Shown piece after piece: positions 1 to 64,000 of a stretch of DNA of 64,000 nucleotides. Both the position numbers and the translations under genes were made by a program. The stretch comes from Liolophura sinensis. Taxonomy: Eukaryota > Mollusca > Polyplacophora > Chitonida > Chitonidae. Where the stretch lies: assembly GCF_032854445.1 (NCBI RefSeq), contig NC_088295.1:5210501-5274500 (forward strand), in the 5' to 3' direction. The notes beneath the pieces were generated by a model. That model saw nothing but the letters and a program-made list of their open reading frames with translations. It ran no database searches and had not been told where the DNA came from. Within the stretch, counting starts at the first letter, position 1. Every line of letters begins with the position of its first letter.

Positions 1-1415
1 AACTTTTTAAGTCTTCCATTACAGTTCTGTCACTTTTAAAGGCCATTTCTGTCACAGCAACATGTGGTGTGTGTTAGTTGCACGATCCTTACATCTATGC
101 GTCGAAACAGACATCAACCTATAAGAACGTTCCAGGTCAGTCATCGCAAAGCTAGTTCCCAGAATTCCAGCTGAAAGTTGGGGGTGATGGCCAAAAAGCA
201 CATACATGTAGTACACATAAACAGCACTAGAATTGTACAGGGGGTGTATGTTTTTGCGATTTACAGCAAGGTAAATACTCACATACTTTGCAAACGTCAA
301 ATGCAGTAAGAAGAAGAAATTTTGAACAGAAGTCCAACAATAGCAAAGTTAGTGTCTGAATGTTTGTAAGCCTGAGTGATTTTACTTGGTGGATTCAACT
401 GATACTGTGAGCCAGGCACTTGGAGACTGTTCCATTCACCATAGGGTTGATTGACTAATTCAAGTTAGTTAACAGTGCTTTGAGATTTTTTCGCTGAGTA
501 ATCGCCAGCCCTCTAATACTTTAAATAACATGGCTGAAACCTAAACTTACCATCCACATGAAGCATGGGCTGGTGTTGGAAACTCCTGTTCATCAAGCCC
601 TGCTTCCCGTGTACATACAAGCTGTGAATTTCCATAATATTTTAATGATGCTTTATGTTTTGAGTTTGTTATCTGGTAATAATTTCTAAAGCCACTACCT
701 GTGGCAGTTGTTCTGCATGCGGTCTTGATTTTTTTAATCAGTATGCACTTTGCATATTTTGACTTACTAATGTTCAACTGAAGAGTTTGCCATGATACTT
801 CAGTTCAGTTGAAGTCGGAATGAAAGGAGTGAGGTTTCCAATTGAAGGATGTTAAGGTACCTGCTAATGTATTTATTGAGACCATGTGATACTCTGCATC
901 ATTTGTAACTTTTGAGCATACCTTCAGAGTGATTAGTAGATAAGTACACATGAGAATTTGGTAATTTATTAGGACACAGAACATATATGTATGGTCTTGC
1001 ATCACCCATGTCCCGGACCTGCAGGTGGCAGATGAAATGTACATGGTTTGGGTTCTCGTAGGGGAACTGGGAAATCAGGTCTTTCATCATATCAGTTGGA
1101 TCTAACTACTTTAACTTTGCTGTCCAGGCAAACATTATTTACAAACTTTCTGTCAAATTAGCAGTGAATTTCACAGCAACACGTATGTACTCAGAGGTCG
1201 ATATTCTCTGAAGGTCATCTGATACGTAATAAAAGTACAAAGCCCATTGTAGCTAATTTAATGACATGTCTACATGAATGTACATTCACTACTAACTTTT
1301 TCTTGAAATATGTTAATTAATATGTTACAAACTATATCTTTTAAATTAATCTGAAAAGGGTCCATCCTCCTCCCCTCCTCATTGAGACTCAGCTGTCAGA
1401 TTTATGTCATGTTCC
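1..1415. other. no gene recognised; unique AT-rich DNA
   Basis: No exon with convincing protein similarity is seen here. A 63-codon open frame on the minus strand at 899-1090, ending near a GTATGC donor-like site, has fairly protein-like composition, but I recognise no family and saw no strong acceptor. If the + strand gene with exons at 2874 and 9724 extends upstream, this stretch would be intron or earlier exons. Confidence 0.4.
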
Positions 1416-2308
1416 CGTGTTTTACCCACATTTGTAAGGCAGCATTGTTAATTCAGTGATCAAAGGGAAGTCTACCTACAAGTTGGACACACGTGTTTCA
1501 GGTGTTTTATCCACATTTATAAGGCAGCATTGTTAATTCAGTGATCAAAGGGAAGTCTACCTACAAGTCGGACACACGTGTTTCAGGTGTTTTATCCACA
1601 TTTGTAAGGCAGCATTGTTAATTCATTGATCAAAGGGAAGTCTACCTACAAGTCGGACACACGTGTTTCAGGTGTTTTATCTACATTTGTAAGGCAGCAT
1701 TGTTAATTCAGTGATCAAAGGGAAGTCTACCTACAAGTTGGACACACATGTTTCAGGTGTTTTATCCACATTTATAAGGCAGCATTGTTAATTCATTGAT
1801 CAAAGGGAAGTCTGCCTACAAGTCAGATGTGCGTGCTTCAGGTGTTTTATCCACATTTGTAAGGCAGCATTGTTAATTCATTGATCAAAGGGAAGTCTAC
1901 CTACAAGTCGGACACACGTGTTTCAGGTGTTTTATCCACATTTGTAAGGCAGCATGGTTAATTCATTGATCAAAGGGAAGTCTACCTACAAGTCGGACAC
2001 ACATGTTTCAAGTGTTTTATCCACATTTATAAGGCAGCATTGTTAATTCATTGATCAAAGGGAAGTCTACCTACAAGTCGGACACACGTGTTTCAGGTGT
2101 TTTATCCACATTTGTAAGGCAGCATGGTTAATTCATTGATCAAAGGGAAGTCTACCTACAAGTCGGACACACATGTTTCAAGTGTTTTATCCACATTTAT
2201 AAGGCAGCATTGTTAATTCATTGATCAAAGGGAAGTCTACCTACAAGTCGGACACACGTGTTTCAGGTGTTTTATCCACATTTGTAAGGCAGCATGGTTA
2301 ATTCAGTG
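1416..2308. repeat. minisatellite, 85-bp unit, about 10.5 copies
   Basis: The block beginning ggtgttttatccacattt recurs at 1416, 1501, 1586, 1671 and so on to 2266, exactly every 85 bp. Copies differ by a few substitutions (for example attcagtgat against attcattgat). No splice-like junction is seen in the unit. Confidence 0.95.
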
Positions 2309-2873
2309 CTTAATTTAATGCATTCATGTTCCGCTCCTATATGGTCCCCAAACACGAGTGGGGAGGAAGTCCAGTTGTCGGTACATTCAAGACAATCCTG
2401 CGGATATAATACCTAATACAGTAGGGTGCTGAATGTTTCCCTGTAAATAATGCCACACAACCAATGACTAAGTATCGGATAGCATAGTTTGTAAAACCCA
2501 GCCAGGAAACGACATGGTGAGTGTTTTGGGTAAGGAAATGGCAAATAGATAATGTTACTATGTTAATGTTCTGGTATCAATATTTTTGTCTTTTATTTTT
2601 TTTTTAAACAAGCTTGTATACTGAGAAGTAACAAGCTGTGAGGAAATATCATCGGCTATGAGCGCTTCACAGAGGATTTCTGCGATCTACCCGCTTACGT
2701 CCAGTGTGTCTCAATTAGCGAGTGTCTGTAATCATTGAGAAGGTGCGGTAACTTCAGTGCAGTAATCTAGACAAGGTTAAGGCAGTGGTTTACTCATGAC
2801 TGAAAAAATTTATGAAAATTTGTTTTTGTTTTGAAGTTGAATATGAAGTGAATGGTTAAATCTTCTTTGACAG
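2309..2873. other. non-repetitive stretch upstream of the first + strand exon
   Basis: No array and no recognised gene. The last 20 bases form the branch/polypyrimidine region (tcttctttgacag) of the exon that starts at 2874. Confidence 0.5.
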
Positions 2874-2930
2874 ACATCCTGAAACTTATTCCAACGGTGA
2901 GGCGCACAGTGACACCATTCCTCTCACCAG
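2874..2930 (+). CDS. penultimate coding exon, prominin-like cytoplasmic tail (candidate)
   Basis: A 57-nt exon flanked by a good acceptor (cttctttgacag) and donor (gtaggt). It is open in the frame with 1 nt then 2 nt split codons, reading HPETYSNGEAHSDTIPLT. That exit phase (AG|) matches the entry phase of the exon at 9724 (T|ATG), giving a continuous tail. The DTIPL element followed 20-odd residues later by NSGYHRDEY resembles the ETIP...NNGYHKD order in the C-terminal tail of vertebrate prominin-1. The assignment rests on this short motif order and on phase; no membrane segment of prominin was found in the window. The alternative is the tail of some other membrane protein. Confidence 0.4.
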
Positions 2931-3849
2931 GTAGGTCATGTGATACCCCTGTTGTCTCTGTAACCACAACTTTACATGTACTGTTCCCCTTTCTCCATAT
3001 CTTCTGTTCTGATGATGACATTTAATGTCAAACACTTATGGAGACATGTCAGCCTCCATATGAAAGTTGAGATCTCAAACATATGAAACAAAAATGGAAA
3101 TGAAAACCTGATAAACTTAAAGAGTAAGATTCACACATTACAAGCTCACATCCATGTATTGAGCTACAGGAACAAAGTGATGATCTTCACTCACAAGTCA
3201 ACGCTGGTCAGTGGTCATTTGGTGGCCCACATGTTCAGATACATGTAACTGGACACAAAGCAGATAATGAATTCTGTACAGAAGGATTGGCATGTTCGGA
3301 ACCCAAACAGCCCAGTGGCTGGAGGTTCTTAGAAGTTTGCATGGTAGTTGATAGGCCAGGCCTGTTTCTGGATCTCACTCCGCATGGCTTACAATGCATC
3401 TAGCATTCCCAAGGAACAACCCTCTGTTAGAGAAGATATCTGTACATATTAACCCAGTTCTAGTAACCTGTTAAAAACTGACATTTGCATGGGTGATTTC
3501 CTGATAGAACTGATCACACTGGTCATAGCATTTAGGTGTAACAACTAGTCTGGCCTGAAAGCTCTAACTTTGATATGTTTATTTCACATAACAGCCTCTA
3601 TCTCTTGTCCAGTTATGTTCTGTGATACAGATGTGCGTGTGTACTGATATACCAATAGTTTGTTTAGATGACAAAGCTTTAATGCGGGGTACTCCATTCT
3701 TCTAATGGTAATATGTGTGTATTCTGCTGTCAAATGGATTGTGTGCTTTGGCTGGGGGTGAAATATGATGGTCATGTCTGTGTATCAGCCATGCGGAGCT
3801 GACAGTTGGCATGGTTACCTCATATCCGATCCTATGACCCTATGTATTG
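2931..3849. other. intronic/unique sequence
   Basis: No array or recognised gene. Short open frames on either strand lack splice signals and composition typical of exons. Confidence 0.4.
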
Positions 3850-4232
3850 ACCCTATGTGGGAACTGGCCCTATTGGGGAATTGACCTTGTGTGGGAACTG
3901 GCCCTATGTGGAAACTGGCCTTAAGTGGGAACTGGCCCTGTAGGGGAACTGATCCATTATGGGAACTGGTCCTATGTGGAAACTGGCCCTATGTGCGAAC
4001 TGGCCCTGTCCGGGAACTGATCCAATGTGGGAACTGGCCCTATGTGCGAACTGGCCCTGTCCGGGAACTGATCCAATGTGGGAACTGGCCCTATTTGGAA
4101 ACTGGCCCTATGTGGGAACTGGCCCTAGTTGGGAACTGGCCCTATGTGGAAACTGGCCCTAGTTGGGAACTGACCTTGTGTGGGAACTGGCCCTATGTGG
4201 GAACTGATCCAATGTGGGAACTGGCCACATGT
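3850..4232. repeat. minisatellite, 17-bp unit, about 22 copies
   Basis: The unit gggaactggccctatgt repeats head to tail with variants (gatccaatgt, ggccctagtt). Because 17 is not a multiple of 3, a given frame repeats every 51 bp. This keeps long frames open on the + strand and produces a 144-codon pseudo-ORF. Confidence 0.95.
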
Positions 4233-4733
4233 CGCAGATCACCTTTGTTCCAGCTGACCCTTTTTTTAAATCAGCCCAATGTGGGCAAATGCTCAAAATG
4301 TTCCCCTGTTAAACCCAGGTTGTGAAGTGCTGATATTCTCTGAAAATGTGTTCAGCCGTAATATGCCCAATGAAGTGCATGTATTAGACAGTAAAACATA
4401 TGCCCTGTACTATTTGCAGAATGGCCTGCTCCTTTTTTTGTCATCTGTCTAACACAGATACTGAGGGGCGTTACTTTAGTATTAAAGCAGATTGTTAAAC
4501 TTGTAATCCCAAATGTGTAGTGTTTAAAGGTAGACACTAACTCATGGTCAACAAGTTAAGTTAACATTACACTTCTACCCTGCTGACACTTGATAAAACT
4601 GTAGGACATCAAGAACAAGTCTCCCAGAAAAATATGGACCATTTTAATGTTATCTGCTGTTGTTCGTCATAAATGTTCTTCCAAGTACTTAATGATAGTG
4701 GTCTGAAAATGGGTACATTGAATCTTCACACAC

Positions 4734-4818
4734 TGACACTTTGGAGCTCTGACACTCTGGAGCTCTGACACCCTGGAGCTCTGACACCCTGGAGCTCTGA
4801 CACCCTGGAGCTCTGGTA
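4734..4818. repeat. short tandem array, 16-bp unit, about 5 copies
   Basis: ctctgacaccctggag-type units repeat from the first ctgacactttggag to ctctggtacttggag. Confidence 0.9.
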
Positions 4819-5459
4819 CTTGGAGCTGTAGTTTGGACAAGATTTTATAACTGTGAGATTCTCTGTCAAATTTTGTCACCCATGAACAGTAAAGTACTGT
4901 ATTTAATCAGGAAATTGGAGCATGTTTCATGTAGTTCAGTTAATGATGCCAAAGTGCTGTTCTGCTTCCTGGGTGACAGAGTTGTCTCCCTTCTCAAAAT
5001 CTACTGTGATGGACAATGCTCACTGCAGTATTTCCGAAAAAAGAATTAGTTTCCATGAGGGTTGATATGACACAGAATGCATATCATGTACCAAACATAT
5101 AAAAATCAAATGATTGAAAACCCGATTATCTTTAATGTTTCGTAAATTTTGATTTGATTGCTATAGATACCCCTATGGATATATCACTGGCATAAGGGGC
5201 TTATTCCCGTGAGTTGAACAGTGTTGTTGACAGTGTCGTGCCTACATTGGAACATTATTTTGATCTCTTTCAGTGCTGTTGTTGTTGTCCATTGTTTACT
5301 TTATCCCAAGCCAGCGTTTACATCAGACAAAACTATTTCTGCTTTTCCTCTGCAATCTGTCTCGTACACGTACATCTAGGTCAGTCTCTACATGTTCTTA
5401 TGGTGAAAAAGTGCTGGGTCAGCAATGTACTGTAAGAGAAGGCAGTGCATGGTTGTTGT
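4819..5459. other. unique sequence between two arrays
   Basis: Contains acceptor-like gatctctttcag at about 5273 and donor-like ctaggtcagt downstream, but the bases between them give no recognisable protein. Confidence 0.4.
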
Positions 5460-7665
5460 TGCCTATAGGTGACTGCTTTATGTCAGCAGCCGGCCTGTCC
5501 CTTGTCTAGCTGTGCCTCGTCTCTTACCTGTTTATCTCTAGGTGACCTCACTGTGACAGCAGCCGTTGGATCTGTTCTGTCCATTGTCTAACTGTGCCTC
5601 GTCTCTTACCTGTTGGCCTCTAGGTGACCCCTCTATGACAGCTGCCGTTAGATCTGTTCTGTTCCTTGTCTAGCTGTGCCTTGTCTCTTACCTGTTGATC
5701 TCTAGGTGACCCCTCTATGACATTAGCTGTTAGATCTGTTCTGTCCCTTGTCTAGCTGTGCCTCGTCTCTTACCTGTTCATCTCTAGGTGACCCCTCTAT
5801 GACAGCAGCCGTTAGATCTGTTCTGTTCCTTGTCTAGCTGTGCCTGGTCTCTTACCTGTTGATCTCTAGGTGACCCCTCTATGACATTAGCCGTTAGATC
5901 TGTTCTGTTCCTTGTCTAGCTGTGCCTCTTCTCTTACCTGTTGATCTCTAGGTGACCCCTCTGTGACATTAGCTGTTAGATCTGTTCTGTTCCTTGTCTA
6001 GCTGTGCCTCTTCTCTTACCTGTTGATCTCTAGGTGACCCCTCTATGACATTAGCTGTTAGATCTGTTCTGTCCCTTGTCTAGCTGTGCCTCGTCCCTTA
6101 CCTGTTGATCTCTAGGTGACCCCTCTATGACATTAGCTGTTAGATCTGTTCTGTTCCTTGTCTAGCTGTGCCTCGTCCCTTACCTGTTGATCTCTAGGTG
6201 ACCCCTCTATGACAGCAGCCGTTAGATCTGTTCTGTTCCTTGTCTAGCTGTGCCTCTTCTCTTACCTGTTGATCTCTAGGTGACCCCTCTATGACAGCAG
6301 CCGTTAGATCTGTTCTGTTCCTTGTCTAGCTGTGCCTCTTCTCTTACCTGTTGATCTCTAGGTGACCCCTCTGTGACATTAGCTGTTAGATCTGTTCTGT
6401 TCCTTGTCTAGAAGTGCCTCTTCTCTTACCTGTTGATCTCTAGGTGACCCCTCTATGACATTAGCTGTTAGATCTGTTCTGTCCCTTGTCTAGCTGTGCC
6501 TCGTCCCTTACCTGTTGATCTCTAGGTGACCCCTCTATGACAGCAGCCGTTAGATCTGTTCTGTTCCTTGTCTAGCTGTGCCTGGTCTCTTACCTGTTGA
6601 TCTCTAGGTGACCCCTCTATGACAGCAGCCGTTAGATCTGTTCTGTTCCTTGTCTAGCTGTGCCTCTTCTCTTACCTGTTGATCTCTAGGTGACCCCTCT
6701 GTGACATTAGCTGTTAGATCTGTTCTGTCCCTTGTCTAGCTGTGCCTCGTCCCTTACCTGTTGATCTCTAGGTGACCCCTCTATGACAGCAGCCGTTAGA
6801 TCTGTTCTGTTCCTTGTCTAGCTGTGCCTGGTCTCTTACCTGTTGATCTCTAGGTGACCCCTCTATGACAGCAGCCGTTAGATCTGTTCTGTTCCTTGTC
6901 TAGCTGTGCCTCTACTCTTACCTGTTGATCTCTAGGTGACCCCTCTGTGACATTAGCTGTTAGATCTGTTCTGTCCCTTGTCTAGCTGTGCCTCGTCCCT
7001 TACCTGTTGATCTCTAGGTGACCCCTCTATGACAGCAGCCATTAGATCTGTTCTGTTCCTTGTCTAGCTGTGCCTAATCTCTTACCTGTTGATCTCTAGG
7101 TGACCCCTCTGTGACATTAGTTGTTATTAGTTGTTAGATCTGTTCTGTCCCTTGTCTAGCTGTGCCTGGTCTCTTACCTGTTTATCTCTAGGTGACCCCT
7201 CTGTGACATTAGTTGTTAGATCTGTTCTGTTCCTTGTCTAGCTGTGCCTCGTCCCTTACCTGTTGATCTCTAGGTGACCCCTCTATGACATTAGCTGTTA
7301 GATCTGTTCTGTCCCTTGTCTAGCTGTGCCTCGTCCCTTACCTGTTGATCTCTAGGTGACCCCTCTATGACATTAGCTGTTAGATCTGTTCTGTTCCTTG
7401 TCTAGCTCTGCCTCTTCTCTTACCTGTTGATCTCTAGGTGACCCCTCTGTGACAGTAGCCGTTAGATCTGTTCTGTTCTTTGTCTAGCTGTGCCTGGTCT
7501 CTTACCTGTTGATCTCTAGGTGACCCCTCTATGACAGCAGCCGTTAGATTTGTTCTGTTCCTTGTCTGGCTGTGCCTCTTCTCTTACCTGTTGATCTCTA
7601 GGTGACCCCTCTATGACATTAGCTGTTAGATCTGTTCTGTCCCTTATCTATCTGTGTCCCGTCTC
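5460..7665. repeat. minisatellite, 82-bp unit, about 27 copies
   Basis: The element tagctgtgcct recurs at 5507, 5589, 5671 and onward every 82 bp. Each unit carries cttacctgttgatctctag followed directly by gtgacc, that is, a pyrimidine-rich acceptor-like AG abutting a GTGA donor-like start on the + strand. Variants (tcgtctc / tcttctc / tggtctc; cagcagccgtt / cattagctgtt) are shuffled along the array. This suggests ongoing unequal exchange or gene conversion. Confidence 0.95.
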
Positions 7666-8349
7666 TTTCCTGTAGGTCTTGACATCTTGACATTACAGAC
7701 AAGTGGTTTACCAAGACAGTTTAGGCACATACAGCTCATATTTTGTTACATTACTACATTTCTTCCATTTCATTGTCTGTGTCAGGCTCTGTGGAAAGTT
7801 CGGTTATCACATTTATGAGTTTGGTTGGGAAATGGCACATTTCTTTCATACACTGTGTAGTTTTATTTTATCCATATCAACCAAGGAATGAAAGACGCAA
7901 TTGTAAACTTAGAACTGAGAACATTACAACTTATTGTTCAGATAGCCTAGTGGAGCAGTGCCCTTTAGTACATCCAGACAGTGGGGAGCTTTTCCAGTTT
8001 AAAACAAGGTTGGTCCAAGCTGTATAGTACAGTGTGCTGTCTTTCATGATAAGCTGTTACTGTGTAACAAGAGAAAGAGAAAAATTGTTGGTTTAGTGTA
8101 TGAATGACTTTATTCCTTTTGCTGTTACAATACAAGCTTACACTGTAATTCGGAGGTGTTGATATTTATATTTACATGACATACACAACTGATCCAGATC
8201 CTCATTGTGGACTTAAGCCATATCAAGCAGAAATTCAGTTTTAATACAGCATACAGATACAACTGATCTGGCAAAGATTTCGCTACAATAAGGCACGCAC
8301 ATGCACACACACACACACGCACGTGCACGCACATGCACACACGCACGAT
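7666..8349. other. unique sequence with a CA/CG-rich microsatellite
   Basis: An alternating purine-pyrimidine tract (cacacacacacacgcacgtgcacgc and similar) lies near 8295-8345. No recognised exon. Confidence 0.5.
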
Positions 8350-9110
8350 CTTGTAGGTCCACCTTTAATACAGCAGATATTTGGCTTTAATACAGCACAC
8401 AGACACAACTGGTCCAGCAAAGATTCAGCTATAATTAAGCGCAAACACATGACTGATCCAGTAGATTTAGCCTTCATACAGAACATGCACGACTGATCTG
8501 GCAGAATTTCAGCGGTAATACAGCCAAAACACACGACTGATCTGGCAGAGATTCAGCTGTAATACAGTCCAGACACACAACTGATTCAGCAGAGATTCAG
8601 CTTTAATACATCCCAAACACATGACTGATCTGGCAGAGATTCAGCTTTAATACATCCCAAACACATGACTGATCTGGCAGAGATTCAGCTTTAATACATC
8701 CCAAACACATGACTGATCTGGCAGAGATTCAGCTTTAATACATCCCAAAACACATGACTGATCTGGCAGAGATTCAGCTTTAATACATCCCAAAACACAT
8801 GACTGATCTGGCAGAGATTCAGCTTTAATACATCCCAAACACATGACTGATCTGGCAGAGATTCAGCTTTAATACATCCCAAAACACATGACTGATCTGG
8901 CAGAGATTCAGCTTAATACATCCCAAACACATGACTGATCTGGCAGAGATTCAGCTTTAATACATCCCAAACACATGACTGATCTGGCAGAGATTCAGCT
9001 TTAATACATCCCAAACACATGACTGATCTGACAGAGATTCAGCTTTAATACATCCCAAACACACAACTGATCTGGCAGAGATTCAGCTTGAATATAGCAG
9101 ACACATCTGA
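8350..9110. repeat. minisatellite, 44-bp unit, about 14 good copies plus degenerate ones
   Basis: Units containing atctggcagagattcagc and tttaatacatcccaaaca repeat with 43-45-bp spacing. Copies are well preserved from about 8510 to 9080 and decayed from 8350 to 8510. Confidence 0.93.
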
Positions 9111-9723
9111 TCAAATGCCCATACATTTGTAGTCATTGGAATAGTTTTCCTCTTGTTCTCTCATTGCCTCCTTTTGATGTTTTGCTTTCAGTATCTCTTT
9201 CTTAAATATACCTTCTTTATTTGTTTTTTGATATGTAATATTTTATGACAAAAATTTAAATATCAAAAGTTTTGCCAGTAAATACATTCTTTATTGTTTG
9301 ACTGATGATAGTTCCTCCTTCTTTCATCACTGTGCCATTTTTGATAACTATTAATATCTTCACTCTGCAGATTATTCATACATATGATTTGTAAAGTAAA
9401 CACTGCCTTCGGTTTATGATGGTAGAGAGGTGGTCATGCTTTGCACTGGTCTAAAAGCATGGGTGGATGGTATAGGGTATCTTTGCCTTACTGCATGGTG
9501 CAAATGTGCGGTTGTGGGGCATAAGCTTCGACAGGTATGGACGTCTGCAGGTAGGTACAGACGTCACAATGCTGTATCCATAATACGTACACTTTGAGAC
9601 TGGCGCAGAGTTAGGGTCATTGCAAAAAAAGGAGCATGACACCTGGGAAAGGAGTTGGGGCAGATTGCGATAGGGGACAATACATACATGTAGACGCCAT
9701 ATCCTCTTCTCTCCCCCACACAG

Positions 9724-9997
9724 TATGAACAAAGCAGGACGGCCCAACACTAACGGTGGCATGCCCAACTCAGGCTACCACCGGGATGAGTATGCTCCGA
9801 AAGCTCCGTATGAAAGGCGTGGGTATGTTGATGACGGTCGGAATTACGCCACAGGGGATGGCTACCAGCCTGAAGGGGGCAGGTATGGTGGAAATGGTTA
9901 CGCACCCCCACCCCGGGGATACCCGGTCTACCCAAATGGTATGTCCTCCTCTGGCTACCCCGGACCACCCGTGGACCCGCCGTATGCTAGATACTAA
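9724..9997 (+). CDS. terminal coding exon, Gly/Tyr/Pro-rich tail (prominin-like candidate)
   Basis: The exon follows a strong acceptor (ctctcccccacacag at 9709-9723). Only the frame with T completing a split codon and then ATG AAC AAA is open. It runs 90 codons to TAA at 9995-9997. The product is a low-complexity cytoplasmic-type tail: NSGYHRDEYAPKAP near its start, then repeated Gly-Tyr-Pro motifs, ending PPYARY. The PPxY-like and multiple Tyr motifs could be adaptor or WW-domain sites (inference). The entry phase fits the exon ending at 2930. Eight bases after the stop a perfect donor-like gtaagt occurs (10006), so a 3' UTR intron or an alternative splice to a downstream exon is possible. 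Coding status is likely; family is tentative. Confidence 0.55.
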
Positions 9998-11224
9998 TGC
10001 TAAATGTAAGTACTAACACAGGGTGGACGGTGACAGCGTGGCCCCTGTAACACGATACAAGAGAGCATCATGGTTGTGCGCTGGTGCCCATGTAATGGTG
10101 AACAAAATTTGTAGTGTCTGCATTGCGAGTAGGGCTGGGAGAGATTGCCAGTACAAACTCTAGCAGGGGAGGAGAAAACACTAAACTGTCATGTGGAGAA
10201 TGGAGTGGTCACAACTCAAGGGTGAATATCCTTAATGCTTCTGACAGCTTCCACCATATACAGCTTTGGTGGAAGGACATAATCATGCCTGTCTTGGCCA
10301 CTTTAGATATTAAAGTAACACTTAATATAAGAAAATAGGATCAAAATATGTACAATTCATTATTATGTGTAATGGGAAGTAGTTTTTAACAAATTAACAC
10401 TTTCCAATCTGGATCACAATTATTCACTGTATGGGAGCTCAAACCACAAAGAGAAGTGCTGTATTGAAAGCACATGCAGTGCCTGTGTAACTGGCACCAA
10501 TCTAGGCTGAAAAAGCTTGTAAGCCTACTGTATGACTACTGCTGACTTTGTGAATATTATTCACGTACACTCATTCTGACCTTAATACAGACTCATGCTG
10601 AATTACCAACGCATGTTGACTTATAGCTTGTCATGCTGGCAGTGATTTTGCGATGTAATGAATTCACATTTCCTATGAATTTGCTTTCAACAGCTGTCTG
10701 CGCTACATGTATAACTATGTTAGTAATATATGTTAATTTGTTTATCTATTTGATTGGTGGTTTAATATTGAATTTGGTGTTTTACTGTTGATGTGAACCA
10801 AACTCAAAGGTTACCAGTCTGCCTTGCCAGGTAAACAGTCAACAAATCACTGTTTATAAAGCTGCATTCACTTCAGCAAGAGCCTATTTTGAACTCTTGA
10901 CCTCATTCATCAGAGACTGGTTGATCCCGTTAGACACTACACTACATAGACTGCATGCTGGTGGAAACAGATTGCTACTGAAACAGTCTTAATGGTTTGG
11001 ATGAGTGATGGTGGATGGATTGTTGGATGGATGGTTGGGTGAGTGGGAAATACTGCATGTTGCAAGATCTGTTCAACTAGGTGAAAGCGCCTTGAGGTGA
11101 GTGGGTAGCCTCAATAAGATATGCTCATTTATACGGTTTTATTTTTTTTATTCTTACTCACATGTGCAGTACATTGGGGACAGGGTGTAATTCGTTACAA
11201 GTATAAAACTCCTTCCGCTTTTGA
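9998..11224. other. 3' UTR or intron; no gene seen
   Basis: Follows the stop codon at 9997. No canonical AATAAA lies close to the stop. I see no other feature. Confidence 0.4.
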
Positions 11225-11560
11225 CGACGTAAACCCACAAATCATTCACCTCAGCCATTGTTTTGTTCACCTTACACTACAATTAGTCCACTTAACTGCA
11301 CAACTTGTCCACTTAGACAACAACATTTTCACTCGACAAGTACAAAGTTTGTGCGTTTCAATCTACAACTTTTTTCACTTAACCATACATTTTGTCCATT
11401 TTTTCACTTAATATTACAGTTAGTTTCTCCACTTCAGTCTACAATTTTTTTCACTTAACCCTACAATTTGTACACTTAAATCTACAAATTTTTCACTGAA
11501 CTCTTCAGCTTGTCCATTTTAGTCCACAGCATTTTCATTTAACGCTACAGTTTGTACAGT
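11225..11560. repeat. degenerate minisatellite, about 22-24-bp unit
   Basis: Variants of cacttaaccctacaatttgt (for example cacttaactgcacaacttgt, cacttaaatctacaaatttt) recur about 14 times with drift. Confidence 0.75.
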
Positions 11561-12339
11561 GTATACCTCTTTCACTCCAGGACATGTTGTCCTTTTCATT
11601 CAACATATTTTTCATGTAATCCCTTTTATTTTCTCTTCTGCATTCCAAAACCTTTATATTTGAGCCAGCTGTTGATGACCTCTGTTCATGTTTATTTCAC
11701 ATAGACCTACAGTCGTCCCCGTGCCCATTTCTGCCAACAGTTGGGGCAGCTCTTGACGTGTTATCTGTAGGTGATTGGTTAAAAAGGATACTGTTTGTAA
11801 ATTGTAGGGTAAATTATACCTTTAGTATAATCTGTTCACTTTACAGTATGCTTTGAACTCATTGGACAGGATATAATTCCAAACATTACAGTGTACATTA
11901 AAAATCTGAGTAACCAAAATCTGGAAACTGAAGTGATTAAACACGACATACCAAAGAGTGTATACATACGAGTCTGTCTGACAACAGCTTCAATCCGGGG
12001 AATTGCATCTGCATACCTGTAAATGTCTCCTGCAGCTCAGAAACCTCCTATTGCAGTGTACTTTGATAATGTGTGCTTGCTAATTCTCATCTAACCAATG
12101 TTTGTCTTCATCTTCACTGATTCTGTCCTGCTGCTGACCTTGATCAGCCAGTGAAATGTGTTTTTCCTGGTTTTTAAGCCTGTTATATGGATATCCACAA
12201 CCTACAAGCTCTCAGTGTGTGTGACGTTATTGGTATTGTAATGATTTGTACATGAAGTGTGAAACACCCCGAGAGAAGGACCTTGGTTTGTCCTGTAGTT
12301 GTCTGAGATTTCTCTCCTACACAGCAGCAGATGATTTGT
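11561..12339. other. unique sequence between arrays
   Basis: No array, no recognised exon. Confidence 0.4.
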
Positions 12340-13545
12340 TTGAGATTTCGCTCCAACACATCAGAAGTTGGTTTCTCTGAGATTTCACTCCTACAGTACA
12401 CATCAGCAGTTGGTTTCTCTGAGATTTCACTCCTGCAGTATACATCAGCAGTTGGTTTCTCTGAGATTCGCTCCTACACATCAGTAGTTGGTTTCTCTGA
12501 GATTTCGCCCCTGCACATCAGCCGGGGGTTCTCTGAGATTTCGCCCCTACACATCAGCAGTTGGTTTCTCTGAGATTTCACTCCTACAGTACACATCAGC
12601 AGTTGTTTTCTCTGAGATTTCGCTCCTACACATCAGCAGTTGGTTTCTATGAGATTTCACTCCTACAGTACACATCAGCAGTTGTTTTCTCTGAGATTTC
12701 GCTCCTACACATCAGCAGTTGGTTTCTCTGAAATTCACTCCTACACATCAGCAGTTCGTTTCTCTGAAATTCACTCCTACACATCAGCAGTTGGTTTCTC
12801 TGTGATTTTGCTCCTACACAGCAGCACTTGGTTTCTCTGAGATTTTGCTCCTACACATCAGTAGTTGGTTTCTCTCAGATTTCGCTGCTGCACATCAGCC
12901 AGGGGTTCTCTGAGATTTCGCTCCTACACATCAGCAGTTGCTTTCTCTGAGATTCACTCCTACACATCAGTAGTTGGTTTCTCTGAGATTTCACTGCTGC
13001 ACATCAGCCGGGGGTTCTCTGAGATTTCGCCCCTACACATCAGCAGTTGGTTTCTCTGAGATTTCGCTCCTACACATCAGTAGTTGGTTTCTCTGAGATT
13101 TCGCTCCTGCACATCAGCCGGGGGATCTCTGAGATTTCACTCCTACAGTACACATCAGCAGTTGGTTTCCCTGAGATTCGCTCCTACACATCAGTAGTTG
13201 GTTTCTCTGAGATTTTGCTCCTGCACGTCAGCCGGGGGTTCTCTGAGATTTCGCCCCTACACATCAGCAATTGGTTTCTCTGAGATTTCGCTCCTACACA
13301 TCAGCAGTTGGTTTCTATGAGATTTCACTCCTACAGTACACATCAGCACTTGGTTTCTCTGAGATTTCATTCCTACACATCAGCAGTTTGTTTCTCTGAG
13401 ATTTTGATCCTACACATTAGCACTTGGTTTCTCTGAGATTTCATTCCTAGACATCAGCAGTTGCTTTCTCTGAGATTTTGGTCCTACACATCAGCAGTTG
13501 GTTTCTCTGAGATTTTGATCCTACACATCAGCAGTTGGTTTCTCT
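12340..13545. repeat. minisatellite, about 37-bp unit, about 32 copies
   Basis: The unit acatcagcagttggtttctctgag plus atttcgctcctac repeats. Several copies gain a cagt insertion (41 bp) or the variant cagccgggggttctc. The + strand open frames here only reflect the repeat. Confidence 0.95.
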
Positions 13546-14003
13546 GAAGAAATTTTCTACACTTCTTCCATTAACTCATGTACATATAAAATCTCCATAG
13601 CCTTAGTTTCCCATGGCCTTAGTTTCCCATAGCTAGCCCAAATTGCAGGACATTCTCCACCAAAAGACACAAATACATGTACCAAAACATTTTTTACACC
13701 ATCTGACTGCAGCTAATTCCCCCCCCCCCCCCAAAAAAAAATTTACTACCCTGACTGTGTTATGCTGTGGAATTATTGTGTTGAAATAGTCCCATCTATT
13801 ATAGTATACTGCTAAAGTTTTCTCAAATAAACAAATCAGAATATCAAGAGCAAAAACCCTGTCAACAATCAGTCAGCCACATACATGTACAAACATCATC
13901 TAGACATCACCCATCATCATACACTGCCTAAATTTGATAAGTTTGGATCTCAAATACCAACAAAAACATTACTGTCAAACCTTGCAAACATTTTATGGAT
14001 CTC
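13546..14003. other. unique sequence with a poly-C/poly-A run
   Basis: A C run followed by an A run occurs near 13721-13740. No gene seen. Confidence 0.4.
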
Positions 14004-14013
14004 CACCAACAAA

Positions 14014-14229
14014 TATTTTATTTATTGGTGTTTTACGTCTTTCAATAATATTTCACGTATACGACTGCAGCCAGCATCATGGTGTGAGGAAACAAAGCAG
14101 AGCATAGGGAAAACCATGACCATCCTCAGGCTACTGGCAGGCCTTCACACTTACAAGCCTTCACACTTACAACCGAAGAGGAAGCCAGAATGAGCTGGAC
14201 TTGAACTCACAGCGACTGTAATGGTGGGA
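14014..14229 (-). mobile_element. tRNA-derived SINE copy (family A), with target-site duplication
   Basis: Starts with attggtgttttacg and then the reverse complement of the SINE 3' domain (aatatttcacgtatacgac...cagcatcatggtg). It is flanked by the direct repeat caccaacaaa at 14004-14013 and 14230-14239, the expected target-site duplication. Confidence 0.85.
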
Positions 14230-14284
14230 CACCAACAAACTATTAAGACTTGGATCATATCATTAATCATTTTCTAGACTTTGC

Positions 14285-14965
14285 CCTCCTACAAACATTG
14301 TCTGGACACTTCCCATGATCAGATACTGTCTGGACACTTCACCTGATCAAATACTGTCTGGACACCTCCCATGATCAAATACTGTCAACTCTTTCTATGA
14401 TCATATACTGTCAAAACTGTTTCCATGATCATCTACTCTGTGAACACTTCCCATGATCATATTCTATGTGGACACTTCCCATGATCAAGTATTCTGGACA
14501 CTTTTCATGATCAAATACTCTGTGGACACCTCACACGATCAAATACTCTATGGACACTTCCCATGATCAAATACTCTCTGAACATTTTCCATGATCAAAT
14601 ACTCTGTGGACACCTCCCGTCATCAAATACTCTGTGGACATCTCCCATGATGAAATACTCTCTGGACACTTCCCATGATCAAATACTCTGTGGACACTTC
14701 CCATGATCTCATACTCTCTGGACACTTTCCAGGATCAAATACTCTCTGAACACTTCCCATGGTCAAATACTCTGTGGACACCTTCCATGATCAAATACTC
14801 TCTGGACATTTCCCATGACCAGATACACTGTGGACACCTCCCGTTGTCAGATACTCTGTGAACACTTCCCATAATCAAATACTCTCTGAACACTTCCCAT
14901 GATCAGATACTCTCTGGACACTTCCCGTGATAAAATACTGTCTGAACACATCCATTATAGACATA
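14285..14965. repeat. minisatellite, about 28-bp unit, about 24 copies
   Basis: Units of the form ctggacacttcccatgatca plus aatactct recur with 27-30-bp spacing and many substitutions. Confidence 0.93.
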
Positions 14966-15213
14966 TGATAATTTGTGAAAGGTAATTATTTGGGCCGTTG
15001 TAAAACAAAAGCAAGAATGGATTTACACTGATCCCTTTACACTGGTATAGCTTAAAATTCCCACCAAGATACATTGCTATGGCTTTACTTACAACATAGA
15101 TTATAGTGACTTTAGCATTAACGTTTAGTGCTATGACACAATCAGTCTCTGTGACTTTTACCACCTACCTCTGCATACATTGCTAAAACTTACCATCACA
15201 TAAGTTGCTATGA

Positions 15214-15517
15214 ATCTACCGCCAACAAACGGCTTCAGTAGCCTAATGGTTAGTGTGTCCACCATGAAGTCGGTAGACCAGGGATCAAACCGGAGTCTGG
15301 TGATACCAAAGACTTTAAATTGGTACTTGCTACTGCCTCTCTCGGCGCTCACCAATGAGAGGTTAGAGTAAAAAACAGGACTGGTTTCTCACCCTGCCAC
15401 AAGAAGGCATATATGTACATACTTACTGACTCCTCATGGTCCATAGGACTGGACAATTGTTAAATATGACTTTAAACCCCAAGCATACATATATACATAC
15501 ATACATATATACATACG
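15214..15517 (+). mobile_element. full-length tRNA-derived SINE (family B)
   Basis: The 5' part has pol III box A-like (agcctaatggtta) and box B-like (ggatcaaacc) segments. It is followed by a body shared with the copy at 43238-43541 (gactttaaattggtacttg...gaggttagagta) and a tail ending in taaaccccaagcatacat. A perfect 13-bp target-site duplication, taagttgctatga, sits at 15201-15213 and 15518-15530. Confidence 0.88.
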
Positions 15518-15530
15518 TAAGTTGCTATGA

Positions 15531-17975
15531 CTGTACTGCCAGCATCTATGTGCATGGCTGAGACAAGCTGTAATCTTGCTTATACACCACCATATTACCA
15601 CTGAATAGGGCCACGTGCTTTCCATCAAACAGATCTGATATTTATCTACCACCATTTTCTCCACATTAATCATAATATTATATTTTATACACCATCCAGA
15701 TCCTATTGCACCAAAACTTAAGAAATTACCTGCCAGTAAAGTTATGACATTGCTTTGAATTATAGGACTGAAGCATTCTGTTATTTACTGCTGGTTTTGT
15801 AGCATATCAGTTTATCACCTGTTTAGGACACTTGATATTTTTGTTTTAACCATTTAACCATCAGACTGCAGGCCAGCAGGTTTGGCAGGGATATATGGTG
15901 TTGTAGAAGTATGAACAGTTATCTGTGCCATTTCAGAGCTGAATCACAGTATATAACTACATGTACATCTTCATAAAAATGAATGAAAATGGTTATGGCT
16001 TTTGATAACTTCATGTCAGCAATATTTTGGCCATACTGTCTGAATAATGTGTTAAATCTGGAATCAGGTTTGGTGCAATAAAGCAGACATCAAGAATCAA
16101 ACAAAGTAGACAGATATATTTAAAATCAACGGAAATAACAAAAATATCTTATAAAATTTAAAAACCTGTATCTTTTAAAGTCAAAGATAATATGTCATGT
16201 TTCACATTTCCAAAATACCTTACTGTATCAGCGACGGTGATAATTTTAGATGATTATGGTGAATACACAAGGGGAGTCTCAGGACCTTAGTCTTAGTTTC
16301 CAGGCATCAGCAGTGAACAGGTTTTTAGATTTGATAAAAGCAAGTCAGTTTGCTTTTACATAGAGTAAATTTTGTTGCTGTTTTTTCTTTTCCACCATTC
16401 TGACAGACACCAAGGGTTAATCCACGTCACAACCATTATGCTCTGTATGTAGGTCACTGGTTACAGGTACCATTGTTATACCTGGTGTCCATTGCTTTGT
16501 CTTCAGGTGTGTTTAATACTTACATGTACCTAATTGCTGCAGAAAAGGACGGATCAGTGTTTTTCATGTCATTGGTCATGGTGCACATGTACCAAGTGTA
16601 AATGATCTCATTTTAATAATGTTTTACTGTATATGACAATAATCCATCTTCACAATCCGATCTTTAGTTACTACTACTCTTTCGACTTTCAGTGTATCTG
16701 TTAAAAGCTTATGCACTAGTGATAATAAACATACCCAATAGCTCAAACTAAGATGTGACTAATGTAACCTGCTATGTACTTGTAGTTCCACTGCTTCAAG
16801 CTCCACATCTGCTTCTTTCCCTCTGGTTATTAGTGAGCAATATCCCACTTCTGCCACCAAGTTTATATGCCAGTAGACATGCTAACATTACTAGACAAGA
16901 TTCAGTATCAGAAGACACACTTATATCAACTGCTTAATAAATCATATTGTAACTGATACAGTGCCATTTATTAAAAATTTATGAAAAAAATGATTTATGA
17001 AGTGAAACTTGTCCATGACTGCTTTGTTCTTAACCTGCGGTCAAATTCCCCGCAGCTTGTCAGCAACCTGCTCATAGAAGTACAGGAAATATAGATGAGC
17101 TCTGAAACTGATCTTTGTCACCCATGCGCTCTTTGATCTGGCTTATAAAGCCCACTGTCATAAAGTTAGTTCTTTGAGTACTACGGTGAGATACATCTAA
17201 ATAGTTTACTATAAAAGTTACAGAATCCTGCTTTGTTAGACCATAACATACAACTCTAATCTAGGTCAAGAATAGCGGTGATGGATTTCATGGCATGTTT
17301 CCGTCCAAGCACAGATACACAGACATGTACTATTCAGGTTATGCTCAAACATTACGTATGAAAATCAAAAAATCCTGTCGTCAGCTGTCATGAAAGTTTG
17401 TATTGACACAGTGTGTGTGTTGTGCATATGTGGATTTACTCTGTAACTCCATAACATGACACCATTTTAGATTAAAGCATGCTTAAAGTAATCCTTTATC
17501 CAAATCCTGCTGAGTCACACGTAAGGCTGAATGTTCTTCTGAAATGTTCTTGTCTGCATGCCCAGCCAATATGTTAATTACCTCCATTTCTGTTGTCCTA
17601 GTTACGGGTATGTGTACAGATTGTTTCATCTGCTAAAGTGTCCTCTTCCCCCACCACCTAGCCCAGATGTACCCTACTGAGCATAGCTGTCAAAATGTTA
17701 TCTGATGACTCTATCCCCCTTGACCTGTCCTGTGTATGTGTGCGTTCACTCCTACCTGTCACTGGACCCTTTCTATCACTGGACCCTATCCTCTGATACC
17801 TTCCTCACACCAAACTGTAGATGTGCTCAACTACGGTTGGTTTCTGTATATTATAGATTCACATGTACCTCGCTCTTCAACTGGTATGATGTTATTTTCT
17901 CCTAGTTACATGTACATGTTTTAGCCACCGTAATATTTGTCATGCGTTGAGAATTGTTGTGTTTTGATGTTGCAG
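15531..17975. other. long stretch without recognised gene or array
   Basis: AT-rich DNA with several AATAAA hexamers (for example near 16076, 16725 and 16934). If the exon at 17976 belongs to the same transcript as 9724, this is intron. Confidence 0.4.
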
Positions 17976-18154
17976 CAAATACCAGTGGCAGTGATGTAGG
18001 CCGTGGACACAGACACTGGCGACCCTTGGGCGAGCAGAGGTGGGCTGTTGCCAGGAGTGATCGCAGTGATGATTTGGACAACTATCGCCCATGGGGGATG
18101 GGGCAGGGTAGTAACAATTACACACTGGACACAATAGACAGTCGGGCAAACTGA
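17976..18154 (+). CDS. candidate alternative terminal coding exon, unrecognised family
   Basis: The acceptor gttttgatgttgcag precedes an open frame (2 nt completing a codon, then NTSGSDVGRGHRHW onward) ending TLDTIDSRAN and TGA. The composition is charged and protein-like, with several SD/RSD motifs. Its entry phase does not match the donor at 2930, since that join would give a stop after about six codons. It therefore needs an unseen exon, or belongs to a different transcript, or is not coding. I do not recognise the product. A possible poly(A) signal AATAAA lies at 18850-18855. Confidence 0.35.
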
Positions 18155-18884
18155 CACCCATCTCATCACATCAGCTGCTAGTGTATAGACTTGTATTAGT
18201 AAATTGCCATATGTGTTTCAGTGTGCTTGTTGTAGTCATTTTCCTCATGTCTCCTTGAGTGTACATTTCCCAGTTCAGGCTTTACACCCTGCACATATGT
18301 TTTGTAATTTTTTTTCCTGTGTTAGCTAACTGTGTAAGCTACCTGTGTAAAACTCTTAGGCTAAAGCCTTCCCTATCCCCATGACCTAGTACTTACAATA
18401 TGTGATGTCAAGTCCTTATATAATATATATTATGCCCCATTATACCCCAACATTTGCCTCACCAAAAAGCAGCAAGCACCACCCCACACACCTCGTTTCT
18501 ACCCCACCCCCCTCCACTTCTACCCCACCCCCACACTGCCTCACCCCTACTACCTAGCCTCAGCCTCCTTTGCTGCAGACTACCTTCACAGGACATGACT
18601 TCCAGTTGGTGGTGTATGACATTCTCTCATAGCACTCTTTATAACCAACCGCCTCACCCCACCCTCAGTGTCCATATCTCTCACCCCCATCCCATCACCC
18701 ATGTCCCTATAAGCATTTGTTGGCATTTGATAGTACAGTCCTGCTGATAACTGGTAGGCCTAGCTTTTTATCTTGCATGTGGTGGATTTGATTTCATATA
18801 TTCATATTTATGATGGTACATGTATATATTGTAAAGCTACTTTTGTAATAATAAAAAATGAAGTATTTACTATTCAGTGGATCG
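18155..18884. other. possible 3' UTR and unique sequence
   Basis: C-rich stretch at 18460-18700 (ccccacacacctc, ccccacccccctcc) and an AATAAA at 18850-18855. No gene recognised. Confidence 0.4.
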
Positions 18885-19910
18885 AACATGTGTGTTTGGT
18901 TCAGTGGGTCATGCACATTTGGGTGTTTGGTTCAGTGCGTCATGCACATTTGTGTGTTTGATTCAGTGGGTCATGCAGATTTGTGTGTTGGTTCAGTGGG
19001 TCATGCACATTTGGGTGTTTGGTTCAGTGGGTCATGCACATTTGGGTGTTTGGTTCAGTGGGTCATGCAGATTTGTGTGTTTGGTTCAGTGGGTCATGCA
19101 CATTTGTGTGTTGGTTCAGTGAGTCATGCACATTTGTGTGTTTGATTCAGTGGGTCATGCACATTTGTGTGTTGGTTCAGTGGGTCATGCAGATTTGGGT
19201 GTTTGGTTCAGTGGGTCATGCACATTTGGGTGTTTGGTTCAGTGGGTCATGCACATTTGTGTGTTTGATTCAGTGGGTCATGGACATTTGTGTGTTGGTT
19301 CAGTGGGTCATGCAGATTTGGGTGTTTGGTTCAGTGGGTCATGCACATTTGGGTGTTTGGTTCAGTGGGTCATGCACATTTGGGTGTTTGATTCAGTGGG
19401 TCATGCACATTTGTGTGTTGGTTCAGTGGGTCATGCAGATTTGGGTGTTTGGTTCAGTGGGTCATGCACATTTGGGTGTTTGGTTCAGTGGGTCATGTGC
19501 ATTTGTGTGTTTGGTTCAGTGGGTCATGCACATTTGTGTGTTGGTTCAGTAAGTCATGGACATTTGTGTGTTTGATTCAGTGGGTCATGGACATTTGTGT
19601 GTTGGTTCAGTGGGTCATGCAGATTTGGGTGTTTGGTTCAGTGGGTCATGCACATTTGTGTGTTTGGTTCAGTGAGTCATGCACATTTGGGTGTTTGGTT
19701 CAGTGGGTCATGCACATTTGTGTGTTTGGTTCAGTGAGTCATGCACATTTGGGTGTTTGGTTCAGTGGGTCATGAACATTTGTGTGTTTGGTTCAGTGGG
19801 TCATGAACATTTGTGTGTTTGGTTCAGTGAGTCATGCACATTTGTGTGTTTGATTCAGTGGGTCATGCACATTTGTGTGTTGGTTCAGTGGGTCATGCAG
19901 ATTTGGGTAG
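18885..19910. repeat. minisatellite, 30/31-bp unit, about 33 copies
   Basis: Units of ggttcagtgggtcatgcaca plus tttgggtgttt (31 bp) alternate with a 30-bp form (tttgtgtgtt). The mixture keeps all + frames open for long stretches, giving pseudo-ORFs of up to 189 codons. Confidence 0.96.
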
Positions 19911-20849
19911 TTGCATAGGATGCATGCATGTTTTGCAGCAAACTGCCTGTTGATTTTGAGGAAAAGATGATTTAATCTTACAACATGATTCTACTATTGT
20001 TAGATTCTGTGTTGGATATAGAACGTACAGATATGCTCTGAGGAAATGTATAGAGCATTGAGATTTAACTACACTTTGTGAATTCCCTGTGATCTCAAAC
20101 TCAGATTCAAAGCCTTACCATATCATCTGTATTCCACTACTAAAACCTACGAGACTAACCTGTACACTGGAGTACGAACTTTGGTACATAAAATGTTTTG
20201 TATGGGTTAACAGGCTTCCTTGTGTCATAACTAATTGATAATTGTGTAAAGATTGCTGATAGGTGCTCATTGTTGAATGTATCAATGTCAATACATGTAT
20301 GTACTATGTTACATTAGCAGAATAACTGAATACATGTTACTTTGAGCTCATTTTGTAAATGACTGTAACAGTAAGTAATTCTGTACATGCGTATTGCCAA
20401 AAGAAGAGTGGATATATTATGTTTGTACTACTTTATATATATGTATATATTATAAGAAACCATATTTGTAAACTATTTCTAATGTTGACATTTGCCATTT
20501 GAATCTTAACGTTTATACATATGTATTTGTAAGCCTTACATTTTCTATTTGTAAACTTGGCATTTTGTATTTGTAAACTTGAAATTTCTATTATACATAT
20601 AAAGTATATGTGTGATCTATGTAGATGAAAATATTTGTATACAGTTGTTGTAAGACTGTCAGTTTTCATGCTTCTGTCAACTTTCAGAAGGATATCAGAA
20701 TGAGAAGGGAACAGGGGTAAGGTGATCAGTATAAAGTCATGTGACAAGTTGATATGTTACATGGTATGGCAGTAATGCCAAAAGGTTCTGAAGGCTTACC
20801 CTGCCAAATGACCAATGTAGGACCAATGTGCTTCATCTGATAAGCAATA
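19911..20849. other. AT-rich unique sequence
   Basis: No gene or array; contains a tatatatatgtatatatt tract near 20435. Confidence 0.4.
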
Positions 20850-21560
20850 TTTATGCACTTCTTGCACCTGTCACACCTGTCCAGTTAACATTTGATGGTC
20901 TGAAGACTTAGCCTGGTCAAGAGGCACCTGATTTGACCAACCCAGGATCGAAGTGCTTCACCTGACAAGCAATATCTGTCCAGTTGTTATGTGATGGTCT
21001 GGTGATCTGAGGACTTAGCCTGGCCGAGAGGCACCTGGTTTGCCCACTCAGGATCAAGTGCTTCACCTGACAGGCAATATGTATACACCTGTCTGGTTGG
21101 CGTTTGATGGTCTGAAAACAGCCTGGCCAAGAGGCACCTGGTTTGTCCCCACAGGATCAAAGTGCTTCACCTGACAGGCAATACCTATACACCTGTTACA
21201 CCTGTCCAGTTGGCGTTTGATGGTCTGAAAACTTAGCTTGGCCAAGAGGCACCTGGTTTGTCCCCACATGATCAAAGTGCTTCACCTGACAGGAAATACC
21301 TGTACCCCGGTCACACCTGTCCAGTTGGCATTCGATGGTCTGAAGACTTAGCCTGGCCGAGGCACTTGGTTTATCCACTCAGGATAAAAGTGCTTCGCCT
21401 GTCAAACAGTACCTGTATGCCTGTCACACCTGTCCAGTTGGCATTTGATGGTCTGAAGACTTAGCCTGGCCAAGAAGCACCTGGTTTATTCGTTCAGGGT
21501 CAGAGTGCTTCACCTGACAAGCAGTACCTGTACACTTGTCACACCTGTCCAGTTAGCATG
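20850..21560. repeat. long-unit tandem repeat, about 98-117 bp, 6-7 copies
   Basis: cctgtccagttggcatttgatggtctg-like starts recur near 20880, 20978, 21089, 21205, 21321, 21432 and 21548. Each unit also has gcctggccaagaggcacctg and gtgcttcacctgacaggcaa. Indels between copies explain the uneven spacing. Confidence 0.9.
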
Positions 21561-22476
21561 TGCCTTAATAAACCCATTATTCTGAAGCCATAAGAAAGAC
21601 TATGCATTCATTGTCCGCTCTCATACGTCCAGATTTCCATATTTTGAAAAAATGTTCTGTACTGTTGTTGTTGTGAGCCCAGGACAAAGCCAGGTGAATG
21701 TTCCGAGCAGTTCCGCCCACTACAGTTACTGTTCCCATTCTCTGATCCTTGGTGATTGATCGATTGACAGTAATCCATCAGAAACAATTAAAATGTACAT
21801 AGTCTGTCACATTGATTACTAAGAGAAATTGTCCCTCTAGTAGACATTTTTCCCATTTTTTTTTTCATGTAAAGCTTTGTAAAGACAACCCTTACCTGTT
21901 GATTACCATCCGAAATTTAGGCAAGAATTACCATGTTGATGATTGAAATTGGAGCATTCTGTGCAACACACAGCGAACATGTTGGATTTTTTACAGAATC
22001 GGACTGTACTTTCTGTACAAGATCTCTCTTATTTTGATAATTAAGTATTATGTCAGAGAAGTTTACTAGTTATGTGATAGACTGTAAATCTTATATAACG
22101 TCTTAATATGACAGGCTATTTGTAATGTTGCTATGTTGCTGACTTGATATTTCTACTGTCAGATCACATGATAGACATTGTAAATGAGAGATGTTGCTAT
22201 TTTGTGTACTCTATTTCGTTCGTTAAATGTACTTTGTATATCTGATGTTGAGGGTTGTGATCCAATTTGGTGCTATGAACGTTTTCTGTCGGGCAACTTA
22301 AGGGCGTAAGCAAATACGGACTGACCAGTGAGCATTGTCTCGGTCCCGCAATACGAGACAAACATGCACTTGAAGCGCAGATGACAGTTCTGTAATGGAA
22401 AGGTAATACAATCCAAATGCATACGTCAAACTAGGCCGTATTTTCAGACGTGTTGGGTTGGTAGAATACTACGAAC
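21561..22476. other. unique sequence, no gene recognised
   Basis: AT-rich DNA without open frames of coding character. Confidence 0.4.
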
Positions 22477-22559
22477 GCGTCACCATAATGATAGCCGCTG
22501 TCGTATAAGTGAAATGTTCTTCAGTACGGCGTAAAACACCAATCACACAAATAAACAAA
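22477..22559 (+). mobile_element. SINE 3' end (family A), 5'-truncated
   Basis: Carries gtcaccataatgatagccgc, the gtataagtgaaatgttct core and the gtacggcgtaaaacaccaatc tail. A 7-bp tacgaac repeat flanks it (22470-22476, 22560-22566). Confidence 0.8.
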
Positions 22560-22561
22560 TA

Positions 22562-22765
22562 CGAACACATACCAGACCTGGCTCCGTTGGAGGAACACTT
22601 CAAACGTTTGACAAACCTGGCTCCCGTTGGAGGAACACTCCAAACGTATGTCAAACCTGATTTCCTTTGGAGCAACACTCCAAACGCATGACAAACCTGG
22701 CCTCCGTTGGAGGAACCTTCCAAACGTATGACAAACCTGGCCTCCGTTGGTGAAACACTCCAAGT
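22562..22765. repeat. tandem array, about 42-bp unit, 5 copies
   Basis: Units of acctggctcccgttggagga plus acactccaaacgtatgacaa repeat. More decayed relatives (cactccagacgtgt and similar) may extend to about 23040. Confidence 0.88.
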
Positions 22766-23639
22766 ATGCTGTAATCGTATCTGTCAGCCATGTGATGTGT
22801 GAAAGGTACGCTCCAGACGTGTGTCAGGCGTTAAACGTGCAAAAAGGTACACTCTAGATGTGGGTTAGTCATTTTACATGTACATGTGGAAGCTGCACTC
22901 CCGACAGGTTGACCGTGTAGCGCATAAAATGTACACTCCAGATTTATGCCAAGCGGATACCCTCAAGTTATGTGGGTGTAGGTCATGATGTGATGTACGA
23001 GGGGTGCACTCCATGTGTATCTGTTAGGCAGATGTGTATTAAATATTGTCAACTGCCTTTTTCCTGATAGATGGAACAATAAGGACAAGCCCGTAATGGT
23101 ATAGCATATTTTTCAAACCAAATGTATGACGATCTCCATATCCCTTATAATATTTGATGGTTTCTGGGAATCTTTCTTAAAATACTTTGCTTCTAGAGCT
23201 TAATGATGTAATAGAAATCCAGTTTATGCTGCGTTTGGGCTGGTGTCCAAAGTTGAGAGACTTTATGGATTTGTTTAATTAACAATTGTATTTCGTCCAT
23301 CTCTAGAACTTTGTTAGACAGATGCAAGTTAACTTGTCAAAATACCCAGTTCAGTCTTTCTTTTATATCCAATAGTATGTCTTTATAGAAAACTCTTTAT
23401 AGAAGACTATAGAATTGTCATATGCTTTGTATGCCGATTGGCATGTAGATTGGTTTTGTAAAGCCATGTTTTAATGTATTGTTTTCATTCGATTCTTACT
23501 CCTCATATTATGGTATACCCAGAGTGAAATAAATTAGGTCATGTTTACCTTTAATTATCTCTTACTAACATCGAGACTTTATCCATGCGACGAATTTAGT
23601 GATCAAGCCATATGCCTTATAGTTAGGTTTTCTTAAGGA
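22766..23639. other. unique sequence, no gene recognised
   Basis: Possibly includes decayed copies of the preceding array up to about 23040; otherwise nothing. Confidence 0.4.
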
Positions 23640-23790
23640 CAATATACCTGTGGAGAAAACCTTGATCGGGTCATTCCAAAGACTGCAAAAAATGGTACTT
23701 GTTGCTGCCTCGCTTGGCGCCTAACAGTGAGAGGTTAGAGCAAGGAAACAAAACTGGTTGGCCTGCAGTCAGTATAATGTGACTGGATGG
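23640..23790 (+). mobile_element. SINE fragment (family B body)
   Basis: Shares gtcattccaaagactgcaaa, tggtacttgttgctgcctcg and gaggttagagcaaggaaac with the SINEs at 15214 and 43238, without a recognisable 3' tail. Confidence 0.65.
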
Positions 23791-24520
23791 GGTGTCATGT
23801 CTGGTGTCTTCGGCATGACACTTCAGTGGCAACAGTACTTGTTAGATTTATCGGGAGTTTATTTCAAAGATCAAGTTGTCCCCCTGAAAAGGAAAAAAAA
23901 AGAAGATGGAAAAACCATCAACCTTGATTTACTGAGCCAAATAAACTCTTCAAAGCCCTCAACTTTCCTTCATAAATAGGCATGATTCATGGCCAAATGC
24001 GGTTCCATCACAGGCACCTTAGTTACTGACGCTGATAGGGGTTCAAAACTACATGGTGTAGCTGTAGTGACAAGTATGCGGCGTTAGGAGTAAATGTATT
24101 TCGCAGTAGTCTCAGAAAATATAGTGCAAAAAATAACTGCTCATAGACTTCTTAAAGGTTATCGGGTGAAACGGTCATTTTGAGGAAAAAGAAGCAAGAT
24201 AGAAATTAGTGGCGAAACAACAATATAGGCTATACATTGACTGTTCGACCGGCTGTGCAGAGCGACTTTCCGCTGTTCGTTCGTTTCGATAAAAGCACAT
24301 CACCGATCATAGCACTGCTTATTGTTGGTGTATAATGCTGTGTCAAGGAATGTATAGGGTCACAGTTTAGATGCATCGAAACAATGAAATACATACTTAT
24401 AAAAGGACGATCAGTGATTGGCTGAAAATGCCCTGGCGGAAGTACGCACGGTTTTATATGTACAGAAAAGGAAGGGTGTTTACGAACCTATAGCACAGTG
24501 CGAATCTTGCTGGCAGAAAG

Positions 24521-24736
24521 ATGGGGGAAACGGACAGCTCAAATGCTTTTGATTCTATCTCATGTTGCCAGTTTGATGTACCGAAACCATCAAAAAATTT
24601 CGAATGCAAGAATACAATATTCGATCTATGCATTGCTTTACTTTCTAAAACCATTTGCTATGTTTACAGTACAGACATACATTTATTTCACAGAACAATC
24701 TCAAGGTGTCGTACTGATAATAAAAAATCAACGTAA
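24521..24736 (+). CDS. weak candidate small gene or first exon, convergent with the receptor gene
   Basis: An ATG after a purine-rich lead (gcagaaagatggg) opens 71 codons starting MGETDSSNAFDS. About 80 bp upstream is a TATA-like ttttatatg. There is no family similarity I recognise and no clear donor, and the 3' part overlaps the receptor 3' UTR on the other strand. Treat as unproven. Confidence 0.15.
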   Translation: MGETDSSNAFDSISCCQFDVPKPSKNFECKNTIFDLCIALLSKTICYVYSTDIHLFHRTISRCRTDNKKST

Positions 24737-24737
24737 G

Positions 24738-24743
24738 TTTATT
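24738..24743 (-). terminator. polyadenylation signal of the glutamate receptor gene
   Basis: AATAAA on the minus strand, 186 nt downstream of the receptor stop codon. A second AATAAA lies about 55 bp further on. Confidence 0.6.
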
Positions 24744-24928
24744 GAACCATAGTAAAACAACACTCGTATTAACTGTGAATATCAGCCTATATATGCATGA
24801 GAAGGCTTTTGGTGTGTGTTGCAACAGTGTAAAGTTCCACATTTAAGTGTTCATCATTTGCCAACTTTCTCAACATAATCCTTTTCCGGCCCAGAACAGG
24901 TAGAACCTGCATGCTGGCTTGCTGACAG

Positions 24929-25175
24929 TTAATATGCGTGTGAATCCTTCTCGTTAAGTGTCAGTCTATATGTATAGCTACTCTTTATGACATCACAGAC
25001 CAGACAAAGGCAGGCGAGGCAAATGACGCCAATATACGAGAGGAACAGCCCAGCCACGGCGTCCAGTTCCAAGTACCTCCCGGTGTTTTCTGAGGAGTCC
25101 GGACAGTGACCTGACGGAACCAGCCATTTCGTCTTCAGTTTCCCCATCAACCCAGACTCGTGCATCTTCATTATG
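24929..25175 (-). CDS. receptor exon 13 (end of S2, M4, stop)
   Basis: Acceptor gtcttctttcag. One base completes His704, then IMKMHESGLMGKLKTKW, Cys728, a hydrophobic M4 and a short charged tail ending DSHAY and TAA at 24929-24931. Confidence 0.95.
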
Positions 25176-28100
25176 CTGAAAGAAGACTATGTTGGTAAAT
25201 GACGACTACAGCTTCCTTTCCGGCCCATTTATCATATGAGAAAACAAACGACCTGAAACAGACCTGAAGTTTAGTGTTGGTAATATACACAGAAATATTT
25301 CCAAGTCGTCACTGAGAATATTCGCCGTTTATAAATGTTTGCACAAGAACTGTGTCACCGTGCGCTTTGTGTGAAAAGTCTGGCTTTTCCTCCAGTGTTA
25401 AAGGGCCTCCTTGGCCGATGAGGTTAGCGTGCCAACACGGCGCAATGAACCACGAGCCTCCCACCAATGCGGTCACTGTGAGTTCAAGTCCAGCTTACGT
25501 TGGCTTCCTCTTCGGCCGTAGTGGAAAGGTCTTCCAGCAATCTGCGGATGTTCATGGGTCCCCCCCCCCACCTCTGGGGGGCTCTGCCCGCTTCCCTCCC
25601 ACCATAATGCTGGCTGCCGTGACACATCCTTGAGTACGGCGTAAAACACCAATAAAATAAATAAATCCAGTGTTGCAGCATAAATCTGTGACTATACAGT
25701 GGGAGAACCCTTTACAGCGAAGTCCACAGAAGAGGAATTCCAAGTTTATGCTCCACCAATAAATACCAAATACAGCTTGAAGGAGTGCTGCCAGCGAACA
25801 TCTGTGTTTTGCGAAACTAAACTGTGGATACGAACTGGGCTTCCATGCTATACACCGAAGTCTGGAAGCGTGATAAGTTATACCAGATTTCTGCACCTAC
25901 AATGAATTTCTACACACCTTACCGTGAAACATCATTAACTTCCAAGACCAAGAAGTTGATGAATGTCGCTGTGGAATGACAAACGTAAATAAGTATTCTG
26001 GATATATACTTACTGATAGTTGATTAATCTGGCTTAGGGAATGACAAACGCCCTTTTCGTTTATAGGACTAGCTCTCGGTAAGGAGTGAGGGAGTGCTTG
26101 ACGTTTAACGTTACTTAATAATTTTTCAGTTATATGACAACAAAGGAGTCTTCAAAGTGCATGTAATGTGCCTCCTTGTTGCAGGAGGACAGATTTTCAC
26201 CGCTCTTTTATTTAGTGTTGCTTCACTGGGACGCCTTACTGAAGCCGCCCCGCCCGAGCAATTATACTGATACAAGTCAACCGTTGCACTATCCCTTCAT
26301 GCTGAACACCAAGCGAGAATGTTACAACTTCTTCTTTTAAGGTATGAGCTGTTACAACTTCTTCTTTTAAGGTATGAGGTGTGACTCGATCCAGGATTGA
26401 CCCTGGATCTAGCCCTCCCGAAGCGGACGCTCTACCAACTGTGCTAACGGGTCCGGTCCTGTAGGCACTTTATCTGTTCTGGATATATACTAGTTGATGA
26501 TTCTGGCCTAGGGCGTTCCCTTTTGAATGACAAATGCCTTACGATATAGCTATGGAACAGGCACCGTTGTCAGCACTGGATATATACTGGTAGTTGATGA
26601 TTCTGGCGTAGGGTGCTCCCTGTGGAATGACAAATGCTTTACGATATAGCTATGGAACAGGCACCTTTGTCAGCAGGGATATATACTTACTGGTAGTTGA
26701 TGATTCTGGCGTAGGGCGCTCCCTGTGGAATGACAAATTCTTTACGATATAGCTAAGGAACAGGCACCTTTGCAGCACTGGATACATACTTACTGGTAGT
26801 TGATGATTCTAGCCTAGGGCGCTCCCTGTGGAATGACAAATGCTTTACGATGTACCTATAGAACAGGCACCTTTGTCAGCACTGGATACATACTTACTGG
26901 TAGTTGATGATTCTAGCCTAGGGCGCTCCCTGTGGAATGACAAATGCCTTACGTTGTAGCTATGGAACAGGCGCCTTTGTCAGCAGGGATATATACTTAC
27001 TGGTAGTTGATGATTCTGGCGTAGGGCGCTCCCTGTGGAATGACAAATGCCTTACGATGTAGCTATGGAACAGGCACCGTTGTCAGCACTGGATATATAC
27101 TTACTGGTAGTTGATGATTCTGGCGTAGGGCGTTCCCTGTGGAATGACAAATGCTTTACGATCTAGCTATGTAACAGGCACCTTCGCAGCACTGGATACA
27201 TACTTACTGGTAGTTGATGATTCTGGCGTAGGGCGCTCCCTGTGGAATGACAAATGCCTTACGATATAGCTATGTAACAGGCACCTTCGCAGCACTGGAT
27301 ACATACTTACTGGTAGTTGATGATTCTGGCGTAGGGCGCTCCCTGTGGAATGACAAATGCCTTACGATGTAGCTATGTAACAGGCTTCTTCGCAGCACTG
27401 GATACATACTTACTGGTAGTTGATGATTCTAGTGTAGGGCGCTCCCTGTGGAATGACAAATGCCTTACGATGTAGCTATGGAACAGGCACCGTTGTCAGC
27501 ACTGGATATATACTTACTGGTAGTTGATGATTCTAGCCTAGGGCGCTCCCTGTGGAATGACAAACGCCTTACGATGTAGCTATGGAACAGGCGCCGTTGT
27601 CAGCACTGGATATATACTTACTGGTAGTTGATGATTCTGGCGTAGGGCGCTCCCTGTGGAATGACAAACGCCTCCCACGCCGTGTTATAACTTGCTGTAG
27701 CTATGGAGTAAACGCCGCAGCTCTTCGCGGCATGGTATTCCATATACCCTTTATTAGACATAAATGCATACTTTCCAGTATTTAGCAATTGTTTGCTTTC
27801 ATTGTCAGTTGAAAGTCCTGGAGAACTCTGCAATCGGTCCCAAACTTCCATGAATAACTCGGATTTGGACTCCTGTATAAATTAAAATGGCACAAAATGT
27901 ACAGCCTTGAATTGTAGCGCTTTTCATGCTACGTGAAATGCTATAAAAAGAATTACCCCTTTACACAAGGAATAGGCAATGTTTCCAAGATGAAAACCAT
28001 ATAATGGTGAACCATTTGCACGATTTTACATGATATTCACAAGGAGCTTACATAGTCATGTCTGCATATATTGCGACAGGTATTCACTTTTTAAATTTGG

Positions 28101-31100
28101 CTTTAATTTTACAATCCGGACTCAGAACAAAGCTCTTCTAGTGCGCCTTGTTTTTCAATGGTCCTATATACAATAACTTTTAAATTATTAAAAACTCGTA
28201 ACTACCAGTAATAGTAAAAACAGACTATCTCAGATTGCGTTAGAACTGATCACATATCAAATCCATATATTCACCACCATAAACATAATTACACACGAGG
28301 AGTCATTACGCATGTGTATAGATAAGGTGTCTTTTTGTGGCAGGTCGAGTCCATGCAGCCAAAGTGCTGCCCCCAAGGAAGTTTTTTGCATAACCAGACC
28401 CGGATTTGATCCAAGGTCCGCCCAGGCCTCCCGACTTCGAAGCGAATGCTCTAACCATTAGGCCACTCAAGCGGTCAAGCTCACCTTAAACATGGTTTCT
28501 GTGTAGCTTTCACTCCAGACTATGGGCTGAATCTCGTCCTGAGCTACCAATTCCTCCAGGGAGTTTATTGGCACCGGAGGTGAGAAAGGTATGGTCAGAA
28601 TAGCGGCCAGGTTGGCGGTGTAGGCGGAAACCAAGAGGATGGTAAAAAGCCACCAGAATGCAATGAGGCACCGACCTGACACCGCGTCTGGCGTGTAGTA
28701 AACACCTACAAATGAGGAAAATGCAATCACACACCAACCAGACACCGCTTCTAGCGTCTTCACCTACAAATGAGGAGAATGCAACACGACCCGACCCGAC
28801 ACCGCTTCTAGCGTCTTCACCTACAAATGAGGAGAATGCAACCCGACCCGACACCGCTTCTAGCGTCTTCACCTACAAGACATCGAACGGACACTGCTTC
28901 TGACGTGTGGTGAAGACCTACAAATGAGGAGAATGCAACCAGACACCGACCTAGTGAACACCACCTACACAATCAGCAAACTGATGGTTATAGTGTACAA
29001 CACCATATGACCGGATAGAGAACTAATTTACCATTTCATTGACACTTTTTATCTCAAGAAGCAAAATGTAAGGATTATAAAATCAAAACGTTTTGATTTT
29101 CTGAAAATAAAATTTCGGTTAAACTTATGGAAATTTACGGCAGTCTTATAAATTTTTATAATAGGCGGATTTTTACCCACAGAGACGGACATCACAAACT
29201 GTTTCTTTGTTTCCACATATTAAAGTTCGCAAGCCTTGTTGCCTGAAGAACATGAAAAAAGCCGACGGCGGTGATAGATGTTTTTCGTCACGCACGTTTG
29301 TCAGAAATGTGAACTAAATGTTACTGTAGTGTAATTGTGAAAAAGGCGAAAAAGTTTTTGTTGTTGGATAGATTGTTTACACATATGGAAATTAGCACGG
29401 AGCTAGTAGAACCGGTACAGACGTCATCGATAACGACGGTAGAACCTGTGCAGATGTCACCAACGTCGGTAGAACCGATAACGTCGCGCTCGCTGAATAA
29501 CAGGGCAACTTCCAATTATTCCGACAAAAAAACAAACATGGTTTGAGACCGCTGAAGTTCTCCTCAAACTACACAAACGAGCTCTACAACATTCCTTCTG
29601 GCGTTGTCCAGGGGCTGTTTATAGATGAAGGGAAAATGCTAAAACTTAGATCAACTATATCGGTCGTTCTTTGGGAGAGTGTCAAAAGAGGGGTCCCATA
29701 ATAATGCTGCTCACCGTCGTCAGTGAAATATTCTTGAGTACGGCGTAATAATCACCAGTCAAATGAATAAATCAAACGAGAGACGCTGAAATGAAACGCT
29801 GCTGCAGACAACATTTCGCTCACAAAACAAACCCCGAATATTCCAGTTTTTACCCAGGTTTTCTTGAACGCTGCCTTGACAGCGAGCGCCATGGGTCAGT
29901 GTTTCACTTGATCTTGATGGTGAAGGTCTAATTAACTTGGCTCTGCTTACCTTGCTCCGTGACAGAGCTGTACACCATCCACATATTATCCTCAAGGCTA
30001 GACTCATACTTTGCTTGAGATAGACACGCTTCTGGCTTCCTCTGGAATGGCGTAAATCGGTTGACAAGAAATGAGGCACCACCGGCGATAATAACAGAAA
30101 AGAGAACACAGATCCACACCGGTGCGGAGAAAGGTTTCAATGTCTTGAATAAACTCTTGCTGGCCTCGTAGCCGGGGGCGAGAGTCATGATACCGGTGCT
30201 TGCCTCTGAAAAGGGAATGGTTAAGTCCACCACCTGTTTTTTCACCGGAGTAATGATGAAAGGACCAATTGCTATTTCCGCTTCCTGAAAACTCAACAAA
30301 AGAGAATCGATGAGGATGGGAAAATGCACATGGCGGTTATGTACTGGATTAAGATTAAGAGACAAATATGCTACCTCACACAACATACAGGATTAAGATT
30401 AGGGGAAGAGACAAACATGCCACCTCACACAACTCATGGGGAACATCAGATTGAGATGTACAGGATTAAGATTAGGGGAAGAGACAAACATGCTACCTCA
30501 CACAACATACAGGATTAAGATTAGGAGAAGAGACAAACGTGCCACCTCACACAACTCATGACGAACATCCGATAGAGATGTACCGGATTAAGATTAGGGG
30601 AAGAGACAAACATGCCACCTCACACAACATACAGGATTAAGTTTAGGGGAAGAGACAAACATGCCACCTCACACAACATACAGGATTAAGATTAGGAGAA
30701 GAGACAAATATGCCACCTCACACAACTCATGAGGAACATCCGATAGAGATGTACAGGATTAAGATTAGGGGAAGAGACAAATATGTTACCTCACACAACA
30801 TACAGGATTAAATTTAGGGGAAGAGACAAACATGCTACTTCACACAACTCATGGGGAACATCAGATAGAGATGTACCGGATTAAGATTAGGGGAAGAGAC
30901 AAATATGTTACCTCACACAACATACAGGATTAAGTTTAGGGGAAGAGACAAACATGCTACCTCACACAACATACAGGATTAAGTTTAGGAGAAGAGACAA
31001 ACATGCTACCTCACACAACATACAGGATTAAGTTTAGGGGAAGAGACAAATATGCTACCTCACACAACATACAGGATTAAGATTAGGGGAAGAGACAAAT

Positions 31101-34100
31101 ATGCTACCTCACACAACATACAGGATTAAGTTTAGGGGAAGAGACAAACATGCCACCTCACACAACTCATGAGGAACATCCGATAGAGGGCATTAGGGAC
31201 CATCCGTGAGCCAAGAACGGTTGTAACGAAAATGAAACTGAGATCTGTTCATACATTTTTGCTTCTCATTAAGACACTGTATAACAGAAATACAAATCAG
31301 CAAATGCTTACGTATAAAGTGCGGACTGTGTATTTGTCTTGACACATCGGTTATTGCATATACAGGCCTATGTCTCTCCGACATTACTGACATTTGCTAA
31401 CTAATTCTACATCCAGGTAACTATCTTCCGTTAACATTATGTATGTGTTTCAGAGATCTTCCCTTAAAATTATGCATATCTTGTGTTTTACCGACTGACA
31501 ATCTAGCTTAATTCTAATGTGGATTCTTCGCCTATACTTTACGGTCTGATAAAATAGACTGTTTCGTTATGTGAATTGCCAGTTGACATGATTGGAGACA
31601 CTGATTCCATGTGTATGCAACGTAAATAATTCAGCTCTGTTAGTTGATTTTATACCCGTATGACATTTGTATTCAGCCAGTATCTTCAGTCCCATATATA
31701 ATGTTATCCTCTGGTTCTACTCCCAAAATACACATATTCCATACAAAACAGTTCTGAAACAAGGCTAAATATGAAGAGATATAATCTGTTTTCAATGTTG
31801 TTGAAATATTTCAGACAGAAAGTCCACATCGAATGATGGTTATTAAGTGCAAAACTATCCAATTGGCAACGCTGGAAGAGAACATTATTTCCTTTGATAA
31901 CGGTTGAAAAGAATTATAAAATATTTGTGGTCCTCTTTTTATGATCCCACAAAAATCTTTCCTCCATTTTATTGCATGTTCTATTGAAGCTAATATGGCT
32001 AGATGAGCTTTATCAGTTTATCAGCAAAAGGGTGCCTACTCCGTTAACTACGTTCATGATACATATGACAAGAAGGCCATTTAACATGAATTCTCCTTAT
32101 CCTACTATACACCATGAAATATTAGTTCTTTTGACCTCCCTGAACACCATGAAACATGAATTGGCCATACAACTATGTACACCATGTATAATATCAGTTG
32201 TCCTTAATCCGCATACACGCGATGTGACTTGTCGTACAGACTTATCGAAATCGAAAAGTGAAATGAAAATAGGGCAGAATAGGCCAAGTTCCTAAGCTGC
32301 ATTGATACAATACTACTGAGTACACCATTTTACATCAGTTATCAGGAGCCTGTGAGTTCAATGCCAGCTCATGTTGGCTTCCTCCCCGTATGTGGGAAAT
32401 TCCTCCAGCAACCTGCGGATGGTCGTGAGTTTCCCCCGGGCTGTGTCCGGTTTCCTCCCACCATAATATTGGCGGCCGTCGTATAAGTGAAATATTCTTG
32501 AGTACGGCGTAAAACACCAATCAAATAAATAAATACATCAGTTATCTTTACACCTCTGTACACCATGTGAAATGAATTCTGCAAACAAATTTGTACATCT
32601 GCACAACATAAATTCTTCTTACCTCTCTGTACGTCATGCACCATGAATTCTACCGATACCTCTGCACACCATGTAACTGGAATTCTTTTTTTTTTTTTTT
32701 TTTTTTTTTTGATTGGTGTTTTACGCCGTACTCAAGAATATTTCACTTATACGACGGCGGCCAGCATTATGGTGGGTGGAAACCGGGCAGAGCCCGGAGG
32801 AAACCCACGACCATCCGCAGGTTGCTCACAGACCTTCTCACGTACGGCCGGAGAGGAAACTGGAATTCTGCTCACCCCTCTGTATACCATGTAACATAAA
32901 TTCTCCTTACCCCTATGTTAACGGCATGTAACATGAATTCTCCTTACCCCTCTGTACACCATGCCCACCATGCCATTCCACGTCCCATTTTCGTCTGGGG
33001 CGCCATACTGTCCATCTGGGGGTTCTACTATGGTATAACTGGTAGCAGAAGGATTGTATCCTTTGATGGATTTCCCCAAAATAAGTTAAGGGTAATGTAC
33101 ATAATTTATTAATTAATACATTGATTCAGCTTTTTTATACACGATTGATTTTGTTAATAACATGACCTAGAAACAGAATATGCGTCAGCAACAAGAACAA
33201 TACGGCACAATATTCGGATATTAACTGTCCACTATGGAGTACATATCATCCGACAATAATATTCAGAGATTTGAGACTGGGTTCAAGTCGAGTAAAGGAT
33301 AACTTTTATGAAAGATGGACCTTACTTAACTTGGCACTTACTTGAATCCCATTCGCTCTGCCAGTTCGTCTAAAATGTTCACACAGAAGCCAGCGTAAAA
33401 GGTTCGCCCGTCTTCAATGACTCGGACCGAAAATGGCTCACTCTGAATCAACAATCAACCCCAAAACAAACAAGGTCAAAGGTAAAGGTAAAACCACAAG
33501 TAAAGAAGCCAAGAAGTGCGAGGTTTCTTGTAACCGAAGCCATGAACTGCTGGTTTGTATAGGTTTTCGGTTGGAATCACTTGTGTCTGTGTGTTTGACT
33601 TACAAGTTACGGACATTTTGATCACAAATGTCATTTTAGGCTTTATTGTTTTGTGATTACAGATTCTTATTCTTTCACCTCATGATGGGCTGCCACTCGA
33701 ATGGCCTCCGTGCCAAAGTCGTGGAAGGTGTTCAGGAAGAGGTTTCTCTTGTGAGTCACCAGGCCGTGTGTTACACTCCACTCCCCGCTGCGAACTATTG
33801 TCACCGTGTCTTTGTGAATAGAGCTACAGATGTCATACTCCCTGGTAATTGTCTCTCCTCTACCGGGCAGCACTGATAGATCTGCCTGCAAACATAAACA
33901 TCATTTTATTGGTATTATTAGGACGAGCCAGTGAATTGAATGGATGGATGGATGAATGATTATAGCTTAACACCAAGTCGATAATATTTGAGCAAACAAA
34001 GCCAAGAGATAATCGCAAATGACTATCAGAAACTTAAGGATGCTTACCAGTATGTTCTGCAGATGATGAGAATTGACCAGAGGATTTGGGTGGAACACAG

Positions 34101-36329
34101 AACACGCTCCCTGGTGGTTGCTGTCCCTTGTCACTGCACTGGAGAACAACTTGATGGAATCTATCAACAGTCTGTCCAATACCTGAAACATGGAGATATG
34201 TTTTATCAGAAGTCCATTACCTAGAAGTATGCAATTCCTCTATAGCTAGTCTCCACAGCACTTTACACTTTTCTTCGATCTCTAACACTTTATATGACGT
34301 ATCTGCGCACCCATGTATTTTCTTTCTCTCCACTGCGCAGCAAACGTTTGAGAAACGGCTGATGCATGATGGGTTTCAAACGCAGTTGGGTTGAAGTAGA
34401 CTTCTTAATTGCAACAACGATCAGCGAAATCGTAGTTTTTAAATACGGAGTTTCAGTTTCAAGGTGTGGTCAATTCTTGTAACAGCCGTTTACAATTAGA
34501 TTTCCCATGATTCATTTCACAATTTTCACCCAAGAGTTTGGCATATTTCTCCACCAGGTGGCGAGAGCTTCTACAGATGACGTAACATGTGTACTGTTCC
34601 GTGGAAACTAGCTAGGGAAGTTGCCCACTTATAGGTGATGAACTTCTGGTTTTTTCTAGTATCCACAGGAAATGGTGCCATGGCAGGGTGGTTAACATGG
34701 TTCCCTTTCCGTCCCTGGGACATATGAGGTGTGAGCTCAATCCTGACCTTAGACAGGGAGTTTGTGCATTTCCCTGCTCTCATTGTACATGGAACAATGG
34801 TGACAGCAAGCTGTTAACATGGGACCCTGGCGACAGCAAGCTGTTAACAAAGCCCGTTGACTTGTACATCACGCGTAGAAAGATTCGCCAGAACCTTACC
34901 AGGGTCGATGGTTTATTCCGTGCACCCCTGATTTCCAACAAACACAAAGCTGACCGCCATTATATAAGTGGAAAATAAACCTAACAATCTAATATTAATC
35001 TAATAAATCTAAATAACATGACGACCGGATAGCCTTTCCCACCCATTCTGTAAGAGGAAATTAATGTTACTACCACTACTTCTACCACTTACAGTCGACC
35101 TGTTTGAGTTGCGCGTCATCTTGTGCCCAGATTCTTCCTGTTCTTCCATACAGCCTCTCCACTTCTCCCTTACAAACACTACATTAGCGTGTACATTCGC
35201 CTCCAGCGTCGCCAGGGCTTCCTGTGACGTCACATCCGAGATCACGATCCAGAAGCAACTATCACTCAGAAGATCCATACTCTGCACACATAAAGATACG
35301 TCTGACTGTGATAGCTATAAATATTCACGACATCTGATGCTCATCGCTGATGCATAATGGGTGGAAAGATGTCCGGGTTTTTGTAGGCGACATGAATGAA
35401 CGAAAGTCTGCATGACGAGGGAATCTTGTACACAAAATTCAAAGACATACCGATGAATTTCGATTATCAATTTCTTTTTAATCAAAACTAAGGAAAACGT
35501 TTTAAAATGGTAGAATGCGCAACGTAGTTTTCATGGCGTTATCTCCACTAAACAACACCGATGTTGCAGAAGATATCTTAAGAGAAGAGCAGTAGGGGGA
35601 AATTAGTCCTCTGTACGGAGCGATCCTGAAATTCAATAGCTAATGCGCCACCCAAGCTACTTTTCTTTCCAAATCGCCAGTACAATACATGTATAAATCC
35701 AAGACGAAATCAACGTGTGTAAGAACTGTATGAATTATTGATGAACTGTTGAAAAATCCTACTAGCAGATGTGGAGGATTTCACGTGTTGCTAGTTCAAC
35801 ATGTCAGTAGCTAGCATCTATCAGCACTCATGGCAGATGCGGAAGAATATTTTGTCGATGGTACTTTTGAGTTTTACTTATGTAAAACACTGGATTATTT
35901 GATGTCGAATGAAACTACCTGCATCACAAACTTCCTCCAAATATATCCCCGTCCAAAGTAAACTAGTTGCCGATCCGGTCTTGGGAAGGATCTGGAAGGC
36001 GGGCTGAGCCGGATGAAGTTTCCTGAGGTAACTTTGAGTAAGAAAGTGCGCACGCGTATTAGCTTTGTCTGCAATTCCCGCCGTAAGTTTTCACTCTGTG
36101 TAAAATCTGTCAAGACAAAAATAGAACAAAATACTATGTATATCAGTCAGATCAGGAATCGAGTAATTCCAATGAAAATTTCTGTGTTCAATTTATATTT
36201 GTTGACCTGTCCTCTATACTCCGCGCAGCTGCATGGTGCAGGTCGTTGATTTACCCTCAAGTTATCTCCACATATAAATCCGAAATCCTTCATATAAGTG
36301 AACACACCTTAAGTGAGTGCGGCTTTAAA

Positions 36330-36377
<48 letters not shown>

Positions 36378-37910
36378 TATACGCTGTGTTCATTGCTTAT
36401 GTGACGACTTCAGTGAAGTTGTTACTACTACAACTAGTGCATATATCAAGAATGTTCTATCAAACACCTACGCTCTAGATTTCTTAAACTTTACAATTCT
36501 CTTGAGAGCAAATATGAAGCATAGCGCCGAAAAATACGTGATTTTTTAAATATCAAATAAAACATGTCTTTGTTATCATTTAATTGTAACCATGCATTAA
36601 CGGCCCACCAATAACGTCGTCAAAGATGAGAGTGGCTGTTGTCCAGCCGACAGCAGACAGGATGTCTTTAATCATGTGACTGTTGATAGTGGGTGATGGA
36701 TTAAGCTGGACAGAGAAGTCTTTCCTCTGTGGTGACCTGAAAGGCCGCAGGTCAATCACCAAGTTGGGAAGGTGGAGAGCCTCAGCCTGTGAGATGACCA
36801 TCGTCTGTTGTGTGTGAGGGAGGACTGTGATTAGGCCCCGGACACCCACATCCACAAGATCACATACTGTGAACAACATGATAAATAGCAAGAAGCGTGG
36901 CAGACATGCAAGACTGATGAAAATGTTCAGAAAATTTATCATATTTAGAAACAGTTTCCAAGGCAAGCAAAATGCCTTGTCCAGCAAAATGAAATCACAC
37001 AGAGGAAAAGGCATGAAAGAAAATCTGTTGAGTAAAATCCTTGTTGAAATAAGGATAAGAATGTTAATAGCACCGATGGAAGAAACCTAAACACAGACAC
37101 CAATATCTAATAGGTCACTAAAGCCATGTTAAAGGAATTTTTCATCAAATCTGTTTTCATTTGATCCTGTAGGTCTGGAGACATATTATGGACAAAGAAT
37201 TTGAACTAATGAATTAACGTCCTTGCAGAAACGTTCCTTAGTTCAGTATAATTTATAGCCTGATGTTCTGTAGACAAGCATTTATTATTTCCAACTGTTA
37301 ATGTAACACAAAATGGACAGACAAACGACATAGCATCAATTTGTTGAAATAAAATCAAACTTTTTATCTACGATCAAAACGTGTTCGCTGTCGTGACCTG
37401 TGTAGCTCTGTAGCTCACAGGCCTCTTCAAACATTTTCAGGAGGTTCCATCTGTTTTGAAAACAGCTATGTTTCTCTACGTTGAATAGGCCCGTGTATTC
37501 TTTTATAGTTCATCTATTCTTAACACGAACAAAAGCTCACCATCCCTGTTAACCAGCACTGAACTGGAATGGTTCACCTCCCTCCGCAGAACCTCTGATC
37601 TTGGGCCGTCCACGGCCTGGAATAGGTCAGACAAACATGACCTAGTGCTACCACTGTACAGCACGCCTACAAAATGGGACAAGGAAATAGAAAAGCGAAA
37701 GGTTTAGACATTAATATGTACATATATATATCTTTCAAATCTTAAGATTTTTTTCGCAAGTACTTGGTCACTTGATAAACACATCCTGCGGAAATTACAA
37801 ATTTCATTTCACTTACCAATTATAGGTTTTCCCTCACTGATTGATCCCCATGACACATAACTGAACAGCGTAGAGAAGATGTACATCAGTTTGAGTGTGC
37901 CAGTCGCCAT
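24929..37910 (-). CDS. ionotropic glutamate receptor subunit, 13 exons, 785 aa (complete)
   Basis: Plasma-membrane ligand-gated cation channel subunit. Thirteen exons were joined by GT-AG sites with phase kept at every junction; the coding length of 2,358 nt is an exact multiple of 3. Order: signal peptide (1-20), amino-terminal domain (about 25-370), S1 (372-485), M1 (about 490-510), re-entrant pore with SSVTEQG (541-547), M3 (about 559-585) with AYTANLAAI (574-582), S2 (586-735), paired Cys 672 and 728, M4 (about 741-765) and a short tail ending DSHAY. The length is slightly short for the family because the amino-terminal domain is compact. Two ligand contacts differ from GluA2. The S1 Arg that binds the alpha-carboxyl is Lys450 (TPVKKQVVDL), and the S2 acid that binds the alpha-amine is Asn660 (AFMSNKGY). 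The Q/R-site position is Glu545. The family is certain; subclass and ligand are not. Confidence 0.93.
25400..25665 (+). mobile_element. full-length tRNA-derived SINE (family A) in receptor intron 12
   Basis: 266 bp with box A-like (tggccgatgaggttagc) and box B-like (gtgagttcaagtcc) segments, the core accataatgctggctgccgt, and the tail gtacggcgtaaaacaccaat with an aataaataaat end. Flanked by tccagtgtt at 25391-25399 and 25666-25674. This is the best full-length reference for family A in the window. Confidence 0.9.
26075..26465 (-). mobile_element. tRNA-derived SINE (family B related) in receptor intron 12
   Basis: In reverse complement it starts with a tRNA-like head (cgttagcacagttggtagag as box A region; gatcgagtcac as box B region). 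The body is the one shared with 43238-43541 (agtataattgctcgggcggg...gtggaaaatctgtcc). The block ttacaacttcttcttttaag is duplicated in tandem near its 5' part. Confidence 0.8.
26470..27621. repeat. exon-derived minisatellite, about 103-bp unit, about 11 copies, receptor intron 12
   Basis: Read on the minus strand, each unit contains the end of exon 12 (gcgtttgtcattccacaggg through atcatcaactaccag), then the donor gtaagtatatatcc and about 40 bp more. It also contains ccatagctaca, which in the real exon lies some 25 bases further upstream, so the unit is an exon tail with an internal deletion plus the start of the intron. The array runs straight on from the true donor at 27621. Confidence 0.93.
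27622..27872 (-). CDS. receptor exon 12 (S2)
   Basis: Acceptor tttatacag, phase 0 start (ESKSELFMEVW), donor gtaagtatat, phase 2 end. Contains YAFMSNKGYMEYHAAKSC, where Asn660 replaces the usual Glu/Asp, and FVIPQGAPYARIINY, a conserved S2 strand. Confidence 0.95.
28320..28479 (-). mobile_element. SINE tRNA-like head inserted at the donor of receptor exon 11
   Basis: In reverse complement: gagtggcctaatggttagag (box A), then ggatcaaatccgggtctgg (box B). Its first bases start about 6 nt past the exon 11 end at 28485, so the SINE head supplies the intronic sequence just after GTGAG. Confidence 0.75.
28485..28705 (-). CDS. receptor exon 11 (pore exit, M3, start of S2)
   Basis: Acceptor tcctcatttgtag. 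Two bases complete Gly547. VYYTPDAVSGRCLIAFWW leads into M3 and AYTANLAAILT, then S2 to MFK, donor gtgagc, phase 0. T615 aligns with the conserved S2 Thr of GluA2; the neighbouring Ser is Tyr614. Confidence 0.95.
28706..28935. repeat. acceptor-derived tandem repeats, 45-58-bp unit, about 5 copies
   Basis: On the minus strand, copies of tcctcatttgtag|gtg plus the first part of exon 11 recur upstream of the true acceptor. Acceptor positions lie near 28706, 28764, 28821, 28872 and 28917. Each copy duplicates the 3' splice site and about 30-40 bases of exon start (agcggtgtcgggtcgg-like). Confidence 0.85.
29690..29775 (+). mobile_element. SINE 3' end fragment (family A)
   Basis: cccataataatgctgctcac, then gtgaaatattcttgagtacg and a gcgtaataatcaccagtcaa tail with aataaat. 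Confidence 0.75.
29951..30284 (-). CDS. receptor exon 10 (S1 end, M1, pore)
   Basis: Acceptor gttgagttttcag, phase 0 start EAEIAIGPFIITPVKK, which carries Lys450 in place of the ligand-binding Arg. M1 (VWICVLFSVIIAGGASFLV) and the pore segment MWMVYSSVTEQ follow, with Glu545 at the Q/R position. Donor gtaagc, phase 1. Confidence 0.95.
30335..31190. repeat. minisatellite in receptor intron 9, alternating 49- and about 71-bp units
   Basis: The 49-bp form is aacatacaggattaagattag plus gggaagagacaaacatgc plus tacctcacac. The longer form adds catgaggaacatccgatagag. About 15 units. No exon similarity seen. Confidence 0.93.
31191..32039. other. receptor intron 9, unique part
   Basis: No array or mobile element seen. 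Confidence 0.4.
32344..32533 (+). mobile_element. 5'-truncated SINE (family A) with 13-bp target-site duplication
   Basis: Contains gtgagttcaatgccagctca, the core and the gtacggcgtaaaacaccaatc tail. tacatcagttatc flanks it at 32331-32343 and 32534-32546. Confidence 0.9.
32687..32857 (-). mobile_element. SINE (family A) with 12-bp target-site duplication and long poly-T
   Basis: A run of about 24 T followed by gattggtgttttacgccgta and the reverse-complemented core. aactggaattct flanks it at 32675-32686 and 32858-32869. The perfect duplication and long homopolymer indicate a recent insertion, into the donor-derived array. Confidence 0.9.
32948..33038 (-). CDS. receptor exon 9 (S1)
   Basis: Acceptor ccttctgctaccag. 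One base completes Asn405, then YTIVEPPDGQYGAPDENG and TWNGMVGMVYRG, the conserved S1 block. Donor gtaagg, phase 0. The acceptor was chosen because it alone keeps phase with exon 8 and the family alignment. Confidence 0.92.
33342..33442 (-). CDS. receptor exon 8 (start of S1)
   Basis: Acceptor gttgattgttgattcag. SEPFSVRVIEDGRTFYAGFC, then VNILDELAERMGF, the typical first S1 segment. Donor gtaagt, phase 2. Confidence 0.94.
33679..33885 (-). CDS. receptor exon 7 (end of amino-terminal domain)
   Basis: Acceptor tgtttgcag, donor gtgaaa, phase 0 at both ends. Holds GEWSVTHGL and the linker to S1 (EAIRVAAHHE). Confidence 0.92.
34048..34182 (-). CDS. receptor exon 6 (amino-terminal domain)
   Basis: Acceptor ctccatgtttcag, donor gtaagc, phase 0 at both ends, 45 codons starting VLDRLLIDSIKLF. 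Confidence 0.9.
34670..34975 (+). mobile_element. tRNA-derived SINE (third family) in receptor intron 5
   Basis: Box A-like catggcagggtggttaacatgg and box B-like gtgtgagctcaatcc, followed by a body with a duplicated gacagcaagctgttaaca. The 3' end (accgccattatataagtgga) resembles the family A 3' domain. Confidence 0.65.
35093..35281 (-). CDS. receptor exon 5 (amino-terminal domain)
   Basis: Acceptor ctttatgtgtgcag, 63 codons, phase 0 at both ends (SMDLLSDSCFWIVISDV onward). I chose the donor gtaagt at 35092 over the weaker gtcgac 7 nt upstream because it keeps phase with exon 6. Confidence 0.88.
35919..36022 (-). CDS. receptor exon 4 (amino-terminal domain, inferred)
   Basis: Acceptor caaagttacctcag, donor gtagtt, 104 nt. 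It converts phase 1 (exon 3) to phase 0 (exon 5), and without this exon those two do not join in frame. The residues NFIRLSPPSRSFPRPDRQ are not themselves diagnostic. Confidence 0.7.
36280..36378 (+). mobile_element. SINE 3' end with tetranucleotide tail
   Basis: ttcatataagtgaacacacct, taagtgagtgcggctttaaa, then a (atca)n run of about 12 repeats. A decayed relative of the family A 3' domain. Confidence 0.65.
36609..36866 (-). CDS. receptor exon 3 (amino-terminal domain)
   Basis: Acceptor catgttgttcacag, donor gtgggc, phase 1 at both ends. Contains DVGVRGLITVLPHTQQ and a helix-rich DILSAVGWTTATLIFDD, typical of the periplasmic-binding-like fold. Confidence 0.9.
37541..37666 (-). CDS. receptor exon 2 (amino-terminal domain)
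   Basis: Acceptor cccattttgtag, donor gtgagc, phase 1 at both ends, reading GVLYSGSTRSCLSDLF onward. Confidence 0.9.
37817..37910 (-). CDS. receptor exon 1 (start codon and signal peptide)
   Basis: ATG at 37910, then a hydrophobic leader (MATGTLKLMYIFSTLFSYVS) and the start of the amino-terminal domain. Donor gtaagt, phase 1. Confidence 0.88.
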
Positions 37911-38499
37911 GCTTCCGATATCACATGCACAGACAATCACGGCCATGGGGACATTTGGTATCTTTGCGTTCTTGCACAAATGCTAATGATATTGATAGGC
38001 CAGCTGGTGCTTTTGTCTGAAAATTTAGGGGATACTATTTTGCTTTACTGCTAGTATTGTTAACTCTGTCGTCTTCATCAATTAAATATCGTAAGAACAT
38101 TCATTAATCAGGCAACATACACGGGTATCAGTTTCCGGTCGCTCGTCGGTTGGCCCGACCAATGTAAATGAGCTGTTGTCCGCTCATCTCCCAAACACAT
38201 TTCTCATCTAGTCATATTGTATCATATTCGTGGGACTTGTTTTCCATGGTCTGTTGTCTGACATTTATTACTTCCTTTCCCTTGAAAGCTCTAGAAAGAC
38301 ATTGCCAAGAGTAAATAATTAGTAAACACACCTGTTGGGTCAGATTGAGCTCAGAGACAGCAAAGCACAAGGATGCCGGAAACGCAAGGGACACCACCGC
38401 AAGGTATTGTTACCAAGTCTGGCACCCCCAGGTGGAGTGGCTAGTCCTGCTCGGATTACACAATAACCCCTTGGTAATGTTCCCGTAAACATGAAGTTA
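37911..38499. other. upstream region of the receptor gene
   Basis: Expected to hold the promoter and 5' UTR. No TATA box or other element is certain. Minus-strand open frames at 38212-38540 have no recognisable product. Confidence 0.4.
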
Positions 38500-39780
38500 C
38501 GCCAGTCAAAGCTTACTGACGCCACACTACTGATAGTCAACCACTAGTCACAGGGTACTGACGCCACACTACTGATGGTCAACCACTAGTCACAGCTTAC
38601 TGACGCCACACTACTACTGATAGTCAACCACTAGTCACAGGGTACTGACGCCACACTACTGATAGTCAACCGCTAGTCACAGGGTACTGACGCCACACTA
38701 CTGATAGTCAACCACTAGTAACAGGTTACTGACGCCAAACTACTGATGGTGTTCTACCACTAGTCACCGCTTACTGGCGCCAAACTACAAGTGGTCTACC
38801 ACTAGTCACAGGGTACTGACGCCACACTACTGATGGTCTACCAGTAGTTACAGGGTACTGACGCCACACTACTGATGGCCTACCACTAGTCACAGGGTAC
38901 TGACGCCACACTAGTGATGGTCTACCAGTAGTCACAGGGTACTGACGCCAAACTAGTGATGGTCTACCACTAGCCACAGCCTACTGACGACAAACCATAA
39001 GTGGTCTACCACTAGTCACCGCTTACTGACGCCAAACTACAAGTGGTCTACCAGTAGTCACAGGGTACTGACGCCACACTACTGATGGTCAACCAGTAGT
39101 CACAGCGTACTGACGCCACACTACTGATGGTCTACCACTAGTCACAAGTTACTGACGCCAAACTACTGATGGTCTACCAGTAGTCACAGGGTACTGACGC
39201 CAAACTACTGATGGTCTACCACTAGTCACAGGTTACTGACGCCACACTACTGATGGTCTACCAGTAGTCACAGGGTACTGACGCCAAACTAGTGATGGTC
39301 TACCACTAGTCACAGGGTACTGACGCCACACTACTGATGGTCTACCACTAGCCACAGCCTACTGACGACAAACCACAAGTGGTCAACCACTAGTCACAGC
39401 TTACTGACGCCACACTACTGATGGTCTACCACTAGTCACAGCTTACTGGCGCCACACTGGCGATGGTCGACCACTAGTCACAGGGTACTGACGCCACACT
39501 ACTGATGGTCAACCACTAGTCACAGGGGTACTGTCGCCACACTACTGATGATCAACCACTAGTCACAGCTTACTGACGCCACACTAGTGATGGTCTACCA
39601 CTAGTCACAGGGTACTGACGCCACACTACTGATAGTCTACCACTAGTCACAGCTTACAAACACCAGACTGCCGATGGTCTAGCACTAGTCTCACCTTACT
39701 GACGACACACTACTGGTTCTCTGCCACTAGTCATAGTTTACTGACACCAGACTACTGATGGTCTAGCACTAGTCACTGAA
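38500..39780. repeat. minisatellite, 42-bp unit, about 30 copies
   Basis: Units of tactgacgccacactactga plus tggtctaccactagtcacaggg recur every 42 bp, with variants (cagtagtcac, gcttactggc). The array starts about 590 bp upstream of the receptor start codon. Confidence 0.95.
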
Positions 39781-42250
39781 ATCAGTGAAATCAGTATATG
39801 CTGTGTCTTGGAAAGGTGTCATATCTTAAATTAGTATCAGGTGTGACTGAGTAGGGCGTCATGTCTGGTATCCGTATATTCTGTGTCTTGGAAGTGTGTT
39901 ATGTCTCGTATCCGTATATGCTGTGACTGAGTCATGTCTGAAGTCTGTATAGGCTGTGACTGAGTGGGGTGTCATGTCTGGTATCAATATATGCTGTGAC
40001 TGAGAATTAAGAGTGTCATGTCTGAAGTCTGTATATACTGTGACTGGGTGGGGTGTCATGTCTGGTATTAACATGCTGTGACTGAGAATTAAGAGTGTCA
40101 TGTCTGAAGTCTGTATATACTGTGACTGGGTGGGGTGTCATGTCTGGTATTAACATGCTGTGACTGAGAATTAAGAGTGTCATGTCTGAAGTCTGTATAT
40201 ACTGTGACTGGGTGGGGTGTCATGTCTGGTATTAACATGCTGTGACTGAGAATTAAGAGTGTCATGTCTGAAGTCTGTATATACGGTGACTGGGTGGGGT
40301 GTCATGTCTGGTATTAACATGCTGTGACTGAGAATTAAGAGTGTCATGTCTGAAGTCTGTATATACTGTGACTGAGTGGGGTGTCATGTCTGGTATTAAC
40401 ATGCTGTGACTGAGAATTAAGAGTGTCATGTCTGAAGTCTGTATATACTGTGACTGGGTGGGGTGTCATGTCTGGTATTAACATGCTGTGACTGAGAATT
40501 AAGAGTGTCATGTCTGAAGTCTGTATATACGGTGACTGGGTGGGGTGTCATGTCTGGTATTATCATGCTGTGACTGAGAATTAAGAGTGTCATGTCTGAA
40601 GTCTGTATATACGGTGACTGAGTGGGGTGTCATGTCTGGTATTAACATGCTGTGACTGAGAATTAAGAGTGTCATGTCTGAAGTCTGTATATACTGTGAC
40701 TGGGTGGGGTGTCATGTCTGGTATTAACATGCTGTGACTGAGAATTAAGAATGTCATGTCTGAAGTCTGTATATACTGTGACTGGGTGGGGTGTCATGTC
40801 TGGTATTAACATGCTGTGACTGAGAATTAAGAGTGTCATGTCTGAAGTCTGTATATACTGTGACTGAGTGGGTGTCATGTCTGGTATTAACATGCTGTGA
40901 CTGAGAATTAAGAGTGTCATGTCTGAAGTCTGTATATACGGTGACTGGGTGGGGTGTCATGTCTGGTATTAACATGCTGAGACTGAGAATTAAGAGTGTT
41001 ATGCCTGATGTCTGTATATACTGTGACTGAGTGGGGTGTCATGTCTGGTATTAACATGCTGTGACTGAGAATTAAGAGTGTTATGCCTGATGTCTGTATA
41101 TACGGTGACTGAGTGGGTGTCATGTCTGGTATAAACATGCTGTGACTGAGAATTAAGAGTGTTATGCCTGATGTCTGTATATACTGTGACTGAGTGGGGT
41201 GTCATGTCTGGTATTATCATGCTGAGACTGAGAATTAAGAATGTCATGTCTGAAGTCTGTATATATTGTGACTGAGTGGGGTGTCATGTCTGGTATTAAC
41301 ATGCTGTGACTGAGAATTAAGAGTGTTATGCCTGATGTCTGTATATACTGTGACTGGGTGGGGTGTCATGTCTGGTATTATCATGCTGTGACTGAGAATT
41401 AAGAGTGTTATGCCTGATGTCTGTATATACTGTGACTGAGTGGGGTGTCATGTCTGGTATTATCATGCTGTGACTGAGAATTAAGAATGTCATGTCTGAA
41501 GTCTGTATATACTGTGACTGAGTGGGGTGTCATGTCTGGTTTTAACATGCTGTGACTGAGAATTAAGAGTGTTATGCCTGATGTCTGTATATACTGTGAC
41601 TGAGTGGGTGTCATGTCTGGTATTAACATGCTGTGACTGAGAATTAAGAGTGTCATATCTGAAGTCTGTATATACGGTGACTGAGTGGGGTGTCATGTCT
41701 GGTATTAACATGCTGAGACTGAGAATTAAGAGTGTTATGCCTGATGTCTGTATATACGGTGACTGGGTGGGGTGTCATGTCTGGTATTAACATGCTGTGA
41801 CTGAGAATTAAGAGTGTTATGCCTGATGTCTGTATATACTGTGACTGAGTGGGTGTCATGTCTGGTATTAACATGCTGTGACTGAGAATTAAGAGTGTCA
41901 TATCTGATGTCTGTATATACGGTGACTGGGTGGGGTGTCATGTCTGGTATTAACATGCTGAGACTGAGAATTAAGAGTGTTATGCCTGATGTCTGTATAT
42001 ACGGTGACTGGGTGGGGTGTCATGTCTGGTATTAACATGCTGTGACTGAGAATTAAGAATGTCATGTCTGAAGTCTGTATATACTGTGACTGAGTGGGGT
42101 GTCATGTCTGGTTTTAACATGCTGTGACTGAGAATTAAGAGTGTTATGCCTGATGTCTGTATATACTGTGACTGGGTGGGGTGTCATGTCTGGTATTATC
42201 ATGCTGTGACTGAGAATTAAGAGTGTTAAGCCTGATGTCTGTATATACCA
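39781..42250. repeat. minisatellite, 82-bp unit, about 30 copies, with 245-bp higher-order structure
   Basis: Each 82-bp unit holds two related halves: gtcatgtctgaagtctgtat and gtcatgtctggtattaacat, separated by tgactgggtggggt and tgactgagaattaagagt. An 81-bp variant (gagtgggtgtcatg) sits at about 40867, 41111, 41602 and 41847, marking a three-unit (245-bp) higher-order period in the second half. Confidence 0.95.
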
Positions 42251-43222
42251 AAACAAATACAAAATATAACAAGAATAATGCACACCTGTACGCAAACAAA
42301 CATTATATGAGGACAATAGATAAATATGGTAGAGGTGCATGCAGTCACCATACAGCTTAGTTTGAAGTGGACATTCATATCAGAAGACATGAATTCACAA
42401 ACTCTGCAATGAAATATCCTGTTGGCTTTATAAGTATTAAACGTCATAAGACTACAAGATATAAAATGACTATTAGGCCTACATGGACGCAGCTACATGT
42501 AGTTATATTTGTAGTAGGATCCTAACAGTTTCTCCCCATTACCTGTACTATATGGATTATGCACGCATCACAGACTGGTATTCACCCCAGGACCAGACAG
42601 GATAAGAGTAACTGACAAAGATGAGGATGTGTTGATGTAGGCCTATACATACAGCAGATCTAATGTACGCTTCACAACTTTCAGTTTCTAGGCAATGGTC
42701 TCAATTTTGAGAGAATGACCCGATGACATTCAGTATTGAGAACTTGAGTATGATGAAATTGGTTGAGATATAAACAACGTCGTTGAAGACATGACATTGT
42801 CATAGAATCCACACGTCTGTTTATAAGTCATCACGATGCACCGTAATAAAGACATACAGTAATGCCCAAGTAGTGTAACTCCGAAAAATCAGTTAAATAA
42901 GAAAAATTAAAAATAAACATAAATAACATAAGATTATAAAAGCAAGAACAACAAAGTATCAGTGATCTGGACTGAGTATCAGTGACAGATAGAAGTAGAA
43001 ACAAAACAAAACAAAATAGGATCAGTCAATCTGACTTAGAAGACACTAAAGAAAATAACGAAAGATGTCTTAAATGATAAGTTTTCACAGCAAGACAAGT
43101 ACAGGGATGAATTAAGGATTTGTTCAAGACAAGGGATGGGGGAGGGGAAGCGAGAGGAGGGTGTTAATGGAATGACACAAATTCGTTAGACGCCTTTAAT
43201 ATTAGACACCAATACAGAAGGC
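42251..43222. other. unique AT-rich sequence
   Basis: No gene or array recognised. Confidence 0.4.
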
Positions 43223-43237
43223 CTCCTTAAACAAAAT

Positions 43238-43541
43238 CCAGGGTCAATCCATGGTCGGGTCACACCAAAGACCTTAAAAGGGGTGGTGGTAACGTCCTCG
43301 CTTAGTGTTCAGCATGAAGGGGATAGTGCAACGACTGGTTGACCCGTATTAGTATAATGGCTCGGGCGGGGCAGCTTACTTGCCTTCGCTAGATCGTTTC
43401 AGTGAAGCAGCACTAGATAAAAGAGCGGTGGAAATCAGTCTTGCAACATTGGAGGCACATCACATGCACTCTAAGTATTCCCTCGTCATCATATGACTGA
43501 AAAATTGTTAAGTACGACATTAAACCCCAAGCACTCACTCA
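43238..43541 (+). mobile_element. SINE (family B) with 15-bp target-site duplication
   Basis: Body with cacaccaaagaccttaaaag, attagtataatggctcgggc and the tail cgacattaaaccccaagcac plus tcactcac. ctccttaaacaaaat flanks it at 43223-43237 and 43542-43556. Confidence 0.92.
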
Positions 43542-43556
43542 CTCCTTAAACAAAAT

Positions 43557-44170
43557 GTCGGACCAGTGATAGGATTGATCTATAATAGTTGCGTGTGCCA
43601 CAGAGGGACATGTTGGACAGGAAAATTTATAAACGACAGAGATTTTGAATTGTAATGGAGTAGGGCCACCAGGTCCACTGATAAACAACGACAAGTTGTT
43701 GTCGGCCTTACTTATACGTAAGATACATTGGTTACCAAGGTATTCCCCTCTTTTGTCAAAAAAGGGAAGCCACATCAAGATTTTGATAGGTCTCTCATCT
43801 GGCGGTTTGTTCTGTGTTCCAGATTTTGGCAAACCATTTTCTAGTAGACGTTTGGTAGTACATGTAGTGTAGCCATTTTCCAGGAATGAAACTTTGCAAT
43901 ACAATTCAATTCATTATTACAGGCCGCTTTGTCAGAATATATTTTGAGGGCTCTAAATCCAAGAGATCGTACTCATTCTATTCTCCTATTCCAAGGTTCA
44001 AAACCATCAAACTGAACATACTGACTACTGTTGGTGGGTTTTCTGTAGACTGATGTCGATGAGGAAGAAACAGGCCTGGGAACTGGGCTAAGTTATTATC
44101 GACAAATATCTCTTTGATAATGTAAAGGTGAAAGGGGTGCAGTCTATTGAGGATTTTATCAAAGTATGTG
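43557..44170 (-). pseudogene. decayed Penelope-like retroelement, connector/endonuclease region
   Basis: Minus-strand frames, broken by frameshifts, read SIRSLGFRALKIYSDKA, then LENGLPKSG, then KILMWLPFF, then KISVVYKFSCPTCP. This order (RA..I.S...EL, NG.P, LPF, VVYKF.C..C) matches the region between reverse transcriptase and GIY-YIG endonuclease in Penelope-like elements. The endonuclease itself is cut off near the SINE at 43541. Confidence 0.55.
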
Positions 44171-44777
44171 GCTATATTTTTATTTTACTGATAAATATGT
44201 ATTTAGATATGTCACACTTCCCAGCCCTATAAATATGCCCTTGATCTGTAAAGTGCGCGGCATAATGGAATTATGCACACGTATAGGCCTGCAGCATGCA
44301 CGATCAGTGGTGCCGGAAGCACTATGGCCTGCTACGGCCATGGCCGTAACACTTTTCGTCCCCCCCCCCCCCCAAAAAAAAGGGGGAGAAAGAAAAAAAT
44401 CAAAAGTAGAGCCGAACCAATTTAATGGCGACCGACGAAATGAAGGCCTTTACACACACATGCCCACTATGGACTGTTAAGCACATTAAACTGCAATGGA
44501 TCAACATGTATGTGAAGAAGAAAAAAATCTACATGTACGTGGAGCATAAAACGATTTCAGGGCATCTCCAGTCATCTAGCATCCCAAAGCTTTTTTGTAC
44601 TGGGACAGTTGATCGAGGTAATGCCGATCTACAATTTGCGTGCGTCAGTTGGATTTGAAGCGTGCTTGGCATACTTGAGATCTGTATACATGCAGGCATG
44701 TACCGGTATAGGCCTATATTAGTAACGGTATAGGCCCCAATATTGTACAAGACCTGGGACTATATCATATACCCGTA

Positions 44778-44826
<49 letters not shown>

Positions 44827-45146
44827 TAATACTGGTAGGCCTATATTATATTAGTCCGGAGTAGGGCCTACGATACAGAAAAGACTTACTGTGTGCAAGA
44901 CAAAATAAAGATCCATACTGCACACGCGAGATAAAATGTAAAAATAAATAAAGATTTGAAATGCGTGTCATCTTTACACCATAAAGTTGGACCATGGGGT
45001 GTATGCCAACGCATTTTTATCTTTCATTTGGCGGCCGCACAGCCCCTTGTCTGAAAATAGGAAGTAACTCCTAGAGTTATCTCCCTTGAGCGTCACGTGC
45101 AATCAAGCGATGTTGTGCCTTGAGAGACAGTAGATTTATTTTGACC
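44171..45146. other. upstream region of fucosidase gene 1 with simple repeats
   Basis: A C run then A run near 44362, and an (at)n tract at about 44779-44821. Near the gene, ggcggccgc and cgtcacgtgc (an E-box-like CACGTG) occur within 140 bp of the start codon. No TATA box is evident. Confidence 0.45.
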
Positions 45147-45538
45147 ATGACTTTGACGAGTGATGTTGGATTTTGTGCGAGGCTGTTGTTTGTGGCGCTG
45201 TGTCTGGTTCAGCCATGGGTCGGAGCCTACCGCTACCTACCGGAATGGTCCTCATTAGATCAGCGACCCTTGCCGTCCTGGTATGACGAGGCAAAACTGG
45301 GGATATTCCTCCACTGGGGCGTGTTTTCTGTGCCCAGTTATGGCCAGAGAAATGTGGGCAATGAAGGAGCTTCGGAGTGGTTCTGGGAATATTGGAAGAA
45401 TGGTGTCCCAGGAAACGTCATCTATATGGCAGATAATTATCCCCCGGGATTTTCTTATCCCGATTTCGCTCCTAATTTCAAAGCCGAATTCTTTGACCCA
45501 AACGAGTGGGCCAGTTTGTTTGAAGCCTCAGGGGCTAA
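45147..45538 (+). CDS. fucosidase gene 1, exon 1
   Basis: Signal peptide, [19 protein letters not shown], the His-containing [12 protein letters not shown] block, EWFWEYW, and the end LFEASGA. Donor gtgagt, phase 2. The last 17 bases of this exon seed the array that follows. Confidence 0.95.
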
Positions 45539-48500
45539 GTGAGTATAGTATGGGGCCTGCTGGTAATGGTAGTAGTAGGCTACATGTGTATATATGGGAG
45601 GCGAAGCTTCAGGGGCTAAGTTTGTATAGTATGGGGCCTGCTGGTAATGGTAGTAGTAGGCTACATGTGTATATATGGGAGGCGAAGCTTCAGGGGCTAA
45701 GTTTGTATAGTATGGGGCCTGCTGTTAGTGGTAGTAGTAGGCTACATGTGTATGTATGAGAGGCGAAGCCTCAGGGGCTAAGTGAGTACAGTATGGGCCC
45801 TGCTGTTAGTGGTAGTAGTAGGCTACATGTGTATGTATGAGAGGCGAAGCCTCAGGGCTAAGTGAGTACAGTATGGGGCCTACTGTTAGTGGTAGTAGTA
45901 GGCTACATGTGTATGTATGAGAGGCGAAGCCTCAGGGGCTAAGTGAGTATAGTATGGGGCCTGCTTGTAGTGGTAGTAGTAGGCTACATGTGTATGTATG
46001 AGAGGCGAAGCCTCAGGGGCTAAGTGAGTACAGTATGGGCCCTGCTGTTAGTGGTAGTAGTAGGCTACATGTGTATGTATGAGAGGCGAAGCCTCAGGGG
46101 CTAAGTGAGTATAGTATGGGGCCTGCTTGTAGTGGTAGTAGTAGGCTACATGTGTATATATGGGAGGCGAAGCCTCAGGGGCTAAGTGAGTATGTATGGG
46201 GCCTGCTTGTAGTAGTAGGCTACATGTGTATATATGGGAGGCGAAGCCTCAGGGGCTAAGTGAGTACAGTATGGGGCCTGCTTGTAGTGGTAGTAGTAGG
46301 CTACATGTGTATGTATGAGAGGCGAAGCCTCAGGGCTGAGTACAGTATGGGGCCTGCTGGTAATGGTAGTAGTAGGGCTACATGTGTATGTATGGGAGGC
46401 GAAACCTCAGGGGCTAAGTGAGTACAGTATGGGGCCTGCTTGTAGTGGTAGTAGTAGGCTACATGTGTATATATGGGAGGCGAAGCCTCAGGGGCTAAGT
46501 GAGTATAGTATGGGGCCTGCTTGTAGTGGTAGTAGTAGGCTACATGTGTATGTATGGGAGGCGAAGCCTCAGGGCTAAGTGAGTACAGTATGGGGCCTGC
46601 TGGTAATGGTAGTAGTAGGCTACATGTGTATGTATGGGAGGCGAAGCCTCAGGGGCTAAGTGAGTACAGTATGGGGCCTGCTTGTAGTGTAGTAGTAGGC
46701 TACTGTGTATGTATGGGAGGCGGAAGCCTCAGGGGGCTAAGTGAGTACAGTATGGGGCCTACTGTAGTGGTAGTAGTAGGCTACATGTGTATGTATGGGA
46801 GGCGAAGCCGTCAGGGGGCTAAGTGAGTACAGTATATGGGGGCCTACTTGTAGTGGGTAGTAGTAGGTTACTTGTGTGTATGTATGGGAGGTTAGCTGCT
46901 GTGGTTGCTGTCATTATAAAGTACCACATCAAGGGGGTGTGTAATGGGTGGGGGAGCGGGATGATGGGGTTGGAGTGTGCTGGGCAGAGAACGTCATATA
47001 ATTTTAGATGCTGAAGCAAAACCAGCCAATAATCTGTTAATGCTAGAAAATGTTCTTGCTTGTTTAAGCCCAGCTAATTTAGACGGGCTTCAACACCTCC
47101 CCAAGCTTACCTGTATCTCCATAGTACCAGGCAGAGGGATATTAGTGTAATCCAATCAGAAGAAATGGCCAGTTATATAAAGAATTTTGAGATGCAACAT
47201 AATGTGTCAACTTCTCAATACATAACTATCTTCAAGTTTTAATCATAGTTAATTTTAGATTGTCTGCTGGTAGGCAAAATAAATGGCGCTAGATGTAACT
47301 CCTTTGTTGAACTAAGATTTCAGTTTGCTGGCACCTACACGTACAGCAGCTTAACTATACACACATTGTATATAAACCATGCAGATATGTGGTCCTGACC
47401 TCCAAGCACCATGAGGGATTCACAAACTGGCCTTCCCCCGTCTCTTGGAACTGGAACGCCATGGATGTGGGACCAGAACGGGACCTTGTGGGTGAGTCAC
47501 TGAGATGGTTAAAGGTGGAGAAAACATAAAAATGACATATAAAGTTCAGATGAAAGAGTTAATGAAAAAGTTATTCCTAAATGTGGTCTTCAATATTTTT
47601 TTTTCCGATTTTTTGTTAAGGAGAAAAAGACACTTGAAAAAAATTTTGTATGGCGGATATTTGGGACCACCTTTTCGTGTTTATAGTCTTTGTTTAAAAA
47701 TGTTATAAATGAGGATTCAACACAGGTTTAATAAATATTTTTGCACAAGAATTTGTTTTTTTAGTCAACAAATGTATTAAACCTCAATTTGGATCATATT
47801 TGTATTATTAATATGTTCATAAATATTATCATAATTTAGGTTAAATACATATGTTTCGATATAAGCTACAAATTTACATTCAAATAAATTTATTAGACAA
47901 GTATCACATCCTTTTTTAGAACATCATTTTGCAGCAGTCATCAATACCAAAAGTTGGTCCCAAATACTCACTATACAGAAATATTTTAAAATACCATTTC
48001 CTCTTGAAACAAAAATCAAAAAAAAAAAATTAAAGATCATATTTGCAAATAAGTTTTGACGCTGTTTCACCCGATTTTGGCATCATTTTTATGTTTTCTT
48101 CTCCTTTAAGGCATGCAGATCTCACATTTTGACATTGTTACATCCTATCTAACATGTTGTGAGGTAATATGACGACAGTGTCACAGCCTATGTCATATTT
48201 TGTGAGGTAATGTGATGATAGTATCACAGCCTACATGTATGTCTCATTTGTGGGAAGCAATATGATGACAGTGTCAGAGCATATCTCACATTCTGTTAGA
48301 TGTTCTGATGATGATGTCAAAGCCTATACCTCACTAGATGTATTATGATGACAGTATCAGAGTGTTCTTATGATGATGTTACAGCCTGTACCTTACTAGA
48401 TGTATTATGATGACAGTATCACAGTGTTCTGATGATGATGTTACAGCCTGTACCTTACTAGATGTATTATGGTGACAGTATCACAGTGTTCTGATGATGA

Positions 48501-51500
48501 TGTTACAAGCTATACCTCACTAGATGTAATATGGTGACAGTATCATAGTGTTCTGATGATGATGTTACAGGCTATACCTCACTAGATGTATTATGGTGAC
48601 AGTATCACAGTGTTATGATGATGATGATGTTACAGGCTATACCTCACTAGATGTATTATGATGGCAGTATCACAGTGTTCTGATGATGATGTCACAGGCT
48701 ATACCTCACTAGATGTATTATGATGACAGTATCACAGTGTTCTGATGATGATGTCACAGGCTATACCTCACTAGATGTATTATGGTGACAGTATCACAGT
48801 GACGTGATGATGATGTTACAGGCTATACCTCACTAGATGTATTATGGTGACAGTAGCACAGTGTTCTGATGATGATGTCACAGGCTATATCTCACTAGAT
48901 GTATTATGGTGACAGTATCACAGTGTTCTGATGATGATGTTACAGCCTATACATCACTAGATGTATTATGGTGACAGTATCACAGTGACGTGATGATGAT
49001 GTCACAGGCTATACCTCACTAGATGTATTATGGTGACAGTATCACAGTGTTCTGATGATGATGTTACAGGCTATATCTCACTAGATGTATTATGATGACA
49101 GTATCACAGTGTTCTGATGATGATGATGTCACAGCCTATACATCGCTTGATGTATTATGATGATGATGTTACAGGCTATATCTCACTAGATGTATTATGG
49201 TGACAGTATCACAGTGTTCTGATGATGATGTTACAGGCTATACCTCACTAGATGTATTATGGTGACAGTATCACATTGTTCTGATGATGATGTTACAGGC
49301 AATACCTCACTAGATGTATTATGATGACAGTATCACAGTGTTCTGATGATGATGTCACAGGCTATACCTCACTAGATGTATTATGATGACAGTATCACAG
49401 TGTTCTGATGATGATGTTACAGGCTATACCTCACTAGATGTATTATGGTGACAGTATCACAGTGTTCTGATGATGATGTCACAGGCTATACCTCACTAGA
49501 TGTATTATGATGACAGTATCACAGTGTTCTGATGATGATGTTACAGGCTATATCTCACTAGATGTATTATGGTGACAGTATCACAGTGTTCTGATGATGA
49601 TGGTACAGCCTGTACCTTACTATTAGCACATTGTGTGGGGTATTATGATCACAGTATCACAGTGTTCTGATGATGATGTTACAGCCTATACATCACTAGA
49701 TGTATTATGATGACAGTATCACGGTGTTCTGATGATGATGGTATTGGATGTGGTATTGGTGCTTTTGCCCATATTTAGTGGTAAACTGTGTTCAATATTC
49801 CTAAGAAAGAGGAAGCAGAACCCTTGTTTCATATGAGAAGCCATAAATATTCCGTTACTGTAATATACAGAAGTAATGTGCCTGTAATGTGGTGTTTTTA
49901 CCTTCTCAGGTGACCTGGCGAATGCTGTGCGCAGCAAGCCTGGCTTACATTGGGGACTGTATCACTCTCTGTTTGAGTGGTTCCACCCTCTCTACCTGAG
50001 CGACAAGAAGAACAACTTCACCACTCAGGAGTTTGTGGCTGTAAGTGAAATACCGATGGCCATACATGTATCCATTGTTTGATATATTGTCGGAACACCA
50101 AACTGCAGAAATATTGTAACCTGTAATTCATATCATAATTTCATTATATAACAGATTATAATACACAAAATTAACTGAGATAACATGAAGTTTAACCAGG
50201 GTGTGCAGAAAAATGGTCACTGAAAAGTCTTCAAATCTTATTGATAAATAAATCAGTGAAGATACTGTATTCTTTCACTGATTCTGTCATAAAAGGTTTA
50301 AAAAAAAATATGTAGGTGCATTAGCACTGTAAGCATTGCCTACATAATGATCTGACTCATCACAGCTTTCATAGTTGGAACATCAGCTGTTGCATTCCAT
50401 TTAATGCAACATCATCTGTTGCATTAAACAGTGTTTATGTTGGTTGTTTGGTTTTTATTTTTCTTTCCCGTTTTTTGTGCTTTTCTTCCAATGCCCTTCA
50501 CAATAATGAATAGCAAAAGATTTTCCATTAGAGTTGTGTTTGCATCAATATTTCGCATCAAAATAACTGTATAAGATGACTCTGATTGTTTTACAGAGGA
50601 AGACCATGCCAGAGTTGTATGAGATTGTGAATGCTTACAAGCCAGAATTGATTTGGTCTGATGGTGATTGGGAAGCCCCTTATAATTATTGGAACTCTAC
50701 TGAGTTTATAGCATGGCTCTACAATGACAGGTATACGACTTATATACTGCTTAACACTTATGGTTGTATGTGGGTTCAATAATTATGATGAAGTCAACAA
50801 TTTTTCAGTCATACAATGACAAAGGAAACGTTAGAAGGTATGTAATGTGCTTCCTTGTTGGCGGACAGATTTTCACGGCTTTTTTATCTAGTGCTGCTTC
50901 CGAAGGCAAGTAAGACGCCCCGCATGAGCCATTATACTGATACGGGTCAACCTGTCTGAACAGCCTTCATATGTTCCTTAATTCTGTAATACAGAGGTCT
51001 ACCAGTTTCTCCAATATATTCACCCCCACACTCGCACACTATGTAGTAAATATTTTTTCTGCTTTTATGAGGTTCAGTATCTTTGACATTTTTCAAAATA
51101 TTACCTAATGCTTTCCTGTATTAAAAACTACCCGAAAATCTTCCTTACGTAAAAATATGTCTTAGTTAGTCTATGTCTTAACTTTTTCACTTAAGCCTGG
51201 GACATTTGGTAATTTTATGAGTCGTGTTGGTTTCTCTTCAAGTGTTTTTGTATCACTAACTTTCTTTGATTTGATGATATGATGATTTTTACGTTTTTCA
51301 TAACCATGGGCTAAGAACACATCAGTTAAGTGATAAAGTTCTTCTTGCAGGCATTCTTTATCACAAACTGTATAGGTATAGGTAATCTATGTAATACCCC
51401 AAGTTTAGTTTCATTAGAATGACCTGGTAAATAATGAAACAGAGGGCAGTATGTGTAGTTTTGCCATAAACTGAAGTTCTAATGTTAATCCTGGATTCAC

Positions 51501-54500
51501 CTACTCATTCAACTAAAACATCTAGGAACGGTAGTTTGTGGTTTCCTTCCATCTCCATGGTAAATTGAATAGACTGATGTATGGATTTCAAACATTGTAA
51601 GAATGAAGGAGGATTCTGTTTACCATGATCCCATGTTAGAAAGGTGTCATCTACATATGTCAACCATAATTTGGGTTTTTAATATTGGGAAACATTGAAA
51701 AATGTCAAAGATATTGAACCTCAAAACAGTAAGAAAACCATCTACGACGTAGCATACGAGTGTGTGGGTGAATATTTTGGAGAAACTGGTAGACCTATTT
51801 ATCATAGAATTAAGGAACACTTGATTATTAGGTGTAGTGCACCTACTGGAACTCCACACAGTTCATGGTATAGCTCTACAATGACAGGTGTACTGCACCT
51901 ACTGGAACTCCACACAGTTCATGGTATAGCTCTACAATGACAGGTGTACTGCACCTACTGGAACTCCACACAGTTCATGGTATTGCTCTACAATGACAGG
52001 TGTACTGCACCTACTGGAACTCCACACAGTTCATGGTATAGCTCTACAATGACAGGTGTACTGCACCTACTGGAACTCCACACAGTTCATGGTATAGCTC
52101 TACAATGACAGGTATACCACACTTACTGGAACTCCACACAGTTCATGGTATAGCTCTACAATGACAGGTGTACTGCACCTACTGGAACTCCACACAGTTC
52201 ATGGTATAGCTCTACAATGACAGGTGTACTGCACCTACTGGAACTCCACACAGTTCATGGTATAGCTCTACAATGACAGGTGTACTGCACTTACTGGAAC
52301 TCCACACAGTTCATGGTATAGCTCTACAATGATGGGTATACCACACTTACCAGAACTCTACAGAGTTTATTGTTTGGTTCTGTAATGACAGCTATACCAC
52401 CCTTGCTGGAATTCCACACAGTTTATTGCTTGGTTCTATAATGACAGGTGTGCCAGACTTACTGAAACCCCACACAGTTTATAGCATGGCTGTACAGTGG
52501 CAGGTATACCACACTTACTGGAACACCACACAGTTCATGGTATAGCTCTACAATGACAGGTGTACTGCACCTACTGGAACTCCACACAGTTCATGGTATA
52601 GCTCTACAATGCCATCTGTACTGCACCTACTGGAACTCCACACAGTTCATGGTATAGCTCTACAATGACAGGTATACCACACTTACTGGAACTCCACACA
52701 GTTCATGGTATAGCTCTACAATGACAGGTGTACTGCACCTACTGGAACTCCACACAGTTCATGGTATAGCTCTACCATGACAGGTGTACTGCACCTACTG
52801 GAACTCCACACAGTTCATGGTATAGCTCTACAATGATGGGTATACCACACTTACCAGAACTCTACAGAGTTTATTGTTTGGTTCTGTAATGACAGCTATA
52901 CCACCCTTGCTGGAATTCCACACAGTTTATTGCTTGGTTCTATAATGACAGGTGTGCCAGACTTGCTGAAACCCCACACAGTTTATAGCATGGCTGTACA
53001 GTGGCAGGTATACCACACTTACTGGAACACCACACAGTTCATGGTATAGCTCTACAATGACAGGTGTACTGCACCTACTGGAACTCCACACAGTTCATGG
53101 TATAGCTCTACAATGACAGGTGTACTGCACCTACTGGAACTCCACACAGTTCATGGTATAGCTCTACAATGACAGGTATACCACACTTACTGGAACTCCA
53201 CACAGTTCATGGTATAGCTCTACAATGACAGGTGTACTGCACTTACTGGAACTCCACACAGTTCATGGTATAGCTCTACAATGACAGGTGTACTGCACCT
53301 ACTGGAACTCCACACAGTTCATGGTATAGCTCTACAATGACAGGTGTACTGCACTTACTGGAACTCCACACAGTTCATGGTATAGCTCTACAATGATGGG
53401 TATACCACACTTACCAGAACTCTACAGAGTTTATTGTTTGGTTCTGTAATGACAGCTATACCACCCTTGCTGGAATTCCACACAGTTTATTGCTTGGTTC
53501 TATAATGACAGGTGTACCAGACTTATTGAAACTCCACACAGTTTATAGCATGGCTGTACAGTGGCAGGTATACCACACTTACAGGAACTCCACACAGTTT
53601 ATAGTATTGCTCTACAATGACAGGTATACAGGCACTTACTGGAACACCACACAGTTTATAGTATGGCTGTACAATGACAGGTATACCACACTTACTGGAA
53701 CTCCACACAGTTTATAGTATGGCTGTACAATGACAGGTATACCACACTTACAGGAATACCACACAGTTTATAGTATGGCTCTACAATGACAGGTATACAG
53801 GCACTTACTGGAACTCCACACAGTTTATAGTATGGCTGTACAATGACAGGTATACCACACTTACTGGAACTCCACACAGTTTATAGTATGGCTGTACAAT
53901 GACAGGTATACCACACTTACTGGAACACCACACTTACTGGAACACCACACAGTTTATAATATGGCTCTACAATGACAGGTATACCACACTTACTGGAACT
54001 CCACACAGTTTATAGTATGGCTGTACAATGACAGGTATACCACACTTACTGGAACTCCACACAGTTTATAGTATGGCTGTACAATTACAGGTATACCACA
54101 CTTACTGGAACACCACACAGTTTATAGTATGGCTCTACAATGACAGGTATACCACACTTACTGGAACTCCACACAGTTTATAACATGGCTCTACAGTGAC
54201 CAGCACACCGCAATTATGGGAACTCCACACAGTTTATAACATGGTTCTACAACGGCAGATATATCACACTTACTGAAACTCCACACAGTTTATTGCATGG
54301 TTCTATAATGACAAGTGTACCAGACTTACCGGAACTGAACACAGTTTATAGCATGGTTCTATATTGACAGGTATACAACACTTCATAGTAGGCCTACTTA
54401 TAATATGGCTCTGCAGTGGTCAGTATGCCATAGGTAATGAAGCTCAACATAACTTGTATCTCTACAGTGACAGTTTGCCACAAATAGTGTATATAGGATA

Positions 54501-57500
54501 ATTCCTCATATTTAGATAACACTTGGCTTATGTCATTCTATGTGTACAGGATGAATACATCTTTCTCTTTTCCTATTACTACTTCAGTTGAACACACCCA
54601 AGTTAAGTTCTCTAGGCTAGACATCAGTAAGCATGTACACTGCACCATTCACGATTCACCAAAGATGTTTGAACCTTAAGTGTGTGTACTGATAAGCAGC
54701 ATGCTTACTTTGCAGTCCAGTGAAGGACACGATTGTTGTGAATGACCGATGGGGTAAAGGATCAACATGTCAGCATGGTGATTACTACACCTGTTCTGAT
54801 CGTTTTAATCCAGGTGAGTTGTTGGCCTTCCTTCTGGCTTATCCAGGCTGGTGGGTTGTCGACTTTCCTTCCAAGCTTATCCAGACAGGTGAGTTGTTAA
54901 CCTTCCTTCCAGGCTTATCCAGACAAGTGAGTTGTTACCGGTACTTCCCAACATGTGATATTATCGTTCCCCTGAAGTTTACATGGTGATCGAAAATTCC
55001 TTCCCCTGAATTTACGCGTAGGAGACAGGCTATTGGCACTTGATTGCCTCTTATGTCGACGCCTGGATAGGTGAGCTGTTAACCCTCCTTCCAGGATTAT
55101 CCAGACAGGTGGGTAGTTGACCTTCCTTTCAGGCTTGTACAGACAGGTCAATTGTTGACCTTCCTTCCAGAATGATCCAGACAGGTGAGTTGTTGACCTT
55201 CTCTCCAGGCTTATCCAGACAGGTTAGTTGTTAACCTCCCTCCAGGTTTATCAAGACAGGTGAGTTGTTGACCTTCCTTCCAGACTTATCCAGACAGGTG
55301 AGTTGTTGGCCTTCCTTCTAGGCTTATCTAGACAGGTGAGTTCTTGACCTTCCTTCCAGGCTTATCAAAACAAATGAGTTGGCCTTCCTTCCAGACTTAT
55401 CTAGACAAGTGAGTTGTTGGCATTCCTTCCCGGCTTATCTAGACAAGTGAGTTGTTGGCCCTCCTCCCAGGCTTATCTGGACAGGTGAGTTGTTGGCATT
55501 CCTTCCAGGCTTATCCAGACAAGTGAGTTGTTGGCCTTCCTTCCAGGCTTATCCAGACTTATCCAGACAAATGAGTTGTTAGCCCTCCTCCCAGGCTTAT
55601 CTGGACAGGTGAGTTGTTGACCTTCCTTTCAGGCTTCTCTAGACAGGTGAGTTGTTGGCCTTCCTCTCAGGCTTATCTAGACAGGTGAGTTGTTGACCTT
55701 CCTTTCAGGCTTATACAGACAAGTGAGTTGTTGACCTTCCTTCCAGGCTTATCCAGACAAATGAGTTGTTAGCCCTCCTCCCAGGCTTATCTGGACAGGT
55801 GAGTTGTTGACCTTCCTTTCAGGCTTCTCTAGACAGGTGAATTGTTGGCCTTCCTCCCAGGCTTATCTAGACAGGTGAGTTGTTGGCCTTCCTTCCAGGC
55901 TTCTCTAGACAGGTGAGTTGTTGACCTTCCTTCCAGGCTTATCAAAACAAATGAGTTGTTGGCCTTCCTTCCAGACTTATCTAGACAGGTGAGTTGTTGG
56001 CCTTCCTTCCAGGCTTCTCTAGACAGGTGAGTTGTTGGTTTTCCTTCCAGGCTTCTCTAGACAGGTGAGTTGTTGGCCTTCCTTCCAGGCTTATCAAAAC
56101 AAATGAGTTGTTGGCCTTCCTTCCAGACTTATCTAGACAGATGAGTTGTTGGCCTTCCTTCCAGGCTTCTCTAGACAGGTGAGTTGTTGGCCTTCCTTCC
56201 AGGCTTCTCTAGACAGATGAGTTGTTGGCCTTCCTTCCAGGCTTCTCTAGACAGGTGAGTTGTTGGCCTTCCTTCCAGGCTTATCCAGACAAGTGAGTTA
56301 TTGACCTTCCTTCCAGGCTTATCTGGACAGGTGAGTTGTTGACCTTCCTTTCCGGCTTCTCTAGACAGGTGAGTTGTTGGCCTTCCTTCCAGGCTTCTCT
56401 AGACAGGTGAGTTGTTGGCCTTCCTTCCAGGCTTCTCTAGACAGATGAGTTGTTAGCACTCCTCCCAGGCTTATCTGGACAGGTGAGTTGTTGGCCTTCC
56501 TTCCAGGCTTCTCTAGACAGATGAGTTGTTAGCACTCCTCCCAGGCTTATCTGGACAGGTGAGTTGTTGGCCTTCCTTCCAGGCTTATCAAAACAAATGA
56601 GTTGTTGGCCTTCCTTCCAGACTTATCTAGACAGGTGAGTTGTTGGCCTTCCTTCCAGGCTTCTCTAGACAGGTGAGTTGTTGGTCTTCCTTCCAGGCTT
56701 CTCTAGACAGATGAGTTGTTGGCCTTCCTTCCAGGCTTATCCAGACAAGTGAGTTGTTGACCTTCCTTCCAGGCTTATCTGGACAGGTGAGTTGTTGACC
56801 TTCCTTTCAGGCTTCTCTAGACAGATGAGTTGTTGGCCTTCCTTCCAGGCTTATCTAGACAGGTGAGTTGTTGGCCTTCCTTCCAGGCTTCTCTAGACAG
56901 GTGAGTTGTTGGCCTTCCTTCCAGGCTTCTCTAGACAGATGAGTTGTTGGCCTTCCTTCCAGGCTTCTCTAGACAGGTGAGTTGTTGGCCTTCCTTCCAG
57001 GCTTCTCTAGACAGATGAGTTGTTGGCCTTCCTTCCAGGCTTATCCAGACAAGTGAGTTATTGACCTTCCTTCCAGGCTTCTCTAGACAGGTGAGTTGTT
57101 GACCTTCCTTTCAGGCTTCTCTAGACAGGTGAGTTGTTGGCCTTCCTTCCAGGCTTATCTAGACAGGTGAGTTGTTGGCCTTCCTTCCAGGCTTCTCTAG
57201 ACAGGTGAGTTGTTGGCCTTCCTTCCAGGCTTCTCTAGACAGATGAGTTGTTGGCCTTCCTTCCAGGCTTCTCTAGACAGGTGAGTTGTTGGCCTTCCTT
57301 CTAGGCTTATCTAGACAGGTGAGTTGTTGACCTTCGTTCCAGGCTTATCTAGACAGGTGAGTTGTCGACCTTCCTTCCAGGCTTCCAGACAGGTGAGTTG
57401 TCGACCTTCCAGGCTCATGAAGAAAGGTATTTAAATTTTGTGTTAATGTAGGCGGCGGGGTATAATTATACTGGAAACACCCATTCTATCCATCTGTCTG

Positions 57501-60220
57501 TCGACACGATTTTGTCCATGCATCTCCCCCCAAACTGCTATGCTGATTTTGATGAAACTTACATGTACCATACATCTTACCTGTCACCTGAATTTGTGCT
57601 CGCTGAGGTTTAATGACAGTCAGGTGATTTTTTTCATAACTACACCCATTAAGGACTGCAGATTTTGTTCATACAACCCCTCATAAAGTACTGAACGTAT
57701 TTCCATGAAACTTGGCATACATCTTCCCTATAATCTTAACTTGTGCATGCTTAAGTTCAGTTAGAAATGGGTAGTTATTTTAATAATTACTCCAGTTCAG
57801 GTACTTAATGCATTGTCATTTACACTTTGTTCTCTTTTGATTGTTACATTTCTCCATTCAAACTGGATGTACATGTAGTGCAATCAGTGCACACCATGCC
57901 TGTGGGTGAAACTCTGTCACATGGGAGACAGATTATAAGTTACATGTCAAGGGTTAACATACTTGTTGTGGTTACTTCCATTTATCAAACTGATCTATGT
58001 AGTATAACAGTCCTCAGTATGATGGTGAACCCAAATGAAGGAAATATATTAGTTAATTGAAGGATCTAGACTCTAGGATCTGGAAAGAAAACAGTCTATA
58101 AGTGGAATTAAGATGTGAGCTAATATATACAGTGTATTCTCTGTGAATAATGAAGTAATAAACCATTCAGTGTGTGTCTCTGTGGTATTCAGTTCATGTT
58201 AACAGGATTTTGTGCTGGCTTTTTTCTACAGGTATCCTACAGAAACACAAATGGGAGAATGCCATGACGATTGATAAGAACTCCTGGGGGTACCGTCGTA
58301 ATGCTAGGCTCTCTGACTACCTGACCATTGAGGAGCTACTGAACACGCTGGTCATCACCGTCAGGTCAGTTCTGGTAACTATACCTGACCATTGAGAAGT
58401 TATAGACCACTCTGGTCACCCCTGTGGGGTCAGTGCTGGTCACTCTAACTGACCATTGAGGAGTTATTGACCAATCTGGTCAACCCTGTGGGGTCAGTGC
58501 TGGTCACTTTAACTGACAATAAGATTACTGACAACTCTGGTCATCACCGTCACATCAGTGCTGGTTACTGTACCTGACCACTGAGGAGCTTCTCACTATT
58601 TTGGTCATTACTGTCAGGTGAGTACTGGTGACTTTGCATGACCATAGAGGCGTTACTGACTATTCTCGTCATCCCCATCAGGTCAGTGCTGGTCACTGTA
58701 AGTGGCCACTGAGCAATTAGTGACCACACTAGTCATCACATAGTGCACACTTCAATACAGTGTAGTGCACGCTTCAATACAGTGTAGTGCACACTTCAGT
58801 ACAGTGTAGTGTACACTTCAGTACAGTGTAGTGTACACTTCAATCCAGTGTAGTGCACACTTCAATACAGTGAAGTGTACGCTTCAATCCAGTGTATTGT
58901 ACGCTTCAGTACAGTGCAGTGCACGCTTCAGTCCAGTGCAGTGCACGCTTCAGTCCAGTGTAGTGTACGCTTCAGTCCCGTGTAGTGCACACTTCAGTCC
59001 AGTATAGTGCACGCTTCAATCCAGTGTAGTGCATGCTTCAGTTCAGTGTAGTGCACGCTTCAATCCAGTATAGTGCACTCTTCAGTCCAGTGTAGTGCAC
59101 ACTTCAATCCAGTGTAGTGCACACTTCAGTCCAGTGTAGTGCACGCTTCAATCCAGTGTAGTGTACGCTGGTTCAATCCTGGACTTAAGCAGTTGTTGAT
59201 GTATCCTGGGGGTGTGGGTAAGTATACGGTTGTGGTAGTATCATAATGCTAGGATTTGCATGTCTGCATGTGTTGATTACTTCATGTGAATACATATATT
59301 GACTCATTGATGTTCCATCTTTGGAGTAAAACACAGTACTTGTGATTACAGCACTGGGGGAAATATGCTTATGAATGTGGGTCCGTCGGCTGACGGGAGA
59401 ATAGCGCCCATATTTGAGGAGAGACTTCGTCAGATGGGGCAGTGGTTGTCTGTGAACGGGGAGAGCATTTACAGCACGAAGCCATGGCGTTTTCAGAATG
59501 ATACGGTCACTCCAGATGTCTGGTAAGATGCATGAATTCTCCTCCCTGTACATTTGTGTAGTTTTACTTCTCTGCTGTTTCTTTTTATTCTTTTTTTTGA
59601 GTTGTGAAGTATGCTGATTCTAGTAGAACTAATCTAACACTTGCTGGTCCAGTCCATCTAGTATAGCGGTGAAAACATTTATGTACTTATTTGAATAGTG
59701 TTCTGTGTTGTACTGTGTTGAGTATTTAGACTCCTACAATAGCGACCAGCTTTATGGTGGGAGAAAACCAGGCAAAGCCTACGGGAAGCCCACGACTATC
59801 CACACGTTGCTTGCACGTCTTCGCACATACGTGCAGAGGGGCCCAGCATAGACAGTGAAGGCATGACAGCAGTTTAATCCTGTGATTGTATAAGTAGTTT
59901 GTGAAAGTACATGTATATGTATGCGATGTATCAGCACTGACCATTCCTTCTGGTGTTTAAACAGGTACACCTCACGACCAGTAGGCACCCGCTCTACTGT
60001 CTACGCAATCGCTCTCAGCTGGCCTAAGAATAACCAGCTTTATCTGGATGCCCCCATCACCACCTCAGCCACCAATGTGACCTTACTGGGATACCCTAAC
60101 CCACTGCGATGGAGTCCAGGCTCGCTGGAGGGGATCAGGATTACAGTGCCTGCCCTCAATGTGAACGAGCTGCCCTGTCAGTGGGCCTGGGTCTTCAGGA
60201 TGGAAGGTCTCGAGTTCTAA
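45147..60220 (+). CDS. alpha-L-fucosidase (GH29), 8 exons, 473 aa (complete)
   Basis: Retaining exo-glycosidase that removes alpha-L-fucose from glycoconjugates, expected in lysosome or secreted. Eight exons join with GT-AG sites and consistent phase to 1,422 nt. An N-terminal signal peptide (about 1-27) is followed by the catalytic barrel: [12 protein letters not shown] (52-63, His56), [10 protein letters not shown] (134-143), and LIWSDGDWE with nucleophile Asp232. KWENAMTID carries Glu296, which aligns with the proposed acid/base of human FUCA1. [10 protein letters not shown] and the C-terminal beta domain (from about 388) follow. The length is normal for the family. The Cys that follows KWEx in the classical signature is Ala here. 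I chose the ATG at 45147 because it opens a good leader; an upstream in-frame TTG is not a likely start. Six of the seven introns carry repeats or mobile elements. Confidence 0.96.
45539..46890. repeat. exon-end-derived minisatellite, 81-bp unit, about 16 copies, fucosidase intron 1
   Basis: Each unit contains gaagcctcaggggctaa (last 17 nt of exon 1) followed by gtgagtatagtatggggcct and a body ending ctacatgtgtatgtatg. Most copies keep an intact gtgagt donor; the first two or three have gtttgt. The array starts immediately at the real donor and decays at its far end. Confidence 0.95.
47385..47491 (+). CDS. fucosidase gene 1, exon 2
   Basis: Acceptor aaaccatgcag. Completes Lys131, then [17 protein letters not shown] and [16 protein letters not shown], both conserved GH29 blocks. 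Donor gtgagt, phase 1. Confidence 0.95.
47513..48105. mobile_element. MITE flanked by TTAA, fucosidase intron 2
   Basis: 593 bp, AT-rich, non-coding. The left end aggtggagaaaacataaaa and the reverse complement of the right end, aggagaagaaaacataaaa, match over about 23 bp with 2 mismatches. TTAA flanks both ends (47509-47512, 48106-48109), a target duplication typical of piggyBac-type elements, but the terminal bases are not the usual piggyBac CCC. Confidence 0.75.
48120..49745. repeat. minisatellite, 62-bp unit, about 25 copies, fucosidase intron 2
   Basis: The unit gatgatgatgttacaggcta plus tacctcactagatgtattat plus ggtgacagtatcacagtgttct recurs at 62 bp. The first 250 bp hold longer, more divergent forms. 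It lies 165 bp upstream of exon 3; no clear exon similarity. Confidence 0.94.
49910..50040 (+). CDS. fucosidase gene 1, exon 3
   Basis: Acceptor tttttaccttctcag. [20 protein letters not shown], then [19 protein letters not shown], with an N-glycosylation sequon NFT. Donor gtaagt, phase 0. Confidence 0.95.
50041..50596. other. fucosidase intron 3, no array
   Basis: 556 bp without tandem repeats or recognised mobile element. The only intron of this gene apparently free of both. Confidence 0.6.
50597..50730 (+). CDS. fucosidase gene 1, exon 4 (catalytic nucleophile)
   Basis: Acceptor gattgttttacag. [18 protein letters not shown], then IWSDGDWEA with Asp232, then [16 protein letters not shown]. 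Donor gtatac, phase 2. The last 42 bases of this exon are the source of the array at 51840-54300. Confidence 0.96.
50785..50955 (-). mobile_element. SINE fragment (family B), fucosidase intron 4
   Basis: Same body as 26075-26465 in the same orientation: aatttttcagtcatacaatg, ggcggacagattttcacggc, gacgccccgcatgagccatt. The tRNA-like end is missing and the sequence runs into a Penelope-like remnant. Confidence 0.75.
50956..51690 (-). pseudogene. decayed Penelope-like retroelement (RT end plus GIY-YIG endonuclease)
   Basis: On the minus strand, broken by stops and frameshifts: [18 protein letters not shown] (reverse transcriptase catalytic YVDD), [10 protein letters not shown], then after about 400 bp the endonuclease segment [19 protein letters not shown], then RIKEHM. 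This order is that of Penelope-like elements. It is an old, inactive copy in intron 4. Confidence 0.8.
51691..51836 (+). pseudogene. inverted second fragment of the Penelope-like endonuclease
   Basis: The + strand reads [17 protein letters not shown], then [21 protein letters not shown], the same endonuclease segment as in the minus-strand copy at 50956-51690. The two are in head-to-head inverted arrangement. It ends where the 56-bp array begins. Confidence 0.75.
51840..54300. repeat. exon-end-derived minisatellite, 56-bp unit, about 44 copies, fucosidase intron 4
   Basis: Each unit has ctggaactccacacagttt plus atagcatggctctacaatgacag and gtataccacactta. This is about 42 nt of the exon 4 end with its donor plus about 14 nt of intron. 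The array starts about 1.1 kb after the real exon, beyond the Penelope-like remnants. Blocks with a Val/Leu-type variant (tttattgtttggttctgtaa) recur at about 52330, 52833 and 53393, showing roughly 500-560-bp higher-order duplication. Confidence 0.95.
54301..54715. other. fucosidase intron 4, distal unique part
   Basis: Decayed array copies at its start, then unique DNA up to the acceptor of exon 5. Confidence 0.5.
54716..54813 (+). CDS. fucosidase gene 1, exon 5
   Basis: Acceptor gcttactttgcag. [16 protein letters not shown], then [13 protein letters not shown], strongly conserved in GH29. Donor gtgagt, phase 1. Confidence 0.96.
54814..57420. repeat. splice-junction minisatellite, 38-bp unit, about 65-68 copies, fucosidase intron 5
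   Basis: The unit gtgagttgttggccttcctt plus ccaggcttctctagacag starts exactly at the exon 5 donor (atccag|gtgagttgttggcc). Every unit carries a pyrimidine tract, an AG, and cag|gtgagt or cag|atgagt. About 4 in 5 copies appear to keep an intact gtgagt. Unit variants: cttatccagac, cttctctagac, cttatcaaaac. Confidence 0.96.
57450..57800. repeat. two-unit interspersed-type repeat
   Basis: Two related segments, tttgatgaaacttacatgtac and ttccatgaaacttggcatac, each followed by atctt and a ttgtgc(t/a) box, lie about 170 bp apart. This looks like a fragment of a dispersed repeat; no family assigned. Confidence 0.4.
58232..58364 (+). CDS. fucosidase gene 1, exon 6 (acid/base Glu)
   Basis: Acceptor ggcttttttctacag. 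[20 protein letters not shown], then [17 protein letters not shown]. Donor gtcagt, phase 2. Glu296 is in KWEN. The residue two after it, Cys in the classical signature, is Ala. Confidence 0.96.
58365..58735. repeat. degenerate exon-end-derived repeats, about 65-bp unit, 6 copies, fucosidase intron 6
   Basis: Copies of ctgaccattgaggagctact plus ctggtcatcaccgtcag|gtcagt, the last about 45 nt of exon 6 plus its donor, follow the exon directly at about 58385, 58453, 58574, 58637 and 58702. They are more diverged than the arrays of introns 1, 4 and 5. Confidence 0.88.
58736..59170. repeat. minisatellite, about 22-bp unit, about 20 copies, fucosidase intron 6
   Basis: The unit gtgtagtgcacacttcaatcca repeats with single-base variants up to 59170. 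Contiguous with the preceding exon-derived repeats. Confidence 0.95.
59352..59522 (+). CDS. fucosidase gene 1, exon 7
   Basis: Acceptor cttgtgattacag. [18 protein letters not shown], then [20 protein letters not shown]. Donor gtaaga, phase 2. Confidence 0.96.
59738..59845 (-). mobile_element. SINE fragment (family A), fucosidase intron 7
   Basis: atagcgaccagctttatggtg, then aaccaggcaaagcctacggg and cacgactatccacacgttgc match the reverse complement of the SINE middle. The 3' tail is missing. Confidence 0.7.
59965..60220 (+). CDS. fucosidase gene 1, exon 8 (C-terminal domain, stop)
   Basis: Acceptor ggtgtttaaacag. Completes Trp389, [17 protein letters not shown], then [16 protein letters not shown] and a final [12 protein letters not shown] before TAA at 60218-60220. 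Confidence 0.96.
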
Positions 60221-60263
60221 ACTGGCCACTGCAGCAATACTCAGCACATTCCAGCTAAACCAG

Positions 60264-60269
60264 AATAAA
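60264..60269 (+). terminator. polyadenylation signal of fucosidase gene 1
   Basis: AATAAA 44 nt after the stop codon in aaccagaataaagttcg. Confidence 0.75.
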
Positions 60270-60940
60270 GTTCGTCAGCCATCAGAATCTATTGCTGGAT
60301 TATGATCATGAGAAGTCTGCTTCTGGAACTCTAACTCATTCCACAAAGTCATGTTTGACTGAATTCCAAATTGGGAATATTAGGTGTGGACTTTTTTTTT
60401 TCGAGCAGTCATATGTTGTACTTGAGCCAATTGCTGTGATGACATGCGTAACCCTTGATTATGTGATTTTTTAAGCACATCTAAACTTCAGGATAAGCCT
60501 ACACAAGCTATTAGTGAACCGCCCCTGAGCATTCCTCTGCACTTCCTGACACCGAGCACCCCAGGGGTAGAGTGTGGGGTTCTTAGGTATGATCATAGTG
60601 TCCTGTTCTGTTGTCTGTTTGGTTTTGTTTATGAATTAAATTATCTGGGTAGCTTTTCTGTGATCATGCCTTACAGGTGTAAATGTTTTTTTTATTAATT
60701 TGTAAGTGTAAATATTTCTGAATCTGTATAATGAGAGTATTCCAACTTGTTTCACCATCATGACAGTTTTGCATTGTAAGGATAACTGATGGGCCTATTT
60801 AATCATTAATTTAGATGAATTGTACATGAGTATATTTTTGTACCATTCTGAAATTTGTTGTACTTCTTCTGTGATATGTTATTCTAATATGAAATACAAA
60901 TATTGACTGTAATATTGATGCCTGGCGAACATAATCAGAA
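60270..60940. other. intergenic, no gene seen
   Basis: Unique AT-rich sequence after the fucosidase poly(A) signal. Confidence 0.45.
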
Positions 60941-61040
60941 CATACTGGTAGTGCTGGAGAATGAACAGACTGGTAGTGCTGGAGAGTGAACATGCTGGTA
61001 CTGCTGGAGAGTGAACATACTGGTAGTGCTGGAGAGTGAA
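60941..61040. repeat. short tandem array, 26-bp unit, 4 copies
   Basis: catactggtagtgctggaga plus gtgaa repeats four times with small changes. Confidence 0.92.
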
Positions 61041-61325
61041 ACCTTGTATTCTCCACATATGTGATGGTTAGGAATGAAGACCTAAAAAGTAGGCAGTTTG
61101 GCTGGTCATTCGTCTTTCATGCCACATGTGAGAAAACTTTACCTCTGAAAAACCTTTCAGAGCGACCAGTTATACAAAGAGTTAGTTTAGATATCTATAC
61201 GTCCTGCAGTTTCTGGTTTCCAACAGTGGCGTATGAAACTAAGTAAATACCTATTAAATACAAAGCTAATGCAAATACATGTAGTAGAGAGTAGTTTGCT
61301 TAGTAATGTCACATGTAAATGAATA

Positions 61326-61435
61326 GGTCTGGCAGCAACCTGTGGATGGTCATGTGTTTCCTTCCACCATAATGCTGGCCGCCGTCGTATAAGTGAAATA
61401 TTCTTGAGTACGGCGTAAAACACAAATCAAATAAA
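61326..61435 (+). mobile_element. 5'-truncated SINE (family A) with 12-bp target-site duplication
   Basis: ggtctggcagcaacctgtgg, the core and tail gtacggcgtaaaacacaaatc. tgtaaatgaata flanks it at 61314-61325 and 61436-61447. Confidence 0.9.
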
Positions 61436-61447
61436 TGTAAATGAATA

Positions 61448-62499
61448 TTAGGCAGGTTTTTTTTTTATTTTGAATTAGATGACAATATCACTGTTTAAGG
61501 GATAAACCACTTGTATTAGATGGCTTCTTGAGTACCACAGTATTGATCAGTAATGAATATTTAGTGATGTGAGTGCCCCAGATGCTGAGTAGTGCACCAA
61601 CAGAGCTGACGGACCATCGCGTCGCATGGTGTCCGGACACAGACGGAGAAGAGAGCGTGATTCTGTCTAGTTCTACAGTCTGTTAGACCAAGAGATGTAG
61701 AAAACTTATCTGATAGCGGTACAGAAAACTGTCAACAACGTAAAGAATATTGATCTCAAATATCTCAAATGAGTCTTTGTACAATGTGTTATGTAAATCA
61801 TCTTTTTCTGTGAACATTTGAAACAAAACAATTTTACAGTGTATTTGTCAATTTCACCTTATCTGTATACGTATATTTAACATGGCAGTTTGCAGCCTAT
61901 CTTGTTTATGATTGTACCGGTAGCACAAGAAACTTTCACCATGCATTTCAGCATACCTTACTCCAAGATTTCAGCTTACTGACAGCTGATTCCTGTGGAT
62001 TTCTCTTCAAGATTGAACTGATATCACATATGTCACTGTGGAGGTCATTCCTAATAACTTAAGTACCGGTAACCAAGGTTAGTGCGAAGGTGATGTAAAA
62101 GATAAATATGGCCAACATATAGGCGTTGCGGCGGCAAGGCGACCAATATATCTTTCGTGACCTCGATCGGCTCTCTAAGCAAAAGATATAGGGTCCTGAA
62201 ATGGTAGACAGTTCCATAATTATCGAGCACCGTACTGGGTTACTTGGTGAGATAACTACAAAATTAAATCATCAAAATCTACTGGAACACTTTTAGATTA
62301 CTTGTTTAAGAATTACTAAACATTAAAATCCCTCAAACTTGTTCTGTATTAATTGGTCTGGGATGAATGAAGATCCGATTCTATTAAAACGGTTCTATGT
62401 CACTTGATCAGTCATATGCGAGGACACTTTTTTTTTTAACAGTGGCATTTTATCTGTTCAGTTAGGCTATGTTTTTATTTCGGTACTTTCGGTACTATT
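61448..62499. other. intergenic, no gene seen
   Basis: Unique sequence; no recognised exon or array. Confidence 0.4.
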
Positions 62500-62597
62500 T
62501 TCGGGCTCTGTCCGGTTTCCTCCCACCATAATGCTGGCTGCAGGCGTATAAGTGAAATATTCTCGGTATAAGAGACCAGTCAAATAAATCAATCAAT
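62500..62597 (+). mobile_element. SINE 3' fragment (family A)
   Basis: ttcgggctctgtccggtttcc, ccataatgctggctgcaggc and a caaataaatcaatcaatcaa tail. Confidence 0.8.
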
Positions 62598-62639
62598 CAA
62601 ATACATTTTTACTGGGCCGATTACTCAGTATTTATTTTT

Positions 62640-62745
62640 TTTTTCTTTGTGTGTTTGAAACCGTATAATCAAGAATATTTTACTTGTACGATGACCAAAA
62701 TTATAGGTTGAGGAAGCCTGGGAACGGGAGAAAATCTTAATTCTC
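62640..62745 (-). mobile_element. decayed SINE fragment (family A), inverted to its neighbour
   Basis: gtgtgtttgaaaccgtataat, aagaatattttacttgtacg and cctgggaacgggaga are a diverged reverse complement of the family A 3' domain. Together with 62500-62597 it forms an inverted pair about 175 bp upstream of fucosidase gene 2. Confidence 0.6.
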
Positions 62746-62919
62746 AGCTAGACCCTCTCTTCTACATGTATTCGTATATCGAAAGAAGATAGACAATTTC
62801 ACAAAGGAAGAGCCGCCATGTTGACAAAGAGGCACGTGACTGTGAAATCAGCGCTGTCACATGACCTGCAATACGGCTCATGCATGTTTAAAATATACTC
62901 GATCAACAGTACAGTTTAA

Positions 62920-63287
62920 ATGGCTGTCCCCGTAGTACTGCTGCTGTGTTGTGGGCTGGCGTTTGGTCAGGCGGTACGGTACGAGCCTAACTGGGCCTCC
63001 CTTGATCAAAGGCCTCTGCCCGACTGGTACGATGACGTGAAGTTCGGGATCTTCCTGCACTGGGGAGTGTTTTCCGTGCCGGGGTACGGTTACCCACCCT
63101 CCTTCCCTGGGGCCTGTGAGGCGTGGTTCTGGTGGCTTTGGAAAGGCGCCTTCGTCCCCCAGTATGAGGAGTTTGTCGCTGATAACTACCCTTCCGGGTT
63201 TTCCTACGCGGATTTTGCCCCTCTATTCCGTGCCGAGTTTTTCGATCCAGCCGAGTGGGCCGAGATTTTCCAGGCTTCTGGGGCGAG
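62920..63287 (+). CDS. alpha-L-fucosidase gene 2, exon 1 (GH29 paralogue, cut by window end)
   Basis: ATG at 62920 opens a signal peptide ([17 protein letters not shown]), then [64 protein letters not shown] and the end AEIFQASGA. The exon ends at the same alignment position and phase (2) as exon 1 of gene 1, with donor gtaatg. It is clearly a tandem paralogue 2.7 kb downstream in the same orientation. Differences cluster in the signal peptide and around the [15 protein letters not shown] segment. The rest of the gene lies beyond the window, so activity cannot be judged. Confidence 0.95.
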
Positions 63288-63529
63288 GTAATGTATGGGT
63301 TAACGTAACGTCATGATCACGGTCTACCTATCTCATATGTAAACTAATGATATCACCATGGACAAAGCCGCTGTTAGCATCCTGTTATAGCTCAGTTGTC
63401 TACCATTGATAATGATGACCAGTACAAAAGCACATTAAACTTCACCAGAACACGGGACGTCAGTACATATAAGTGACCCATTTATATCGCCTTCATTGAG
63501 CTGATAAGTCACTGGCAGTATGACCATAA

Positions 63530-64000
63530 CAGGACTCCGTACAAACATCAGAACTAGCTATCCCCATGTATGACCAATAGGTACAAACACCAGAGTTAGC
63601 TATCCCTGTGTATGATCAATAGGTACAAACACCAGAAATAGCTATCCCTGTGTATGATTAATAGGTACAAACACCAGAACTAGCTATCCCTATGTATAAC
63701 CAGTAGGTACGAACAACAGAACTAGCTATCCCTATTTATGACCTCTTAGGTACAAACACCAGAACTAGCTATCCCTATGTATAACCAGTAGGTACAAACA
63801 CCAGAACTAGCTATCCCTATGTATGACCAATAGGTACAAACACCAGAGTTAGCTATACCTGTGTATGATCATTAGGTACAAACACCAGAACTAACTATCC
63901 CTGTGTATGGCTAACAGGTACAAAAACACCACAGCTAGCTATCCTTATGTATGACCAATAGGTACGAACACCAGACCTAGCTATCCCCATGTATGACCAA
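63530..64000. repeat. minisatellite, about 41-bp unit, at least 11 copies, fucosidase gene 2 intron 1
   Basis: The unit aggtacaaacaccagaacta plus gctatccctatgtatgaccaat runs to the window end. No similarity to the end of exon 1, unlike the corresponding array in gene 1. Confidence 0.93.

Follow-up and report, generated by a model that had tools for sequence, protein, structure and literature searches.

Are splice junctions preferred birthplaces of minisatellites, or are they copied about as often as the intron sequence beside them? This question is raised by a 64-kb stretch of the Liolophura sinensis genome (the window; positions are counted from its first base), in which two genes carry tandem arrays whose repeat units reach across an exon-intron boundary. 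The window sits on contig 1 of a 609-Mb genome assembly with 632 contigs. Tandem Repeats Finder (TRF) gave 75 rows over the window, and the array intervals, hand-listed from these rows, cover 37% of it.

Junction arrays in a fucosidase and a glutamate receptor gene

The + strand gene encodes an alpha-L-fucosidase (PF01120) and is referred to as fucosidase gene a. Exons E1-E7 were modelled, the 6/6 introns between them begin with GT and end with AG, and the spliced frame is open when the exon-side junctions are used. The model is as follows.

45147..45538, + strand: exon 1, which ends in GGGGCTAA and is followed by GTGAGT
47385..47491, + strand: exon 2
49910..50040, + strand: exon 3
50597..50730, + strand: exon 4, which ends in AATGACAG and is followed by GTATAC
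54716..54813, + strand: exon 5, which ends in AATCCAG and is followed by GTGAGT
58232..58364, + strand: exon 6
59352..59524, + strand: exon 7, with a provisional 3' end

The arrays within this gene, together with a spacer in intron 4, are listed next.

45522..46891, + strand: intron 1 junction array; 81-bp unit made up of the last 17 nt of exon 1 and the 5' splice site (TRF, alignment)
48131..49740, + strand: intron 2 arrays with 43- and 62-bp units, intron-only (TRF)
50745..51835, + strand: spacer from exon 4 to the intron 4 array, built from dispersed repeats
51840..54383, + strand: intron 4 junction array; 56-bp unit of ~44 nt of exon 4 and 12 nt of intron (TRF)
54811..57410, + strand: array over the 5' junction of intron 5, with two main TRF rows; the 38-bp unit takes in the 5' splice site and 3 nt of exon 5
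58318..58739, + strand: array over the 5' junction of intron 6; the 64-bp unit includes 47 nt of exon 6 (TRF)
58741..59169, + strand: second array of intron 6, 22-bp unit, intron-only (TRF)

The - strand gene encodes an ionotropic glutamate receptor (PF00060), part of which was modelled; its intron numbers 9 and 12 follow the count used in the preliminary description of the window.

26491..27673, - strand: intron 12 junction array; 103-bp unit with 52 nt of exon, exon end at 27622 (TRF)
28703..28878, - strand: array over the 3' splice site ahead of the M3 exon, which starts at 28705; 57-bp unit (TRF)
30357..31166, - strand: intron-only array with a 49-bp unit, the second one in the intron that holds the intron 9 junction array (TRF)
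32863..32963, - strand: array over the 5' junction of intron 9; 37-bp unit, with the exon ending at 32948 (TRF)

The preliminary description had reported fucosidase arrays that copy four 5' junctions (introns 1, 4, 5 and 6) and three receptor arrays (5' junctions of introns 9 and 12 and one 3' junction). Both sets are real, as judged from TRF together with the fucosidase gene model and the receptor exon ends, respectively. Weaker copies in receptor intron 9 (at least 18/28 bases) carry that array on to +847, at ~32100. Many intron-only arrays lie in the same genes as the junction arrays, and no copy of a junction was found in the intron 2 arrays of fucosidase gene a.

The intron 4 array of gene a is displaced and starts 1,109 bp downstream of its donor. 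Part of the spacer (~160 bp) matches at least 35 other places among the best 40 of 2,480 candidates scored; a different part is bounded by inverted ends of 125 bp that are 84% alike. The reading frame within the spacer had no Pfam match, and its interpretation as a GIY-YIG remnant was rejected on that search.

Most copies of the 5' junction keep their GT. This holds for 14/15 aligned copies in intron 1 of gene a, for 49/63 aligned copies in intron 5, where 36 score at least as high as the real donor, and for every aligned copy in receptor intron 12 (10/10 or 11/11, depending on the alignment). In 4/11 arrays the copies have the same median donor score as the real donor, and in 7/11 they have a lower one, which could reflect decay or weak selection.

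A repeat type already named in amphioxus

Contrary to the preliminary description, which knew of no named system of this kind, such repeats have a name. Tandem repeats over an exon-intron boundary are called "mirages", a term coined for amphioxus Adh3 (Canestro et al. 2002, via PMC3087553). The amphioxus globin genes BflGb6 and BflGb9 carry mirages at 5' and 3' boundaries, and the authors of the globin report take their data to suggest that regular splicing is undisturbed (PMC3087553). Mirages are further characterised by unstable length, also in somatic tissue.

The chiton junction arrays are the same kind of repeat in a new animal. In both animals, going by the mirages described in the globin report, the tandem unit crosses the 5' or 3' exon-intron boundary while the real junction is retained; mirage units measure tens to ~160 bp and many copies carry AG/GT signals, and the chiton arrays are alike in these respects. 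Chiton units span the boundary at 5' junctions in fucosidase introns 1, 4, 5 and 6 and at the 3' junction before the receptor M3 exon, with further 3' junction arrays in intron 1 of fucosidase j and intron 6 of fucosidase t. Many copies, not all, keep AG/GT, the AG of the 3' arrays being judged by eye. The chiton differs in being a mollusc and not a cephalochordate host, and some of its arrays have tens of copies, such as the 77 aligned copies in intron 4 of fucosidase gene b. The best literature matches included no report of such repeats from a mollusc or chiton, though a report may still exist in print.

Boundary repeats are also described from humans. CBS contains a 31-bp VNTR at the exon 13-intron 13 boundary (PMC5188458), which is likewise a minisatellite at an exon-intron boundary; unlike the chiton arrays, it is presented in that source as a single locus of non-coding sequence with a copy number linked to enzyme activity. 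Human segmental duplications contain internal tandem repeats at exon-intron boundaries, with units of 30 bp on average (PMC2812944). These resemble the chiton arrays in their minisatellite size and position, but that report ties them to new introns or exon change, whereas the intron positions of the chiton fucosidases are unchanged in paralogues.

Copying of junctions in 25 gene regions

Splice sites were modelled in 25 gene regions, the two discovery genes excluded: nine fucosidase representatives, nine CCT/chaperonin genes and seven ALDH regions. CCT and ALDH were picked by protein family, one CCT array being visible already at selection, and ALDH served as a replicate for which 13 of 97 candidates were scored. 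Seventeen fucosidases were modelled, gene a included, and several partial loci were left out; one representative was kept per clade, so that the within-clade paralogues f, h, q, r, s, u and v were omitted. Four CCT loci (two intronless, two partial) and ALDH region A8, which is without a modelled intron, were likewise omitted, as were intron 4 of gene c and intron 6 of gene w, whose arrays are the same by descent as those of b and t. Intron 4 of gene b was further omitted in the position-matched three-copy count. Exon gaps remain in some gene models.

For each junction, a 60-bp window over the site was searched for a copy in the intron-side flank that covers at least 4 nt on each side. The control put the same question to intron windows that are not themselves copies, either all such windows or those 60-500 nt from the same sites. 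Since the windows overlap, the Fisher values are only a guide and the gene bootstrap is the better measure. The position-matched control is preferred because array-poor long introns dominate the all-intron control, a preference that was formed post hoc. Donor 295 and acceptor 199 of CCT gene K5 were entered by hand, the latter as a match with ~5 nt of exon, and donor 4723 of ALDH region A7 is a junction array by eye, yet had no match in the any-copy or the all-intron three-copy counts.

When any copy within 1,500 bp was counted, 8/132 donors (6.1%) were matched against 223/5,517 control windows (4.0%; one-sided Fisher p = 0.17), with a gene-bootstrap ratio of 1.46 (0.49-3.00). Acceptors were matched at 3/129 against 237/5,531 (4.3%), and both sides together at 11/261 against 460/11,048 windows (4.2%; p = 0.53). 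The matched sites are divided among fucosidases (4/53 donors, 2/53 acceptors), CCT (3/57 and 1/56) and ALDH (1/22 donors, with a control of 5.7%, and 0/20 acceptors). At a higher score, donors stood at 7/132 against 3.3% (p = 0.16), and within 600 bp the donor p value was 0.105. Within 300 bp the donor count was 7/132 against 2.7% (p = 0.07; ratio 1.92, 0.68-4.01), and with a stricter score 7/132 against 2.5% (p = 0.049; ratio 2.10, 0.77-4.37).

Larger values were obtained with at least three copies and all intron windows as the control: 8/132 donors against 92/5,572 windows (1.7%; Fisher p = 0.002), with ratios of 3.59 (1.47-7.29) at 600 bp and 3.41 (1.36-6.96) at 1,500 bp. The donor result persisted without the array related to intron 4 of gene a (7/131, p = 0.007). 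Acceptors were matched at 1/129 against 1.8%, or at 2/130 with gene w kept, the site being matched in w and unmatched in t although the array is the same by descent. Both sides together gave p = 0.045 and 0.058, and the ALDH regions had 1/22 donors against 2.2%. With the 60-500 nt control, the three-copy count was 7/131 donors against 54/1,655 windows (3.3%; p = 0.15; ratio 1.61, 0.57-3.52), 1/129 acceptors against 51/1,788 (2.9%), and 8/260 for both against 105/3,443 (3.0%; p = 0.54; ratio 0.98, 0.33-1.98). Donors compared directly with acceptors gave 7/131 vs 1/129 (p = 0.066).

The dependence on the control fits the heavy weight of array-poor long introns among all intron windows. Fucosidase l, for instance, has a 6.3-kb intron with zero TRF arrays. 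A step profile has its maximum at the donor (5.3%), with 1.7-4.8% between 60 and 500 nt into the intron.

Counts based on TRF alone comprised 26 intron-only, 5 donor and 2 acceptor arrays, which is 7 junction arrays against 2.6 expected (ratio 2.7, p = 0.014; p = 0.009 at a score of at least 100); an earlier version of the count had p = 0.046 and 0.032. With three half introns added by hand, p was 0.0015. Donors alone gave p = 0.008, and by group p was 0.11 for CCT, 0.052 for fucosidases and 0.03 for gene a. These counts include one mis-modelled donor and miss diverged junction copies. Correction of the donor leaves 6/33 junction arrays (p = 0.044), and 5/33 (p = 0.12) when an array with 1 nt of exon 5 is also dropped. 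A position-coverage count was set aside as biased to long arrays.

The over-representation of junctions proposed in the preliminary description has at most partial support. Donors are in excess under the all-intron control (3.4-3.6 fold), but both sides together have no secure excess; under the any-copy, 300-bp and 60-500 nt controls, the donor values are 1.5-2.1 fold with intervals that include 1. The 3' sites have no excess in any window count of the 25 gene regions. With both kinds pooled, junctions and the intron beside them are copied at similar rates, and a preference for 5' sites is possible and at most mild.

Three arrays in these regions were noted in their own right. CCT gene K4 (L024, local 378-5125) has a 47-bp intron-only array of ~101 copies that occupies 4.7 of the 6.6 kb of the first modelled intron. 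In CCT gene K5 (L027, donor local 6677), the 66-bp junction unit is in frame and stop-free in the copies displayed, and use of a downstream donor would add 22 residues per unit. A 79-bp array in ALDH region A2 (L036, local 6059-6295) has, by eye, a first unit that covers the end of the reading frame and the sequence after the stop.

Origin and fate of the arrays

The best reading, which we hold at a probability of roughly two in three (0.68), is that these are intronic minisatellites, in a genome rich in such repeats, that grew from a segment lying across a splice junction by chance and were tolerated. Short tandem duplications would arise roughly anywhere in gene DNA through slippage or repair. 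Coding constraint suggests that those internal to exons would be purged, and those in introns or at their intron-side edge would be free to expand. The exon copy remains the real junction, while the intron-side copies grow to tens of units, most of them with GT. The exon-side site, paired across its exon, would keep being used, and the decoys may be nearly neutral. Splicing must choose among such sites by position, which fits exon definition, an established idea in the splicing field. With short unique intron sequence and units of ~40-60 bp, arrays would be expected to fall on a few per cent of junctions. In favour of this reading are the similar copying rates of junctions and intron, the even share of exon in the units, the intron-only arrays of the same genes, the ordinary variability of the GT columns, the shared positions of the fucosidase introns, and the array of ALDH region A2, which by eye lies over the end of a reading frame and not over a splice site. 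Replication slippage, as suggested in the preliminary description, is an acceptable mechanism, and a link to the junction is unnecessary.

Less probable, though to be taken seriously as a minority view, is birth targeted to junctions, in which R-loops, stalled transcription or cotranscriptional splicing would cause breaks or slips at nascent junctions, mostly at 5' sites. In its specific form, 5' but not 3' sites would be hot spots of minisatellite birth (~two- to three-fold) through a lesion of nascent donors that is tied to transcription or splicing, with clustering in certain chiton genes; we regard this form, too, as doubtful. The donor ratio of 3.6 (1.5-7.3) against all intron windows, the TRF-only ratio of 2.7 (p = 0.014) and the surplus of donors over acceptors (p = 0.066) speak for it. 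So do the junction copies at 3/6 donors of gene a in 60-bp homology windows, which is many against the wider sample; junction arrays are unusually frequent in gene a and in CCT gene K5. However, the ratio is 1.6 (0.57-3.5) with the 60-500 nt control and 1.46 (0.49-3.00) when two-copy events are counted, and the all-intron control on which the largest value depends is weighted by long array-poor introns. Acceptors are without excess, and the ALDH replicate had 1/22 matched donors against 5.7% or 2.2%. The share of exon in the unit is also uniform: among 14 junction arrays, of which the discovery genes contribute seven, it is evenly spread (mean 0.49, KS p = 0.98; hand-entered values with little power). 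An even share is not expected from a process that cuts at or is centred on the junction, within the little power of 14 values.

Selection that retains redundant splice sites in the copies, also raised in the preliminary description, is very unlikely. GT is kept in most copies, as this idea would predict, but conservation of the GT columns is not clearly above that of the remaining unit columns (mean percentile 0.41 of column-pair diversity in nine arrays, p = 0.16). Moreover, copies often score below the real donor and most donors have no array. GT in the copies is neither clearly retained nor purged.

We give as little credence to the arrays being birth scars of introns made by tandem duplication of an exon stretch with AG/GT. 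Intron gain of this type goes back to Rogers 1989 (via PMC3087553), and the amphioxus globin paper proposes it for mirages (PMC3087553). The anatomy of the chiton units is what the model needs, as the duplication takes in a splice signal in both cases. In contrast to that model, the chiton fucosidase introns also occur in paralogues without an array and are not new: across 17 fucosidase paralogues, all 102 donors and 102 acceptors are GT/AG and fall on six shared intron positions, and most of these paralogues lack an array at a given junction. The fucosidase introns are therefore older than the arrays, and by this comparison of paralogous sequences the arrays did not create them.

The arrays have a history of their own among paralogues. 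The intron 4 array of genes a, b and c is one array, shared by descent or exchange. In b and c it is contiguous with the exon, unlike the displaced array of gene a. Between the three genes, identity of the unit consensus sequences is 93-95% for the exon portion and 100% over 12 intron bases, against 75-84% for exon 4 itself and 56-59% for the last 200 nt of intron 4. Distances between copies are 0.17-0.20 between genes, little above the 0.13-0.17 within genes, and 133/160 copies have their nearest relative only in their own gene. A consensus (51840-54383 in gene a, and its equivalents in b and c) that is more alike than its source exon points to long persistence or exchange between paralogues.

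A different kind of duplication was seen in paralogue r (L012/L013, G000:C6:39285450-39298600), where the stretch from exon 3 to exon 4 is present three times in tandem, ~1,820 bp apart. At the exon lengths of gene a (131 + 134 nt), the two exons do not add up to whole codons, so use of all copies would shift the frame.

Repair templated by partly spliced RNA, a further idea of the preliminary description, would account for units that hold exon plus intron but is highly improbable, as the units read are contiguous genomic sequence and, in this unsystematic reading, no intron-removed copy was seen among them. An assembly artefact is just as improbable: tandem arrays are hard to assemble, but the assembly is described as based on HiFi reads (PMC11068029), the copies differ from one another, and related arrays occur in the separate paralogues a, b and c.

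Elsewhere in the assembly, contig C99 (G000:C99) holds seven copies of COX1 at intervals of ~15.5 kb, in addition to the mitochondrial contig C632 of 15.2 kb. This series represents tandem mitochondrial copies or an unresolved circle. No tRNA was found in the mitochondrial contig when it was searched under the bacterial code. A molluscan haemocyanin is present in the genome, and the mitochondrial gene order agrees with that of chitons; amphioxus as the source was rejected on the haemocyanin and on contigs far larger than those of amphioxus, together with a GFP-family search that had no match and by itself says little.

Whether junctions are called hot spots depends strongly on the control that is chosen. 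Minisatellites that span exon-intron boundaries exist outside amphioxus, and they are not rare in one chiton, in which 11/261 sites have copies. Intron 4 of fucosidase gene b, where 65/77 aligned copies keep GT, is a natural test of how the spliceosome chooses among similar donors.
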